From Antedon mediterranea (Eukaryota > Echinodermata > Crinoidea > Comatulida > Antedonidae), in contig NC_092673.1 of NCBI RefSeq assembly GCF_964355755.1, forward strand, positions 24,867,001 to 24,931,000: DNA of 64,000 nucleotides, given 5' to 3'. The position numbers and the translations under genes are program-made. The notes under the pieces are model-generated. The model worked only from the letters and a program-made list of their open reading frames with translations, made no database searches and was not told the origin of the DNA. Shown piece by piece: positions 1 through 64,000 of this stretch; position 1 is the first letter of the stretch; each line of letters opens with the position of its first letter.

Positions 1-199
1 TTTAACTAATATGAACTTTTAAAACCAATGTGAAACTATGCAACACGAAAACAAAACTCTCACGAAACTCTCATCGGGTCGTTCCAGACGCATGTGGGTA
101 CTGGATTAGATTTACTGATTAAATAGGGGTATCTTAACATTTTATCATCAGACATTGTCTAACCATTCAAAGAACAAAAGTAAATTTAAATATATTTAC

Positions 200-296
200 C
201 ATTATTATGTATCTGGACGTTGTTGAAAATTCCAAAAGCATAACAACCGTTGATCATCAGCGACAAAAGAGCAAATGCAATCATTCTGGTCCTCAT
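200..296 (-). CDS. L1: signal-peptide exon 1 of array peptide gene (gene cut by window edge)
   Basis: Exon 1 only; the remaining exons would lie left of position 1. The ATG is at 296 and the splice donor (G|GTAAAT) follows base 200, giving 97 nt and phase 1, exactly as in L2 and L6. It encodes 32 residues: MRTR, a hydrophobic core (MIAFALLSLMI), NGCYA as the likely signal-peptidase site, then FGIFNNVQIHNN. Bases 1-199 are intron 1. The product should be a secreted four-cysteine peptide by analogy with the complete copies. Function unknown. Confidence 0.75.
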
Positions 297-480
297 TTTA
301 GTTGATTTACACAGCAATACACAATGTAGAATAAAGTAAACTTCTCAGTTGAAGCAATACTCTGGAAATGGTCAGTTTCACTCAAACTTTACTTGTTATA
401 ACAACATCTTCAAATGATAATAATGTATAATTTAAACGAACGGAATAATGCCACGTGATGTCTAAGTGCGTTTCTTCATA
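297..480 (-). promoter_or_regulatory. L1 upstream block with E-box
   Basis: E-box CACGTG at 452-457, 156 bp before the ATG. Toward the gene follow a TATA-like AT-rich stretch (around 424-438) and the leader block shared by the family (GAAACTGACCATTTCCAG and TTTACTTTATTCTACA). No transcription start can be proven. Confidence 0.45.
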
Positions 481-699
481 AAGTACATATATTATTTATT
501 ATTATATCATCATGATAATGGTCTATTCTATTATTAATAATTAGGAAATCCGTTTTACAAATTTCTCAAACCGAAATTAGAGTAAAATAACGCAATCAAC
601 GTATAGTTTGTCCGAACGATGGCACATATTTTTTTCGACAATTCCAGCTGTCCTAACCAAAATTACGACATGGAACCGGGGCTGATTAAAAAAAAAGAC

Positions 700-925
700 A
701 ACAGGTTATCAAAATACTGAAAAAGTAATATGTTTGCTTCCATTACACAATGTTGCACAGCGCCTTAAGGTTGATTCCCATTTGAACGTAACGCAACGAC
801 GTAGGCGCAACGCAAGCGAATTGACCAATCACAAGCGACAGTTCGGATGGCCCATCGATAAGTTTTGTCCGGTTTATTATTCCAAATGTATTATCACGAA
901 CTGCAATTAGTAAAACCATGAACAA
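700..925. repeat. Segment duplicated at 15356-15560, containing a MITE half
   Basis: Near-identical to 15356-15560, with indels. Bases 764-870 resemble the left part of the GGTTCCCACTAG-type MITE seen complete at 27929-28105. It marks the spacer between neighbouring array units. Confidence 0.6.
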
Positions 926-1205
926 TACTATCAACACCAACACTTTCACCACCAACATCATCATCACCTACACCATCATCACCATCATCACCAACACCAT
1001 CATCACCACCATCACCACCATCACCACCACCATCACCACCAATACAAACAACACCATCATCACCACCAATACCAACAACACCATCATCACCACCATCACC
1101 ACCATCACCACCAATACCAACAACACCATCATCAACACCATCACCAACAACAACAACACCATCATTCATCACCACCACCAATACCACCATCAACACCATC
1201 ACATT
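926..1205. repeat. CAC/CAT-rich microsatellite
   Basis: Long run of CACCATCAC and CACCAATAC units. Apparent reading frames through it (poly-Thr/Ile/Asn or Gly/Asp/Val) are simple-repeat artefacts. Equivalent tracts sit in the same spacer position before L6 (15560-15930) and elsewhere (8770-9125, 20575-20935, 23905-24050). Confidence 0.85.
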
Positions 1206-1317
1206 ACAGTAGTTACAATTTAACTATTAGCATGGACTGCTGACCAGTGTGTTTGTCTTACGAGCAATCAAACATAGCCTAATTGACAATAAATAAATTC
1301 ACAGTGAAAAAGTACCA

Positions 1318-1323
1318 TTTATT
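1318..1323 (-). terminator. L2 poly(A) signal
   Basis: AATAAA on the minus strand in the family-wide context AACAAAATAAATGGTA, about 465 bp past the L2 stop. The same context recurs behind most copies. Confidence 0.5.
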
Positions 1324-1786
1324 TTGTTCACACATAATAAGAATTTAAAATATAGAATTACTAATACAGATAGAATACTAAATAATTACGTTATGTTCAA
1401 AAGTACTGTGAACGTACTGCAATCTACTATCAGTTTTACTGCCTCAGAACATTGAACGTAAAAAAGTCAAAAATATATATTTTTTAAAATTTATATTTTT
1501 ATAATTTTATATCATGTGAATACAATTCTTTCAGCTTTTGCTTCCTTTTGAAATAAATAAATAAAATATTTACCGTATACTATTCATAACCCATACATTG
1601 ATTTTGTTATAGCGACAAAACAGGAAATAAGGCGCGCAAGCAAAACGGAAAAAAAAACCCAGACAATTGATAGAGATCAAAATAAGCATTATATTATTCG
1701 TTTACACGTAATTCCAGTGAGTGTGATACAGAGTGACCTATGATGATCCTGCAGGGTTACATTCGAATACTTTCTGACAACAGAAT

Positions 1787-4279
1787 TTACTTTTTAGGAC
1801 AAGGACTTGTTAAGCCTGAAAAATAAACGAAAAATGTATTCAATCAACAATAAATATATTGTTAAAGCAATTTTAATAAAAAATTATGGTAAATATAATA
1901 TAATACAAATATCACATCAAATCTATTATGCATTTATTCAAAATGTTTCATAATAAGCATTGTTTTTCTCATAAATAATATTCAAAGGTTATTAAATATT
2001 GTAGAAATTAACCGATGTTAATTTAACTCATTCTAAAGCTCTGTTTACACTATCAAACTTTATGTGACAACAAAATGTGATGTTCCCAAATATAGACATG
2101 ATGATGATCACTACCATATTTTGGCATATTACTACCATATTTAGGCACATCACACTTTTTTGTCAAACTAGTTTGATAGTGTAGACAGAGCTTTAGATTT
2201 AACAAATCTTACTTTTTGAGCAAACTGGTTTTTCTCTTTTTGGTTGTGCTGGTAGTCGGTTTCGTGCTTTCTTCTCTATTTCATTCCTTTCTTCCTGTAT
2301 TTCGTTTCTTTCTTTCTCCTCTTCGTAATTCAATAAACATCCCATCAGTGTTCTTGAAGCCAGTATCTCCCAAACAGGATAACAGATATCTTTCTTTCCA
2401 ACATCTAAAAATCCAATAATAGGCCTATATTTATACGAGAATGCAATTTTACTAAATTAAATTATTTAAGGCCGTGTTTCCACAGCAATAACAAGTATTA
2501 TCTGTTGTTTTTTTAACCAATCAAATAACAAAATAACAAATACAATGTGCGCATGATAATTTATTACCGAACACCAAACGCTTAATCGCAACTCAACAAT
2601 TTGTCCTTCACGTCTCCTCCAAAACCACTGAACGGTACGTGCTCACATTTGGCACACTGATGTTTATTTAGCGGCCGCACACGATAGGCTGTCATTTTAC
2701 TGAATTTTATATGTATCAAATAATTAATACACCACGAAAAACACCCAAATAATATATTTTGGCATTTTATACTTTCATTAGTGTTTGCGTGCATCATCTA
2801 ATTCACACAGAACAATTTTTCTTTAGCGTTTTTTATTTTCGCGAAGTCTGAACAGTCAAAAGTAAAGTATAAAGTTCCATATCCAGTATTGCTTTCATTT
2901 TTTAGTCTACATATATTACCAAGTGAATGGATTTTGTATAACAAATTAAAATATAGTAATATATTGATATAATTTGTTTTTATTTTAATAATAGCATATG
3001 TCAAAGTACTTTTATCAGAGTGCGCTTTTATTATACTTGCCCATGCAAAGTATATAACCACCCACATAAGGCAGAAAAAGACCGTGCGGAAGTCAGTTAT
3101 TATTTATCGATTGGAATCGGCTAAACCCTTTTCACTTTATCGGTTAATTATCGTATATTTTTTGTCGGTTAATGTTGGGCTGCGGAAACACGGCCTAATT
3201 TGTTCCCGGAAGAAGTGTAACAGTTACCGATAAGCCCGGATTCCGGTTGGTGACCGGAAAAAAAATTAGTAAAAAATAGGTGCGCAATCGGAACCAACCA
3301 TGATAACGAAACAATACACTATACATTATTTTCTTTGCCTTCTTAGGAAAAATATTTTAATAGCAATAGAAATAGGTTTGAACTGTTACAACAAATGCGA
3401 AATATTAAAACTCTCAAAAATAAAAAAAAATAAAAATTTATATCAAATGAATTTGCTCAAATCAATAGTACTAAGAAGGATTTATTCATCATTATTAGGC
3501 ATACTTGAATATATTTTTTTTGTAAGTTTATTTCTTTTAGGAATTCTTTCCGTATAATATTTTGTTTCAAGTAGCTATCAGGTCATACTGATTATGAAGT
3601 TGAAGATGAATATCATTTTGTTACAGTTTGCTCTCGTTACAAGGAAATCAGAAAAAAATTTATACCTTCTTTATTTTTTGAAAATCCAAATACTTTTAAA
3701 TTCTGCCGTTTAATGTCATCACAGGATCCAATAATTATTGATAATCTATCTAAATATATTTATCATGCTTATAAGTTAAGATATATGTTTTGCTTAGAGA
3801 ACGAAATTAATTAATTCATTTATCTTGTGACCATAAATTGCTTTATTTTTCAATGTAATTATTATTTTGTTAATTACTAGGGGCCAGAGGCCTAAAGTAA
3901 ATAAAGTCAGGCGATAAGCCTGAATGAATGAATGATTAAGATACTACCATGCTAGAGCAAAGCCATAAGAACAAACATACATGGAACTGGATTCATGGAG
4001 GGAAACCTCTTTGAAAGAACTGATAAATCATAAAACAAATGTTTCTTTCACTTCAGAAATTAGTCCGCGTCCCATAAGCCCTTTCTATTAAAGAGCTTAT
4101 CAGATATACTGATTAAATAGAGGTGTACTTAAATATTATGATCAAACATTGTCTAACTAGTAAAAATACAAAATACATTTACCATTATTATGTATCTGGA
4201 CGTTGTTGAAATTTCCAAATCCAAAACAATCGTTGATCATCAGCGAAAAAAGAGCAAATGCAATCATTCTGGTCTTCAT
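1787..4279 (-). CDS. L2: secreted four-cysteine peptide gene, three exons, intact
   Basis: Exons: 4183-4279 (97 nt), 2213-2404 (192 nt), 1787-1815 (29 nt); all junctions GT-AG, phases 1 and 1; total 106 codons, 105 residues. Exon 1 gives a signal peptide (MKTRMIAFALFSLMI, then NDCFG) and FGNFNNVQIHNN. Exon 2 gives DVGKKDICYPVWEILASRTL, MGC, LLNYEEEKER, two imperfect NEIQ/NEIE heptads, a basic tail and KPVCSK. Exon 3 gives the variable end LTSPCPKK then stop. Cysteine spacing is C-x14-C-x38-C-x7-C. I know no named family with this layout; an extracellular disulfide-bonded peptide is inferred from the signal peptide and paired cysteines. Intron 1 contains a MITE (2467-3197) and a LINE tail (3582-3935); intron 2 contains another MITE (2034-2195). 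Confidence 0.8.
2034..2195. mobile_element. MITE, TIR starting AAAGCTCTGTCTACACTATC (family a)
   Basis: Arms AAAGCTCTGTTTACACTATC on the left and its inverted counterpart ending GTGTAGACAGAGCTTT on the right, flanked by TA. No coding capacity. Located in L2 intron 2; a copy sits at the matching place in L6 (17656-17815), so the insertion is older than that duplication. Confidence 0.75.
2467..3197. mobile_element. TIR element AGGCCGTGTTTCC (family c), long version
   Basis: Left end TAAGGCCGTGTTTCCACAGC; right end GCTGCGGAAACACGGCCTA. Flanked by TA, about 730 bp, in L2 intron 1 just before exon 2. A 299-bp version occupies the same site in L6 (18099-18397), so either extra sequence was gained here or lost there. 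No transposase frame seen. Confidence 0.7.
3582..3935 (+). mobile_element. LINE 3' fragment with reverse-transcriptase C-terminal tail
   Basis: Open frame 3582-3814 (GHTDYEVEDEYHFVTVCSRY..., ending at a stop) matches the end of many LINE ORF2 proteins (VEDEYHFL-C-Y-LR-F pattern). It is followed by a 3' UTR and a short AATG tail (about 3922-3934). 5' truncated; lies antisense in L2 intron 1. Confidence 0.65.
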
Positions 4280-4530
4280 TTTAGTTGATGTATAATGCAA
4301 TACACAAGTGTCGAATAAAGTAAACTTCTCAGTTAAAGCAATACGCTGGAAATGGTCAGTTTCACTCAAACTTTACTATGTGGAAACAACATCTTCAAAT
4401 ATTAATAATAGGCTAATGTATAATTTAAACGAACGGAATAATGCCACGTTGTGTTTAAGCGCGTTTCTTTATAAAGTACATATATTATTTATTATTATAC
4501 AATCTGTGTCATGATAATTGTCTTTTCTAT
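4280..4530 (-). promoter_or_regulatory. L2 upstream block, E-box changed
   Basis: Same leader and TATA-like block as the other copies, but the E-box reads CACGTT (4445-4450) rather than CACGTG. If the E-box matters, L2 expression may differ. Confidence 0.4.
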
Positions 4531-5217
4531 TATTAATAATTAGAAAAAACGTATTACAAATTATCAAATCTAAATTAACAATAATGCCGCAATTAGAGTC
4601 TTAAATATTTATAGTTGGCATATTATAGTGGCACATACGGTTCCAAGATTTCTACCGTAGTTGATTAGTAATATATTGTTAATTTATGAGAACCTACGTC
4701 CCTAGCGAACAGTTTTCATTAACAGTTTTATTGTACGTTTCTTTTTAATATGAGGTGGCATTTTTTTCTTTTTGCCAAAAGTAATTTTTTCAATATTCAT
4801 TTCAACATAAAAGAAGTACATAACATGAAATTCAATATTATCATCAATTTCTTTTGACTTAATGTAAAATTCTTATGTTTTTAGGTGTGAGGTGGCAATT
4901 TACAATTGACGATGGAAGATCGTAACACAACTTTAAAAATACACTACATTTTAGAATGTTTAATCAATTAAAACAGTACTAATGCACAAATTTGAGTGAT
5001 CGTTATAGAATATTATTATTATTATATTTAATAATGCATTTTAGCACACCCGGTAACTACGATATCCAGTATACATATAAGTGTAATGAAATTGATTATT
5101 AATGACATGTCGTTAACAAAAAATGTATGCACGTAAAGCAATAACTAGCGTCTGAACGGCCATCAACACGTGTGAACGATTATATTTGTTATTCAGGTCC
5201 GGGTAAGGATTATATCA
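4531..5217. other. Spacer without recognised gene
   Basis: AT-rich sequence with no usable frame. Bases 5040-5217 are closely similar to 20395-20575, in front of L7's 3' end, so this is array spacer. A short degenerate CTCCTCCGCACCACCAAAC repeat follows at 5218-5275. Confidence 0.6.
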
Positions 5218-5277
5218 GCGCCACCACCTCCTCCGCACCACCAAACCTCCTCCGCACCACCAAACCTCCTCCATTAA

Positions 5278-5624
5278 CAATATGAAATAAGGCAAGCAAA
5301 ACGAAAAACAACCAAAGAATTGATAGAGATCAAAATGAGCATTATATTATTCGTTTACACATAATTTCAGTGAGTGTGATACAGAATGGCCTGTGTTGAT
5401 CATGCAGTGTTACATTCGAATACTTTCTGATAACGTGAATTTAAGTCTTTTTCAAACAACAATAAATACATTGTCAAAGCTATTTTAATAAAATGATGGT
5501 AAATATATATTACAAATATCACATCAAATTAATTAGGAATTTATTCAAAAATGTTTTATAATAAGCATTGTTTTTCTCATAAATAATATTCGAAAGTTAT
5601 TAAATATTGCAGGAATAAGGGATT
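5278..5624 (-). pseudogene. L3: 3' remnant of an array gene with exon 3 deleted
   Basis: Closely similar to the 3' UTR and intron-2 side of L6 and L2 (ACACTCACTGAAATTATGTG, GTATTCGAATGTAACACTGC). At 5455-5462 the exon-3 coding part and its acceptor, present in L6 at 17394-17416, are missing in a gap of about 57 bp. Homology resumes in intron 2 and stops near 5624. No exon 1 or 2 can be assigned to it. Confidence 0.65.
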
Positions 5625-6400
5625 ACCTTGAACTACGTCAGTACAGTATTACTTTCGATAGGCCTACAATAGGCACTCGTCTACAATAGGCACTCGCCTA
5701 CTAAGCGGGTATTTTTTTCATTAGGCGTACGTGCAAACAAGGTGAATGTTATTGATCCTAGGACCTAACCCGTACTCATTTATGTATTTATGTGTTAAGA
5801 GAGATTTTGGTGATATGAATTAGTATAAGGTTGCAGAATTTGCATTTTCAATTCAGTTTTAGATGACAGCCATGAGGAGAGAGTTAAGGTATAACCCGTA
5901 CATAATTATGATATACAGATGCCTGAAAATAGGCCTATATCAGCTAGATAAAGATTCACTTCTCCGTGATGACCATGCACACACAAAACCGAACCTTTTA
6001 TTTAAAAAAACAAAAATAAATGGATATTTTGGTTGTTATGTTTATTTTTTGTTGTTGCGCGCCGAAATCGTTGAAACAACTGATTGGACGCAATTGTGCA
6101 TAGCTTTTATTATTATTTTTCTATAGTAGCTTACTTTATCCGAGCTTCTACCGTAATTTTTTTTTTCCAGGACGAACGTGGACAATTTACATGAATGGGC
6201 GTGGCTTAACTCCCCCCCCCCCCCTTTAACTACTCTCGCGCATGCGCGTATTGTCTACTTTCAGCAGAGAGAGTATGCAGAGAGATTAAATCATTTTTGT
6301 TAACAGCGTTCGCCAACCGAAATGTTTGGTCTAGGTAAAGGCGTTAACCTATTACACTGGAGCCCTTTAAGGTCTTTCAAGAACATGTTTTTTAAATAGT
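5625..6400. other. Unassigned sequence
   Basis: No gene recognised. The short open frames here (for example 5863-6126) have no family signature. Contains a C-run near 6211-6224 and TAGGCCTA-type motifs. Confidence 0.4.
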
Positions 6401-6419
6401 TGAGAGAGATTATTTATAT

Positions 6420-6840
6420 ATGAGAAATCCATATAATTCCAATTTAATTAGTAAACTTGAAATGGTACAGAGAAGAGCGGCTAGATTTGCCTGCAACAAC
6501 TATAGGCCTAAGCGCATGTCAAGTGTAACCGAAATGATGAAGGTCCATGGTTGGGAAACCTTGGAAGAGAGGAGGAGGATAGCTCGACTGCTAATGTTCC
6601 ATAAGATACACTACTGCAATGTAGCAGCCGATATAAAAAACACATGTAGACCCAGTCGGAGAAAGAACAGTCAATCATACCATATTCCTCACTCAACAGT
6701 TGATTAGGCCTACTTTAGGTATTTATTCTTTCCACGTAACTGCCATCGACTAGAATCATCTACCAGATAAGGTTGTAAATTGTACTTCCATTCTGGAATT
6801 CAAAACCCATATTGTCCAAACTTAGGCTAATTAATAGTGT
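6420..6840 (+). mobile_element. Degenerate LINE ORF2 C-terminus (CR1/L2-like)
   Basis: The frame from 6420 reads NLISKLEMVQRRAARFACNN and later GWETLEERRRIARLLMFHKI, a standard pattern near the C-terminus of CR1/Jockey-type LINE polyproteins (KLE-VQRRAARF, GW-TLEERR, FYKI). After a stop, frame-shifted text (YLFFPRN) continues to about 6830. 5' truncated and decayed. Confidence 0.7.
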
Positions 6841-7035
6841 ACCCCTTGTCACAACTTACTCTCTGAGGGTGTCTGTTCCTAGTGACAGCTCGCTGGGCAC
6901 CTGGGTGGCTGAGGCGGGGTAAATGGTATCCGACTACTTTATTCTGCCTCATAGGTAGCGGCCCAGGAAAGTGATAGCAGTTGGCACGGACGGTAGACTT
7001 CTATAGTGTTTGATGTCGGGTACAGTTTACTCTAT

Positions 7036-7960
7036 TTCAATTCAATTCAATTCAATTAAAACTTTATTATCCCCATGGCGAAACTCTGTTGGCCTTTTGA
7101 AAAGTACAGTACATACAAATATAAAATGGATACAGTACATAAAATATAAAATACGATAAAAAAAGCCATACAAAATATACATATAAAATCCTAAAAAGTC
7201 GATTTAAAATACTACAAAAAATAAAACTAGCGCAAAAAATACGATTATACGATTATATAATGAATGATATTATCATTCATTATATAATCGTATAGCGGCA
7301 AGGACGAATGAATTGCCATATCTATTTGTTTTAATTTTTCTTTGAAGGAGTCTGTCACAACGTTGACTTTTGTTAAATTTATAGTGCAGAGGATGAGCGT
7401 GGTCTTTTAAAATAATTTTCAATATTTTAATTACTAATTCCTTATATAAAACTTCAGGTTGAATTTGTTCAGAGCCTACTATTCTACTGCCTTGTTTAAC
7501 TATTTTATTAAGTAAAAGTCTATCTTTAAAACGTGAATTACCATAATAACATATTAGGCAAAAACTAAGTACACTGTTTAAGATAGAAGTATAAAAAAGT
7601 TGTAAAATAGTACGGTCAATCTTAAAAGAGTTTAATTTGCGTAGAAAGAAGAGACGTTTTTGTAATTTATTGTATATGCACCTACTATTTGCATCAAATT
7701 TAAGTTTATTATCAATTTCAACCCCTAAATATTTGTAAGTTTTAACTTCCGGAATGGTCTCACCATTGATTTTGATCTTGGGAAGGTAGTTTATCTTCTT
7801 CCGAAAATCAAAAACCATCTCTTTAGTTTTATTTATATTTAGATCTAAAAAATTATCTTTACACCATTTGTGAAAAATATTAATACTGTCTAAGAAGCCT
7901 GTCATTGAATCATCTTTTTTATCTTTTAAAGGTGTCTGAATACAATTATATAAAGGATAG
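7036..7960 (-). mobile_element. 5'-truncated L2/Maui-like LINE with (ATTGA)n tail
   Basis: A frame from about 7960 to 7273 encodes the post-catalytic part of a LINE reverse transcriptase: NKTKEMVFDFRKK, YKYLGVEIDNKL, RLFFLRKLNSF, SFCLICYYGN and a C-terminal RYGNSFVLAAIRLYN, the pattern of the L2/Maui group. The 3' UTR ends in ATTGA units at 7036-7057. The polymerase core with YADD is missing, so the copy cannot move itself. Confidence 0.75.
7247..7293. repeat. Perfect short palindrome at the LINE stop codon
   Basis: Arms 7247-7268 and 7272-7293 are perfect inverted copies (22 nt each) with a 3-nt centre. It overlaps the last codons of the LINE frame. Confidence 0.8.
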
Positions 7961-8769
7961 ATTAAATAATAATATATATTCGTACTAACATGTATATATA
8001 CTTATATAAGTAGAAAAAAAGAGAAAAGGGAACGGAAGAAGAAAAAAAAGAAGGGAAAAAATAATAATAATTATAAATAAATAAGAGAGTCAGTTTTCTC
8101 TCTGTAAAAGAATAAATTAATAGAATAACACCACACAACCAAATAATGTAGAGCTTTTTTTTCTCTTTTGTGTCGCAAACACCACTTTTATTCACATTCA
8201 TATTATCTCATATTACATAAAATCGTATTATTTAACTTACGTCGTTACAGTTCATAAGTAACATTTTTACATATATGAATTCTGTATGTAATAATGTAGA
8301 GCTAGCAAATCAGAGTTGGAGGAGCAGAGTCTTCACATCTGAAGTTGGCTCCAAAAACAAAGAAGAAGAAGATGAAGATTTAGAGGGTTAAGTTTAGTAC
8401 ATTTAGGAAGTAGATCAGCTATCTTGCAATTCTTTATAATAAAAAATAATTAAGGTAATGAATTATTCATGATTTCTGCCCTGAAAAAAAAAAACCATGA
8501 TCCGCGATTCTCAACTGATCAAGAAGTAGTTGTCACCCTCTAGATAAAATCGAAAATACATTTGTGAAATTAAAGATGCTTATCGCCATCAAGACAAACT
8601 TTCCTCAAATTCAATTTTCTTCAACTTAAGGCCAATTTACACAGACGAGCGGTAACGGTAAGCGAAAAACCTCGTGCTTGTCTTTCGTAGAATATGTATA
8701 ATTACATTACACAATTACACTCCCATTACAGTCGTTACAATTAAGTATTAGCGGGGACTGCCATGAGTA
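7961..8769. other. Unassigned sequence
   Basis: A/T-rich and purine-rich stretches (8010-8090) and a GAAGAAGAAGATGAAG run near 8361. No gene recognised. Confidence 0.4.
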
Positions 8770-9126
8770 ACCAACAACACCACCAATACCACCCGACACC
8801 AACAGCCCAACATCAACACCACCACCACTACCGTAACAGTAGTTTACTTAATTTAAGTATTAGCATAGACTGCCATGAGTAACCAACACCACCAATACCA
8901 CCCAACACCAACATCAACACTACCACCAATACCACCCATACCACCCAACATCAACACCACCACCACCAATACCATCCAACACCAACATCAACACCACCAC
9001 CAATACCACCCAACACCAACATCAACACCACCACCAATCACCCAACATCAACACCACCACCAATACCACCCAACACCAACATCAACACCACCACCAATAC
9101 CACCCAACATCAACACAACCACCACT
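8770..9126. repeat. CACC-rich microsatellite
   Basis: Repeated ACCAACATCAACACCACCACCAAT-like units. The segment GTCGTTACAATTAAGTATTAGC just before it is the array-spacer sequence also seen at 1201-1235 and 15935-15960. Confidence 0.8.
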
Positions 9127-9403
9127 GGTTCTAGGACACCTACCCCCTAGACAGTTACCCCCCGGATGTTTACCACCCGGACAACTACCCCCTTAGGACA
9201 ACTACCCCCCGGACAACTACCCCCCGGACAACTACCCCCTTAGGACAACTACCCCCTTAGGATAACAACCCCCCGGACAACTACCCCCCGGACAACCACC
9301 CCCTTAGGACAACTACCCCCTTAGGATAACTACCCCCCGGTCAACTACCCCCCGGTCAACTACCCCCCGGTCAACTACCCCCCGGTCAACTACCCCTCCC
9401 CCC
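9127..9403. repeat. Minisatellite, unit GGACAACTACCCCC(TTA/CC)
   Basis: About 17-19 copies of a 15-16 bp unit such as CCCCCGGACAACTAC and CCCCTTAGGACAACTA, ending in a C-run. Its reverse complement forms a second tract at 10558-10675. Confidence 0.85.
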
Positions 9404-9471
9404 CCCCCCAATCCAAAAGTAGACAAATATATAGGACCGGTTTCTGTAAAAATGAAATCATCTGTTTTTAA

Positions 9472-9902
9472 CGGGTGTTTCGAAACTAGAGACCCGAGAC
9501 CAGAGACCTGACACGAGACCCAATACGAAAAGGGAGACCTATATTTGGGTCTCCCTTTACGTATATTAGGGTCTCCCTTTTCGTATAGTGTGGTCTCTCT
9601 TTTCGTATAGTGGGGTCTCCCTTTTCTAATTATAGTGGGTCTCCCTTTTCGTATATTTAGGTCTCCCATTTCGTATATTTGGGTCTCCCTTTTTGTATAT
9701 TTGGTCTCCCTTTTCGTATATTTAGGTCTCCCTTTTCGTATATTAGGGTCTCCCTTTTCGTATAGTGGGATCTCCCTTTTCGTATAGTGGGGTCTCCCTT
9801 TTCGTACGTGGGTCTCCCTTTTCGTATATTTAGGTCTCCCTTTTCGTATTGGGTCTCGGGTCTCTGGTCTCTGGTCTCGGGTCTCTAGTTTCGAAACACC
9901 CG
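9472..9902. mobile_element. TIR-bounded element with a GGTCTCCCTTTTCGTATA minisatellite core
   Basis: Left end CGGGTGTTTCGAAACTAGAG and right end its exact inverse; 37 bp match perfectly and about 70 bp with few changes. Flanking 7-bp repeats TTTTTAA at 9465-9471 and 9903-9909 look like a target duplication. The interior is 14 or so same-direction copies of a roughly 21-bp unit. No coding capacity. Confidence 0.7.
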
Positions 9903-9909
9903 TTTTTAA

Positions 9910-10557
9910 CCGATTATTCTGTTTAACAGCACGCTAGACCCTAGATGTGCTAGATTTAAAGTACCGTATTTATTGAAAAAACGGCCTGGGCTGTTTATTG
10001 TTTAGGTGGTTTTTAGGTGGACATTTATTGGAAGAAAGTTGTTTATTCAATGGGAGGGGGTATAATCTAATGGAAATAGACGCCGATTATTCCATATGAT
10101 GTTTCATGGGAGTGACATGGTCACCGTTTATTTGAGGGGAATTTATTTAAAGATCGACGTTTATTCGGTGAGTGAACATTGAGGTCAAATATCAAAAGTG
10201 ATATTATTCTTCAAGTGTACAAAAATACATATATGACAAATTTGAGACAAAAATTAATTCTTTTAAGACCAGTGGTTATCGAAGCATTGTCCTGACGCAA
10301 AAATTATTATTATTATTAGCGAACCCAGTCTTTACAGTAAATACATGGAGTACTATATAATACGTTCGACTATCCTATGATCATGTGTGACAATCTTCAG
10401 TTTATACCACCAGGCTATATTTATGTTCAATCTTTTACTTTTGTTTACAATAATGAATAGTAATTCGTCAAAGTAACGAATTAAAATATAGTTATTAATT
10501 AATAGTTGCAGAGTCAGGTTGTTGAATGGTCTGGGTGGTTAGGGTGTTCTAAAGGGA
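9910..10557. other. Unassigned sequence between inverted minisatellites
   Basis: No gene or known repeat recognised; some GGTGG(A/T)-rich short repeats near 10000-10150. Confidence 0.4.
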
Positions 10558-10675
10558 TAGTTTTCTGGGTGGTAATTGTCCGGGGGGTAATTGTCCGGGG
10601 GGTAATTGTCCGGGGGGTAATTGTTCCTAGGGGGTAATTGTCCGGGGGGTAGTTGTCCAGGGGGTAGTTGTCCTA
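10558..10675. repeat. Minisatellite, unit GTAATTGTCCGGGGG
   Basis: Seven to eight copies of a 15-16 bp unit, reverse-complement to the tract at 9127-9403. It touches the L4 stop codon. Confidence 0.85.
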
Positions 10676-10678
10676 ACG

Positions 10679-10746
10679 TTACATCGTCGTCGTATTGTCT
10701 GAAGAAGAAGGATCAGGAGGAAGAGGAAAAGGGAAACATGGTGCGG
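10679..10746 (-). pseudogene. L4: orphan exon 3 of an array gene
   Basis: Acceptor TTTTCAG ends at 10747. With a phase-1 entry it reads xAPCFPFPLPPDPSSSDNTTTM then stop, a longer proline-rich tail with one cysteine in the expected place. Intron-like sequence above it (10780-10990) resembles that of L5. No exon 1 or 2 of its own is visible, so it is either a leftover or an alternative last exon of L5. Confidence 0.5.
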
Positions 10747-11370
10747 CTGAAAACAAGAAGAAAGGAAAACTCTAAATAAAATAAAAATCCATCAACTAAA
10801 AAATCAACGTTTTTAAAGCTATTTTAATGACATTATGATATATATATATATATATCACTTCAAATCAATGCATTCAGTCAAATAAAACCAACATTTTTAA
10901 ACATCATTATTACTTTTCTCACAAATATTATATATAATTTTATATTTTTATTGATATGAGTGGTGTTTAGTAACTTAAAAAAATAATAATCCCATAACTT
11001 TAAATTAATTTGAATGCATTTTTCTCTCAAAAACGCATACACTTCTGCTTAATGCGTGACAAAATGTGGTCACGCATGACGTGTTTTTTCAAAAAGCGTG
11101 TTTCAGTAAAAATCACTTTGAAATGCGCCCGTCCCGCATGATGCGAGACAGTTGGTAACTATGAGACCAACTATCAAACTAAAAAAAAAAAACATCAATA
11201 TTGAAAAATCAACGTTTTTAAAGCTCGATATCAAATCAATGCATTTGTCAGCCCAATAAAATCAACATTTTTTAAACGTCATAGTGTTTTTTTCATTAAA
11301 AAGTTATTTGGCTAAATATTACAGGAATTAACCGATGTTGTTATTAATTATACAGTCAGTTTACTCAATA

Positions 11371-11411
11371 TAAAGCTCTGTCTACACTATCAAACTTTAT
11401 GTGACAACGAT
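11371..11411. mobile_element. Family a MITE, left arm only
   Basis: TAAAGCTCTGTCTACACTAT then CAAACTTTATGTGACAAC, followed by unrelated sequence. Same place in intron 2 of L5 as in L2 and L6. Confidence 0.6.
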
Positions 11412-12036
11412 TAATGCATTTTTAAATCTATTCATAAGGACACGAAAAAGCTGAAATTGCAAAAATAAAAAAAATGTTGAACAAAATCAACTCCGTGGAT
11501 TGAGTACAACATAATATTTAAAAGCCTACTAAATAAATCAACAAATGCCTCAATCGAAATAAACTTACCATGTCTAGTAATTGCTTCTTTTTAGAAGCAA
11601 CACCAGCTAAGCGGCCGTTTGTTCTTTTCGAATGAATAACATAGGAAACGCATGAATCCGTTATTCAAACATAGCATATTAGAAAATAGTGTAATACTTT
11701 CTATTTCATTTGATTTATTTCAATTAATAAACTTGATGAAATAAAACAATTAAACAGATTAAATTAACTAATTTCATAAATTCTTAAAATAAATAAATCC
11801 TCAAAAAGCTATCATAATGGTAATATGATTCAATCAGTTTATTTAATTAAATCATAACATCAAATCAAGTTGCGTTACATTAATTCAAACAAATAAAACA
11901 GAAAATAACTTTAATGTCTTTTTGTGTTTCATTCTGATGCAATAATTAAATCTTTAGTAAATATTGTATAACTTACTGGATAGACATAATGGTTTACGCG
12001 GTTGTCTCTCCAGTTCTTTTCTTTTTTTCTCAGCTT

Positions 12037-14011
12037 TGTTAGTCAAAATAATAATGACAAGAAACAGGTTAGTCTTGAGATCAACAATGAATATGTTCAT
12101 GATAAGAAAGAAGTTGCTGAAGAGTTTAATTCGTACTTCACCAACGTTGCTGGAGAGCTAGTAAACAAACTTGACCCTCCTAGTAATACTTATAACTTGG
12201 AACATGTCAATGTCTTTTACAGTAGCAAAGGTGTCTTTCCTAATGATTTTTCTTTCATAGAATTATCTGAAGATAATGTTCTTAAAGCTTTGACACAATT
12301 ATCGACGAGTAAAGCTACCGGAATAGATACTCTACCAGCCAAATTCTTCAAAGATGGGGCTTCTGCAATAGCAAAACCATTAACTCATATTATTAAGTTG
12401 TCCTTCACATCCGGTATTGTACCCAAAGAATGGAAATTAGCGAGAGTCATCCCAATTCACAAAAAGGGTAGTAAAACGGTGGTAGGTAACTATCGTCCGG
12501 TGTCTATACTCTCGGCTTTTTCTAAAGTTGTTGAAAGACTAGTACATGACCAATTGATGGAATACCTTAATTCTAAATCACTTATCTATGATTTCCAATG
12601 TGGGTTCCGAGCAAATTTTTCGACAGATCTTTGTTTAATTCACCTAACTGACCATATTAAAAAGAACTGGGATAAAGGTAATTTAACAGGTATGATAGTC
12701 TTAGACCTACAAAAGGCTTTCGATACTGTAGACCATCAGATTTTACTAGGCAAAATGAGAGCATTAGGATTGTCCCAAACAGTAATAGGTTGGTTTAAAT
12801 CATATTTAACAGATAGATGGCAGGTAGTTGATAATTGTGGTACTCTTTCAACGTGGAAAAAAATAACATGTGGGGTCCCTCAGGGGTCAATATTGGGCCC
12901 ACTGTTGTTCTTAATGTATGTGAATGATATGGAATCTGCATTGAGTAGTAAACTGCTCCTTTATGCCGATGATTCTGCTATAGTTGTATCTGATAAAAGT
13001 GTCGCCAATATACAAAATGTATTGTCAAAAGAATTAAAATCTATTAATTCTTGGTTATTAGATAATAGATTGTCATTGCATCTAGGCAAAACGTATTCAA
13101 TTCTATTTGGATCTAAACGTAAACTCAGAAATCAACAAGAATTGAAAGTTACATGCAATGATTATATAATCACAAACAAACCTACAGTAAGTTATCTAGG
13201 ACTTGAACTCGATAACAATCTAACTGGAGATTATATAGGTAAAACAGTTATAAAGAAAGTAAACTCAAGGGTAAAATTTTTATATAGAAATAGAAAGTAC
13301 TTAACTTTCAGAGATCTTAAGTTACTAGCAAATAGTTTGGTGTTATGCCTTTATGATTATGCTTGTAGCGTGTGGTACTCTGGATTAAAAAAAACATTAA
13401 AAGTTAAATTGCAAACTGCACAAAATAAGACGGTCAGATGTATTCTTGGTCTTGAACCAAGGGATCACATTGGGGCTAATGAATTAAACAAACTGAATTG
13501 GCTCCCAGTAGACTTAAGAGTTAAACAGATAAAACTTTGTCACATGTATCGTATTATTAATGGATTAAGCCCTACGTTTATGAATGATGGTATTAGTAGA
13601 GCAAATGTAATTCACCAGTACAATACTAGATTTGCAACTCAATCAATTTATAGACCATATATAGGTAACCACTCCCAAACAACCTTTGTTAACACGGCAA
13701 TAACGTCATGGAATCACCTGCCAAAATTGATACAGTGTTCAGAAACCATCAATCAATTCAAAAGAAATATCAGGAAACATCTCAAAGAGGTTATGCTTGA
13801 AAGATTATAATTTATATTTATATTGTGACTACATGTGTTATTGTTTATTGTAAATGTTTATTCTTATGGTGTTTTTTATCCTTAAGGGCCACAATGGAAA
13901 TAAGTTTGACCTTTGGTTACTTTTTTGTGTTACCCTGAATTCATTCTTTGTATTTTTTTTTTATTTTGTGTTATTTTATGAATTCGAATAAAGAAATGAA
14001 AAAAAAAAAAA
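12037..14011 (+). mobile_element. 5'-truncated non-LTR retrotransposon (LINE), long intact reverse-transcriptase frame
   Basis: An uninterrupted frame from about 12047 to the stop at 13810 covers most of ORF2: KEVAEEFNSYFTNVA, GNYRPVSILSAFSKVVERL, LDLQKAFDTVDH, GVPQGSILGPLLF, the catalytic YADD (12962-12973), and a C-terminal region with WNHLPKLIQC. The endonuclease and start are missing. The 3' UTR ends in AATAAAGAAATG and an A-run at 13999-14011. CR1/Jockey-like by motif style; exact clade not assigned. The clean frame suggests recent arrival. Inserted antisense in exon 2 of L5. Confidence 0.85.
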
Positions 14012-14103
14012 TCCTTCAGGATAACTAACATTACTTATTCCAACCTCTGCAATGCAACAATACAGCTATATAATTAATCTATCATAACACTGTTGCATTA
14101 CCA

Positions 14104-14463
14104 TTAAGGATGTCCCCCACAAATATGAAACTGATGAAGAGTATTAAAATAAAAATAAAACAATCTTTTTTTTCAGGGGACAATGAAGATGAACTAAATC
14201 AGACTTTGAATGGGTTATTTTGTAGTTTTAATAAATGTAATCACTTCTGTAGAAAAAAATGTTTTCACTTATAAAATGACAAAATAAATGGTTACAGTAA
14301 ATTCAACCAAAAAGTTGGCAGCCAATTTGACTATTTTTTATTTATAATCAATAACTTTTTTATAAATATTTAATTTTTTTATATCTATTATGTGACATTA
14401 AAATGACATATTCAACAAACATATTTTCAATAATTATTTTTTCAGGAGATAATACATCTTTAA
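14104..14463. mobile_element. MITE, ends TTAAAGATGTATTGTCCCC (family b)
   Basis: Decayed left end (TTAAGGATGTCCCCC) and right end GATAATACATCTTTAA, with the internal ACAAAATAAATGGTTAC and TTGGCAGCCAATTTGACTAT segments shared with 29887-30212 and 53881-54222. In L5 intron 1. Confidence 0.65.
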
Positions 14464-15108
14464 TGATAATGCTAGGTCTTGTATTTATACCACAACCCGA
14501 TCCTGCAGCTGTTTCTAGTAGATTGTAACTGATTATTGACAGTGATAACATGTATTAAAATTACTGAATACACACACTCGTATCAGTTACAATTTACCTA
14601 GAGACACCTGTAGAATCCTGATCTCTTTGATATTGTACAATATTATCAGGTTGTCTTGAGTTAAGGCCGCTACACTTAGGACGATCGACGATAAATAGGT
14701 ACACTTAGGCCTATATTTGTATTGAATAAAACAAAAGAAATTATAAAGAATTTCATTCTATTATATGATAACGATTTATGCTGTGTTTGATAATAATATT
14801 GTTCGATCGATATCGTTCTAGTATAAAAAGTATAGACGTTTTCAATTTTACTCAGACATTCATACTTGGCGACACGTTTGTTTTCATTAACAAATTATCT
14901 GAGTATAGCAAGTGCGGTGCATGTATCCGATTGATATTCCTTTTTGATCGGTTCATAGGCCACCCCACCGATCAACACCCCAAAAAAGACAAACAAAGAA
15001 TATTAATAATTTACCATTATCCTGGCTTTGTGTGGTGGAATTCTTAACAGAAAAACAGTGGTTGATCACCAGCAAAAACACAGGGAATGCGATAATCCTG
15101 GTCTCCAT

Positions 15109-15355
15109 TTTATAACAGTAGGCCTACACAGCAATACAATATAATATAAACTACGCTTGAAATGGTTGATTTCACTAACAACTCTCTTTTTAAATCATTA
15201 TGATGTATAATTCAAACGAACGGGATACAATGTTAGGTACAATCTTTTAATTTAATCGAGTAAATGATTTGTTATTATTATATGCATCCATCATCATCAT
15301 AGAAGTAAGTAGCCTACATTTGGTCGTCTATTATTAATAGGGAAATCTGTTTGAC
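15109..15355 (-). promoter_or_regulatory. L5 upstream block, decayed
   Basis: Leader traces (TATAACAGTA, ACACAGCAATACAA) and TTCAAACGAACGGGATACAA are visible, but the E-box is lost (AATGTTAGGTAC near 15230). Consistent with pseudogene status. Confidence 0.35.
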
Positions 15356-15524
15356 AGGTTATCAAAATGCTGAAAAAAGAAATATGTTTGCTTCCATTAC
15401 ACAATGTTGCACAGCGCTTTAAGATTGATTCTCACTTGGACGCAAAGCAACGACGTAGGCGCAACGCAAGCGAATTGACCAATCACAAACGACATCCCAT
15501 CGATAAGTTTTGTCCGGTTTAATT

Positions 15525-16670
15525 ATTCCAAATGTATTATCACGAACTGCGATTAGTAAAAATACGAACAATACCATCACCACCAGCACCATCACCAGGA
15601 TCATCACCATCACCACCAACACCAACACTATCACCATCAACTCCAACACTATCACCACCAACACCATCACCACCAACACCATCACCACCGACACCACCAA
15701 CACCATCACCACCACCACCATGTAATGTAATGTTGTTCGATTTATAAAGCACTTTTACAATCAAAGATTGTCCCAAACCAAAGAAAAAAGATGGGTTTTT
15801 AAGAGTGTTTTGAAAACTATGATAGAGGATGCATTTTTAATAGGATCAGGAAGATTGTTCCACCATCAACAACAATATCAGCATCACCAACAGCATCACC
15901 ATCAGCATCAACACCAACACCCTAGATTCAATCAGTTACAATTTAAGTATTAGCATGGACTGTTGACCAGTGTGTTTGTCTTATGAGGAATCAAACATTA
16001 TTGACAATAAATAAATTTACAGTAAAGAAATAACATTTATTTTGTTCACACATAATAACAATAAAATATATAAATACTAATATAGACAGAACACTAAATT
16101 ATTCCAAATGTATTATCACGAACTGCGATTAGTAAAAATACGAACAATACCATCACCACCAGCACCATCACCAGAATCATCACCATCACCACCAACACCA
16201 ACACTATCACCATCAACTCCAACACTATCACCACCAACACCATCACCACCAACACCATCACCACCGACACCACCAACACCATCACCACCACCACCATGTA
16301 ATGTAATGTTGTTCGATTTATAAAGCACTTTTACAATCAAAGATTGTCCCAAACCAAAGAAAAAAGATGGGGTTTTAAGAGTGTTTTGAAAACTATGATA
16401 GAGGATGCATTTTTAATAGGATCAGGAAGATTGTTCCACCATCAACAACAATATCAGCATCACCAACAGCATCACCATCAGCATCAACACCAACACCCTA
16501 GATTCAATCAGTTACAATTTAAGTATTAGCATGGACTGTTGACCAGTGTGTTTGTCTAAACATTATTGACAATAAATAAATTTACAGTAAAGAAATAACA
16601 TTTATTTTGTTTACACATAATAACAATAAAATATATAAATACTAATATAGACAGAACACTAAATATTAAT
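15525..16670. repeat. 576-bp tandem duplication carrying CAC-rich repeats and a poly(A) region
   Basis: 15525-16095 and 16101-16670 are almost identical, with a period of about 576 bp. Each holds CACCATCACCACCAAC tracts, the segment around TTGTTCGATTTATAAAGCAC, and the conserved spacer and 3'-end sequence. Confidence 0.85.
16036..16041 (-). terminator. L6 distal poly(A) signal copy
   Basis: AATAAA in the AACAAAATAAATG context. Two further copies lie closer to the gene at 16601-16606 and 16911-16916 because of local duplications; 16911 would be reached first. Confidence 0.45.
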
Positions 16671-16910
16671 TTATATAATATAAATTTATTTTTTAAAAGT
16701 ACTGCAATCTACTGTACAGCTTTACTGCCTCAGAACCTTTAATGTGAAAAGTCAAGAATATATATCTTATGACTTTTATGTGCAGTTTTTACATGGGTGA
16801 ATGTTCATTTACTAATTAAACTATTTAAGCCAGAACTTATGTTGTATGCGTCTTTATTTATTATTCTATGAGTTTGTTAATTGCCGCAGTCTCCGAGTAG
16901 CAAAATAACA

Positions 16911-16916
16911 TTTATT
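16911..16916 (-). terminator. L6 proximal poly(A) signal
   Basis: First conserved AATAAA after the L6 stop, about 480 bp downstream, matching the spacing in L2. Confidence 0.5.
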
Positions 16917-17393
16917 TTGTTCACACATAATAACAATAAAATATATAAATACTAATATAGACAGAACACTAAATATTAATTTATATAAAAATGTCGATGA
17001 ATTGAATTGAATAATATAAATTTATTTTTTAAAAGTACTGCAATCTACTGTACAGCTTTACTGCCTCAGAACCTTTAATGTGAAAAGTCAAAAATTTATA
17101 TTTTTAATAATTTTAAATCAGGAGAATACAATGCCTTCAGCTTTTGCTGCTTTTCGAAATAAATAAATAAAATATTTACCGTATACTATTCATAACCCAA
17201 ACATTGATTTTGTTATAGCGACAAAACATATAAAATGAGGCAAGTAAAACAACAAAACAATTGATAAAGATCAAAAGTGATATTCCATTATGGGTTTACA
17301 CATAATTTCAGTGAGTGTGATACAGAGTGACCTATGTTGATCCTGCAGTGTTACATTCGAATACTTTCTGACAACGTGAATTTAAGTCTTCCT

Positions 17394-19536
17394 TTAAGGA
17401 CAAATAGACGGCACTGAAAAATTGAAAATAAACGAAAAATATATTCAATCAACACTAAATGCATTGTTAAAGCCATTTTAATAAAGTTATGGTAAATATA
17501 TAATACAAATATCACATCAAATCTATATGCATTTATTCAAAATGTTTTATAACAAGAATCGTTATTGTTTTCTCATAAATAATATTCAAAAGTTATTAAA
17601 TATTGCAGGAATTAACCAATGTTGTTATTGTTAAATAATAATTGTAACCAATTTTTAAGCTCTATCTACACTATCCAACTTATGTTACAACAAAATGTGA
17701 TGTGCCCATAAATAGACATGATGATGATCACTACCAAATGTTGGCATGTCACTACCTTATTTGGGCACATTACACTTTGTTGTCGAACTAATTTAATAGT
17801 GTAGACAGAGCTTTAGATTTAAACGCAACACATCTTACTTAATTGGCATTGTGGTTTTATTGGTGATGGTGGTGGATTTTCTCCGTTCTTCTTCCCCCTT
17901 TCTTTCTGTATTTCGTTTCTTTCTTTCTGTATTTCATTCCTTTCTTTCTCCTCTTCGTAATTCAAGAAACATCCCATCAGTGTTCTTGAAGCCAGTATCT
18001 CCCAAACAGGATAACAGACATCTTTCTTTCCAACATCTAAAAATCCAATAATAGGCCTATATTTATACAAGAATTCCATTTTACTAAATCAAATTAATTA
18101 AGGCCGTGTTTCCGCAGCAATAACAAACATCTGTTAATTTTTCAACCAATCAGATAATAAATAAATGTGCGCCTGAGAAAATAAAGAAAGATCAGTTATT
18201 ACCGAATACAACCCAACTTTCGTTGCTGTTGGTTTTGATGAAATAAAATAAAATAAATATACAATTTGTCCTTCAAGTCAAATGTTCACAATTATTATTA
18301 TTATGGAAGCGGCTAAACTCCTTTTCACATGAACTTTATCTGTTAATTACCGGTTAATTTTTTTCGGTTAATGTTTGGCTGGTGAAAACACGGCTTAATT
18401 GTTCCGGGATGAAGTGCAATAGTTAAAAATAAGCCCGGATTCCGGTTGGGTGACCGAAAAAAATATTAGTAAAAAATGGTTTAGTGTTGGACACATACGG
18501 ATTTGAACCGGTACGTGGGATGTACGATATCGATCAATGGAAACAATCGTACAGATGTGATCTAACCAAAATGTAAGTTCCGCTCGTTCTGAACCACACA
18601 TGATAACAAGAAAATCTACTATACACTATAACCTTTTTTTTTCTTAGGATAATTATTTAATAATAATTTATGTTTTACAATGAAAGCGAATATTATAAAT
18701 CTCTAAAAAATAAAACCGTAGAAGTGAAAACGTTGACACAATCAACATTATATCAAATAAAAAAAAAATATCAAAATAAATAGTAGTAAAAAGGAATTAT
18801 TCATCAGTATTAGGCATACTTGCGAATCTATTCATTTTCTTAGAAATATTTGGAACTTTGGTTCTAGGAAAAATTCAGTATTTTGTTTCAAATAGTTAAA
18901 GATGTATTTTCCCCCTGCAAAACTAATTATTTAAATTGTTGAATATGCCATTTTAATGCCACATAATAGTTATCCACTTTTACCAAAAATTAGATTAAAA
19001 AAATAATTATTTACCTGAAAAAACTGTAATTTAATGCAAAAAAATTAATCAAATTGGCTGCCAGCCAATGGATTTTTGGTTGAATTTAACCATTTATTTT
19101 GTCATTTTATAAGTGAAAACACTATTTCTTTTTGTTTTTACTACAGAAGTGATTAACTTGATTAAAACTACAAAATAACCTATCTTAATTGTTCATGTTT
19201 TTGAGGAACTATTATTAGACTGATGATTAAGATCAGCTAGAGCAAACCATGAGAACGAACATAAATTGAACTGGGTCCATGAATAAAATCATAAAATATG
19301 TTTCTTTCATTTCAGAAATTAGTCCGCGTCCCATATAAGCCCTGAGCTTATCAGATTTACTGATTAAATAGAGGTGTACTTAAATATTATGATCAAACAT
19401 TGTCTAACTAGTAAAAATACAAAATTAAAATACATATACCATTATTATGTATCTGGACGTTGTTTAAAATTCCAAAAGCATAACAATCGTTGATCATCAG
19501 CAAAAACAGAGCAAATGCAATCATTCTGGTCCTCAT
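17394..19536 (-). CDS. L6: secreted four-cysteine peptide gene, intact
   Basis: Exons 19440-19536 (97 nt), 17839-18036 (198 nt), 17394-17413 (20 nt); 104 residues. Exon 1: MRTRMIAFALFLLMINDCYA signal, then FGILNNVQIHNN. Exon 2: DVGKKDVCYPVWEILASRTL, MGC, FLNYEEEKER, two perfect KERNEIQ heptads, a Gly/Pro-rich stretch (GENPPPSPIK) and PQCQLS. Exon 3: MPSICP then stop. Framework C-x14-C-x40-C-x7-C. Closest in layout to L2 and L7. Intron 1 holds a family c TIR element and a family b MITE, intron 2 a family a MITE. Confidence 0.8.
17656..17815. mobile_element. Family a MITE in L6 intron 2
   Basis: Ends TTAAGCTCTATCTACACTAT and GTGTAGACAGAGCTTTA. Same site as in L2. Confidence 0.75.
18099..18397. 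mobile_element. Family c TIR element, short version
   Basis: Ends TAAGGCCGTGTTTCCGCAGC and GGTGAAAACACGGCTTA; 299 bp including the TA flanks. Same site as 2467-3197 in L2. Confidence 0.7.
18478..18575 (-). repeat. tRNA-like SINE fragment
   Basis: On the minus strand GGTTCAAATCC (18492-18502) is a good Pol III B box, preceded by CCCACGTACC. A related piece is at 22840-22930 with GGTTTAAATCT. No full tRNA cloverleaf made out. Confidence 0.35.
18896..19210. mobile_element. Family b MITE in L6 intron 1
   Basis: Starts TTAAAGATGTATTTTCCCCC; internal GGCTGCCAGCCAATGG and CATTTATTTTGTCATTTTAT shared with other copies in reverse; right end decayed. Confidence 0.6.
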
Positions 19537-19745
19537 TTTAGTTGACTTTAGTACGCAGCAACACAGAGTGTAGAAAAAAGTAAACTTCTCAATTTAAGCA
19601 ATACGCTGTAAATGGTGGTTTTCACTTTACTTGTTATATTATAACAACATCTTAATAATGTATAATTTAAACGAACGGAATAATGCCACGTGATGTATAA
19701 GTAAATATATTATTTATTATTATACCATCTTTGTTTTCATGATAA
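19537..19745 (-). promoter_or_regulatory. L6 upstream block with E-box
   Basis: CACGTG at 19687-19692, 151 bp before the ATG, next to CATTATTCCGTTCGTTTAAA and the shared leader. A GGTATAATAATAA motif lies farther out (around 19718-19731). Confidence 0.45.
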
Positions 19746-20100
19746 TTGTCTTTTCTATTATTAATAATTATAGGAGAAAACGTTTCGAAATTAACAACAA
19801 TGTCGTAATTAAAGTCTCAATCAAATATTTATAGTTTGTCCGAATATGGCACATACGTTTCCAGGATGTCTAGTTGATTAATAATATATTTTTAATTTAT
19901 GACAGGTTTCTTACAGTTTCATTAACAGTTTTATTGTACCTTCCTTCTTTCATGTGGAGACAATTTAAAATTAAAAATGGACAAATCAGAATTTTAAAAA
20001 TACAAAACATTTTAGAATGTTTAATCAATTAAAAAAAAAAAAATTAAAAATGTTAGTGGTCGTATAGATGAGTATTATTATTATATTAATTACAACTAGA
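19746..20100. other. Array spacer, AT-rich
   Basis: Similar to 4510-5040 upstream of L2; no gene seen. Confidence 0.5.
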
Positions 20101-20390
20101 GGGTACTCCGAGAGTACAAATCTCCGCCTACATAAAATATCCCCGGAAAATGTATCTATATATTTTTTTATTATTAATTCTAAGTGTAAAATAATAGGCT
20201 AACTGCACACTACAAAGTTGTGGATGAGAGTTTGGTGTAATGGTTATGTATCCAGTATAATGAGTCATTGGTCATTGTGGCTAAGTTTGGTGAGAATCGA
20301 ATAAAAACAGTGACCTCCACGCTGTTCACAGACAGACACACAGACACACAAACATGCAGGGGGGAAATATAACCTTCTTGGCGGAGGTAA
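20101..20390 (-). repeat. Interspersed repeat ending CCTCCGCC at both sides
   Basis: On the minus strand it starts TTACCTCCGCCAAGAAGGTT, contains GTTTGTGTGTCTGTGTGTCT and GTGGAGGTCACTGTTTTTAT, and ends near TAGGCGGAGATTTGTACTCT. This is a repeat type common in marine deuterostome genomes; class unassigned. Absent from the matching L2 spacer, so inserted after the duplication. Confidence 0.55.
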
Positions 20391-20574
20391 TTTTAGCACA
20401 CCCGGTAACGATATCCAGTATACAAATAAGTGCAATGAAGTTGATTAGTAATCACATGTCGTAAAAAAATGGTATGCACGTAAAGCCTATAACCAGCGTC
20501 TGAACGGCCATCAACACGTGTGAACGATTATACTTTTGTTTTATTTTTTATTCAAGCCCGGGTAAGGATTATAT

Positions 20575-20940
20575 CAGCATCACCATCATCACCAAACCGC
20601 CCCCATCACCACAACCACCCCTCCATCACCACCACTAGCCACTCTTTCATCACCATCAACACCAAACCACCTTCTCACCACAACCACCCCCTCCTTCATC
20701 ACAATCAACACCAAACCGCCTCCATCACCACAACCACCCCTCCTTCATCACAATCAACACCAAACCGCCTCCATCACCACAACCACCCCTCCTTCATCAT
20801 CATCAACACCAAACCGCCTCCATCACCACAACCACCCCCTCGATGACAACAACCACCCCTCGATGACAACAACCACCTCCTCGATCACAACAACCTTCCC
20901 CTCCTTCATCACCACCACCACAACCACCACTAACACCGCA
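20575..20940. repeat. CACCACAACCACCCCTCC-type microsatellite/minisatellite
   Basis: Repeats of about 50 bp (CATCACAATCAACACCAAAC plus CGCCTCCATCACCACAACCA) degenerate to CAC at the edges. Confidence 0.8.
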
Positions 20941-21021
20941 GTATTAGTTAAGTTTAAGTATTATGATATTTCATACAAATCAAACATTGACAATAAGTAC
21001 ATTAACGGTGAACGAATGCCA

Positions 21022-21027
21022 TTTATT
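21022..21027 (-). terminator. L7 poly(A) signal
   Basis: AATAAA in GAAATAAATGGCATT context, about 610 bp after the L7 stop. Confidence 0.5.
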
Positions 21028-21634
21028 TCGGCCACAATATGATAATAATAATAATAACAACAATATAAAGTATAGAAAATACATAATATTAATTAGGCCT
21101 AGTGTCATGATTATGTTTAAAAGTATCGCAGAAATCTACAGCGTTACTGCAGCACCTCTAATGTGAAAACAGACAAGAATATTGACCGTTTTTCAATACT
21201 ATTCATAAATTAATATTGTTATAGCAGCAAAACATAAAACAACAAATACATGCGGTCGGAATGACTACAACAACAACACAAGTAATAGAGATCAAAGAAA
21301 CAAATATCCATACAAAAACGATAGTTATATCGTTTTCACTATTATGGTTTTACACGTAATTGCAGTGAGTGTGATACAAAGTGGCATGTTAAGCTATACT
21401 TTCCACTAGGCGAATCGAATCGTATTGACTCTAATGCGCATGCGTATTTCAATTTTCATCTACTTTTTGTGCCGTGATAAATGCGAAAAAAAACCCCAAG
21501 TAAATAAAATCATGGTTTTCGATTAAGGTTTTACTTTAAAACCACGTGAATTTAAATCTTTCGTTTATAAGGACATCGAATTAACATGTTTTACGATCAT
21601 TACTTCCTGTGACAACTTGAAATCAAATCTTACG

Positions 21635-23560
21635 TTAACATACAGCCATGTACGCTGAAAATAGAAAATGAATAACGTTAAACAGATCAACCAAAACTAA
21701 TAAAATAACAAATCCAACATTTGAAAAATCAACGTTTTTAAAGCTCTTTTTGGCTGATCAACGGATTGATTTGACATTTTTTAGGTATCATAATGTTTTT
21801 TTCTCATAACATATTTCTATTTCAAAGTTTTTCAATGATACAATTTAATATAAAGAAGTAACCAATTCATACCATGGAGAAATACTTAGTCTATGGTCAT
21901 CAATAAATTTGACTCATTAAAATGTAAACGCAAAACACAGAAATCTTACCTTGTCTGCAATCTGGTGGTACTGGTGTTTCAGTATTATCATCTTTCTTCT
22001 CTATTTCTTTCTGTATTTCGTTTCTTTCTTTCTGTATTTCGTTTCTTTCTTTCTCCTCTTCGTAATTCAATAAACATCCGATCAGTGTTCTTGAAGCTAG
22101 TATCTCCCAAACAGGATAACAGATATCTTTCATTTTAACATCTAAAAAATCGATAATAGGCATTCTGTTACTTTCTTACTCCGGACGTCTCCGAACCTAT
22201 ACAACCATTTTAAACAAAATTAAATTAATGGAGTGAGTGAGTGAGTGGCCGAGCGATTAAGACAATGTAACCCGTAATCCATAGCCCTTTGGCAACATTT
22301 GGTTTAAAGCTCACTCGCTCTATGATTCTGGTGGTAACCGGTCTTCGTGGATAAGAACTTTAAACCGTAGGTCCCGCCGTACGTGTACACACAATTATCA
22401 TGTGTAGGCTACCTTAAAGAACCTAGTACATCTTTCCAGACGAGTGGAGGATTACCCAGATGTACTAGCTCACACAGCCACTGTCGCGGACAGACGAAAT
22501 AGCGCTGTATGTGTTTAACAGCAATGACATGACGTAACTCTCGCGGGGAGTCGCATTGAGACGACAATGTTTGTGAAATTCGCTATTTTAAATACATTAA
22601 CATTAATTAATACATTGTTTTTTTATTTTTTTTTTATTTCTTTATTCTGATATAAAATCAATAGGATAAAAACACAAAAAAAGTACCGAGACGGCAAACC
22701 TATTTCCATTGTGGTCCATTGTGTTACCCAGGCAGAAGCCTGATGGAAGTGCAATCGTTCACAATCAGCTCGAATTTCGGTTCGATAAAAAACATTGCAA
22801 AAAATGGATTTAATGTTTAATTAATTTCGGATTCCGTACAGATAGATTTAAACCGGTGCGCTTGGTGCACAGTGGGCGGAGCGATTAGTCTGAAAGCCAT
22901 TCTATTAGGGAAAAAAGTACGAATTTTATCCAACCAAAATTTAACTTCTGCGCGCTCGAGAGAAAGTTTTTAAGATTGAAGCAGCGACAACGAATTCGAA
23001 ATATTAAAACTCATGACCAACAAGTAACAACAAGTTAGAAGTAAAAACGTTGACAATTTATTACATTAATTGGCTCAAAATCAAGTACAGAAGTAAGTAC
23101 GATACGGTATTCATCATCATCACGCATACTTATAACGAATCCACTTTCTCTCGGAAAGTTTATTTTTTAGGACTTTGGTTATAATAGAATTCTTTCCGTA
23201 CAATATTTTGTTTCAAATAGTTAACTATCATTATACGTATTAGAAATACGCCGAATGTTTTACAATTTTTTAGGTAGTTTATATCAGCTACCGTACTGCT
23301 TTTACGGAATTTCGAGAGCTTTTCTAACTTTCGTAAGTCCTTGATTGACACCGAAGTGTTTAAGGTGATATCGTGACTAGTGTTTCCGAACTTCCGACAG
23401 CATAACAAAATTAAAATAAGCTTCCCTCAAGAGAATTATAAAACAATTATAATTTACCTGCATTATTATTATGTATCCGGACGTTGTTTAAAATTCCAAA
23501 AGCATAACAACCGTTGATCATCAGCAAAAAAAGAGCAAATGCAATCATTCTGGTCCTCAT
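21635..23560 (-). CDS. L7: secreted four-cysteine peptide gene, intact
   Basis: Exons 23458-23560 (103 nt), 21950-22141 (192 nt), 21635-21654 (20 nt); 104 residues. Exon 1 is 6 nt longer than in L6: an added AATGCAG moves the donor, giving ...RIHNNNA. Signal MRTRMIAFALFLLMINGCYA. Exon 2: DVKMKDICYPVWEILASRTL, IGC, LLNYEEEKER, two KERNEIQ heptads, EIEKKDDNTETPVPP, DCRQ. Exon 3: YMAVC then stop, with the fourth cysteine as last residue. Framework C-x14-C-x38-C-x7-C. A tRNA-derived SINE sits in intron 1. Confidence 0.8.
22230..22565 (+). repeat. tRNA-derived SINE
   Basis: GTGGCCGAGCGATTAAGAC (A-box like tRNA-Ser/Leu) is followed about 60 nt later by GGTTTAAAGCTC (B-box like), then a tRNA-unrelated body with CGAGTGGAGGATTACCCAG. 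Lies in L7 intron 1, absent from L2 and L6. Confidence 0.6.
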
Positions 23561-23800
23561 TTTAGTTGATGTATAATGCAATACAAAGTGTAGAATAAAT
23601 TTCTCAGTAGAAGCAATACGCTGGAAATGGTGGATTTCACTAAGAAAAACTTTACTCTATCATCGTAAAAAATAATGTATAATTCAAACGAACGGAAGTG
23701 CCACGTGATGTGCAAATTTTCATAATGTAAATACTTATGTTTTATTATTATACCATGTTTGTCATAATAATTATCTTTTCTATTATTGATTTTAGGAAAT
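23561..23800 (-). promoter_or_regulatory. L7 upstream block with E-box
   Basis: CACGTG at 23702-23707, 142 bp before the ATG, with adjacent TTCGTTTGAATTATACATTA (TATA-like) and the shared leader. Confidence 0.45.
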
Positions 23801-23904
23801 CCGTTTACAGATTATCAAATCGAAATTGACGTAAAACAACACAATTATTTACAGTCTATTTATAGTTTGTCCGAACGATAGCACATACTTTTTTTCAGGA
23901 TTTA

Positions 23905-24050
23905 TAGTTTCACCACTACCACCAACACCATCAATGCCGCCAACAACAACTCCACCACCATCACCACCAACAAACACCACCAACACCACTAAAACCAACA
24001 CCAACTCCACCACCTCCAACACCGCCACCACCAACACCACCCCCATAACC
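23905..24050. repeat. CAC-rich microsatellite
   Basis: CACCACCAACAACACCACTAA-like units; in the spacer between L7 and L8. Confidence 0.8.
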
Positions 24051-24203
24051 AGCAAGTCGTTAAAGTTGGTTTCGAGCACTTTCGGTGACGACATTCAGTT
24101 CATCATTTAAGTTTCGTTATCAAATACTCTTTTCACCCACCCCACCATCCAACACTTTCAAACCCCAAACAAGATAAACGTGTAGGCCTATATAATAATT
24201 TAC

Positions 24204-24311
24204 AGTTATTCTGAACCGCAAAACGAATGTTGGTTGTGTTATTCCAAAAGCATAACAACCGTTATAATCATCAGCGAAAATAGAGCAAATGCAATCATTT
24301 CTGGTTCTTAT
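24204..24311 (-). pseudogene. L8: orphan, mutated exon 1
   Basis: Clear match to exon 1 (ATTGCATTTGCTCTATTTTC, GGTTGTTATGCTTTTGGAAT), but the start codon is ATA (24309-24311) and an extra A after AGAACCAGA shifts the frame. A donor (ACT|GTAAAT) survives. No exon 2 or 3 before the next gene, so this is a remnant. Confidence 0.75.
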
Positions 24312-24379
24312 TTGAGTGGATGTACACAGCAATACAATACTTCTCAGTTAAAGCAATACGCTGTAAATGGTCTGTTACA

Positions 24380-25060
24380 CTAAAACTGACTAAAAGTTTT
24401 AGTATTATTATTATTATTATTATTATTTATTGCCAAAAACCAGTTACAAACAAACAAAACACAGAAACTAAGGGAGTAGGCAGGAACCTAAAAGTGAACC
24501 TAATCACTATAACAAGAGTTCAGGTTCCGTACTCCCAAAGTAACAACAATGATATAAAATAAACTATATAAAAATATTTTTTTGTCCAATATCAATTATA
24601 CCATCTTGGTCATAATAATTGTGATTTTTATTATTAATAATTAGGAAATCTGTTTTACAGATTGTAAAATCGAAATTGAACTAAAATAACACAATCAGAG
24701 TCAGAATCAAATATTTATAGTTTTATAGTTTGTGATGTGTCCGGACGGTGTTTTCCAGGAATTTATATAGTGAAATTCCAGAAATTATGCGTTTTTTTAT
24801 TTTATGCAGTACACCTATTTTAGTATTGGGAGTTAAGTGTTGTAACTGGTGTATATAAACTACATTAAGGAAATACATATACCCATCCCCGTTAGATATA
24901 ATTAGGGGGACCGTGTATTCTGTTGAGACAATTTCCGTAATATAACAATTAAATGATTACAATTGCTTGTAAATCCGTCCAAAAATACGAGTGTGAAGGC
25001 ATGTCAGCGTCTGAACGGATATTTGTTCTGAATTGACAATAAATAGAGTAAACGAAAACA
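24380..25060. other. Spacer without recognised gene
   Basis: ATT microsatellite at 24401-24430 and AT-rich unique sequence. Confidence 0.45.
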
Positions 25061-25066
25061 GTATCA

Positions 25067-25072
25067 TTTATT
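25067..25072 (-). terminator. L9 poly(A) signal
   Basis: AATAAA in CTAAATAAATGATAC context, about 845 bp after the L9 stop. Confidence 0.45.
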
Positions 25073-25403
25073 TAGTTTTTATTAATATAAAAATTCACAA
25101 CCGTAATAGCATACTGCAGGAATGTAAAGCTTTACTGCAGAAACGTGAATGTAAAATCACAAGATTTCAATAATATTCTTAATAATTCATAAGAGTCGGC
25201 AAAACTTAGCAATGTATTCGATCGGTTGACTAAAACATCTAAATATTTCATTTTTGTCCAATATCAAAATCGCCTCCGAAACATATAAAACACTGTCAAA
25301 TCGACAAAGTACATGTACAGTAAAAATCAACTCAATTTTTAGAATTGTTTAGTAATCAAATATATTATAGTATTTCTGTTTATATAAAGGCCTACATAAT
25401 TTT

Positions 25404-25702
25404 CAAGAAAGGAGGACAAGAGGCACCGCAAGGACGTACCCAAGCGAGTTGACCAATGACAAGCGGCCACAGTTCTAATAATCCATCTCTTGTGATTGGT
25501 CAAATGACAACGCAGCGACGTATTTACGCAAAGTGCTGCATTGCGTAACCAGAGAAGTGGGAACCGATGACGCAACAGTGCTGCAAACATTGCAGGTTTG
25601 ATTTCACGAAGGCGGGGCAAAAACAATTATTGGGAGGGCATTTTCTTACGTTGCGTCGTTTGCGTTACGTTACGTCGCTAGTGGGAACCAAGCTTAAGCT
25701 TT
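25404..25702. mobile_element. GGTTCCCACTAG-type MITE (family d), composite/decayed
   Basis: Right end CGTCGCTAGTGGGAACCAAG followed by CTTAAGCTTTA; internal GCGACGTATTTACGC, GTGACAAGCGG and CATTTTCTTACGTTGCG segments shared with 27429-27645 and 27929-28105. Left end not clean. Lies in the L9 3' UTR. Confidence 0.6.
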
Positions 25703-25913
25703 ACTGAGTAGTAATTGTTATTATAAAAAGGTATTACAAAAGCTGATTAATTATTACCAATCATGTACAATGAGTACCATTTTGGTGCTGAGCATATTTC
25801 AACGATTTCACCATCGTTTTCACCATGATTTCACATTATAATTCTCGCGGCATCAGCAATGTTGATTGGTGCCACGTTGCCAAGTTGACATTTCAGATGA
25901 AATGAATTTAAAT

Positions 25914-27071
25914 CTATCGTTTACCACATGGAGCTGGGGCTGAAAAATCAAAAAAAAAAGTTGTCGGCTCATGAATAAATCAATTAATGCATTCAGCATT
26001 CATAATATGTTTAAAGCTCTACACTATAAAACTATATGTGAACAAAAATGTGATGTGATGAACACTACCGTATTTGGGCACATCACACTTTTTTGTCACT
26101 AACTAATTTTGATATTGTAGACAGACTTTAACAAACCATAAAATGACAAATTGATAATACTGTACATTCAAATGAAGCTATGAAACTATGAAAATATTTT
26201 TTCTTAAATAAATTATATTGCATGCAATTAATAAAATCGATTGATGCAGTTAATCTTAAGCCGTTTTTTTTTTCAGTAGGTGAATTTGTTTGCGATAATC
26301 GAAAGCGTCTGCTTATACACATGCGTATTAATGTTTCCATCTTTCAAATCCCTCTCTACGCATGCGTATAAGCTGACTCTTTCGATTCGCGCGAACAAAT
26401 TCGCCTAGTGGAAAATAGGCTTAATGCATTAACGTGTTCAAAATATTGAAATTTATTTACATACAGACACATTCCGGTTTCCCTCGTTTGAATGTTTTAT
26501 CCTTCTGTATTTTATTTCTTTCCTTCTGTATTTCATTTCTTTCTTTCTCATCTTCGTAATTCAATAAGCATTTCATCAACGTATTCGAAGTCAATATCTC
26601 CCAAACAGGATAACAAACATCATTTATTTTAACATCTGTAAAATACAATATCATCTGACTCATTTATAATTATCATTTTACTATTAGGCTATTTTAAATA
26701 ACTTATTTCGATATGTTATTTTTCTTCAGAAAAATGAGCCTGCGTCTCACGTGCCGTGCCTTGGTCTTGAATGGCTGATCAAAAGTACGTCGCAGGTAGC
26801 AAATATCATGCAATTTATAACAGCCCATCAATACCCACCCGCAAAAGTATGTATATAATAATTTACAATTATCCACAAACCTATTAATATTCCAAAAACC
26901 AAAACAGTTAATTTTGTTATCCATAAAACATCGTTCAATTTAATACATATCTCACCCAAAAATGTATAACTTACTATTATTTATCTCCACGTGGTAGAAA
27001 GGTAATCCAAAAGCATAACAACCGTTGCTAAGCAGCAAAAACAGAGCAAATGCAATCATTCTGGTCCTCAT
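25914..27071 (-). CDS. L9: secreted four-cysteine peptide gene, intact, compact
   Basis: Exons 26975-27071 (97 nt), 26465-26635 (171 nt), 25914-25939 (26 nt); 97 residues. Signal MRTRMIAFALFLLLSNGCYA, then FGLPFYHVEINN, a different N-terminal segment from L1-L7. Exon 2: NVKINDVCYPVWEILTSNTL, MKC, LLNYEDEKER, NEIQKERNKIQKD, then KRGKPECV. The donor used is T|GTATGT; the next codons would end at an in-frame TAA, so splicing here is inferred from phase and exon 3. Exon 3: PAPCGKR then stop. Framework C-x14-C-x32-C-x5-C. The C-terminal GKR could be trimmed and amidated, but that is speculation. Confidence 0.78.
26012..26130. mobile_element. Family a MITE, shortened, in L9 intron 2
   Basis: TAAAGCTCTACACTATAAAA on the left, TGATATTGTAGACAGACTTTA on the right with GGGCACATCACACTTTTTTG between. 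Confidence 0.65.
26257..26423. mobile_element. Family e MITE (TTTTCCACTAGGCGAA type), decayed
   Basis: Right end GAACAAATTCGCCTAGTGGA then AAATAGGCTTA; left end TAAGCCGTTTTTTTTTTCAG then GTGAATTTGTTTGCG. In L9 intron 2. Full copy at 38354-38714. Confidence 0.65.
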
Positions 27072-27320
27072 TTTAGTCGATGTACACAGCAATACAAAAT
27101 GTAGAATAAAGTAAACTTCTCAATTTAAGCAAAATGCTGTAAATGGTTAGTTTCACTAACTATACTCGGCCTCGCTAAAGTATTATACATTATTTAACGA
27201 ATATAAAAAATGCACGTGTTTTGGCATATGCATTTTCTATTTAATACGTAATTTCATCTCGTAAATGGTGTGTCTTATTATTATACCACCTTTTTCATCT
27301 TGGTATCTTAATTGAAATCA
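27072..27320 (-). promoter_or_regulatory. L9 upstream block with E-box
   Basis: CACGTG at 27213-27218, 142 bp before the ATG, followed by CATTTTTTATATTCG and the shared leader. Confidence 0.45.
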
Positions 27321-27428
27321 TCAATTGTTACTGGGGACATCCATTTTACTACAAACTATTATAAAAATAGCCGACCAATCAAAATTATAGGAAATATAAT
27401 AAGTGTTATTTAAGGTTTATCCCCAGCG

Positions 27429-27645
27429 TAAAGCGTGGTTCCCATTAGAACGCAACGCAGCGACGTATTGACACAAAGCGATGTATTGCGTAATTGCAAG
27501 TGGGAACCGACGTTCGACGCAACAGTGCTGCAAACATCTCAGGTTAGATTTCACGCAGGCGGGGGAAAACACAATTATTGGAACGGCATTTTCTTACGTT
27601 GCGTAGGTTGCGTTACGTTGCGTCGCTAGTGGGAACCAAGCTTTA
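27429..27645. mobile_element. Family d MITE
   Basis: TA-flanked; left AAAGCGTGGTTCCCATTAGA, right CGCTAGTGGGAACCAAGCTT. Internal GCAACAGTGCTGCAAAC. No coding capacity. Confidence 0.75.
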
Positions 27646-27818
27646 GTCAATATTATAACCGCTTCTGTATCGAGCATTGATATTGATGTTATCTAACGAA
27701 AACTGCATTATGTCCATCTGCCTAATTAACGATGTATGTGACATGATATTACGACGAACTGCCATGAGTAAGAAATCAAACAACATTGACAATATTTAAC
27801 TTTCACAATAGACAAATA

Positions 27819-27824
27819 TTTATT
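27819..27824 (-). terminator. L10 poly(A) signal
   Basis: AATAAA in GCAAAATAAATATTTG context, about 640 bp after the L10 stop. Confidence 0.5.
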
Positions 27825-27928
27825 TTGCACCAACATTTAAATAACAAAATTACATATTGATTAAACATTAAATATCAGCTAATTTGAACTTGAATCAATG
27901 ATTTTAAAGACTAAAGAAAGAGCATGAC

Positions 27929-28105
27929 TAAAGCTTGGTTCCCACTAGAACGTAACGCAAGCACGTAAATGCAACGCAAGTGAATTGACCAATCACAAGC
28001 GATGGCTTATTCGCTTGTGATTGCTAACTGTCCATAACATCTCTTGTCATTGGTTACGTTGCGTTTACGTCCTTGCGTTGCGTCGCTAGTGGGAACCACG
28101 CTTTA
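27929..28105. mobile_element. Family d MITE, complete hairpin version
   Basis: TA-flanked; AAAGCTTGGTTCCCACTAGA on the left and CGCTAGTGGGAACCACGCTT on the right; 177 bp. In the L10 3' UTR. Confidence 0.8.
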
Positions 28106-28460
28106 CTGCGGAGCAGAGCAATCATATTATTGGTTTCGTATTCATTATGACATATACGTGTCTATCGCGATCCACAAAAATGTCAACTCTTTTACAAGGA
28201 GATGGAATACTGTATTTTGAATATAACTTTCACGTGATACCAATTTAGGCAAGGATATACGAAGTGTGTAAAAACAACAAAATAGACTGAGGTAAAACAA
28301 ATACATAAAACAGATAAAACAATACGTGATAGGTACTATCGTGGTGTTGAGCGTCATTCAGCAATTTACGTTTTCACCGTGGTTCAAACAGTAATTGTAC
28401 TGTACTAGTGGTATTCCAGTGGCCTATGATGTGTTGCTGCAACGTTAAATGGATTTAAAT

Positions 28461-29521
28461 CTATCGTTTAGGACATAAAACTGAGCCTGAAAAAAAAAAT
28501 CATCAATCGAAAATTTATAGCAATTACATTCATTTTTTCCAGGCACCTGCCTTTATTTCATCTGTAGGCCATGGGCCCATAGATTTACATTATATACAGT
28601 AAGGTTGACTCTCTCCTATTTACAATACATTGACAGATTAACATAAGCATTTACATCTGTTAGTAGTTAGTTAGTAAATAAATAAAATAAATAATTCAGT
28701 TTAGTTCAGTTCATCACAAAAATAAATAAATCAAATTATTTATATATGTATAAAATCAAATAAACCACATGCTCTTATACATTATATTTGATTTGAAGTT
28801 ATTCAATAATATAATTAATAACGATTTCTTTTTCAAGGATAATTATAATCAATTGTAAACGCAAATCACTAGAAATCTTACTTTGGCATGTTGGTTTTTT
28901 TCTTTTCTCCACTATTTCTTTTATTTCTTTCTGTATTTCGTTTCTTTCTTTCTGTATTTCATTCCTTTCCTTCTCGTCTTCGTAGTTCAATAAACATCTC
29001 GTCAACGTTTTTGAAGTCAATATCTCCCAAACTGGGTAACATATATCATGAATTTTAACATCTGTAAATACAATTTAAAAAATTACAAATAATGTTATTT
29101 GAATGATTAATATTCATTGATTTCGTTTTTTATTCTTCAGAAAAATTTGCTGACTAAATTTAAAAGTACGTGGGTTGCTGAATATTTTGTTATCCATCAA
29201 ATATAATCAAACTCGTCTCAACCTCCCCCACCAGCCAACCCCCACCCCAAATAACAATCGTAGTATGCCTACTGTATATATTAAGTTTCCATTATCCATA
29301 AACCTATTCGTATTAAAAAGCAGAACAACTGATGATTGTGTCCATAAAACATAGTCCAACTCTTCCTATCCACCCCACCAACCTTTCATCCGAAAAATCG
29401 TAACTTAAATAATTTAAAATTTACCATTATTTAAATCCACCTGGTAGAACGGTAATCCAAAAGCATAACAACCGTTGCTAAGCAGCAAAAACAGAGAAAA
29501 TGCAATCATTCTGGTTCTCAT
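28461..29521 (-). CDS. L10: secreted four-cysteine peptide gene, intact
   Basis: Exons 29425-29521 (97 nt), 28882-29061 (180 nt), 28461-28486 (26 nt); 100 residues. Signal MRTRMIAFSLFLLLSNGCYA, then FGLPFYQVDLNN. Exon 2: DVKIHDICYPVWEILTSKTL, TRC, LLNYEDEKER, two KERNEIQ heptads extended by EIKEIVEKRKK, PTCQ. Exon 3: SVLCPKR then stop. Framework C-x14-C-x35-C-x5-C. The linker is continuous Glu/Lys/Ile heptad text and could form an amphipathic helix. Sister of L9 by exon 1, intron lengths and exon 2. Confidence 0.8.
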
Positions 29522-29765
29522 TTTAGTCGATGTACACAGCAATACAAAATGTTGAATAAAGTAAACTTCTCAATTTAAGCAATACGCTGGAAATGGTGGA
29601 TTTCACTAACTATACTCGGTCACGCTAATGCATTATTCAAACGAGTAGGCCTATAAAAAATGCACGTGCTTCGGCATATGCATTTTCTATTTACTATACG
29701 TAATTTCATCTCGTAAATGCTGTGTCTTATTATTATTATTATTATTATACCACCTTTTTTATCGT
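29522..29765 (-). promoter_or_regulatory. L10 upstream block with E-box
   Basis: CACGTG at 29663-29668, 142 bp before the ATG, in nearly the same sequence as L9 (GCATTTTTTATAGGCC). An ATT microsatellite lies at about 29725-29748. Confidence 0.45.
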
Positions 29766-29886
29766 GTTGTTTGTCTTAATTGAAATCATCATTATTATCA
29801 TATTTATAGGACATTCATTTTACTACAAACTACTATAGAATTAATCAAACTTTTAGGAAATGTATTTGCAATTTTTGAAGTGTTAT

Positions 29887-30212
29887 TTTAAGATGTATTG
29901 TCCCCCAAAAACCTGAAAATGAAGATTAATTAAATCAGACTTTGAATATGTTATTTGTAGTTTTTAATAAAGTTAATCACTTCAGTAGAAAAACAAATGA
30001 AAACGTTTTTTTTTTTACTTACAAAATGACAAAATAAATTTTGGCAGCCAATTTGACTATTGTTTGCTTTAAATTACATTTTTTCAGGTAAATACATTTT
30101 TTTTCGAACCATTGTTTGATCAAAGTGGATAACTATTATGTTACATTAAAATGGCATATTCAACGAAAATTTTGTTCAGAATTATTTTTTCACGGGGACA
30201 ATACATCTTTAA
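29887..30212. mobile_element. Family b MITE, both ends clear
   Basis: TTAAGATGTATTGTCCCCCA on the left, GGGGACAATACATCTTTAA on the right; 326 bp, non-coding. Confidence 0.8.
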
Positions 30213-30392
30213 GGTTTATGCCCAACGTAAGGTCTCGCCTGAAGGTGGTATCGCCAACAAACTGTATACACATTTTAGGAATCAGCCATTGAAATGACAA
30301 TCTGCGCACTGTGTCATGAGTAACATATTGACGATGATGAAAATGTGTTTTTAACCAGAACAATATTGACAAAAGTTGAATTAAGAATACTA

Positions 30393-30398
30393 TTTATT
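30393..30398 (-). terminator. L11 poly(A) signal
   Basis: AATAAA in ACAAATAAATAGTATT context. It lies 2.7 kb past the L11 stop because a LINE sits in between. Confidence 0.45.
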
Positions 30399-30659
30399 TG
30401 TACTAAAAGATAATATGTAATATTTAAATGTAGTTTAAAACCATGGCCATCATGGTAACTCTAATACCCATGCTTAGCAAAAATACAAATACAATTTACG
30501 CGTTAATTTACGATATGTTAAAAGTTATAACGACATTTTAAACTTATAATATACTGCAGTGAACTACCACGGATAATAATTGATACAATATGCCTTCATT
30601 GTTGTTGATATTGAAGGCGGTATAATACTTAGGAAACAACAATAGGGCCTACAGTTACT

Positions 30660-32908
30660 CCAATTCAATAGACATTTATTTACAAAATCTGAATACATAC
30701 AGTAGGAAAACCAGAAACAGGATTGTACAGAATTATAAAAGTATATCAGAAAATGAAGGCAAAAGCCCTGAAAGATGTTTGTAACATCTTGTGTTGGGTG
30801 AGCCTTAACACAAATAAAAAAAGAAAAGAAATGCATTGAAGAAAATCATAATAAATTTCATAATCTAAAATATGAATCACAGAAAAAAAAAATCTGTTGG
30901 TACTGCAGATCGAGACATGACCGATTAATAAATATTTAATAAGTAGAAAAGGTGTATTTTTTTAATTTTGAGAGAAGTATCTTAGGGGAAGCAGATTTTA
31001 AAATGGAGGGTGGTAGGTTGTTCCATAGGGTGGGTCCAGAGTATCGAATGTTATGTTGGAAAGAATTTGTTCTATGGGAGGGTATGGATAATTTATTTTT
31101 AGTACGTGTGTGATGGGAATGATAGAAGGAATTGGAAGTAAATAGATAACAAAGATGGTGAGGAAGGATGTTGTTTAAGGCAGAGTAGATAAAAATGGTT
31201 TGTTGAATTAAATTGATATCATTAAGTTTGATGAGATTAAGATTTGAAAATAAATGAGAGGAATGGGAAAGCGGAGGCGCGCCAGATATAATTCTGATAG
31301 CCTTCTTTTGGAGGGTATGCAATTTATCAAGGTTTGTGGGGTATGTGTTGCACCAAACAATATTATAATAACTCAAATAGGGAAGAATCATAGAGCAATA
31401 CAGGATGCGTAGGATAATAGGGGTAAATATGAAGACAAACGAAAAATAATACCAAGGCTTTTGGAAATTTCGTTTTCAGTTACACTAATGTGTGTTTTCC
31501 ACGTCAGGCCAGAGTCAAGATGGACACCTAAGAATTTTGCTGATTGAACAGAGGGGATGTTTATATTTTCAATGGTATGGAAAGTGACGGGTCAACATTT
31601 TTTAACTTCTGGGGAGTCCCAAACAGGATGAAGTTGCATTTTTTATGGTTTATAGAAAGTTTATTAGCAGCAAAGTATTGGGACAACATCTCTAGGTGGG
31701 AGTTGTTAGTATTAAACAGAGTTTGGATTTCAGGGTGAGAATAGGTGACAGTTGTGTCGTCAGCGTATAGGTAAAAATCAAGTAGGCCTAATGAGGAAGA
31801 AAGATAGATATCGTTAATGTACAGAATAAATAAAAGGGGACCGAGTAAGGAGCCTTGGGGAACACCACAAGTTACATGATTGAAATTAGAGATTGAATTG
31901 GAGAATTTTGTGCTTTGGACACGATTAGAGAGGTAACTTTTGAAGAGATTTAATGCAGGGCCACGGATTCCATAGTGAGATAATTTGAATAAGAGTATAA
32001 TATTGTGATCAATTGTATCGAAAGCCTTGGAGAGGTCTATAAAAATTCCTAATGTGAGGTGACGGTCTTCGAAACCATCAACAATTTTATTAGTTAGGTC
32101 GATTAGAGCAGATGCAGTATTGTGGCTTTTTCTGAAACCAAATTGTTTTTTGTAGAGAATGTTGTATTTATTTTTGAATGAGGACGTACGTTCATAAATC
32201 ACTCTCTCCAAGGCTTTCGAGAAAATTGAAAGAATTGAGATAGGACGATAGTTGGAGAGATCAGATTTGTTTCCGGACTTATAAATAGGTGTAACGCGCG
32301 CTATCTTCATCCTGTCTGGGAACACACCATTAGTTAAAACAAGATTAAAAATATGGGATAAAGGGAAGGAGATCAAATTGGCGACATATTTAATGGGTTT
32401 AGTTTTAAAATCGTCAATGCCAGGGGATTTGTTTGTTTCAAAGGATGTGATAATTTTTATAACTTCCGTCTCATCAACTGGATTAAGAAATAAAGAATTA
32501 TGAGTTGGATTTGGCAGAAAGTCTTTAACTGAGTTGTTCACATGGGGAATTTTGTTAGCAAGGGAGGGACCGATTTCTACAAAGTATTTGTTAAAAGCAT
32601 TACATATTGTATTGGGATCTTTAGTCAGTTCACCGTTACAGTTGATAGAGATATCAGAGTTTCGATTATTGGGGTTTTTGAGTAGTGAATTGATGGTTTT
32701 CCAGGTTGCCTTGATATTATTTTTATGTTTAATGAAAGTGTCCTTGTAATGTAATTTTTTAGCCAGTTTGACCAAAATATTTAGTTTATTGCGAAATTTT
32801 TTGTATGTTTTTTCATTGGCGACAGAAGGACAGTGGAGGAATTTAGAATAAAGTTTGTGTTTATATTTAACTGAATTTAGCAATCCATTAGTCATCCAGG
32901 ACTTTATT
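30660..32908 (-). mobile_element. 5'-truncated LINE (L2/CR1-like) with nearly intact reverse transcriptase, inside the L11 3' UTR
   Basis: Frame 32895-31561 gives WMTNGLLNSV, NYRPISILSIFSKALERVIY, IDLSKAFDTIDH, GVPQGSLLGPLLF and the catalytic YADD followed by TTVTYSH. After one frame disruption between 31561 and 31391, frame 31391-30936 gives LHTLQKKAIRIISG and SGPTLWNNLPPS, the usual C-terminus. The 3' UTR runs to about 30660, ending near AATAAATGTCTATTGAATTG. The 5' side ends at an A/T-rich tract (32909-32945). Endonuclease missing. Same strand as L11. Confidence 0.8.
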
Positions 32909-33111
32909 TTATTTATTTTATTTTATTTTATTTATTTTTTTTTATTTTTGGAGGGGAAAGTGTTTATTATAATAAAGTGATTTTAATTTATTGTCAACAT
33001 TTTTATATCCGAATGACTAACAAAACACAAATAGATGCCTTCATGAGTATCTGAATATCTGTATATGTATATACTCAATATCAGTATAGTTGCTGTGGTG
33101 AATATCTTCCG

Positions 33112-34215
33112 TTAACATAGACCAGTGACTGAAATATTACAGAAAAAATACAAAAGATTCAATCCACATTGTGAATATTAATCAACAAATAATATCGATC
33201 GAACAGCCATAAATTTCGTTAAGCTATAATATGATTTAATGAGGTTATTGTTTCAAAATTCATTCATTCAATGAAATAAAGAACGATTATTTAAAGTTCT
33301 TCAATTATTCTCATATTTGTTGCTGTAATCATATTGAAACTAAACTATAATTAATAAAGGTAAAATCAAATATTGCATCTTGTACATGGGTCACATTTAA
33401 ATGAATTCAATGCCCTAATAATGCTATGTAATTAATTTAAACTTTTAAAACAATAGAAAAAAATCACTAATCTTCACTGAATCAACTGTGAGTATTTACA
33501 AGCAAAAATATACTTACAGTTGCACCCCGGTTCGTTTCGTTTAATTGATTCGTTTGGTTGACCCTTTCCCTTCGGTATTATTTCCTTCGGTATTTCGTTT
33601 CTTTCTTTCTGTATTTCATTCCTTTCTTTCTCCTCTTCGTAATTCAATAAACATCCGATCAGTGTTCTTGAAGCCAGTATTTCCGAAACAGGATAACACA
33701 TATTATTCTTTTCAACATCTAAAAAATACAATATTAATTATTACAAAATATAACAATAAAATTAATGTATTATTATTATGAATGTTACTGTTATTACAAA
33801 TAATATTCATTTCGAAATGTTCTTTTCTTCTTCAGAAAAATGGGTTTTCGTCCCAAGTGCAGTATCCATGCCTTGGTGTTGACTGGCTGATTACAACTAC
33901 GTGATAGACAGATATTTCTTTGTATCTTCTACCTCATCTCAGCCCACCAGCCAACCCCCACAACCGCCAAAAAATCAAACATTGTAAGTATATAACAATT
34001 TACTATCTTCCAAAAACTTAACCAAACGTATTCTAAAAACCAGAAAAAATTTGATTATCAGAAATTATTGTCCAATACTTCTCTACCACCCACATGAAGA
34101 AAAGAAAATCTTAAATTTATAATTTACCATTATTTATCTCAACGTGGTAGAAAGGTAATACAAAAGCAAAACATCCGTTAATCAGCATGAAAACAACAAT
34201 CATTCCGGTCCTCAT
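33112..34215 (-). CDS. L11: secreted four-cysteine peptide gene, intact
   Basis: Exons 34128-34215 (88 nt), 33518-33718 (201 nt), 33112-33128 (17 nt); 101 residues. Exon 1 is 9 nt shorter within the signal peptide (MRTGMIVVFMLINGCFA), then FVLPFYHVEINN. Exon 2: DVEKNNMCYPVSEILASRTL (the usual Trp after PV is Ser), IGC, LLNYEEEKER, NEIQ/NEIP heptads, a long basic tail with GKGQPNESIKRN, EPGCN. Exon 3: TGLC then stop. Framework C-x14-C-x42-C-x5-C, the longest linker in the array. Its 3' UTR contains a LINE. Confidence 0.78.
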
Positions 34216-34420
34216 TTGAGTTGATGTACACAGCAATACAAAGTGTAGAATAAAGTAAACTTCTAAGTTGAAGCAATACGCTGGAAATGGTCAGTTTCAC
34301 TAGAAGGCTCTAAATCATGTTCAAACATTATGCATAATTCAAACAAATGTAAAAATGACACACGTGTGTTTGGCGTATGCATCAAGTAAAATTGCGTACT
34401 GTATGATTATACCATCTTTG
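34216..34420 (-). promoter_or_regulatory. L11 upstream block with E-box
   Basis: CACGTG at 34361-34366 within ACACACGTGTGT, 146 bp before the ATG, with the TTTGAATTATGCATAATG motif and shared leader. Confidence 0.45.
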
Positions 34421-36495
34421 ATCTTATTTTCTTAATTGAAATAAAGTAAATTTTCTCTATTATTAATGATAAAAACACGAATAGACAAAAACATACATTA
34501 AATAAAAAAAGGAATTTATAATTGATAGCACAAAATAAGTCGAAATGTAAGTGGAATGTGATTGTGTATAATAATGAGAATAGAGCTGGAAAAATGGTCA
34601 ACTTTTAAAAATATTTTTACTTTCATGAAAAGAAACGAAAATACATAACGTCTGTACAGTTCATTTATTTTGTTGAATTATTAAATATAATTTTTTCATA
34701 GAACACTACTAGAGATAAAATAAAACGTAAACCACTAAAATCATCGGTAATCATGGATCTGTTCAATATAGTTATCATTATATACCGATTCATGGTTAAT
34801 CGCCGGTCTAAAGTTATTAGCTAAACTGCGCATGTCTGTTTCCTATATATCTTCTTTAATACAATCTGATCCACACGAGCGATGCGATTGCGTAGCCCTT
34901 GCGTTAGTAGCTTAGCCTACGATGATTAACTTGTATGAGCTGACTTAGGCTTAGGATTTAACCAGTTTAGCGGCAAGTTAAAATATGAAGAAACAAATAA
35001 AGTATGATTTGGGAATATTTATTGCATACTGTATCTGGAACTGACGAATTATCAAATGCAGAAACCAGGTGATGTTTTTAAGACGGTTCCAGTACAAATT
35101 ATGTTAGCCATCACTCCCAACCCATAATCCCTCAGTGGCAGTTTTCAAATGTAGTTTTAAACATTCCCAGTTTCGGTCATGGTGATGGGGCTACATCCCC
35201 ACCCCAAAATCCCAGCCGTTTCCCAGGAATAATTAAATACATTTTCCATCCACAATTCTGGTCAATTTGATAGCCTACTATTCCTAGCCTAAGCGAAATC
35301 CCCACTATCCCCTGAACCCCAACATCCTATCTCCACTACTCCTAGCCTAAACAAAATCCCCACTATCCCCTGAACCCCAACTCCCAAACCGTATCTCCCA
35401 ACGCCCCTCTCCCACAATGGGCGTTATTTCCTTGGAGGCATGGTGATGTAGTTGAACACAGTAACACACAGTATATGTTCACACAGGAATGGATGTCTGT
35501 AATGAGACAATCCAAGATACTGATACATAGCTGGATATGGGCAAAGTACTTTGATAAATGTGTAAATGAATAGGTGTCATATTGGTTAATGAATAAAATA
35601 TGTATATCTATATCTGTGTTTTCCCCAAACGCCTTGCTGAGGATAATTGAACTACTGTAAAACTTTTGTAGTATAATTTTACAATTCGATAGCCTACAAC
35701 CCCGAGCCCTAGCAAAAATGACATCACAAACCACCAGACCCATCCCCCCTCCCACAAAAACCCCAGGAGTCGGGGGAATTTTTTAAATGTAGTTTAAAAC
35801 CTTCCGGGTAAAATTGCCATCATTTTGAAACCCCATATGTATGGTTACGTGCAGAAACAGAAATTTGTATAACGAACAAACATCGAAAGTGGGGGGATTG
35901 ACCACATTTTGGTCCCTAACTTGGATCCTAGGTGGCGGATGATGTTCAAATATAGCTTAGAACATTCCCGGTACAATTGCGGTCATTTTTATACCCCATA
36001 TGTAAGATTAAGTGCAGTAACAAAAATTTGTATAACGAACAAACAAACAGACAAACGTACAAACTCTCTCACTTATAATAGATGATGATGATGTTGGATG
36101 TTGCTGCCATACTGCTCTGGTCCCTGACGCCGCCGGAAGCTGCCACTTGACAGATCAGGAGAGTTTGTTACTTACTTCATGAAGCTATCCCTCGGTGTTT
36201 TTACAGATATGATTTTCAAACAAGGGGAATTTCGTGTAGGCCTATATTGAACAAAGGGCTCATAAACACGCATGTAGGCCTACGCTTCCAATTAATAATT
36301 TGTTTGATAAAAGCCGATTCTTAATATGTAGAATAGAATAAATTCTCCAAGTGCCCGGTATAACAGTATTACTACTGTATTAGGCCAACTATGAAAAATC
36401 TATAAGCCGGATTTCTTCTACAATATCGGAACGAAGAGATATTATCTCAATAATAAAACAACATTGACAATATTAACATTCACAATAATCGAATA
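34421..36495. other. Spacer L11-L12 with interspersed repeats, no gene recognised
   Basis: 35090-36090 holds two or three decayed copies of a unit with AATGTAGTTTAAAACCTTCC, ACCCCATATGTATGGTTA and AAATTTGTATAACGAACAAA. Frames such as 35363-35755 show no family signature. Confidence 0.45.
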
Positions 36496-36498
36496 TCA

Positions 36499-36504
36499 TT
36501 TATT
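36499..36504 (-). terminator. L12 poly(A) signal
   Basis: AATAAA in GAACAAAATAAATGATATT context, about 340 bp after the L12 exon-3 stop. Confidence 0.45.
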
Positions 36505-36844
36505 TTGTTCACAAATTAAGATACATAAATACAAACGATTACACTTAAATTTACTTAATTTGAAGTTTGAACCTGCAACTAATTTGCATATGAAGGCGGT
36601 GGGTGGTGGAGGGTTAATTTGTTGTACATGAACATAAACAGATATACATAATTCATTTAAAACTGTAAAGCCTTTGTCTAAAATGTTGTCCCACTTCACA
36701 CCATAATTTAGAGATTCAGTAGCCTATAAATACGGCGTGTTTATTGCGTTGCAGAGCTGACCGTTGAATATAACCATAATAATCCTTTTAACGCTGTCGT
36801 GTGCCATTTTATCATGATTACTGAGTTGGCGGAGGCGGACCTGG

Positions 36845-37652
36845 CTAACATATAGCTGGGGCTGAAATAAAAACATTTTTTTTTTTAATATTAAAAGAGT
36901 TCACAGATTTGTTTTCAATCAATGACACAATAAATGAAACAAAAATGTAGATCTAATATCTTACAGTGACATTCAACATCATTTTTTTCTCTGTATTTCT
37001 TTTCTTTCTTTCTCGTCTTCGTAACTGCGTAAACACTCTGTCACCTTTTGAAAAGTCTCCAACTCCCGAGCAGAATAACAGATATCATCTGTTCAATCTC
37101 TAAAAACACAATTAATGATAATTCAAGTATATTAATTCTTCATTACTACTGGTGTTGTTTTATTTGTTTACCAATATAATAATGTGGTTAGGTCACCATC
37201 CTAAGATTCAATTGCAAACATTCGGGAATCTAAAAACAAAATACTGTAACACCAGCATAAATCAAAACAGCATTAAACATGACGATGTAGACTTGCCCCA
37301 AGTCTGTATTGTATTTTTTTTATTTTATTTTTTTTATTTCGACCGCGATTTTTGTCTGAAATCCAAACTCAAGTAATACACGTATGAAACGCCATATGTG
37401 CAAAAATATTTATATTTTTACTAATAATATTAAGAAAAAACTCCGTCTGGAGCCCAGACTAATGACGATGATAACAATACATAAACGAAAAATCATTGAA
37501 GAGATATGGAAATAAAATTGTAAATTAAAAAAAAAACACAAACAATATTTACGAAAATTCGAGCTTTGTGGGAGGAGGAGGTTGTTTCTAAAAGCAAACG
37601 AACTGTTGATTACCAACAAAAACAGAGCAAATGCAATCATTCTGGTCCTCAT
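36845..37652 (-). pseudogene. L12: array peptide gene with frame damage in exon 2
   Basis: Exon 1 37553-37652 (100 nt) is sound: MRTRMIAFALFLLVINSSFA, then FRNNLLLPQSSNF. Exon 2 has two problems. From the usual acceptor (exon from 37099) one base is missing before ATCTGTTATTC; an acceptor 11 nt farther in (CAG, exon from 37088) would repair the frame (DICYSARELETFQKVTEC). Then a run of seven A (36977-36983) leads to TGA, where six A would continue to VECH and the regular phase-1 donor at 36965. Exon 3 36845-36861 (PAIC, stop) is sound. As written, the last two cysteines are lost. Either a young pseudogene or a homopolymer base-call error. Confidence 0.65.
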
Positions 37653-37870
37653 TTTTGTATAATGCAATACACAACAAGTGTTAATGTAGAATAAAGTATA
37701 AACTTCGCAATTGAAGCAACACGCTAGAAATGGTCAGTTTCACTAGAAATCGTCAAATAATATAAAATCTGCATAATTCAAACAAATGTCACGTGTTTGT
37801 ACGCATGCCTTTCTATTTAATGCGTATCTGTCCATTAAATGCGCATCTTATTTTTATACCATCCTTATCA
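37653..37870 (-). promoter_or_regulatory. L12 upstream block with E-box
   Basis: CACGTG at 37790-37795, 138 bp before the ATG, in ACACGTGACATTTGTTTGAA. Intact although the coding frame is damaged. Confidence 0.45.
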
Positions 37871-38353
37871 CATTATTATCTTAATTGAAATGTAATCAAT
37901 TGTATTATATTATTGATGAAAGAATGCGTTTTACAGATTGGCGTACAAAGTAAATCAATCAAATCCGATATGAAATTAATTATGTGAAACCATCAAGTAG
38001 AAGAAGTTACAAAGACACGTGGTATCTTTCGTGAGTAGTTATTAATTATAATATATTCAGCGTCTTTTTTGGACAATAAATATCTGTATCTATGCCCCAA
38101 ATCGGATGTCGATTGCTTTCTCGATCTGTCAGATATTTCGCTAGACATGATACCGCTTAATCTAAGTGATCAAAACTCATATTCCACTGCAGTAATTACT
38201 TTTTACTGCAATATTGTATGATTTTAGTTTGTTGCAATGAAGTTTATGGAGCAGTCATTGCAATAAACAAGGTATGTTGGCATATATATGAATAATCATG
38301 TAATGCATGATTCAGGTCGTCGCGAGTCGAAAGTTCCTTTTATGCTTAAAGCT

Positions 38354-38714
38354 TAAAGCCGATTTTCCACTAGGCGAATTTGTTCGCGCGAATCTAAAGC
38401 GTCGAGTTTCTGTCTGTCATACTCCCTTCTGCGCGACGAATTCTAGTTCCTTGATTTTTTGCTGCAGCGAAATTTACTAGTTCGAATTGTTTCTACTTTT
38501 TGCGAAGCGAAATATTGCGCAACCAATCAGAGCTCAGGAAATGAGCTATGACGCTTTCATGAGCACTCATGCGAATCGAAATGCTCAGCAACCACGCGGG
38601 GAACATGAACGTCGCAACTATTCGCTCATGTAGTGGAAAGAGAGTAGGCGATTTTTTTCTCTTCGAAACGTTTGATTCGCGCGAACAAATTCGCCTAGTG
38701 GAAAATCGGCTTTA
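38354..38714. mobile_element. Family e MITE, complete
   Basis: TA-flanked; left AAGCCGATTTTCCACTAGGC then GAATTTGTTCGCGCGAAT, right its inverse ending TAGTGGAAAATCGGCTT. 361 bp, non-coding. Between L12 and L13. Confidence 0.85.
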
Positions 38715-39300
38715 TGCAAATGAACGATATAATGTCACGTGGCGTATTACTGTGTTTAAATATTGAAATGTACGTCTGGTATAATAATATTGTAATATAA
38801 ATTATAAGACGTCTGATAAATATTGGTCAGTATATAATTTGTGTACAAGCACGTTTCGGTTTTATAAATCGTCATCAGAGATAAACATGTCATTGTCTTA
38901 ATAATATTGAATTTACGAGGAAAATCGTTTTATTTTATGTAGGCCCTATTATTTGTTTAAAAGTTGATTTTTTAAGGAAAAAATAAAAAACTAATTAGTA
39001 TATTTAATTATTCAACAATTCTCGAATTACTGCAAAATTGTGTTCAGATTGTGAGTAGGCCTATTTCTAGATTAAAACAATTGATTATATGGTTATTATT
39101 GAGACATTCTGCTTTAAACAGTTTAAATAAAGTTTAATCAGCCAATCGGATCCAAGGTTTAGATTTCCTTGCCATTGCAATACTATACTAATCTGTAAAC
39201 CGGATTTCTTCTTTGTCATGAACAGTCCACAGGTGAAATGAGCGAGTTTTAGGAATAAAACGAGATCGACAATATTTACATTCATAATAATCGAATACCA

Positions 39301-39306
39301 TTTATT
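39301..39306 (-). terminator. L13 poly(A) signal
   Basis: AATAAA in TTAAAATAAATGGTATT context, about 185 bp after the L13 stop. Confidence 0.5.
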
Positions 39307-39488
39307 TTAAGACATCATAAATACAAACGATTTCACTTTATTATGGATAAAAGATAAGAATAATGACTTAATTTGCAGTTTTCTTCTGAACCTGCAACTA
39401 ATAAGTATGTCTATATTCATTAATAATGAATCCATTATGGCAAAGGACACACCACAAAGAGGTAGTGCATGCGCAGAAGGTGCTCTCA

Positions 39489-40795
39489 CTACTGATTTTC
39501 TTTTGCTTTTGCTTTATGTTCTTTTTGTCCTTTTTCCGGCATACAAATAGCTGAAGACCCTGAAATAAAAAGAGAAATGAACATATAATATAATAAACAA
39601 TTTTATAATTTAATCAAAAAATGCATGAATCGAAAATATCAACAGTTGTCATGAGCAGCTTAACAAATCACATTAAATAATACATTCAACTCTATTAATA
39701 AATCCTTTTATCGAAAAATGTGTAGATCAGAATGATTCATATCAGTTATAGATTAAATTCAATCAAATATAACTATATTATTTTACAAATACGTTATTTC
39801 ATAAGTGGTAGTCAATTTGAAGGTATTTTGATAAACAGATTTGTGCTTATTCATTAGGGAGGTTTCGCAACCTTACGAATACGATAACGAAAACGGATAC
39901 GTCATACATTTGTGAAACTTTTGAGCTGATCCCCATTTCATATTCGTAAAGTGTATTCGTGATGACGAATATCACCAGTCATATTCGTAACTACAAAACG
40001 AATATAATTTTTGATCTATTTAGCACATTTTGCATTTGAATCAGGAATGATTCATGATTATAATATAATACTAGATTTAGGCCTATTGAAAGTAATTTAC
40101 TAAAGTAATTTACTAAAATGCCAAGTCAATTTTGATAAATAGCAGTTTTTAAAGTCCTCACTCGCTTTGATGTTACGCTTCGCTCAAATTTACCGCAGTC
40201 ATATTTTGAACGCGCCTCAATATTTCGTTGCCATGCGAAACAGATTTTTTTATGGCTTACGAAAACGAATACGTGTCCGTGACGTATCCGTTTTCGTTAT
40301 CGTATTCGTAAGATAGCGAAACCTCTCTAATAAACGACACATAAACGAAAACAAAATATTAGATATAATATCTTACCACATCCTTTTTTTATCGGTATTT
40401 CTTTACTTTTTTTCTCCTCTTCATAGTCCAATAAACATTTTATCAGGATTTCTGAATTGTCTAACTCTCGAATAGGATAACAGATATCCTCTGGTTCAAC
40501 ATCTAAAACACAATAATGTTAATTGTTAATAATTAAATTGTTAGAATATATATAATATAAAAGACCATAATTAATTGTAAAAATTACACCAGCATAAAAA
40601 AAATGACGATGATAAAAATACATAAAAGGAAAGAGATATGAAAATAAAATTATAAATAAAAACAGAAAAAAAACCAAAAACAATATATTATTTACCAAAA
40701 TCAGAGCGTTGTGGGCCTGGGAAGTTATTCCAAAAAGCAAAGGAACTGTTGATTACCATAAAAAACAGAGAAAGCGCAATCATTCTGGTCCTCAT
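39489..40795 (-). CDS. L13: secreted four-cysteine peptide gene, intact, short linker and long tail
   Basis: Exons 40696-40795 (100 nt), 40377-40502 (126 nt), 39489-39559 (71 nt); 98 residues. Signal MRTRMIALSLFFMVINSSFA, then FWNNFPGPQRSDF. Exon 2: DVEPEDICYPIRELDNSEIL, IKC, LLDYEEEKKSKEIPIKKGCG; the heptads are reduced to one. Exon 3: SSAICMP followed by a charged tail EKGQKEHKAKAKENQ after the last cysteine, unique in the array. Framework C-x14-C-x18-C-x5-C. Intron 2 contains a complete MITE (39855-40329). Confidence 0.8.
39855..40329. mobile_element. MITE with GGGAGGTTTCGC ends (family f)
   Basis: TA-flanked; left GGGAGGTTTCGCAACCTTAC then GAATACGATAACG, right the inverse ending CGAAACCTCTC; arms about 50 bp with three mismatches. 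475 bp. In L13 intron 2. Confidence 0.85.
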
Positions 40796-40990
40796 TTTAG
40801 TGGATGTATAATGCAATACAAAGTTGAAGCAACACGCTGGAAATGGTCAATTTCATTACAAATCGTCTTCAAATAATATCAAATCTGCATTATTCAAACC
40901 AATGTCACGTGTTTGTATGTATTTCAATTTAGTGCGTATCTATCCAATAAATGCTTAAATCTTATTATTATACCATACTTATCACATAAT
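40796..40990 (-). promoter_or_regulatory. L13 upstream block with E-box
   Basis: CACGTG at 40906-40911, 111 bp before the ATG, the shortest distance in the array because part of the leader (GAGAAGTTTACTTTATTC) is deleted. TGGTATAATAATAAG lies around 40961-40975. Confidence 0.45.
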
Positions 40991-41693
40991 CATCTTAATT
41001 GAAATATTGTCAATTGTATCTATTATTCATCAAAGTATCTGTTTTATAGATTATCCTAGTTAACACAATAAACGGGGGTACCCAGTTCAAATCAACTAGT
41101 AAGAAGTTGAAAGTTTCGGCAGTGGTAACTACGGGATCGTGTACTATTTCTGACCGACATTTCTTTGTTTTTTTACAGAGACAAATTAAGTTTCCTGTAT
41201 CTTGTATAACTTAGACCATCTAGTTTTTTCAGTAAAGTATCAAACAATACTGTAAACAATGAATCATTTTTAGCAACCTGAAATGACATTCAGAAATGAT
41301 TTTGATTGAAATTCTTTAAAACAAATTTAAACTTAATACGCGGGTACGAAAGATGGGCCAAGCGTTTGAACGGACTCTTCAAATGTGTTTTTCTATATCT
41401 ATCTCTATAGCTCACTATGTCCGTCGGTTGGTCGGTCGGTCGGTAAAAACTAATTAAAAAATGTGCACGCGACTGCAGCCATATATCTGGCCTTGTTCTT
41501 TTTCTGATGACTGATATAATAATTTCTAACTGCATAGATGTCTAATGTCCACACGTTTATATGTGCGCGAGGGAAGGAGTGGGCAGAAGGAACGATGTGG
41601 GTTGGGTGAGTAGAATAGTAATATTGTCCAAAAATCAAACTGTCTAATATTATGTTTAATTAAACTTTGCTTTTCTTCTCGAGAATGCGCTAT

Positions 41694-41995
41694 CTCGAGA
41701 ATGCGCTATTATGTATGAAATGTTTCCTCATCAGCAGTAGTGCGAACATCAAATGTAGGCCTAATTCATGCACCAGTAACTTCCAGAGCGGATCCACTAT
41801 GTTACGTTGCTGCAGCAACGTTGAATATAATGTGTGTGAATTTAAAATCATCGTCCAGGACATGGACCCGTGACTGAAAAATTGCAATAAACAAGAATAA
41901 GGAACCGTATACATCGAATTTGAAATTATCAAAGGTTTCCGAGAATGCGCTATTATGTATGAAATGTTTCCTCAGCAGCAGTAGTGCGAACATCA
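41694..41995. repeat. Direct repeat flanking L14 exon 3
   Basis: GAGAATGCGCTATTATGTAT and the next roughly 38 bp occur at 41694-41751 and again at 41940-41995, 246 bp apart, nearly identical, with L14 exon 3 between them. Confidence 0.75.
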
Positions 41996-42758
41996 TTGTA
42001 TTGTTGTCGCATACCAGACTCGTCGGAACCAAACCGAGTGCGTTTTGTCTTATTAATCGTAGCGTTGCTGTTTTCAATGCCCAAGAATCTCCCGACTTTT
42101 TATAGAAGAACATTTAGGCCTACTTTAGAACAATAGGGTATTATTAATTAATTAATTAATTAATGTTGTATTTTGTTAGCGGATGCATGATTATCAAAAT
42201 GAGGCTTTCCGGCCGCGATTTTTTTCGCGGCTGGAACTCATCTTTATACACGCCATACATTATAAAAGTTCGTTCACTGTAAACCGAAGGTCCGACCCGG
42301 CCTCCGGGTTGAGTTACGTTTTTCATTCACACATACAGGATCCGGAATAAGACTGTATACTGTACTCTTGCATTTTAGAGGTAGTCCCTAACTGATGAAT
42401 CTCCGTGCGACCACCTACCGTAAGCGGCCACCTCAGCTCCCTTAACGGCTCATGTGAAAAGTGAAATTACAATTTAATTTGAATTTTAAATCTCGGGAAT
42501 TGTTTTGGTAAATATTCTCAATGAATTTACCTTGAATTGAATTTACCTTGAATCGCCACAGTCTATTTTCTTTCGAATGTTGTGTAATTCCACATGTATT
42601 ACCAAAAAAAACACATTAAAATAAATAGATATAACAAAACTAAACTAAATTTATTTACCAATATCCGAGCGTTGTGGGCCTTGGAAACTATTCCAAAAAG
42701 CAAATGAGCTGTTGATTACCAACAAAAAAAGAGCAAACGCAATCATTCTGGTCCTCAT
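41848..42758 (-). pseudogene. L14: array gene with exons 1 and 3 but no exon 2 found
   Basis: Exon 1 42659-42758 (100 nt) is sound: MRTRMIAFALFLLVINSSFA, then FWNSFQGPQRSDI, with a good donor. Exon 3 41848-41873: TGPCPGR then stop, acceptor TTTTTCAG. No exon-2 match (CYPxxEI...C...YEEEK) exists in the 0.8 kb between. Direct splicing of exon 1 to 3 stays in frame because both junctions are phase 1, and would give a 41-residue precursor with one mature cysteine. More likely a deletion pseudogene. A weak GGGAGATTCTTGG match near 42082-42100 is not convincing. Confidence 0.65.
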
Positions 42759-42965
42759 TTTAGTTGATTTACACAGCAATATAAAGTGTAGAATAAAGTA
42801 AACTTCTCAGTTGAAGCAATACGCTGGAAATGGTCAGTTTCACTAGAAATCGTATTCAAATGTTAAACATTAAATAATTCAAACGAATGTCACATGTTTA
42901 CGTATGTATTTAGTGTGTATCCATCTATTAAATGCGCAACTTATTTTTATACCATACTTATCCAA
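42759..42965 (-). promoter_or_regulatory. L14 upstream block, E-box changed
   Basis: The position of the E-box reads CACATG (42891-42896), an E-box variant. Leader and TTTGAATTATTTAATG are retained. Confidence 0.4.
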
Positions 42966-43770
42966 CATTCTTAATTGAAATAATATAGTTAATTGTATTA
43001 TTGATGAAAAATCCGTTTTACAGATTGGCGTACAAAGTTAATCAATTAAATACGATATGAAATTAATTATTTGAAACACTCATGGAGAAGAAGTTAAAAA
43101 GGTACCTGGTATCCTTTGAGATAAGTATTTATCCCGCTTCGCTCGTGCTGGTTCTCGAATATAGTAATTTCAGCGTGAAACAAACTGGCGATTTCAAATG
43201 TACGTAACGAAGGACTATAAAATACATGTCGTTTACAGGAAAGAATAAATAGACATGGTGATTCGTATGTAGTCAACTAAAATTAGTACCCTGGGAATTA
43301 CTTCCGAAAGAAAAACTTTTCAGAAAATAAGTAAAATTTAAACAAATCCATCTTGTGTTTTGTATGTAACATTAGGGTTGAGGGATGGGGAAGAGGATGG
43401 GTGCAAGGAGGAACAATTTTTAAATATATTCTCCTAATATTAATTTGTTTTCATGATTTATAAGTAATACCACTAATAAACATTTGCGATTTAATACTTT
43501 GTTGAAACTGTCACTGTCATAGTCGATTGAAATAAGATACACCGCCACTTTTCTGTTTATGTCAGAAAAGTATAACACTGGTGTAAAAACAACGAATTAT
43601 AAAATTTTAAAAAATACACATACATAACTAATACATAATTATTGAAATGTGCGTCTGGTATAATAATAATTATAATATCAATTATCATAAGACATCTGAT
43701 AAATATTTGTAGCTGTATAATCTGTTGCAAACACGTTTTGGTATTCTAATCATCATCAGAAATACACATA

Positions 43771-44305
43771 TCAACAACATTCTTCTCCCCTAAATGTCCC
43801 ATCGTGTCTTAATTCCATTGAATTTACGAGGAAATCCGTTAAAACAAGTTTATTGGCGATATTCATACTCACAATATTAACACGTGGAAATGGTTCATGA
43901 CATTGAAGAAGAAATCCGGTTTAAAGATTATAAATAGTAATAGTGTATAGTATTGCAATGGCAAGGCAATCTAAACCTTGGATTCGATTGAATGATTACA
44001 CTTAATTAATTAATGTATTTATTTAATAAAAAAACCGTTCTACAGGATTACACAATCGGTTGTGGAATAATTAATTTCAGTTGGTAGGTTATTCCATATT
44101 TTTGCGCCTGCAACTTTCAACGACGAGTTCGTACTATGGTATGGGCCTAGTAGGCTATTGTTATAAATATTAGGCGTTCTACTCCAGGTGTTTTAACACA
44201 AGTGTGAGTATGAATATCGCCAATAAACTTGTTTTAACGGATTTTCTCGTAAATTTAATGGAATTAAGACACGATGGGACACTTAGGGGAGAAGAATGTT
44301 GTTGA
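43771..44305. repeat. 102-bp inverted repeat around a LINE tail
   Basis: 43771-43872 and 44204-44305 are inverted copies with few mismatches (TCAACAACATTCTTCTCCCC at the outer end). The 331-bp spacer holds a minus-strand LINE C-terminal fragment (SLKVAGAKIWNNLPTEINYS, 44135 to 44045). Confidence 0.7.
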
Positions 44306-44476
44306 AAAGGTGTAACATCTTAGTCCACATCGCCTTTGATCACTTGTTGCTGGAATTGGTGCTTTAAAAATTCATATATATTATTAAATTCGTATATATT
44401 TCCAGGTGAAGTGAACGTGTGTATATAGGAATAAAACGAGATCGATAATATTTACATTCATAATAATCGAATAACA

Positions 44477-44482
44477 TTTATT
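44477..44482 (-). terminator. L15 poly(A) signal
   Basis: AATAAA in GAACAAAATAAATGTTATT context, about 105 bp after the L15 stop. Confidence 0.5.
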
Positions 44483-44586
44483 TTGTTCACAAATTAAAAG
44501 ATATCAATACAAACGATTACACTTTATTATGGATAAAATATAATAATAATATTAACTTAATTTGAAATTTGCTGCAAAACCTGCAA

Positions 44587-45528
44587 CTAATAATTATGTC
44601 TTTTATCATAAGGACATTGACCGGTACCTGAAAGAAAATAAGAAAGAAGACAAATGAACAGAATCAGTAACATTTAAAACATTTAAAACTACCTTGCACT
44701 GATTAGTGCAAATTGTCATGGCTGTTTTACATTATCATTTTTGCTTATTTTATTTCCTTTTATATTTTTCTCCATTGAGATCCAGCCTCTGATACCTCTG
44801 ATATACTTTTTTATAAACAACTATTGTTGAAAAACATTTAATATTTTAATTATTAAAACAGTTTTTGATATTATATGAATAATAAATAAAACACAATGAT
44901 GAACTAAATCGTATTTATAAATTAAAATATTAGATATTTTATTAGTGATTTTCTATATTGACTGTTTTCTGCATGTACGTATATTGTTATTATTTCTGCA
45001 GTGTATATAAGAGGAATTTCTAATGTATTTTTATATTGGACCAAATAAAGAATTGAATTGAATTGAATAATGTCTTACCGAACGGGCCACAGCCTTTTTT
45101 TTTCTCTGGTATTCTTTTTCTTTCTTTCTCCTCTTTGTAATCGTGTAAACATTTCATCACAATTTTTGAAGTCTCTAACTCCCGAGTAGAAAAACAGATA
45201 TCTTCTGTCTCAACCTCTAAAAATACAATAATGAGAATTAAAACTAAGTGTACTATTTTCTTTTTTTACAGTCCTAATTAATTCATATGAATCCGTTGCT
45301 ATGGGGCCTATTTGTTTCCATTGAGGATCATAGCATATACTGAAACTACAACTATATAAAACCATTTTCAACAGAATTAAAGATATAAAAATGACCAAAA
45401 AATGGCCTATAAATATAAATTAATTTACCAAAATCAGAGCGTTTTGGGCCTGGCAGGTTGTTCCAAAAAGCAAATGAGCTGTTGATTACCAACAAAAACA
45501 GAGCAAGCGCAATCATTCTGGTCCTCAT
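44587..45528 (-). CDS. L15: secreted four-cysteine peptide gene, intact, shortest locus
   Basis: Exons 45429-45528 (100 nt), 45079-45216 (138 nt), 44587-44627 (41 nt); 92 residues in under 1 kb. Signal MRTRMIALALFLLVINSSFA, then FWNNLPGPKRSDF. Exon 2: EVETEDICFSTRELETSKIV, MKC, LHDYKEEKERKRIPEKKK, GCGPF; a run of nine A keeps the frame, unlike L12. Exon 3: TGQCPYDKRHNY then stop. Framework C-x14-C-x19-C-x7-C. Intron 2 ends against a plus-strand LINE tail with ATTGA units (45051-45067). Confidence 0.8.
44940..45068 (+). mobile_element. LINE 3' tail with (ATTGA)n
   Basis: ATATTGGACCAAATAAAGAATTGAATTGAATTGAAT is a typical L2/CR1 3' end; no coding part. It lies in L15 intron 2, 10 bp from the exon 2 donor. 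Confidence 0.5.
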
Positions 45529-45735
45529 TTTAGTTGATGTATATACACAAGTGTTGAATAAAGTAAACTTCTCAGTTGAAGCAATAAGATTAAATGATCA
45601 ATCGTTAAAATCGTCTTCAAATAATATCAAATCTGCATTGTTCAAACCAATGTCACGTGTTTTTACGTAGTATTTCTATTTAGTGCGTATCTATCCATTA
45701 AATGCGCGTCCTTCGTATTTGTGTACCATCCTAAT
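45529..45735 (-). promoter_or_regulatory. L15 upstream block with E-box
   Basis: CACGTG at 45654-45659, 126 bp before the ATG, in ACACGTGACATTGGTTTGAA, shared with L13. Confidence 0.45.
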
Positions 45736-45831
45736 AATCATCTTAATTGAAATATAGTCAATTGTATCTATTATTGATCAAAGATATCCGTTTTACAGAT
45801 TATCGCAGTTAAGACAATTATTCGATATCAA

Positions 45832-45857
45832 AACTGTGTAAATTAATTTACACAGTT
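45832..45857. repeat. Perfect 26-bp palindrome
   Basis: AACTGTGTAAATT followed directly by its inverse AATTTACACAGTT. Confidence 0.9.
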
Positions 45858-46339
45858 CAAATTAAATAGTAGGCGTAAGTAGTGATGGGTGGTGCACTAT
45901 TTTCGGGATAGGTGGTTATAACTTAGAGCATCTAGTTTTGGTGAGAAAAGTAAAAAGAAAATGAAACAATGAATCATTTTTATCAAACTGAAACGACATT
46001 CAGAAATGATTTTGATTGAAATTCGTTAAAATAAATTTAAACTTAATACACGAGTAGGAGACCACGAAAGCTGTGCCAAGCGCTCGAACGAACACTTTCA
46101 ACTACATAGGTGGAAGTGCAGCTCTCTCTTTAGTTGGCAAAACTCTGAAACGGCTTAAGAGATATAACCTAAACTCATCTTTATACACGCCATACATTGT
46201 AAAAGTTCGTTCACTGTAAACCGTTGGCCCGGTCTCTGGGTTGACTTACATTTTTCATTTACACACGTACATATGTTGTTCCACTTAAAATTAATTTATT
46301 TCACAAAGAAATAATTAGGAATACCAAAAGACCTATGTA

Positions 46340-46760
46340 TTTACAATCCACCTCTACTACACTGCCTTGAACCTGACAGCCGCCACCGCCACCTCCCCCA
46401 CCCCCAATTAAAGTTTGGCTAGAGACTAGTAGCCTACATTAGATATTGTAGATACATTACCTTGGTCCTGACGGACACCCTAAATAAAAGTTCGACTAGA
46501 GACCCCTTACCTCAACTAGCCTACATTAGTTATTGTAGATACCACCAGAAACCAATGTCATGTTATCTAGAACATTGTACGGAATGCCAAATGACCTTAC
46601 AGTACAGACAACATATACAAAGTTTGACTAGAGACCCCCTTATTGTAAGGAATACCAAATGACCTTACAGATCTATACCTACACTGCCCTTGTCCTACTG
46701 ACATCCCCTCACCCTTTCAAAATAGACACCCCTTTCCCTAACACTATATTGCAGATATAA
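46340..46760. repeat. Degenerate repeats related (inverted) to the 71-bp satellite
   Basis: GACTAGAGACCCCTTA, GTTATTGTAGATACC and GGAATACCAAATGACC recur three or four times. GTCCTGACGGACACCC and AAGTTCGACTAGAGACCCC read as the reverse complement of the satellite unit at 47051-47690. Confidence 0.5.
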
Positions 46761-47050
46761 TGATTTATACATTGTAAGGAATATAAAATGAGCTACCTAC
46801 TGTACAAACTGCCTTAGTTTTATCATCACAATTTAAATATAAGGTATACTTATATCATCTGGGCTATCCTTTGCAGGTACCAGAATATAAATACCAATAA
46901 TCCAGAAAAAAATCAAAACAGTAGCTTTAATTAAGTTTAGGTATATCAGTGCATTAACCTATTTGCAGGTTAGACTCATCAAACAAATGGAAAAAAATAG
47001 ATACAAACAATTATAAAGGGAAACAGTTTCATTTAAAATGTATTATAAGT

Positions 47051-47690
47051 GTCTAGTCGAATTTAGCGGGGTCTGCCAGGACTAAGGTAATGCATAAGGG
47101 GTCTGTAATAGACCATTCGGTATGTAGTCGAATTTAGCGGGGTCTGCCAGGACTAAGGCAATTCATACGGGGTCTGTAATAGACCATTCGGTATGTAGTC
47201 GAATTTAGCGGGGTCTGCCAGGACTAAGGCAATTCATACGGGGTCTGTAATAGACCATTCGGTATCTAGTCGAATTTAGCGGGGTCTGCCAGGACTAAGG
47301 CAATGCATAATGGGTCTGTAATAGACCATTCGGTATCTAGTCGAATTTAGCGGGGTCTGCCAGGACTAAGGCAATGCATAAGGGGGTCTTTAATAGACCA
47401 TTCGGTATCTAGTCGAATTTAGCGGGGTCTGCCAGGACTAAGGCAATTCATAAGGGGTCTGTAATAGACCATTCGGTATCTAGTCGAATTTAGCGGGGTC
47501 TGCCAGGACTAAGGCAATTCATAAGGGGGTATGTAATAGACCATTCGGTATCTAGTCGAATTTAGCGGGGTCTGCCAGGACTAAGGCAATGCATAAGGGG
47601 TCTGTAATAGACCATTCGGTATCTAGTCGAATTTAGCGAGGTCTGCCAGGACTAAGGCAATGCATAAGGGGGTCTGTAATTCGGTATTTC
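47051..47690. repeat. 71-bp satellite, nine tandem copies
   Basis: Unit TCTAGTCGAATTTAGCGGGG + TCTGCCAGGACTAAGGCAAT + GCATAAGGGGTCTGTAATAG + ACCATTCGGTA. Copies are 95% or more alike by eye. Between L15 and L16. Confidence 0.9.
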
Positions 47691-48090
47691 TCGGTATATA
47701 TGGGGTGAGGGTGTTGTCTATATTTGTAAATTGGCAGACTGCACCGTAAAATGTAACCAGCATTTACCAATACCGCGCACAATGTATCGGCGGCCACCAT
47801 ATTTTTTTAAAGATGAATTTCTGACTGACCACAGTAGTTGCTTGTAGTGCGTCATGAGAGATACGAAAGGAGGCCAACACGCACTGTTTTCGGGAACAAC
47901 CTGGCATATGGGTCGTCGATTTGTCCACAATAATATAGAATTTTATTCATGGAGAAATAAGAATTTCGTCTTGAATCAGCCTGTTGCGTTGAAAGATTGA
48001 CTCATTCTATTAGAACGGTTAATATGTCTACTCATGGGGTGAGTTTGGATGGTGGAGAATATTTCAAGATTGAAATATTGACTGCTATTG

Positions 48091-48193
48091 TAAAGCTCAC
48101 ACTATCAAACTAGTTTGACAAAAAAAAGTGTGATGTGCCCAAGTATATGGACACATCACATTTTTTCGTTTTTTGGATAGTGTAGACAGATCC
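48091..48193. mobile_element. Family a MITE, short
   Basis: TAAAGCTCACACTATCAAAC on the left, GGATAGTGTAGACAGATCC on the right, with AAAGTGTGATGTGCCC arms. Confidence 0.65.
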
Positions 48194-48263
48194 ACGAATG
48201 AATTGTTTTTTGATTCTCAAAACGTTGAAAACATTTACATTCACAATATGTATACCATTACCA

Positions 48264-48269
48264 TTTATT
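48264..48269 (-). terminator. L16 poly(A) signal candidate
   Basis: AATAAA in CGTAATAAATGGTAATGG context, about 770 bp past the L16 stop. Confidence 0.4.
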
Positions 48270-49038
48270 ACGAATACAAACAATTGAAAAATACAAAAAT
48301 GTACGTATTATATATATTCAACAACTATTGAATCAAGCTACTACCACTGTAGAAATATTATTTTATTATTAAATTATTTTACCAATTCAAATTCATGTAT
48401 TACCATATCGTAGGCCTAACTCAATAACAAATAATACACCAAAAACTGTATTGTTTGTTGAGATGTCATAAAACATTACATGGGATCGGAAGTACAAACA
48501 ACAAAAATGAATTGATAGGGATTAAACGAAAAGACGTGATAGGCTTGCTTGCTATACTATATTATATCAACTTGATTTATTCACGAGACTGAATGTACAG
48601 TACAACTCGTTCAATCAACATTGATTGTTTTTACACAAGTTCGTGATATTACGCACTAATACAACTTTTCATTTAATTGATTCCAAATTTATTTAGTCAT
48701 CAATTACGTCATAATTGCAATACAACTGATAACAAGGATCCTGCATTAAAAAGCTGTATCTTCGTTTTTTTGTAGGACCCTTTTATATAAAAACAATATA
48801 AGTAAATAGAACACCATATAAATACGAAAAAAAAGAAAGAAAACAAATTGAAATTGAAAAAAAAAAAAAAATAGCAGAATCCCTTCCACCTGGCACCTCT
48901 ATTTAGGGAACACCATACCGGTACTTCCCGCGTAAACGGGAACCCCTATTCAAATGTCTCTCTTATTCAACAGAGATGAGAGCATCATCAATATTCAGGG
49001 CATTCATAGAGTACGGTTGGTTGAGTCTTCTTATGGTC

Positions 49039-52000
49039 TTAGCATGGTCCTGTTACTGAAATATTGCAAAAAAATGTGTTTTAATGAACAAATTCATCAC
49101 TAAAAAAACTTAACATTTCTTTAAGTTTTAAGTTTATTTCTTATCGTAATTGTTACCGTAAATCTTCTAAATTTTAACCCTGGGTTATTATTCTTTAATT
49201 GTTTTTTAGGGTGGGTTACTATTAGAAGGGGGTTACTATTAGAGTAGTGGGTTACTATTACTAATCTTAAATTAGGCACCTGAAAATAGTAACCCACCCC
49301 AACTTTTCCGGTCAGCAAATCATAGCAAAATAATAAAACAGTACAGATAAACTCAAAAACACTCAATCCTCCCCACTCCCGAGATCAACATGCATTATCT
49401 CCTTGTTTTTAAAATACGGCTGCATCATAAACGACCAGTCTTCATAAATGTCATTTTGTCAATAGTTTTTGTGAATCTAATATTAACCCCGATGGGTTAC
49501 TATTAGAGTAGTGGGTTGTTATTATTATAGATTAACTTATAACGTGCGTTACTATTAGAAGGAGGGTTACTATTAGAAGGGGGGTTACTATTAGAGTGTG
49601 GGTTACTATTAGAGCGTGGGTTACTATTAGAGTGTGGGTTACTATTAGAGTGTGGGTTACTATTAGAAGGGGGGTTACTATTAGAGTGTGGGTTACTATT
49701 AGAGTGTGGGTTACTATTAGAAGGGGGGTTACTATTAGAGTGTGGGTTACTATTAGAAGGGGGGTTACTATTAGAAGGGGGGTTACTATTAGAGGGGGGT
49801 TACTATTAGAGTGTGGGTTACTATTAGAAGGGGGGTTACTATTAGAAGGGGGGTTACTATTAGAAGGTGGGTTACTATTAGAGTGTGGGTTACTATTAGA
49901 AGGGGGGTTACTATTAGAAGGGGGGTTACTATTAGAGTGTGGGTTACTATTAGAAGGGGGGTTACTATTAGAGTGTGGGTTGTTACTTTTATAGATTAAC
50001 TTATAACGTGCGTTGCTATTAGAAGGGGGTTACTATTAGAGTGTGGGTTGTTATTATTATAGATTAACTTATAACGTGCGTTGCTATTAGAAGGGGGGTT
50101 ACTATTAGAAGGGGGGTTACTATTAGAGTGTGGGTTACTATTAGAGTGTGGGTTACTATTAAAGTGTGGGTTACTATTAAAGTGTGGGTTACTATTAGAG
50201 TGTGGGTTACTATTAGAGTAGTGGATTATTATTATTATAGATTAACTTATAACGTGCGTTACTATTTCAAAGGGGGTTACTATTAGAGTGTGGGTTACTA
50301 TTAGAGTGTGGGTTACTATTAGAGTGTGGGTTACTATTAAAGTGTGGGTTACTATTAAAGTGTGGGTTACTATTAGAGTGTGGGTTACTATTAAAGTGTG
50401 GGTTACTATTAAAGTGTGGGTTACTATTAGAGTGTGGGTTACTATTAAAGTGTGGGTTACTATTAAAGTGTGGGTTACTATTAGAGTGTGGGTTACTATT
50501 AAAGTGTGGGTTACTATTAAAGTGTGGGTTACTATTAGAGTGTGGGTTACTATTAGAGTGTGGGTTACTATTAAAGTGTGGGTTACTATTAGAGTGTGGG
50601 TTACTATTAGAGTAGTGGATTATTATTATTATAGATTAACTTATAACGTGCGTTACTATTAGAAGGGGGGTTACTATTAGAGTGTGGGTTACTATTAGAG
50701 TGTGGGTAACTATTAGAGTGTGGGTTACTATTAGAAGGGGGGTTACTATTAGAGTAGTGGGTTACTATTAGAGTGTGGGTTACTATTAGAAGGGGGGTTA
50801 CTATTAGAGTGTGGGTTACTATTAGAAGGGGGGTTACTATTAGAGTAGTGGGTTACTATTAGAGTGTGGGTTACTATTAGAGTGTGGGTTACTATTAGAG
50901 TGTGGGTTACTATTAGAAGGGGGGTTACTATTAGAGTAGTGGGTTACTATTAGAGTGTGGGTTACTATTAGAGTGTGGGTTACTATTAAAGTGTGGGTTA
51001 CTATTAGAGTGTGGGTTACTATTAGAAGGAGGGTTACTATTAGAGTGTGGGTTGTTATTAGAGTAGTGGATTATTATTATTATAGATTATCTTATAACGT
51101 GCGTTACTATTAGAAGGGGGGTTACTATTAGAGTGTGGGTTATTATTAGAGTGTGGGTTACTATTAGAGTGTGGGTTACTATTAGAAGGGGGGTTACTAT
51201 TAGAGTAGTGGGTTACTATTAGAGTGTGGGTTACTATTAGAAGGGGTTACTATTAGAGTGTGGGTTACTATTAGAGTAGTGGGTTGTTATTATTATAGAT
51301 TAACTTATAACGTGCGTTACTATTAGAAGGGGGGTTACTATTAGAGTGTGGGTTACTATTAGAAGGAGGGTTACTATTAGAGTGTGGGTTACTATTAGAG
51401 TAGTGGGTTGTTATTATTATAGATTAACTTATAACGTGCGTTGCTATTAGAAGGGGGGTTACTATTAGAGTAGTGGGTTGTTATTATTATAGATTAACTT
51501 ATAACGTGCGTTACTATTAGAAGGGGGGTTACAAGAGTGTGGGTTACTATTAAAGTGTGGGTTACTATTAGAAGGGGGTTACTATTAGAGTGTGGGTTAC
51601 TATTAGAAGGAGGGTTACTATTAGAGTGTGGGTTACTATTAGAGTGTGGGTTACTATTAGAAGGGGGGTTACTATTAGAGTGTGGGTTACTATTAGAGCG
51701 TGGGTTACTATTAAAAGATTTACGGTATTGACTGCTTCTCAAAGCAGGGAAATGTAATTCTCCCTTTTCAAATAAAGTATAGTCACATCGCATCAATTTA
51801 ATTCTACATTATTCAATCAAAGAAAATGAGATACTATAATTGTTATTTATTTAAGTTGTAATGAAATAAAGCATGTATGTTATTTTTGTTTTGTTCAATC
51901 TAACAAGACCGTATCAAGGGTGAGAACGAAGCCTTTTCCTGGCGTGCCCTTTTCATTTCTTTTCGGACTAGAGATCATCAGCAATAGTAATAATTGATAA

Positions 52001-53047
52001 TGCTTAACTAGCCTATTATATTGCTTATAACGATGATGATTTATGCCTCTTTTGGTGACATAAGCTTCTATTTGTGTAAAAAAGAACCCCCTGTAGAAAC
52101 CCTGAGTATCTGCTACTATAGGCCTAAAAAGTCACTTAAAAATAGATAAAGGTATCTTACAATGACAAGAAACAGCACCGGCCCTCTTTTCCTCCAATCG
52201 CTGTATTGCTTTCTTGGCTTCGTAATTTACTATACATCTCCTCAGCGTGTCTGAAGCCCGTATCTCCGAATTAGAATAACAGATAGGCCTTTCAACATCT
52301 AGAAATATTATAATAATAATAATCATCATAACAATAACATGCCTAGAAGTATATTAATGATATTAAATAATATGCAGTAATCATAATAATAATTATATCT
52401 AAAATTTATTTTTTGTGTTTCTTTAAATTCTAATAATATTAGCATTTTATTGTCCTTACTGGTGAATCCGATCTTTAAGAAAATGTATTAATTTAAGTTT
52501 TATGATAGACTCTATTGCTGTCAAATAGCTCAATATTAATCAGTGTCGATTCATATTATACACCCCTGGGAAATGAATGCAACAAGCTCTTTGATCCTAT
52601 AATGCATTTTAATAATTTAAATTGAATAACGGTTCAGATATCAGATATTAAAACAAAAATTAGCAATCATTATTATTAAAATCAATTAATTCAAATACAA
52701 AATAAACAAAAATGTCAAACGTTTGAGCTAAAATCAAATAAGAAATTAAAGCAACATATTAGATATATTATTACATCCGTGGCTCTGTACATAGGATCTA
52801 ATAACATCTTTATTAACTACGGTATCATTTATACAGTATTCAACTCGTCTCCAACACCCCGCCAAAAACCAATCACCAACCAATACACTCGAAATTAACA
52901 ACCCACCAAAAAAAAAAAACAACCTAATAACACATAGATAAATAATAATAATTTACCTTTAGCCCGACGTTCTATAAATATATTTCCAAACACAATATAT
53001 GTGTTGATCAACAGAAAAAGCAGAGAAAATGCAGTTTTGTTACTCAT
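49039..53047 (-). CDS. L16: most divergent four-cysteine peptide gene, intact, minisatellite in intron 2
   Basis: Exons 52957-53047 (91 nt), 52161-52298 (138 nt), 49039-49055 (17 nt); 81 residues. Signal MSNKTAFSLLFLLINTYIVFG lacks the MRTR start of all others; then NIFIERRAK. Exon 2: DVERPICYSNSEIRASDTLR, RC, IVNYEAKKAIQRLEEKRAGA, VSCH; no KERNEIQ heptads. Exon 3: TGPC then stop. Framework C-x14-C-x22-C-x5-C kept exactly, as are exon phases, which argues for function. Intron 2 is 3.1 kb because of the 18-bp minisatellite. It is the outermost copy of the array. Confidence 0.75.
49205..51717. repeat. 18-bp minisatellite GGGTTACTATTAGAGTGT with higher-order blocks
   Basis: Well over 100 copies of GGGTTACTATTAGAGTGT and GGGTTACTATTAGAAGGG, broken into blocks by a recurring spacer GATTAACTTATAACGTGCGT (near 49521, 49993, 50060, 50239, 50634, 51086, 51298, 51421, 51490). 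Because 18 is a multiple of 3, frames stay open (VWVTIR or SNSNPH repeats); these are artefacts. Located in L16 intron 2. Confidence 0.9.
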
Positions 53048-53200
53048 TTCAGTCGATGCACAAAGCAATACAAAAATTGAATAAAGTAAACTTCTCAATT
53101 GAAGCAATACACTTGAAATGATTCAATGACAACTTTTTTTCAGAATCGTTTTCAAACATTATGCATAATTATTCGAATAATGTCACGTGATGTTGACGTA
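53048..53200 (-). promoter_or_regulatory. L16 upstream block with E-box
   Basis: CACGTG at 53184-53189, 137 bp before the ATG, in CATCACGTGACATTATTCGA, followed by ATTATGCATAATG and the leader. Conserved in spite of the divergent protein. Confidence 0.45.
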
Positions 53201-53436
53201 TACATTTTCAATTATCCTAAAATTGTATTTTAATCAAATGAATTTGCATATTAATCACCGTCTACATTCTAAATCAATTTTTACTACCGGTTCAGATTAT
53301 CAAAATATTATTAAAAAAGTCAATTAAAATGTCAAAAATAAATTTACACTATACGAATCAAGTTACTAAGATAAGTATTAATAACAACATCACTTACTGC
53401 AAATAATAATTATCATCTTGTAATTATGTTCTCTCG

Positions 53437-53540
53437 TAAAGCTCTGTCTACACTATCAAAGTAGTTTGACAAACAAAAGTGCTTGCCCAAATATGGTAGT
53501 GATATTACGATATCGTGTCCATATATGGGCGCATCAATCC
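53437..53540. mobile_element. Family a MITE, left part
   Basis: TAAAGCTCTGTCTACACTAT and AGTTTGACAAACAAAAGTG; the right TIR is missing. Confidence 0.6.
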
Positions 53541-53879
53541 CTATTGGGCTGCAATAGTCGTGTTACATGTTTTAATGAGTTATAATGTTGAATAAAATAT
53601 ACAGAAATATATATAATATATACGAATATACTTATTAAGATTTATAGAAGACATAATGGACATTAAAGCGGATTTTCATTGTTCTCCGTTCACATCCACC
53701 CCTCCAATGCATTATACAGGATACATAATCGGACATGAAAGAAGTTTTTTATTGTTCTTCGTTCACTATCTCCCGCTATCACCCGAAAATGCATTTATTT
53801 CCGTTCTGTCTCTCATAATTCTAATCAATAAATTATACAGGATACATAATCGGACTTCAAACTTGTCATTGTTCTTCTA

Positions 53880-54223
53880 TTAAAGATGTATTGTCCAAAA
53901 ACATGAAAAATGAAGATTAATAAAATCAGACTTTGAATAAGCCATTTTGCAGTTTTAAAAATGTTATTCACTTCCGTAGAAAAAAATCCCGAAAAAATAA
54001 TGTTTTCACTTATAAAATGACAAAATAAACGGTTAAATTCAACCAAAACCTATTGACTGGCAGCCAATTTGATTATGTTTTGCTTTAAATTCTGCTTTAA
54101 ATTACATTTTTTCAGGTACATTTTTTACGGTCCATTTTTGGTCAAAGTGATTAACTATTAGGCCTACGTGACATTAAAATGACATATTCAACAACAAACT
54201 TAAATTTGTAATACATCTTTAAC
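53880..54223. mobile_element. Family b MITE
   Basis: TTAAAGATGTATTGTCC on the left, GTAATACATCTTTAA on the right; internal GGCAGCCAATTTGATTATG. Confidence 0.75.
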
Positions 54224-57200
54224 TCGATAAATATAATACAGTGTGTTAATATTTGAAAAGAATGAATCACTAATTACAAAAAGAATTATGAATATATTAT
54301 TATTATAAAGAGTTATATTTACATATAAATTAATTTGTTCTATAGGTGGAAGTTTAAATTAAAGTTAAGATAATGCATAATGTTTCAACCTAAAACCACC
54401 GTGCTAATTTTGCTGACCACATCAATTGAGTTCACTTAAACCAAAAGAAGAAAATAAAGACATTTTTAAATGATATCCATGGATAGGCCTATCATTGTAT
54501 TGCCTTTTGTGAGGTGAGGACCATGCAGTCAAGAAACCGCATACAAACGGAGTAGCAGTAGGCCCTCCGCGGACCCACGGCAGCCAGCAATGCAGCGCCT
54601 ACCAGATCAGCACACCGGGAGATGATCCCCTACTTTTTTCCAATAATGTACCTAGTTCTTTCATTGAGGAAAATCCTCCATGGTTCTTTAACGTACACTG
54701 ACTTCAAAAGTACGGTAGGTGTTGTTTCCTCATTTTATTTGTTTTATTCATAGTCACGTCATCGGAAAAGAACAATATATAATTAAAACATCGAACAGAA
54801 TATAATAAAAATATAGAGATATTCATCTCACAACATTTTGATTGTAAACAACACAGTTCATCATAAACAATTGTTATATTATTAATTTTTCTGAAAAAAA
54901 ATTAATGCAAAGAAGCAACTCTAATGACGCAACACTTACTTCCGATAAATTATCGCGTAATTATAATATTTAACGATTTCTCCCATACCAGATGCAATGT
55001 TGTAGTGTCCTTTAATAGCACCGCTTTTTGCATTTATTAAGCGGTTTAAAGACGCTTAAGCAAATAAAACGTTGAAAAGAATTAATAAAGGAATTGAAAC
55101 TGACGCTCATGGCGCTCATGAACAAATACAAGATAGGCCTAACAACAGTTTTGAATGCATGCAAAAATGGTGATTTATCCTCGTAAAAATATTGGTAGCG
55201 GCAGAGAAAAACATGATTGGTTTTTTTGTCTTATCGTGTGTCGCTCAATTCCTACACATCCCTTGTTATTCTTTGGAAGACTGTCACGAACTCGGAGTGG
55301 TTGAAAATACTTTAGGAACTCCCTTGTGACATAAAAGTATACACAAAAAATCCACAAAGTTGTGAAATAACTCAAAACAAAGCTTTAATTTCAATCAACT
55401 TCAACTTTCAACAATCCAGTAAGCACTTTAAACAACAGCTTCACAATAACCTTTACAATCTAATATCCAACCTTCTTCAAAATAAATGCTTCAATCAAAA
55501 ATCCTTCTCCCTCCTTACAAGAATTGTCATACTTCCCCTTATATACAATATGTTCATAACCTTCTAGATCATTCCTTATACTTCTTATATTCTATTGGAT
55601 TACAGTTTCTATTAATAGCACTTCTGAAATGTTTCTGATTGTTGTTATATTAATTATACATGGTTTTTTAAATCTAAACATACTCTTATCCTAGAATGTT
55701 CATTTATATACTATATTACTGTATATGTTAGGAATGGTAATTTATTACAACGATACGAACTAAGGGCGCACTGAAGTACTAAAGATGTTTTTTCACGCTG
55801 CTGCTCTAGCCCGCTACGTCCCATTAGGACTACTCAATCAGAAGCTAGAGCAAGCAGCAATTATAGTTCTAAGGACGACAGTTTTGCGAAAATGGAAACT
55901 CCACTATAATTTATTGATTCCAGCTGCTACAGTAGACCCAAAAAAATGTCATGCTAAAATTACAAATCCCAAAGCATTTCTGGTATATTCACTGTCACAT
56001 ATTCATTGAATTATTATCGAAACAGTCAATTAAAGTTTGTGTTTGTAATAGGATACTTCACACTTGAAATGTCTAGGGTGATGAAGTGACCCCAGACTTG
56101 ACCTTAGTAATAAAATTAACTAAAGTGACAGAAATTGAGTATTCACTTCTGTAACAACAAAATAATATTTATTCACATATAAAACGAGAAAAGAAACCCC
56201 AAAACCATTGTCTGACAGACAATTTAAGTATTTGTTGCTTTAAATTACATTTTTCAGGTAAAATAACTATTATGTGAAAATAAAATGATGACATATTCAA
56301 AAACATTTGAAATAAAAAATATTTTTCAATAAGCGAGCAGCAGAAATATTTCTTGTTCTATTTTATCCCAGGTCCTGGTCTCCCGCGTAAACTTTATCAT
56401 GAAGGTAAAAGATATATGTTTGTGATACAGAATCAAAAGAATCATCTGGATCTAGAATATGCGAAATTGGGTCCGACGACTTGGCAAAAATTTACAAACC
56501 AATCACAAATGAAATTAAAATGATGCCATCGGTCAAGATCGTCGCAAATTGAATACTCCTTTGACTCTGACGGACTACTCCATGCTTACTTTTAAAGTTA
56601 TAAAATGAAATATGTATATTAGTCTGTGTATTATATTATTATGTAAACAAATATTTAATCTCGGTATAACGTATTAATTTTTTTTTAATCAGAAAAGCTT
56701 TGTTAAAACACTGCCGCAGATAAAACAGTTTAAAAATACGTAATGAAACGGTTAAAACAATAGAAAAGTACAGTACAATATTTATAAAATATAATCTATA
56801 TATAAATTATGGTTAATTCTGACATAGGCGAGCACAATGCAAAAACTTCGGTACAAATCTCCGCCTTGGATACCTACCTTATCTATCTCAGATGTACCGC
56901 GAAACGTAGATTTGATAACATTAGTTTTCACATCGACGCTATTGTTCCATATTTCTATCTTAGGAAGATATTATAAAGAGTTTTTTAATACAATTTATGA
57001 TTTCAACAGTAGATTTTCAACTCAATTTCAATTCTTCGCGGGTAAAGTAATTCCGGGTTCACCTTGCAACAACCTGGTTTCAACTATTTTCTCTCTTTTA
57101 TACACAAGGGAGCAGTTAAAATAATAGATTTAACCCTAAAGGTGGCTGGAAACAGGCACTTTCCATCAATCAATACAGTGTCCCTTTGGAAGAAGGAAGA

Positions 57201-59911
57201 AAAAAACCGATAGTAGGACTGGAGCTTAAGTTGCATAGCCATTTCAGTTTTTTGTTTATTTTAGGAACGGACCGCGCGTGTGTGAAGGTACAGTAGTTAA
57301 AAATAAAAATTATACTGCAAATTAATAAAGATCAAATTAAATATACGCCATAAAGAATCGGAATATATTGTGGGAATAGTATTATAAGATTACATATATA
57401 TATATATATTATAAGACATTTTGTTTAAAATCGAGTGAAATCCCGATAGTTGATTGAGTAAGCTGGCAGGAATAACTGTAGGCTATCTGTGTCCCGTTAG
57501 GACCGAGATGTCTGCCCATGTTACAATGTCTTCTTTCTTGGGCCCACTCTGTCACGGCAGTTAGTTTCAAAAGATGTTTAAATTAAATAATGTATTAATA
57601 ATTATTAGGATGGTATTTATTTAAATAAACGCCTCTCCAATAAAACATCACTTTGAATAATAATCATTATACTATTTGTAGTAGAATTCATCGCACTGTT
57701 ATCTACAATACCAAGCATTTGTTATTCTTTTTTACCATTTTTCATATCTATTAGAGGATTTCATTTGATTATAAATGTTACCATATTATTAAAACTAAAC
57801 AAATTACCATATATTCCTCGAATAAGCACCTCCCTCAAATGAACTCCGCCTCCCCACCTCCGCCCTACCAAACAATAAACACTATACTTTAAAATGTTAT
57901 TAATCATCTAAAACACTGTGAAACAGAGTAGTTTAGTTTTACGAATGTCAAGCATTTTCAATAATGGTAACCAACAGAAAACGTACAAGGAGAACATTTT
58001 TATCATTCCGAGAACCATCGTCTACACTTCCTAGAGGGGGAGCGAGCGAAGCGAGCTCACCCTCTAGGAAAATATAATTCATTCAAACAATATAAAAAAA
58101 TTATAATACAAAATATTATATTTTATTATGATCCAGATTTTTTTCACCATGAGTAGGAAAATTATCTTGAGACATTATAAGTAAATGGATTGAGGAACGA
58201 AATACTTTGTTATAACGTTTAATATTATAGGCCTACTGTATTATACTATGACTATACACGATAGCTACTTTCATGTTCTCGCTTGTATAGGCCTATTATA
58301 CAACTAGTAGTACAAATGCATTATAAATATCATGTTTATTTATACTTTTGACATGTCCATTTTTAGAAATTAGAAGAAGGAAATTGAACAACACTTCATT
58401 TCCGTGTAAATAATACATTATTTATTTTAGTACACCATAATAATAATTCTATGTTTATAATTAGACATTTACTATACTAAACAAATTTGTTGCTATTAAA
58501 AAGCGTGTCACTACACAGTACGCCAAACTACACGGAAGCACTCGTGCTTTTAACTGCATAGTATTATATAAACACATTTTGAGTTAGTTGATATAATATA
58601 CCCTTGGGAATCACTATTACGTTTTAACAATCGTGTCTCCACTTGTTGTAAGTTTTTCACAATCAATCCTTATAATACCAGAGAAACATCTAATTTTGAT
58701 TAGCGATAATTAAGCGTTGTATATATTGAATGTTTTGATATTCACGATGTTGTAACTGTGTAATAGAGGGTAGTTTTAGGCTATGTTACACTAACGAAAT
58801 TATTTCCGGAATATTCTCATTCGACTTTAAAACCCTTTATAATAATAAGACACAACAAATAGTATAAAATTAAATAGTGAATGTTTATGAGTGCAATGGT
58901 GAAAATAATGTCATGAGGTGAATGAGGAGAGGTTATATTTCCACGACAGTAATTGTCGTAAAAAATGTTTTGTAGGCGAAAAAATTTGTTTCGTACGCGA
59001 AAAAATCGCTCGTTAAATAGTCAGTACTATTGCACGCCAAAATTTTCCAAAGAAATGACAGAAATTTATTTATATTTATATATAATAATATTATAATTTA
59101 TATTTATATAGAATAATTGCTATTATTCCACTTTTCGACTGTTTTGTGAAGTTTGAGTTACCCTACTTAAATCATTTAAATGTAGGACTACTTCTGTTAA
59201 GAAAGATGTATTATTATTATTATCACATATACACAATCAATCAAATATTTTTTTTAATGAATACTGTCAGTGTCACCATGCAATCGGTCATATGATAATA
59301 TTGTAATGTAGGTTTACTGTGTCAAATGTATTCTTCTATTGAGATTATAAAGCCATTTTCCATACTTCGCATTATTATGATCAGTTAAAAATATTAATTA
59401 ATAAGTGGATTATTATATTATAGTGAATGGTATAATGACTTTTCGAACATAAAATTTACATGCAAGTTTTATCTGTATACTATAATTTTTATTATTGGCC
59501 TATTTATATTTAATTTAAATTAATTTATGCGGAACGAGATGATTAACCGGATTTGAATCCGAGCCACAATTATTGACGACTGCGATTGTTATATCTTTTA
59601 TGTTAGTAATATTGATTATTGTACCAATTTTTAGTGATGATGATATTCTGAAATTGTCCCTCTGAAAAAAATATTTTGAATTGATTAAAACTGCAATTTT
59701 TCTTCATTTTCCAATTTTGTTGGCGGACGATACATCTTCAAACAAGTATAGACATTAAATAATAATTTTTGTTTTTAATTAGAACATATTATTATGTTGT
59801 AACAATAAACTGTATTTTTCTAAAAAGAAGGGTCGAGGGAGAGATTGCACAATTCGAGGAGTAAGAGTAAATAATAAAAAATAAACACAACAAACATACA
59901 ATCAATGCAAT
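54224..59911. other. Intergenic region beyond the array
   Basis: No array exon, no recognised gene. Fragments of family b MITEs near 56045-56300 and 59640-59755, an unclassified repeat with GGGAGATGATCCCC at 54611-54730, (TA)n near 57390-57410, and a B-box-like GGATTCAAATCCGG (minus) near 59549-59563. Open frames at 55785-56009 and 56837-57124 show no family signature. Confidence 0.45.
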
Positions 59912-60127
59912 ATGGCGACTTTTAAAAATAGCGACAGCACGGGCCTGTGGCTTCATAATAAGTTAGGAGACGAAGATTTGTGGTCAGGTATTAGTGGAAT
60001 TTGTTCACATTTAGCTAGTAAAGAAGTTATTCAAAACGTGCAGGCATGTTTCACAACGTTAACCCCAATAGTGAAGCTGAAATTACTAATGGCGTTTCTA
60101 CACATACCAAGGAGAGCGGTACTGGAG
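59912..60127 (+). CDS. NELFA: NELF-A homologue, first coding exon
   Basis: Seventy-two codons from ATG 59912 (context AATATGGCG) to donor GAG|GTAGGC, phase 0. The start MATFKNSDSTGLWLHNKLGD and the later VKLKLLMAFLHIPRRAV match the N-terminus of animal NELF-A (TGLWLHNKLG, AVKLKLLLGTLHLPRR pattern). NELF-A is a subunit of the negative elongation factor that holds RNA polymerase II in promoter-proximal pausing; this N-terminal HDAg-like region binds NELF-C/D. Later exons should lie beyond 64000. An upstream leader of about 90 bp is purine-rich (GGGTCGAGGGAGAGATTG). Opposite strand to the peptide array and unrelated to it. Confidence 0.9.
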
Positions 60128-63127
60128 GTAGGCCTAAAGTAGTTCACTCGCAGGTCCGAACCGTTTAGGTGACATTTTCTATTTGCGAAAGACGATTCGT
60201 ACCAAGTATAAATCTGGTCTTGTATGATATTTGCACTGAATAGATGATGTTACCTTTCCGTTATTATAGGTTTATGATAGGCCTATGATATATAGTAGGC
60301 TAGCTAGTTAGGCGTAGCATACAAATAAGGTTATATTTTATATATATAAATATTTAAATATTTAATAATATGAAATCCTCTGTCTGGGTGGGCGGCTTAG
60401 TTTAGGTCCTAAGTAAGGGGTGTCACGAAACCTCAGACCACGAAAGCTCAGACCCCCTAAGACCTAAGATCACGAAAGCTAAGACCCAACACCTAAGATT
60501 ACAAATACTAAGATATACTACAGCTTAAAAACAATACTTGTTTATCCATACATAATTTTAAACACAGTAGGTTTCATTTATTACCATAAATATAATTTAA
60601 TACTACCGCAAAACATAGATAAACTCACATTATTTTCGCCCGTTGAGTAAATGTATATTTTTTCTTTACAACAAACAAATTTGACGGGTTGTTTGTTGGT
60701 ATATATTTACTCCATTGTGTTGGTTCAGAGGATGTTTTTCTTACGCACCTGCCTTTCTTGTATTTTGACTCCAAATTTGTTGAGTAACTTTATCCTGAAC
60801 ACCACACTTTAAAATTAGGACTTATAAGTACTTTCAGAAGGAGAAACACATAATAACAAATAAATAAATCCTTTAAATTGATGATTTTACAGATGTGTTT
60901 CTTGTATACTGTAATGTAACTCCTCGAGCTCCCATGCTCAATGTTTTTGTTTCTATGGAGCGCCCACAGCTGTTTCAACCAATGTAAAATAAATAGAAAA
61001 AGTCAAGCGCCCTCAATATTGTCAGACGGCGATATGTGCCTGAGCGTGACGCCGCGCGAGTGGTTGAATCCCGTTCAACTTTCGCGACATTTGCAACTTT
61101 TATAACTACACTTTAAATTATTTTAATCAATTTCGTCATAAATATTATAAAACCATTTTTATACTATTTGTTAGAAAATAAGTTTTTTAATTACCGATTT
61201 TTTGGAAATAATAAGTAATTAAGCATAACACCAAGTTTACGAAATTATTTACACCCGGAAGTTTTAAAAATTAACATCGATCGGCCTAGCAAATGTAAAC
61301 AATAGAAAGTTTGAAAAAATGCTTGTCAAATTGTACACTTTTTGTTTTTATTCGTAATTTTCATAAATACTTGGAAAATCTAGGTAAAAGTTTGATTATA
61401 TATGCTTACATGAGACATTGAATTGTTAGGAGGTGACGGTGAAAATCTCAAGAAATTTTCATTGAAAAACTCGACTGTTTTGTTAAATGCGAAACAGCGT
61501 ATTTGGCGAGAGGTCGATGAACGCGTCTGATAACCGCTCGCTAGGCTGTACGCAACTAGGCCTAGGTTGTAGCTAGGCCTAGTTGGTACGTATAAGCATG
61601 GATTAAAGAATAGAAGGATATGCATCGACGTGAGATCAAGGGTTCCTTGACTCTCGCCGACAGACTGCGGACCGCCCACAATGTTACAGTTTAATTAACC
61701 GCATGGTAACAACGAAACGGTCGCGTGCCTAATATATTGTTTACTGCACATGTGCAACGACATTTAACCTTGTTGGCTACGCTTCTTTCGCGCGTTCTTT
61801 GGTTGCATGATGTTTGTAGATGGTCAACTATTGACTATGTTGGTTTCTGCCGCGATTGATCTACGCTAATGATTTTTTTATGATGATTAAAGTAGCATTT
61901 TATGACCTGTAGTAGCCCTACATCTGAGACAATAACTATTAGTTGTCTCATTTGTTGTAAAATTACAAGAATGCTAGCCTAGCTAGGCCTTGTACTAACT
62001 AGGCTAAACTGGGCTAGTAAACCCTATATGATTTGCCGACATTGATACTGCCTAGGTAGGCCTAGGCTAATCTTAAATACTCACCGTTGTCTTACTTCTT
62101 GTGTGAATAATAATAGGTAGGCCTACTTCGTTTGTTCGTGATCAAGTTTGCCCTGCGTGTACTTTTCAAAACGACCGCTAGGTAACGAATCGCAACTATA
62201 CATAGCCAGCCAATCCCGGATCAGGGATCGCTGTTTTCATTCAATTAGGCCCGGTGATGTGGATGACATAACCACTAGCCAATCACCAGGCACTACAGTT
62301 TAAATATAATCACATCGATAATTAAGGAGATTTATGAAGAAACCACTGCTTAGCCATATATTAAAAAACACGATTGGTGTATGTCTGAACACCGGCCACG
62401 CTAACAACATACATGGTCAAATGCATAATTTAATATTCTATAGATTAACGCAATTTTTAATGACAGAAGATGGCAGGCAAATAATGATAATTCAAATATA
62501 AAAATTGCATATTTTATTAATATTACCAACTACTTAAAATTACCAGTCGTAAGAAAGTGAACTTTTCGTAGTCCGATTGTGATGAAACTAAAACAGAATT
62601 ATTCAGCAATATATGTTTGTTATCAATTAATCATCGACGCAGACATGTCAATAGAACATTCAGACTGCGCATACGATTTCTACATGGTTACGTTTTGGTC
62701 TCAAAAAATGTAACAGTTGATTCGCAGCGTTTTACAGAGGGCCGCGGTTAGAGACACGGAGTTCAATGAACGTGTTTGTTTGATTGGCAGCAGTGCTTTA
62801 GTATAGGCAAGCGCGTTGTAAAATCGTTTGATGTCACCGTCGATGCATATCCTTCTATTCTTTAATCCATGGTATAAGTAGTGTAATCATGATATACATC
62901 ATTTTAATTTACAATAGATTAAATAATAAGCTTAATTATTATCATTGTATTTATTTCAACTGAATATAATTCATCATAAATGTAAAAATTTAGTAAAACT
63001 ACTAACTACCAGGCCTAGGCTAGGCCCTTAAAATTAAAGCCTATACAAAAATACTCAAACTACTGTATGATAAATATAATATAAAATTAAAGGTTGGTAA
63101 AATTAACATTTCTTTTCATTTTTGTAG
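60128..63127 (+). other. NELFA intron 1
   Basis: Begins at the GTAGGC donor. Contains a short degenerate repeat ACGAAAGCTAAGACC/CTAAGACCTAAGATC at 60425-60530, CpG-containing sequence at 61020-61090, and the inverted repeat 61597/62838. No NELFA exon 2 was found up to 64000. Confidence 0.55.
61597..62871. repeat. 34-bp perfect inverted repeat pair
   Basis: 61597-61630 (CATGGATTAAAGAATAGAAG then GATATGCATCGACG) is the exact reverse complement of 62838-62871; weaker similarity continues inward for 60-80 bp. Spacer about 1.2 kb. Confidence 0.85.
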
Positions 63128-63217
63128 GCAACACAGTTTCACGAAAAGGCTTTACGTTGTACTTGCTTTTGTTGTGGAACAAAATTTAAAGAAAAAGATA
63201 AAAAATACAATTTTTAA
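63128..63217 (+). pseudogene. Cysteine-rich fragment of a repeat-type protein
   Basis: After an acceptor-like TTTTTGTAG the frame reads ATQFHEKALRCTCFCCGTKF then KEKDKKYNF and stop. The C-x-C-x-C-C pattern recalls the short zinc-binding start of multi-copy uncharacterised proteins in invertebrate genomes. Likely a decayed piece of the same element as the frame at 63824; not a NELFA exon. Class of element unknown. Confidence 0.4.
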
Positions 63218-63823
63218 AATATGAAAAGCCGTCACAAATTTGCACTAAATCTAACAAATGTAAAATCACAACCTATATACATTTTTACAACCTGCCATTC
63301 ACGAATTTGCAATGGATACTGTATACTACCACGCTAACATTTAAATTAACAGGGCATGGAACAAATTGCTTGGCATGCTACACCAACAACTTACAACAAC
63401 TATGACTTGGGCAAAAACTACATTCACAAGTGAAAGAACACACTGGCGTTTAAGGGAACAGTTTTTTTTATTTGGTACAGCTGCTCCATAATCTGCTTTT
63501 CTTCCTTATATCTTCACTCTTTTTGAAAGTTTATACTAACAAATTTATTTAAATGAACATACCTCATAATCAAATAACTGTTTTCTCATCCTAATTTATA
63601 TACATAGTTTAAAAACTGCCAATTTTCAATTAAGATTACATCATACATTGTACATTTCTATTCAACAAAATTGTCAGAACTTTCTATTATTTAAATGTCT
63701 AAGATAGTCAGGTCTCGGGTCCATTCTACAGTCACCACAGATTGACTTTTTCATCACAAAATTTCTGAAATTATAAAATGTATTAATGTGTAAATTAAGT
63801 ATTTTTTTAATTACATAAAAAAT

Positions 63824-64000
63824 ATGATATTTTTAGCAGAATACAGGCATATTGCACCAGGTGTAATACAGCCTAAGCTACATATGCTTGAGCACCATGC
63901 TATTGCATTCATGAGAGAATGGAAGGTGGTCTCTGAACAAGGCGGGGAGCTAATACATGCCAAACTCAACCGTCACAAAACAGCAGTGTGGATTAGAGTC
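63824..64000 (+). pseudogene. Fragment of multi-copy uncharacterised protein, cut by window edge
   Basis: Open for 59 codons to the window end: EYRHIAPGVIQPKLHMLEHH, then AIAFMREWKV, SEQGGELIHAKLN. PKLHMLE-H...F...W...EQGGE-IHA is a pattern I associate with repetitive uncharacterised proteins in cnidarian and echinoderm genomes, probably transposon-derived. Starts at ATG 63824 or after the TTTTTAG acceptor at 63836. The text after WKV lacks the expected GFG-type residues, so it may be decayed. Confidence 0.45.

Follow-up and report, generated by a model that had tools for sequence, protein, structure and literature searches.

A tandem array of genes for putative secreted four-cysteine peptide precursors in the crinoid Antedon mediterranea

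The window analysed here, a 64,000-nucleotide stretch of the crinoid Antedon mediterranea genome (contig NC_092673.1), holds nine intact genes of a tandem family, together with a tenth that extends past its left edge. Judged from sequence, the family may consist of secreted peptide precursors, to date found in one crinoid species only. Our preferred reading, held tentatively, is that each precursor would combine a signal peptide, a conserved two-cysteine helical pro-part, a KR cleavage site and a variable monocyclic C-terminal peptide. The wider proposal of a lineage-specific effector or signalling family is plausible. Crinoids are the earliest-branching living echinoderm class. The array yields a concrete, testable set of ten predicted secreted peptides, nine with exact exon coordinates and half not found among NCBI proteins.

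Structure of the array

Four spliced models are letter-for-letter identical to NCBI "uncharacterized proteins" from the same species (P0001-P0004) and a fifth such protein, P0005, begins with the exon at 296-200, so those junctions are backed by independent gene prediction. The features, all on the minus strand, are as follows.

200..296, minus: G0 exon 1 (leader), start of P0005; remainder of gene left of the window
1787..1815, minus: G1 exon 3 (C4), in P0003
2213..2404, minus: G1 exon 2 (C1, C2, heptads, C3), in P0003
4183..4279, minus: G1 exon 1, in P0003
12002..14047 (14047-14017 and 12047-12002), minus: G15 exon 2, weak remnants with reverse transcriptase DNA between
15015..15108, minus: G15 exon 1, from the exon-1 profile; exon 2 split
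17394..17413, minus: G19 exon 3, in P0002
17839..18036, minus: G19 exon 2, in P0002
19440..19536, minus: G19 exon 1, in P0002
21635..21654, minus: G23 exon 3, in P0001
21950..22141, minus: G23 exon 2, in P0001
23458..23560, minus: G23 exon 1, in P0001
24238..24386, minus: exon 1 relic, ATA in place of ATG
25914..25939, minus: G27 exon 3, ending C-G-K-R stop
26465..26635, minus: G27 exon 2, spliced model
26975..27071, minus: G27 exon 1; G27 not found among NCBI proteins
28461..28486, minus: G29 exon 3, in P0004
28882..29061, minus: G29 exon 2, in P0004
29425..29521, minus: G29 exon 1, in P0004
33112..33128, minus: G34 exon 3, splice-acceptor scan
33518..33718, minus: G34 exon 2 (mosaic), spliced model
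34128..34215, minus: G34 exon 1, spliced model
37553..37652, minus: G37 exon 1; exon 2 frame-shifted (about 37098-36965), exon 3 at 36861
39489..39559, minus: G40 exon 3, splice-acceptor scan
40377..40502, minus: G40 exon 2, spliced model
40696..40795, minus: G40 exon 1, spliced model
42659..42758, minus: G42 exon 1, without recognisable exon 2; exon-3-like copy at 41873
44587..44627, minus: G45 exon 3, splice-acceptor scan, coordinates set by hand
45079..45216, minus: G45 exon 2, coordinates set by hand
45429..45528, minus: G45 exon 1, spliced model
49039..49055, minus: G53 exon 3, splice-acceptor scan
52161..52298, minus: G53 exon 2, spliced model
52957..53047, minus: G53 exon 1, spliced model

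An exon-1 profile made from 12 copies matches 14 sites (E 3.7e-67 to 3.7e-24), every one of them on the minus strand, including two copies left out of profile building (15217-15007, E 3.7e-24; 24386-24238, E 2.1e-36). Thirteen have both the ATG and a donor in phase 1, which reads GTAAAT in 11, GTAAGT in one and GTATAT in one; the relic at 24386-24238 has ATA where ATG is expected. Judged by eye, the putative signal peptide of most copies begins hydrophobic and has small residues ahead of position 21. Exon 2 encodes the conserved C1-x14-C2 segment, charged heptads of varying extent (consensus E-R-N-E-I-Q-K) and C3. Its profile, made from nine copies, gives ten matches (E 1.1e-31 to 6.4e-17), of which the tenth (52313-52209) is new. 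The split exon 2 is weak (14047-14017, best E 0.007; 12047-12002, best E 3.6e-4), and the RVT_1 region of an ORF sits between both remnants. Past their 3' ends, G1, G19 and G23 are followed by CAC/CAT-type repeats.

Exon 3 codes for C4 and the C terminus, only 4-22 residues. A placement adjoining conserved 3'-UTR-like blocks was rejected, as it supplied no fourth cysteine in the group-1 genes examined; NCBI models and a splice-acceptor scan corrected it. The scan gives 31 matches on the minus strand versus 12 on the plus strand, the former comprising 14 candidates (681, 1815, 10746, 11450, 17413, 21654, 25939, 28486, 33128, 36861, 39559, 41873, 44627 and 49055), four second AGs inside candidates, five at occurrences of a single 5'-UTR motif, and eight others. 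Nine of the 14 candidates belong to intact genes; because the scan also produces plus-strand and other minus-strand matches, the orphan copies at 681, 10746 and 11450 could be chance matches. Chance as the source of the repeats was rejected on the exon-profile matches and the plus-strand control for exon 3.

The exon profiles and nine complete ORFs bear out the original prediction of a multi-copy, putatively secreted four-cysteine family in an echinoderm host, and the same nine genes agree with its spliced proteins of 81-105 aa and uniform phases (1/1). Its exon inventory needs partial revision: ten whole copies of exon 2 and a split one stand, the latter as weak remnants, but exon 1 amounts to 13 copies with ATG plus one relic, and exon 3 to as many as 14 copies rather than 13. 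Likewise, the nine complete genes share the framework C-x14-C-x(18-42)-C-x(5, 6 or 7)-C; the earlier C3-C4 spacing of 5 or 7 omits G19, which has 6. All four cysteines are retained in 10/10 intact proteins, with C1 and C2 invariant.

The family matched no known one in the searches given below, but NCBI predictions, all uncharacterized, already cover five of the ten intact genes; the remaining five were without an entry in two profile searches. Searches of 5.8 billion proteins, one from a single sequence whose last residues were wrong and two from profiles, by a method that requires shared 5-residue words, returned only five Antedon proteins and no relatives outside A. mediterranea. An origin in a known family was rejected, given that Pfam yielded nothing above cut-off (four proteins, one with a wrong C-terminal tail and one without exon 3), NCBIfam gave matches below cut-off only (five proteins), the best PDB profile hit had E 0.76, and Rfam returned none at gathering score. 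No description of the Antedon four-cysteine family occurs among the literature matches listed.

Conservation and divergence of the copies

Copies within the array undergo duplication and disruption, and swap exon 2 sequence with one another. The mosaic exon 2 of G34 resembles those of G1, G19 and G23, and its preceding intron is closest to G27/G29. When distant copies are compared, coding sequence is conserved far better than intronic sequence: exon 2 of G23 shares 92-93% identity with those of G1 and G19, as against 34-53% for intron 1 stretches. Group-1 exon 2 is under constraint over codons 1-46, with a pooled pN/pS of 0.31 (15 pairs, six copies) and a dN/dS of 0.07 for G27-G29. Over codons 1-33 of eight exon-2 copies, pooled pN/pS is 0.64 and dN/dS exceeds 1 in seven of 28 pairs, five of which involve G45.

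The C-terminal end is very variable: across the 45 pairs of ten proteins, mean identity is 65% from C1 to ten residues past C2 and 28% from C3 to the end. Between G1 and G19, a recent pair, identity in the exon-2 tail is 76% with 19 gap columns, versus 90-92% for non-coding DNA (Fisher p 0.0018, tail versus pooled non-coding) and 97% for the exon-2 head. Exon 3 of this pair differs in gaps, its substitutions not being raised (91%), and exon 1 (92%) is conserved no more highly than the introns. Tail acceleration is absent from the close pair G27/G29 (14 aligned bases, 86%). The fast tail change may be mutational, the tail being A-rich and slippage-prone.

A candidate precursor and its rivals

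The pair KR is a classical convertase site. It lies at most eight residues before C3 in 7/10 genes versus 1.2 expected, a count whose eight-residue limit was set after looking and that draws on non-independent paralogs; with the genes grouped by hand into eight lineages and a merged pair scored if either member has KR, the count is 6/8 (P 2e-5). Among basic pairs in the same span only KR stands out: KK occurs in four genes versus 2.9 expected, RK in two versus 1.2 and RR in none versus 0.4, and any dibasic [KR][KR] in 8/10 versus 4.5, which is weak. KE falls below expectation (one versus 3.7). The three genes without KR before C3, G19, G23 and G40, have KK only, 13, 11 and 1 residues upstream, respectively. 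A dibasic pair follows shortly after C4 in 4/10 genes, with Gly before the pair in one of the four; G27 alone among the ten bears an amidation signal.

The four cysteines claimed at the outset are real, but they may not belong to a single unit: C1-C2 lie in the conserved part, C3-C4 in the variable tail that follows the over-represented KR site. In the precursor model that we prefer, removal of the signal would leave a helical pro-part that C1 and C2 stabilise and that carries a charged, likewise helical stalk; a prohormone-convertase-type enzyme would then cut ahead of C3, at KR or, in three genes, at KK. Carboxypeptidase trimming, with amidation in one gene, would yield a small single-ring peptide that C3 and C4 close, its predicted ring having 5-7 residues between the two cysteines, and each gene would have a peptide of its own. 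The variable peptide would do the work while the pro-part would serve in folding, sorting or delivery, a division of labour like that of cathelicidins or conopeptides, and the likely target would be a fast-changing extracellular partner, whether microbe, predator or mate. The array thereby offers a specific processing prediction, KR cleavage and a ring closed by C3-C4. The model draws on the nine complete ORFs with their consistent splice sites, the NCBI models, the coding conservation, the contrast between head and tail, and the KR count; weighing against it are the three genes with KK only, the possibly mutational change of the tail, the unaccelerated G27/G29 tail, the G1/G19 values for exons 1 and 3, the higher pN/pS over codons 1-33, the invariance of C1 and C2, and the weak fold predictions. 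Beyond this model lies a broader and somewhat less probable reading: a crinoid peptide-diversifying system in which a conserved two-cysteine helical carrier with its leader exon would deliver, through KR cleavage, a distinct disulphide-ring peptide per gene and would diversify by fast tail change and exon 2 exchange, an echinoderm counterpart of conopeptide and cathelicidin diversification.

Possible too, though we incline against it, is an uncleaved secreted miniprotein in which C1/C2 would pair with C3/C4, or else C1 with C2 and C3 with C4 inside a single chain, and in which a helix scaffold and heptad stalk would present the variable C-terminal loop as the recognition tip of an immune or gamete-recognition effector. 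Retention of four cysteines in every intact protein accords with it, as does the C1-C2 segment, the most conserved part, whose invariant cysteines also fit an intact four-cysteine protein. Fold predictions from five and ten sequences are of low confidence (pLDDT 54; pTM 0.25 and 0.27) and give no usable fold, but the two models agree on a long helix, in the second broken at invariant Ser51. However, the C2-C3 spacing ranges over 18-42 residues, whereas that of C1-C2 is always 14 and that of C3-C4 stays within 5-7, which looks like two independent units, and the enrichment of KR before C3 is left unexplained.

A neutral or structural secreted family, whether of mucus, adhesive or coelomic proteins, that expanded through tandem duplication and is weakly constrained in its tail, is quite improbable. 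The heptads are indeed repeat-like, with an exact 21-bp (heptad) tandem repeat in G23 exon 2 at 22004-22054, mature chains range in net charge from -4 to +4 (ten whole chains, the predicted small peptides not being scored apart), and G27/G29 lack tail acceleration; yet every intact copy keeps C3, C4 and an open frame despite changes in tail length, and the G1/G19 tail evolves faster than non-coding DNA. Membrane-active cationic antimicrobial peptides, which a tandem array of secreted cysteine peptides in an echinoderm might bring to mind, are very improbable in view of the near-neutral mature chains and of a C1-C2 segment that lacks amphipathicity, its helical hydrophobic moment being 0.01-0.23 in the 8/10 proteins computed.

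Relation to known systems

Known echinoderm antimicrobial peptides, such as strongylocins, centrocins, PpCrAMP and holothuroidins, are small and secreted, several with cysteines (PMC11767717, excerpted text). As described there, strongylocins are cationic with six cysteines, centrocins are heterodimers and PpCrAMP is a predicted beta-hairpin; all three differ from the four-cysteine, near-neutral Antedon chains. The 17 peptides counted in that excerpt come from one sea star, four urchins and one sea cucumber, with no crinoid among the sources (PMC11767717); the array would add a crinoid peptide set.

Vertebrate cathelicidins, in the portion of PMC3487008 available, combine a conserved signal and pro-part with a highly variable C-terminal peptide from the last exon, occur in gene clusters and, in one class, form a ring through a single disulphide. 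The Antedon model likewise has a conserved leader and pro-part, a variable C-terminal peptide and a gene cluster. Cathelicidin genes have four exons rather than three, and their cleavage is by elastase, whereas the Antedon chains are near neutral and their candidate cleavage is by a convertase. No Pfam match, the cathelin pro-domain included, rose above cut-off for four Antedon proteins, two with incomplete or wrong ends.

Within the same species, AmedPCNP3a/3b and AmedPCNP7 are predicted neuropeptide precursors recognised by basic-pair sites, with two- or four-cysteine peptides (PMC9793003, in extract). Compared by description only, they resemble the predicted products of the array as secreted precursors with two or four cysteines; their peptides are described in the extract as amidated (PMC9793003), whereas G27 alone of the ten has the corresponding signal.

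In sea urchins, the SpTransformer (Sp185/333) immune genes are clustered, small and lineage-restricted, with a conserved leader exon, a highly variable mosaic coding exon and adjoining short tandem repeats (PMC8634487, quoted in part). That partial account gives them two exons, whereas the Antedon genes have three coding exons in 9/9 complete copies and a fixed four-cysteine framework; no sequence relation to Trf proteins was detected in protein searches, which returned the five Antedon proteins only. The likeness extends to the CAC/CAT-type repeats beyond the 3' ends of three genes and in the mosaic exon 2 of G34.

A multi-copy gene family, partly annotated

The array of secreted four-cysteine peptide genes put forward in the original prediction is real, and part of it has already been predicted by NCBI. 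The window contains repeated blocks, and profiles built from 12 copies of exon 1 (the leader exon) and 9 copies of exon 2 (which codes the framework cysteines C1 to C3 and charged heptads) recovered 14 and 10 copies, respectively, every one on the minus strand, which bears out the array with small corrections. E-values of copies that entered the profiles are partly by construction; of the copies left out, two of exon 1 scored 3.7e-24 and 2.1e-36, and one of exon 2 scored 6.4e-17. All 13 ATG-bearing copies of exon 1 code a hydrophobic leader, and their donor (GTAAAT, GTAAGT or GTATAT) falls after the first base of a codon. Exon 3 copies, which code C4 and the C terminus, are short and mostly have TTTCAG as their acceptor; scans for an acceptor, an early Cys and a stop gave 31 minus-strand versus 12 plus-strand matches at the loosest setting and 9 versus 1 at the strictest. 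The accepted exon 3 copies are nine from intact genes plus two, at 36861 and 41873, from broken ones; three further candidates are uncertain. Both introns (193 to 3105 bases) are in phase 1 in 9/9 complete genes, in line with the uniform phases predicted.

Array genes (G handles, all minus strand) and relic:
G1, G19, G23: complete spliced ORFs of 105, 104 and 104 residues
G27, G29, G34: complete spliced ORFs of 97, 100 and 101 residues
G40, G45, G53: complete spliced ORFs of 98, 92 and 81 residues
G0: exon 1 alone inside the window
G15: broken gene, weak exon 2 remnants flanking reverse transcriptase DNA on both sides
G37: broken gene, frame-shifted
G42: broken gene, no recognisable exon 2
24386-24238: exon 1 relic

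A spliced model compared with 5.8 billion proteins gave five matches, all 'uncharacterized protein [Antedon mediterranea]' and all encoded on a 36.2-Mb contig. Four are identical in every residue to G23, G19, G1 and G29, and the fifth begins with exon 1 of G0. Nine-member and four-member profiles (3230 and 660 candidates scored) returned the same five and no others; G27, G34, G40, G45 and G53 were absent among the proteins returned by the single-sequence and two profile searches. No relatives beyond Antedon mediterranea were found in these searches, which depend on shared 5-residue words and could therefore miss diverged members in other crinoids. The family appears, as predicted, to be without a name in the literature and databases searched, and was found in this species alone among searchable data.

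Conserved head and variable tail

Residues 1-20 form the leader. In most copies residue 21 has, by eye, small residues ahead of it at -3 and -1, as the signal-peptide cleavage rule has it. In the predicted framework C-x14-C-x(18-42)-C-x(5/7)-C the first two spacings hold, C1-x14-C2 being constant and C2-C3 ranging from 18 to 42, and the last must be widened, as C3-C4 is 5, 6 or 7. V36, C42, E47, S51, C57, Y61, K65 and C3 are invariant in the alignment of ten exon-2 segments. The heptads follow the C1-C2 part, and in G23 their 21-bp unit is repeated exactly, in tandem. The ten mature chains (nine complete genes plus that of G0) carry net charges between -4 and +4. AlphaFold, run twice, reached pLDDT 53.6 and 54.2 and pTM 0.25 and 0.27; past the leader, the first model has a single helix (39-85), and the second has a low-confidence tail and helices 45-50 and 52-87, interrupted at invariant Ser51. 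At such low confidence, no fold is drawn.

Over all 45 pairs, mean identity is 63% in the leader, 40% from residue 22 to C1, 65% from C1 to C2+10, 30% from C2+11 to C3 and 28% from C3 to the end, the first two segments of G34 being displaced by its shorter leader. Between G1 and G19, identity is 90-92% in non-coding DNA, 97% in the exon-2 head (differences 3/99, p 0.055 versus pooled non-coding), 86% in the heptads, 91% in exon 3 (14 gap columns) and 92% in exon 1, a value not above that of introns. The exon-2 tail is 76% identical with 19 gap columns (p 6e-6), and differs at 12/50 positions versus 91/1019 in pooled non-coding DNA (p 0.0018), a signal of one pair in an alignment of A-rich DNA; tail acceleration was not repeated in G27/G29 (14 aligned bases, 86%; exon 3 73%, intron 2 79%).

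Among distant copies, the exons and 250 bases upstream of the ATG are conserved and introns mostly are not. Pooled pN/pS is 0.31 for exon 2 codons 1-46 in six group-1 copies (15 pairs), 0.64 for codons 1-33 in eight copies without G37 and G53 (28 pairs), and 0.49 for the 22-codon leader in 11/13 copies (55 pairs). For codons 1-33, dN/dS exceeds 1 in 7/28 pairs, five of which involve G45, for which few synonymous differences are counted. The end of G34 intron 1 is nearest to G27/G29 (74 and 71%), whereas its exon 2 is nearest to G19, G23 and G1 (92, 91, 89%); this exon was thus probably acquired by exchange. Synonymous divergence among G1, G19, G23 and G34 is low in exon 2, which agrees with the same process and implies that conversion affects the ratios there.

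The 300 bases upstream of exon-1 ATGs contain CACGTG in 10/13 copies and TGAAANNNACCATTT in 11/13; the aligned block, which holds both, also has what looks by eye like a TATA run, as well as a stretch common to the copies ahead of the ATG, and is possibly a shared promoter and 5' UTR.

Peptide precursor or four-cysteine protein

KR, the commonest convertase site, lies at most eight residues before C3 in 7/10 proteins, against 1.24 expected when the C2-C3 segment is shuffled, and other basic pairs are near expectation (RK 2 versus 1.2, KK 4 versus 2.9, RR 0 versus 0.4). Mainly because of this over-representation we prefer, and infer as the mechanism of the array products, a family of precursors in which cleavage at KR would release a small cyclic peptide closed by C3-C4. 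An intact, uncleaved four-cysteine protein is a close rival, and G19, G23 and G40 have no KR in that position. Dibasic pairs also follow C4 in G1 (P-K-K end), G29 (P-K-R end), G27 (G-K-R end) and G45.

Conopeptides are among the families in which a variable end follows a conserved leader or pro-part. The array is most like clustered families of this build, the cathelicidins (PMC3487008) and SpTransformer (PMC8634487) too; tested for membership of SpTransformer, cathelicidins and cationic antimicrobial peptides, it matched none.

Neighbouring elements

946-1202, 15573-15720, 16149-16296, 20587-20919: CAC/CAT-type short tandem repeats, 3' of G1, G19 and G23
7276-8001 (-): ORF with ALKBH8_N (1.6e-06, above cut-off) and weak RVT_1 (0.0083, below cut-off)
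11990-13807 (+): reverse transcriptase ORF (RVT_1 1.7e-35), its RVT_1 region between the weak G15 exon 2 pieces
15521-15820 and 16097-16396: local duplication downstream of G19, 99% identity
31564-32922 (-): reverse transcriptase ORF (RVT_1 8.9e-32)
47052-47680: 71-bp repeat unit, about 9 copies
49544-51717: 18-bp minisatellite, about 122 copies, within G53 intron 2
59885-60139 (+): NELF-A N-terminal coding exon (Pfam NELF-A_N E 2.7e-19)

The NELF-A exon lies right of the array on the opposite strand, and its match was the sole one above cut-off among the five ORFs scanned there, of 73 listed. The CAC/CAT-type repeats resemble those beside SpTransformer genes (PMC8634487).
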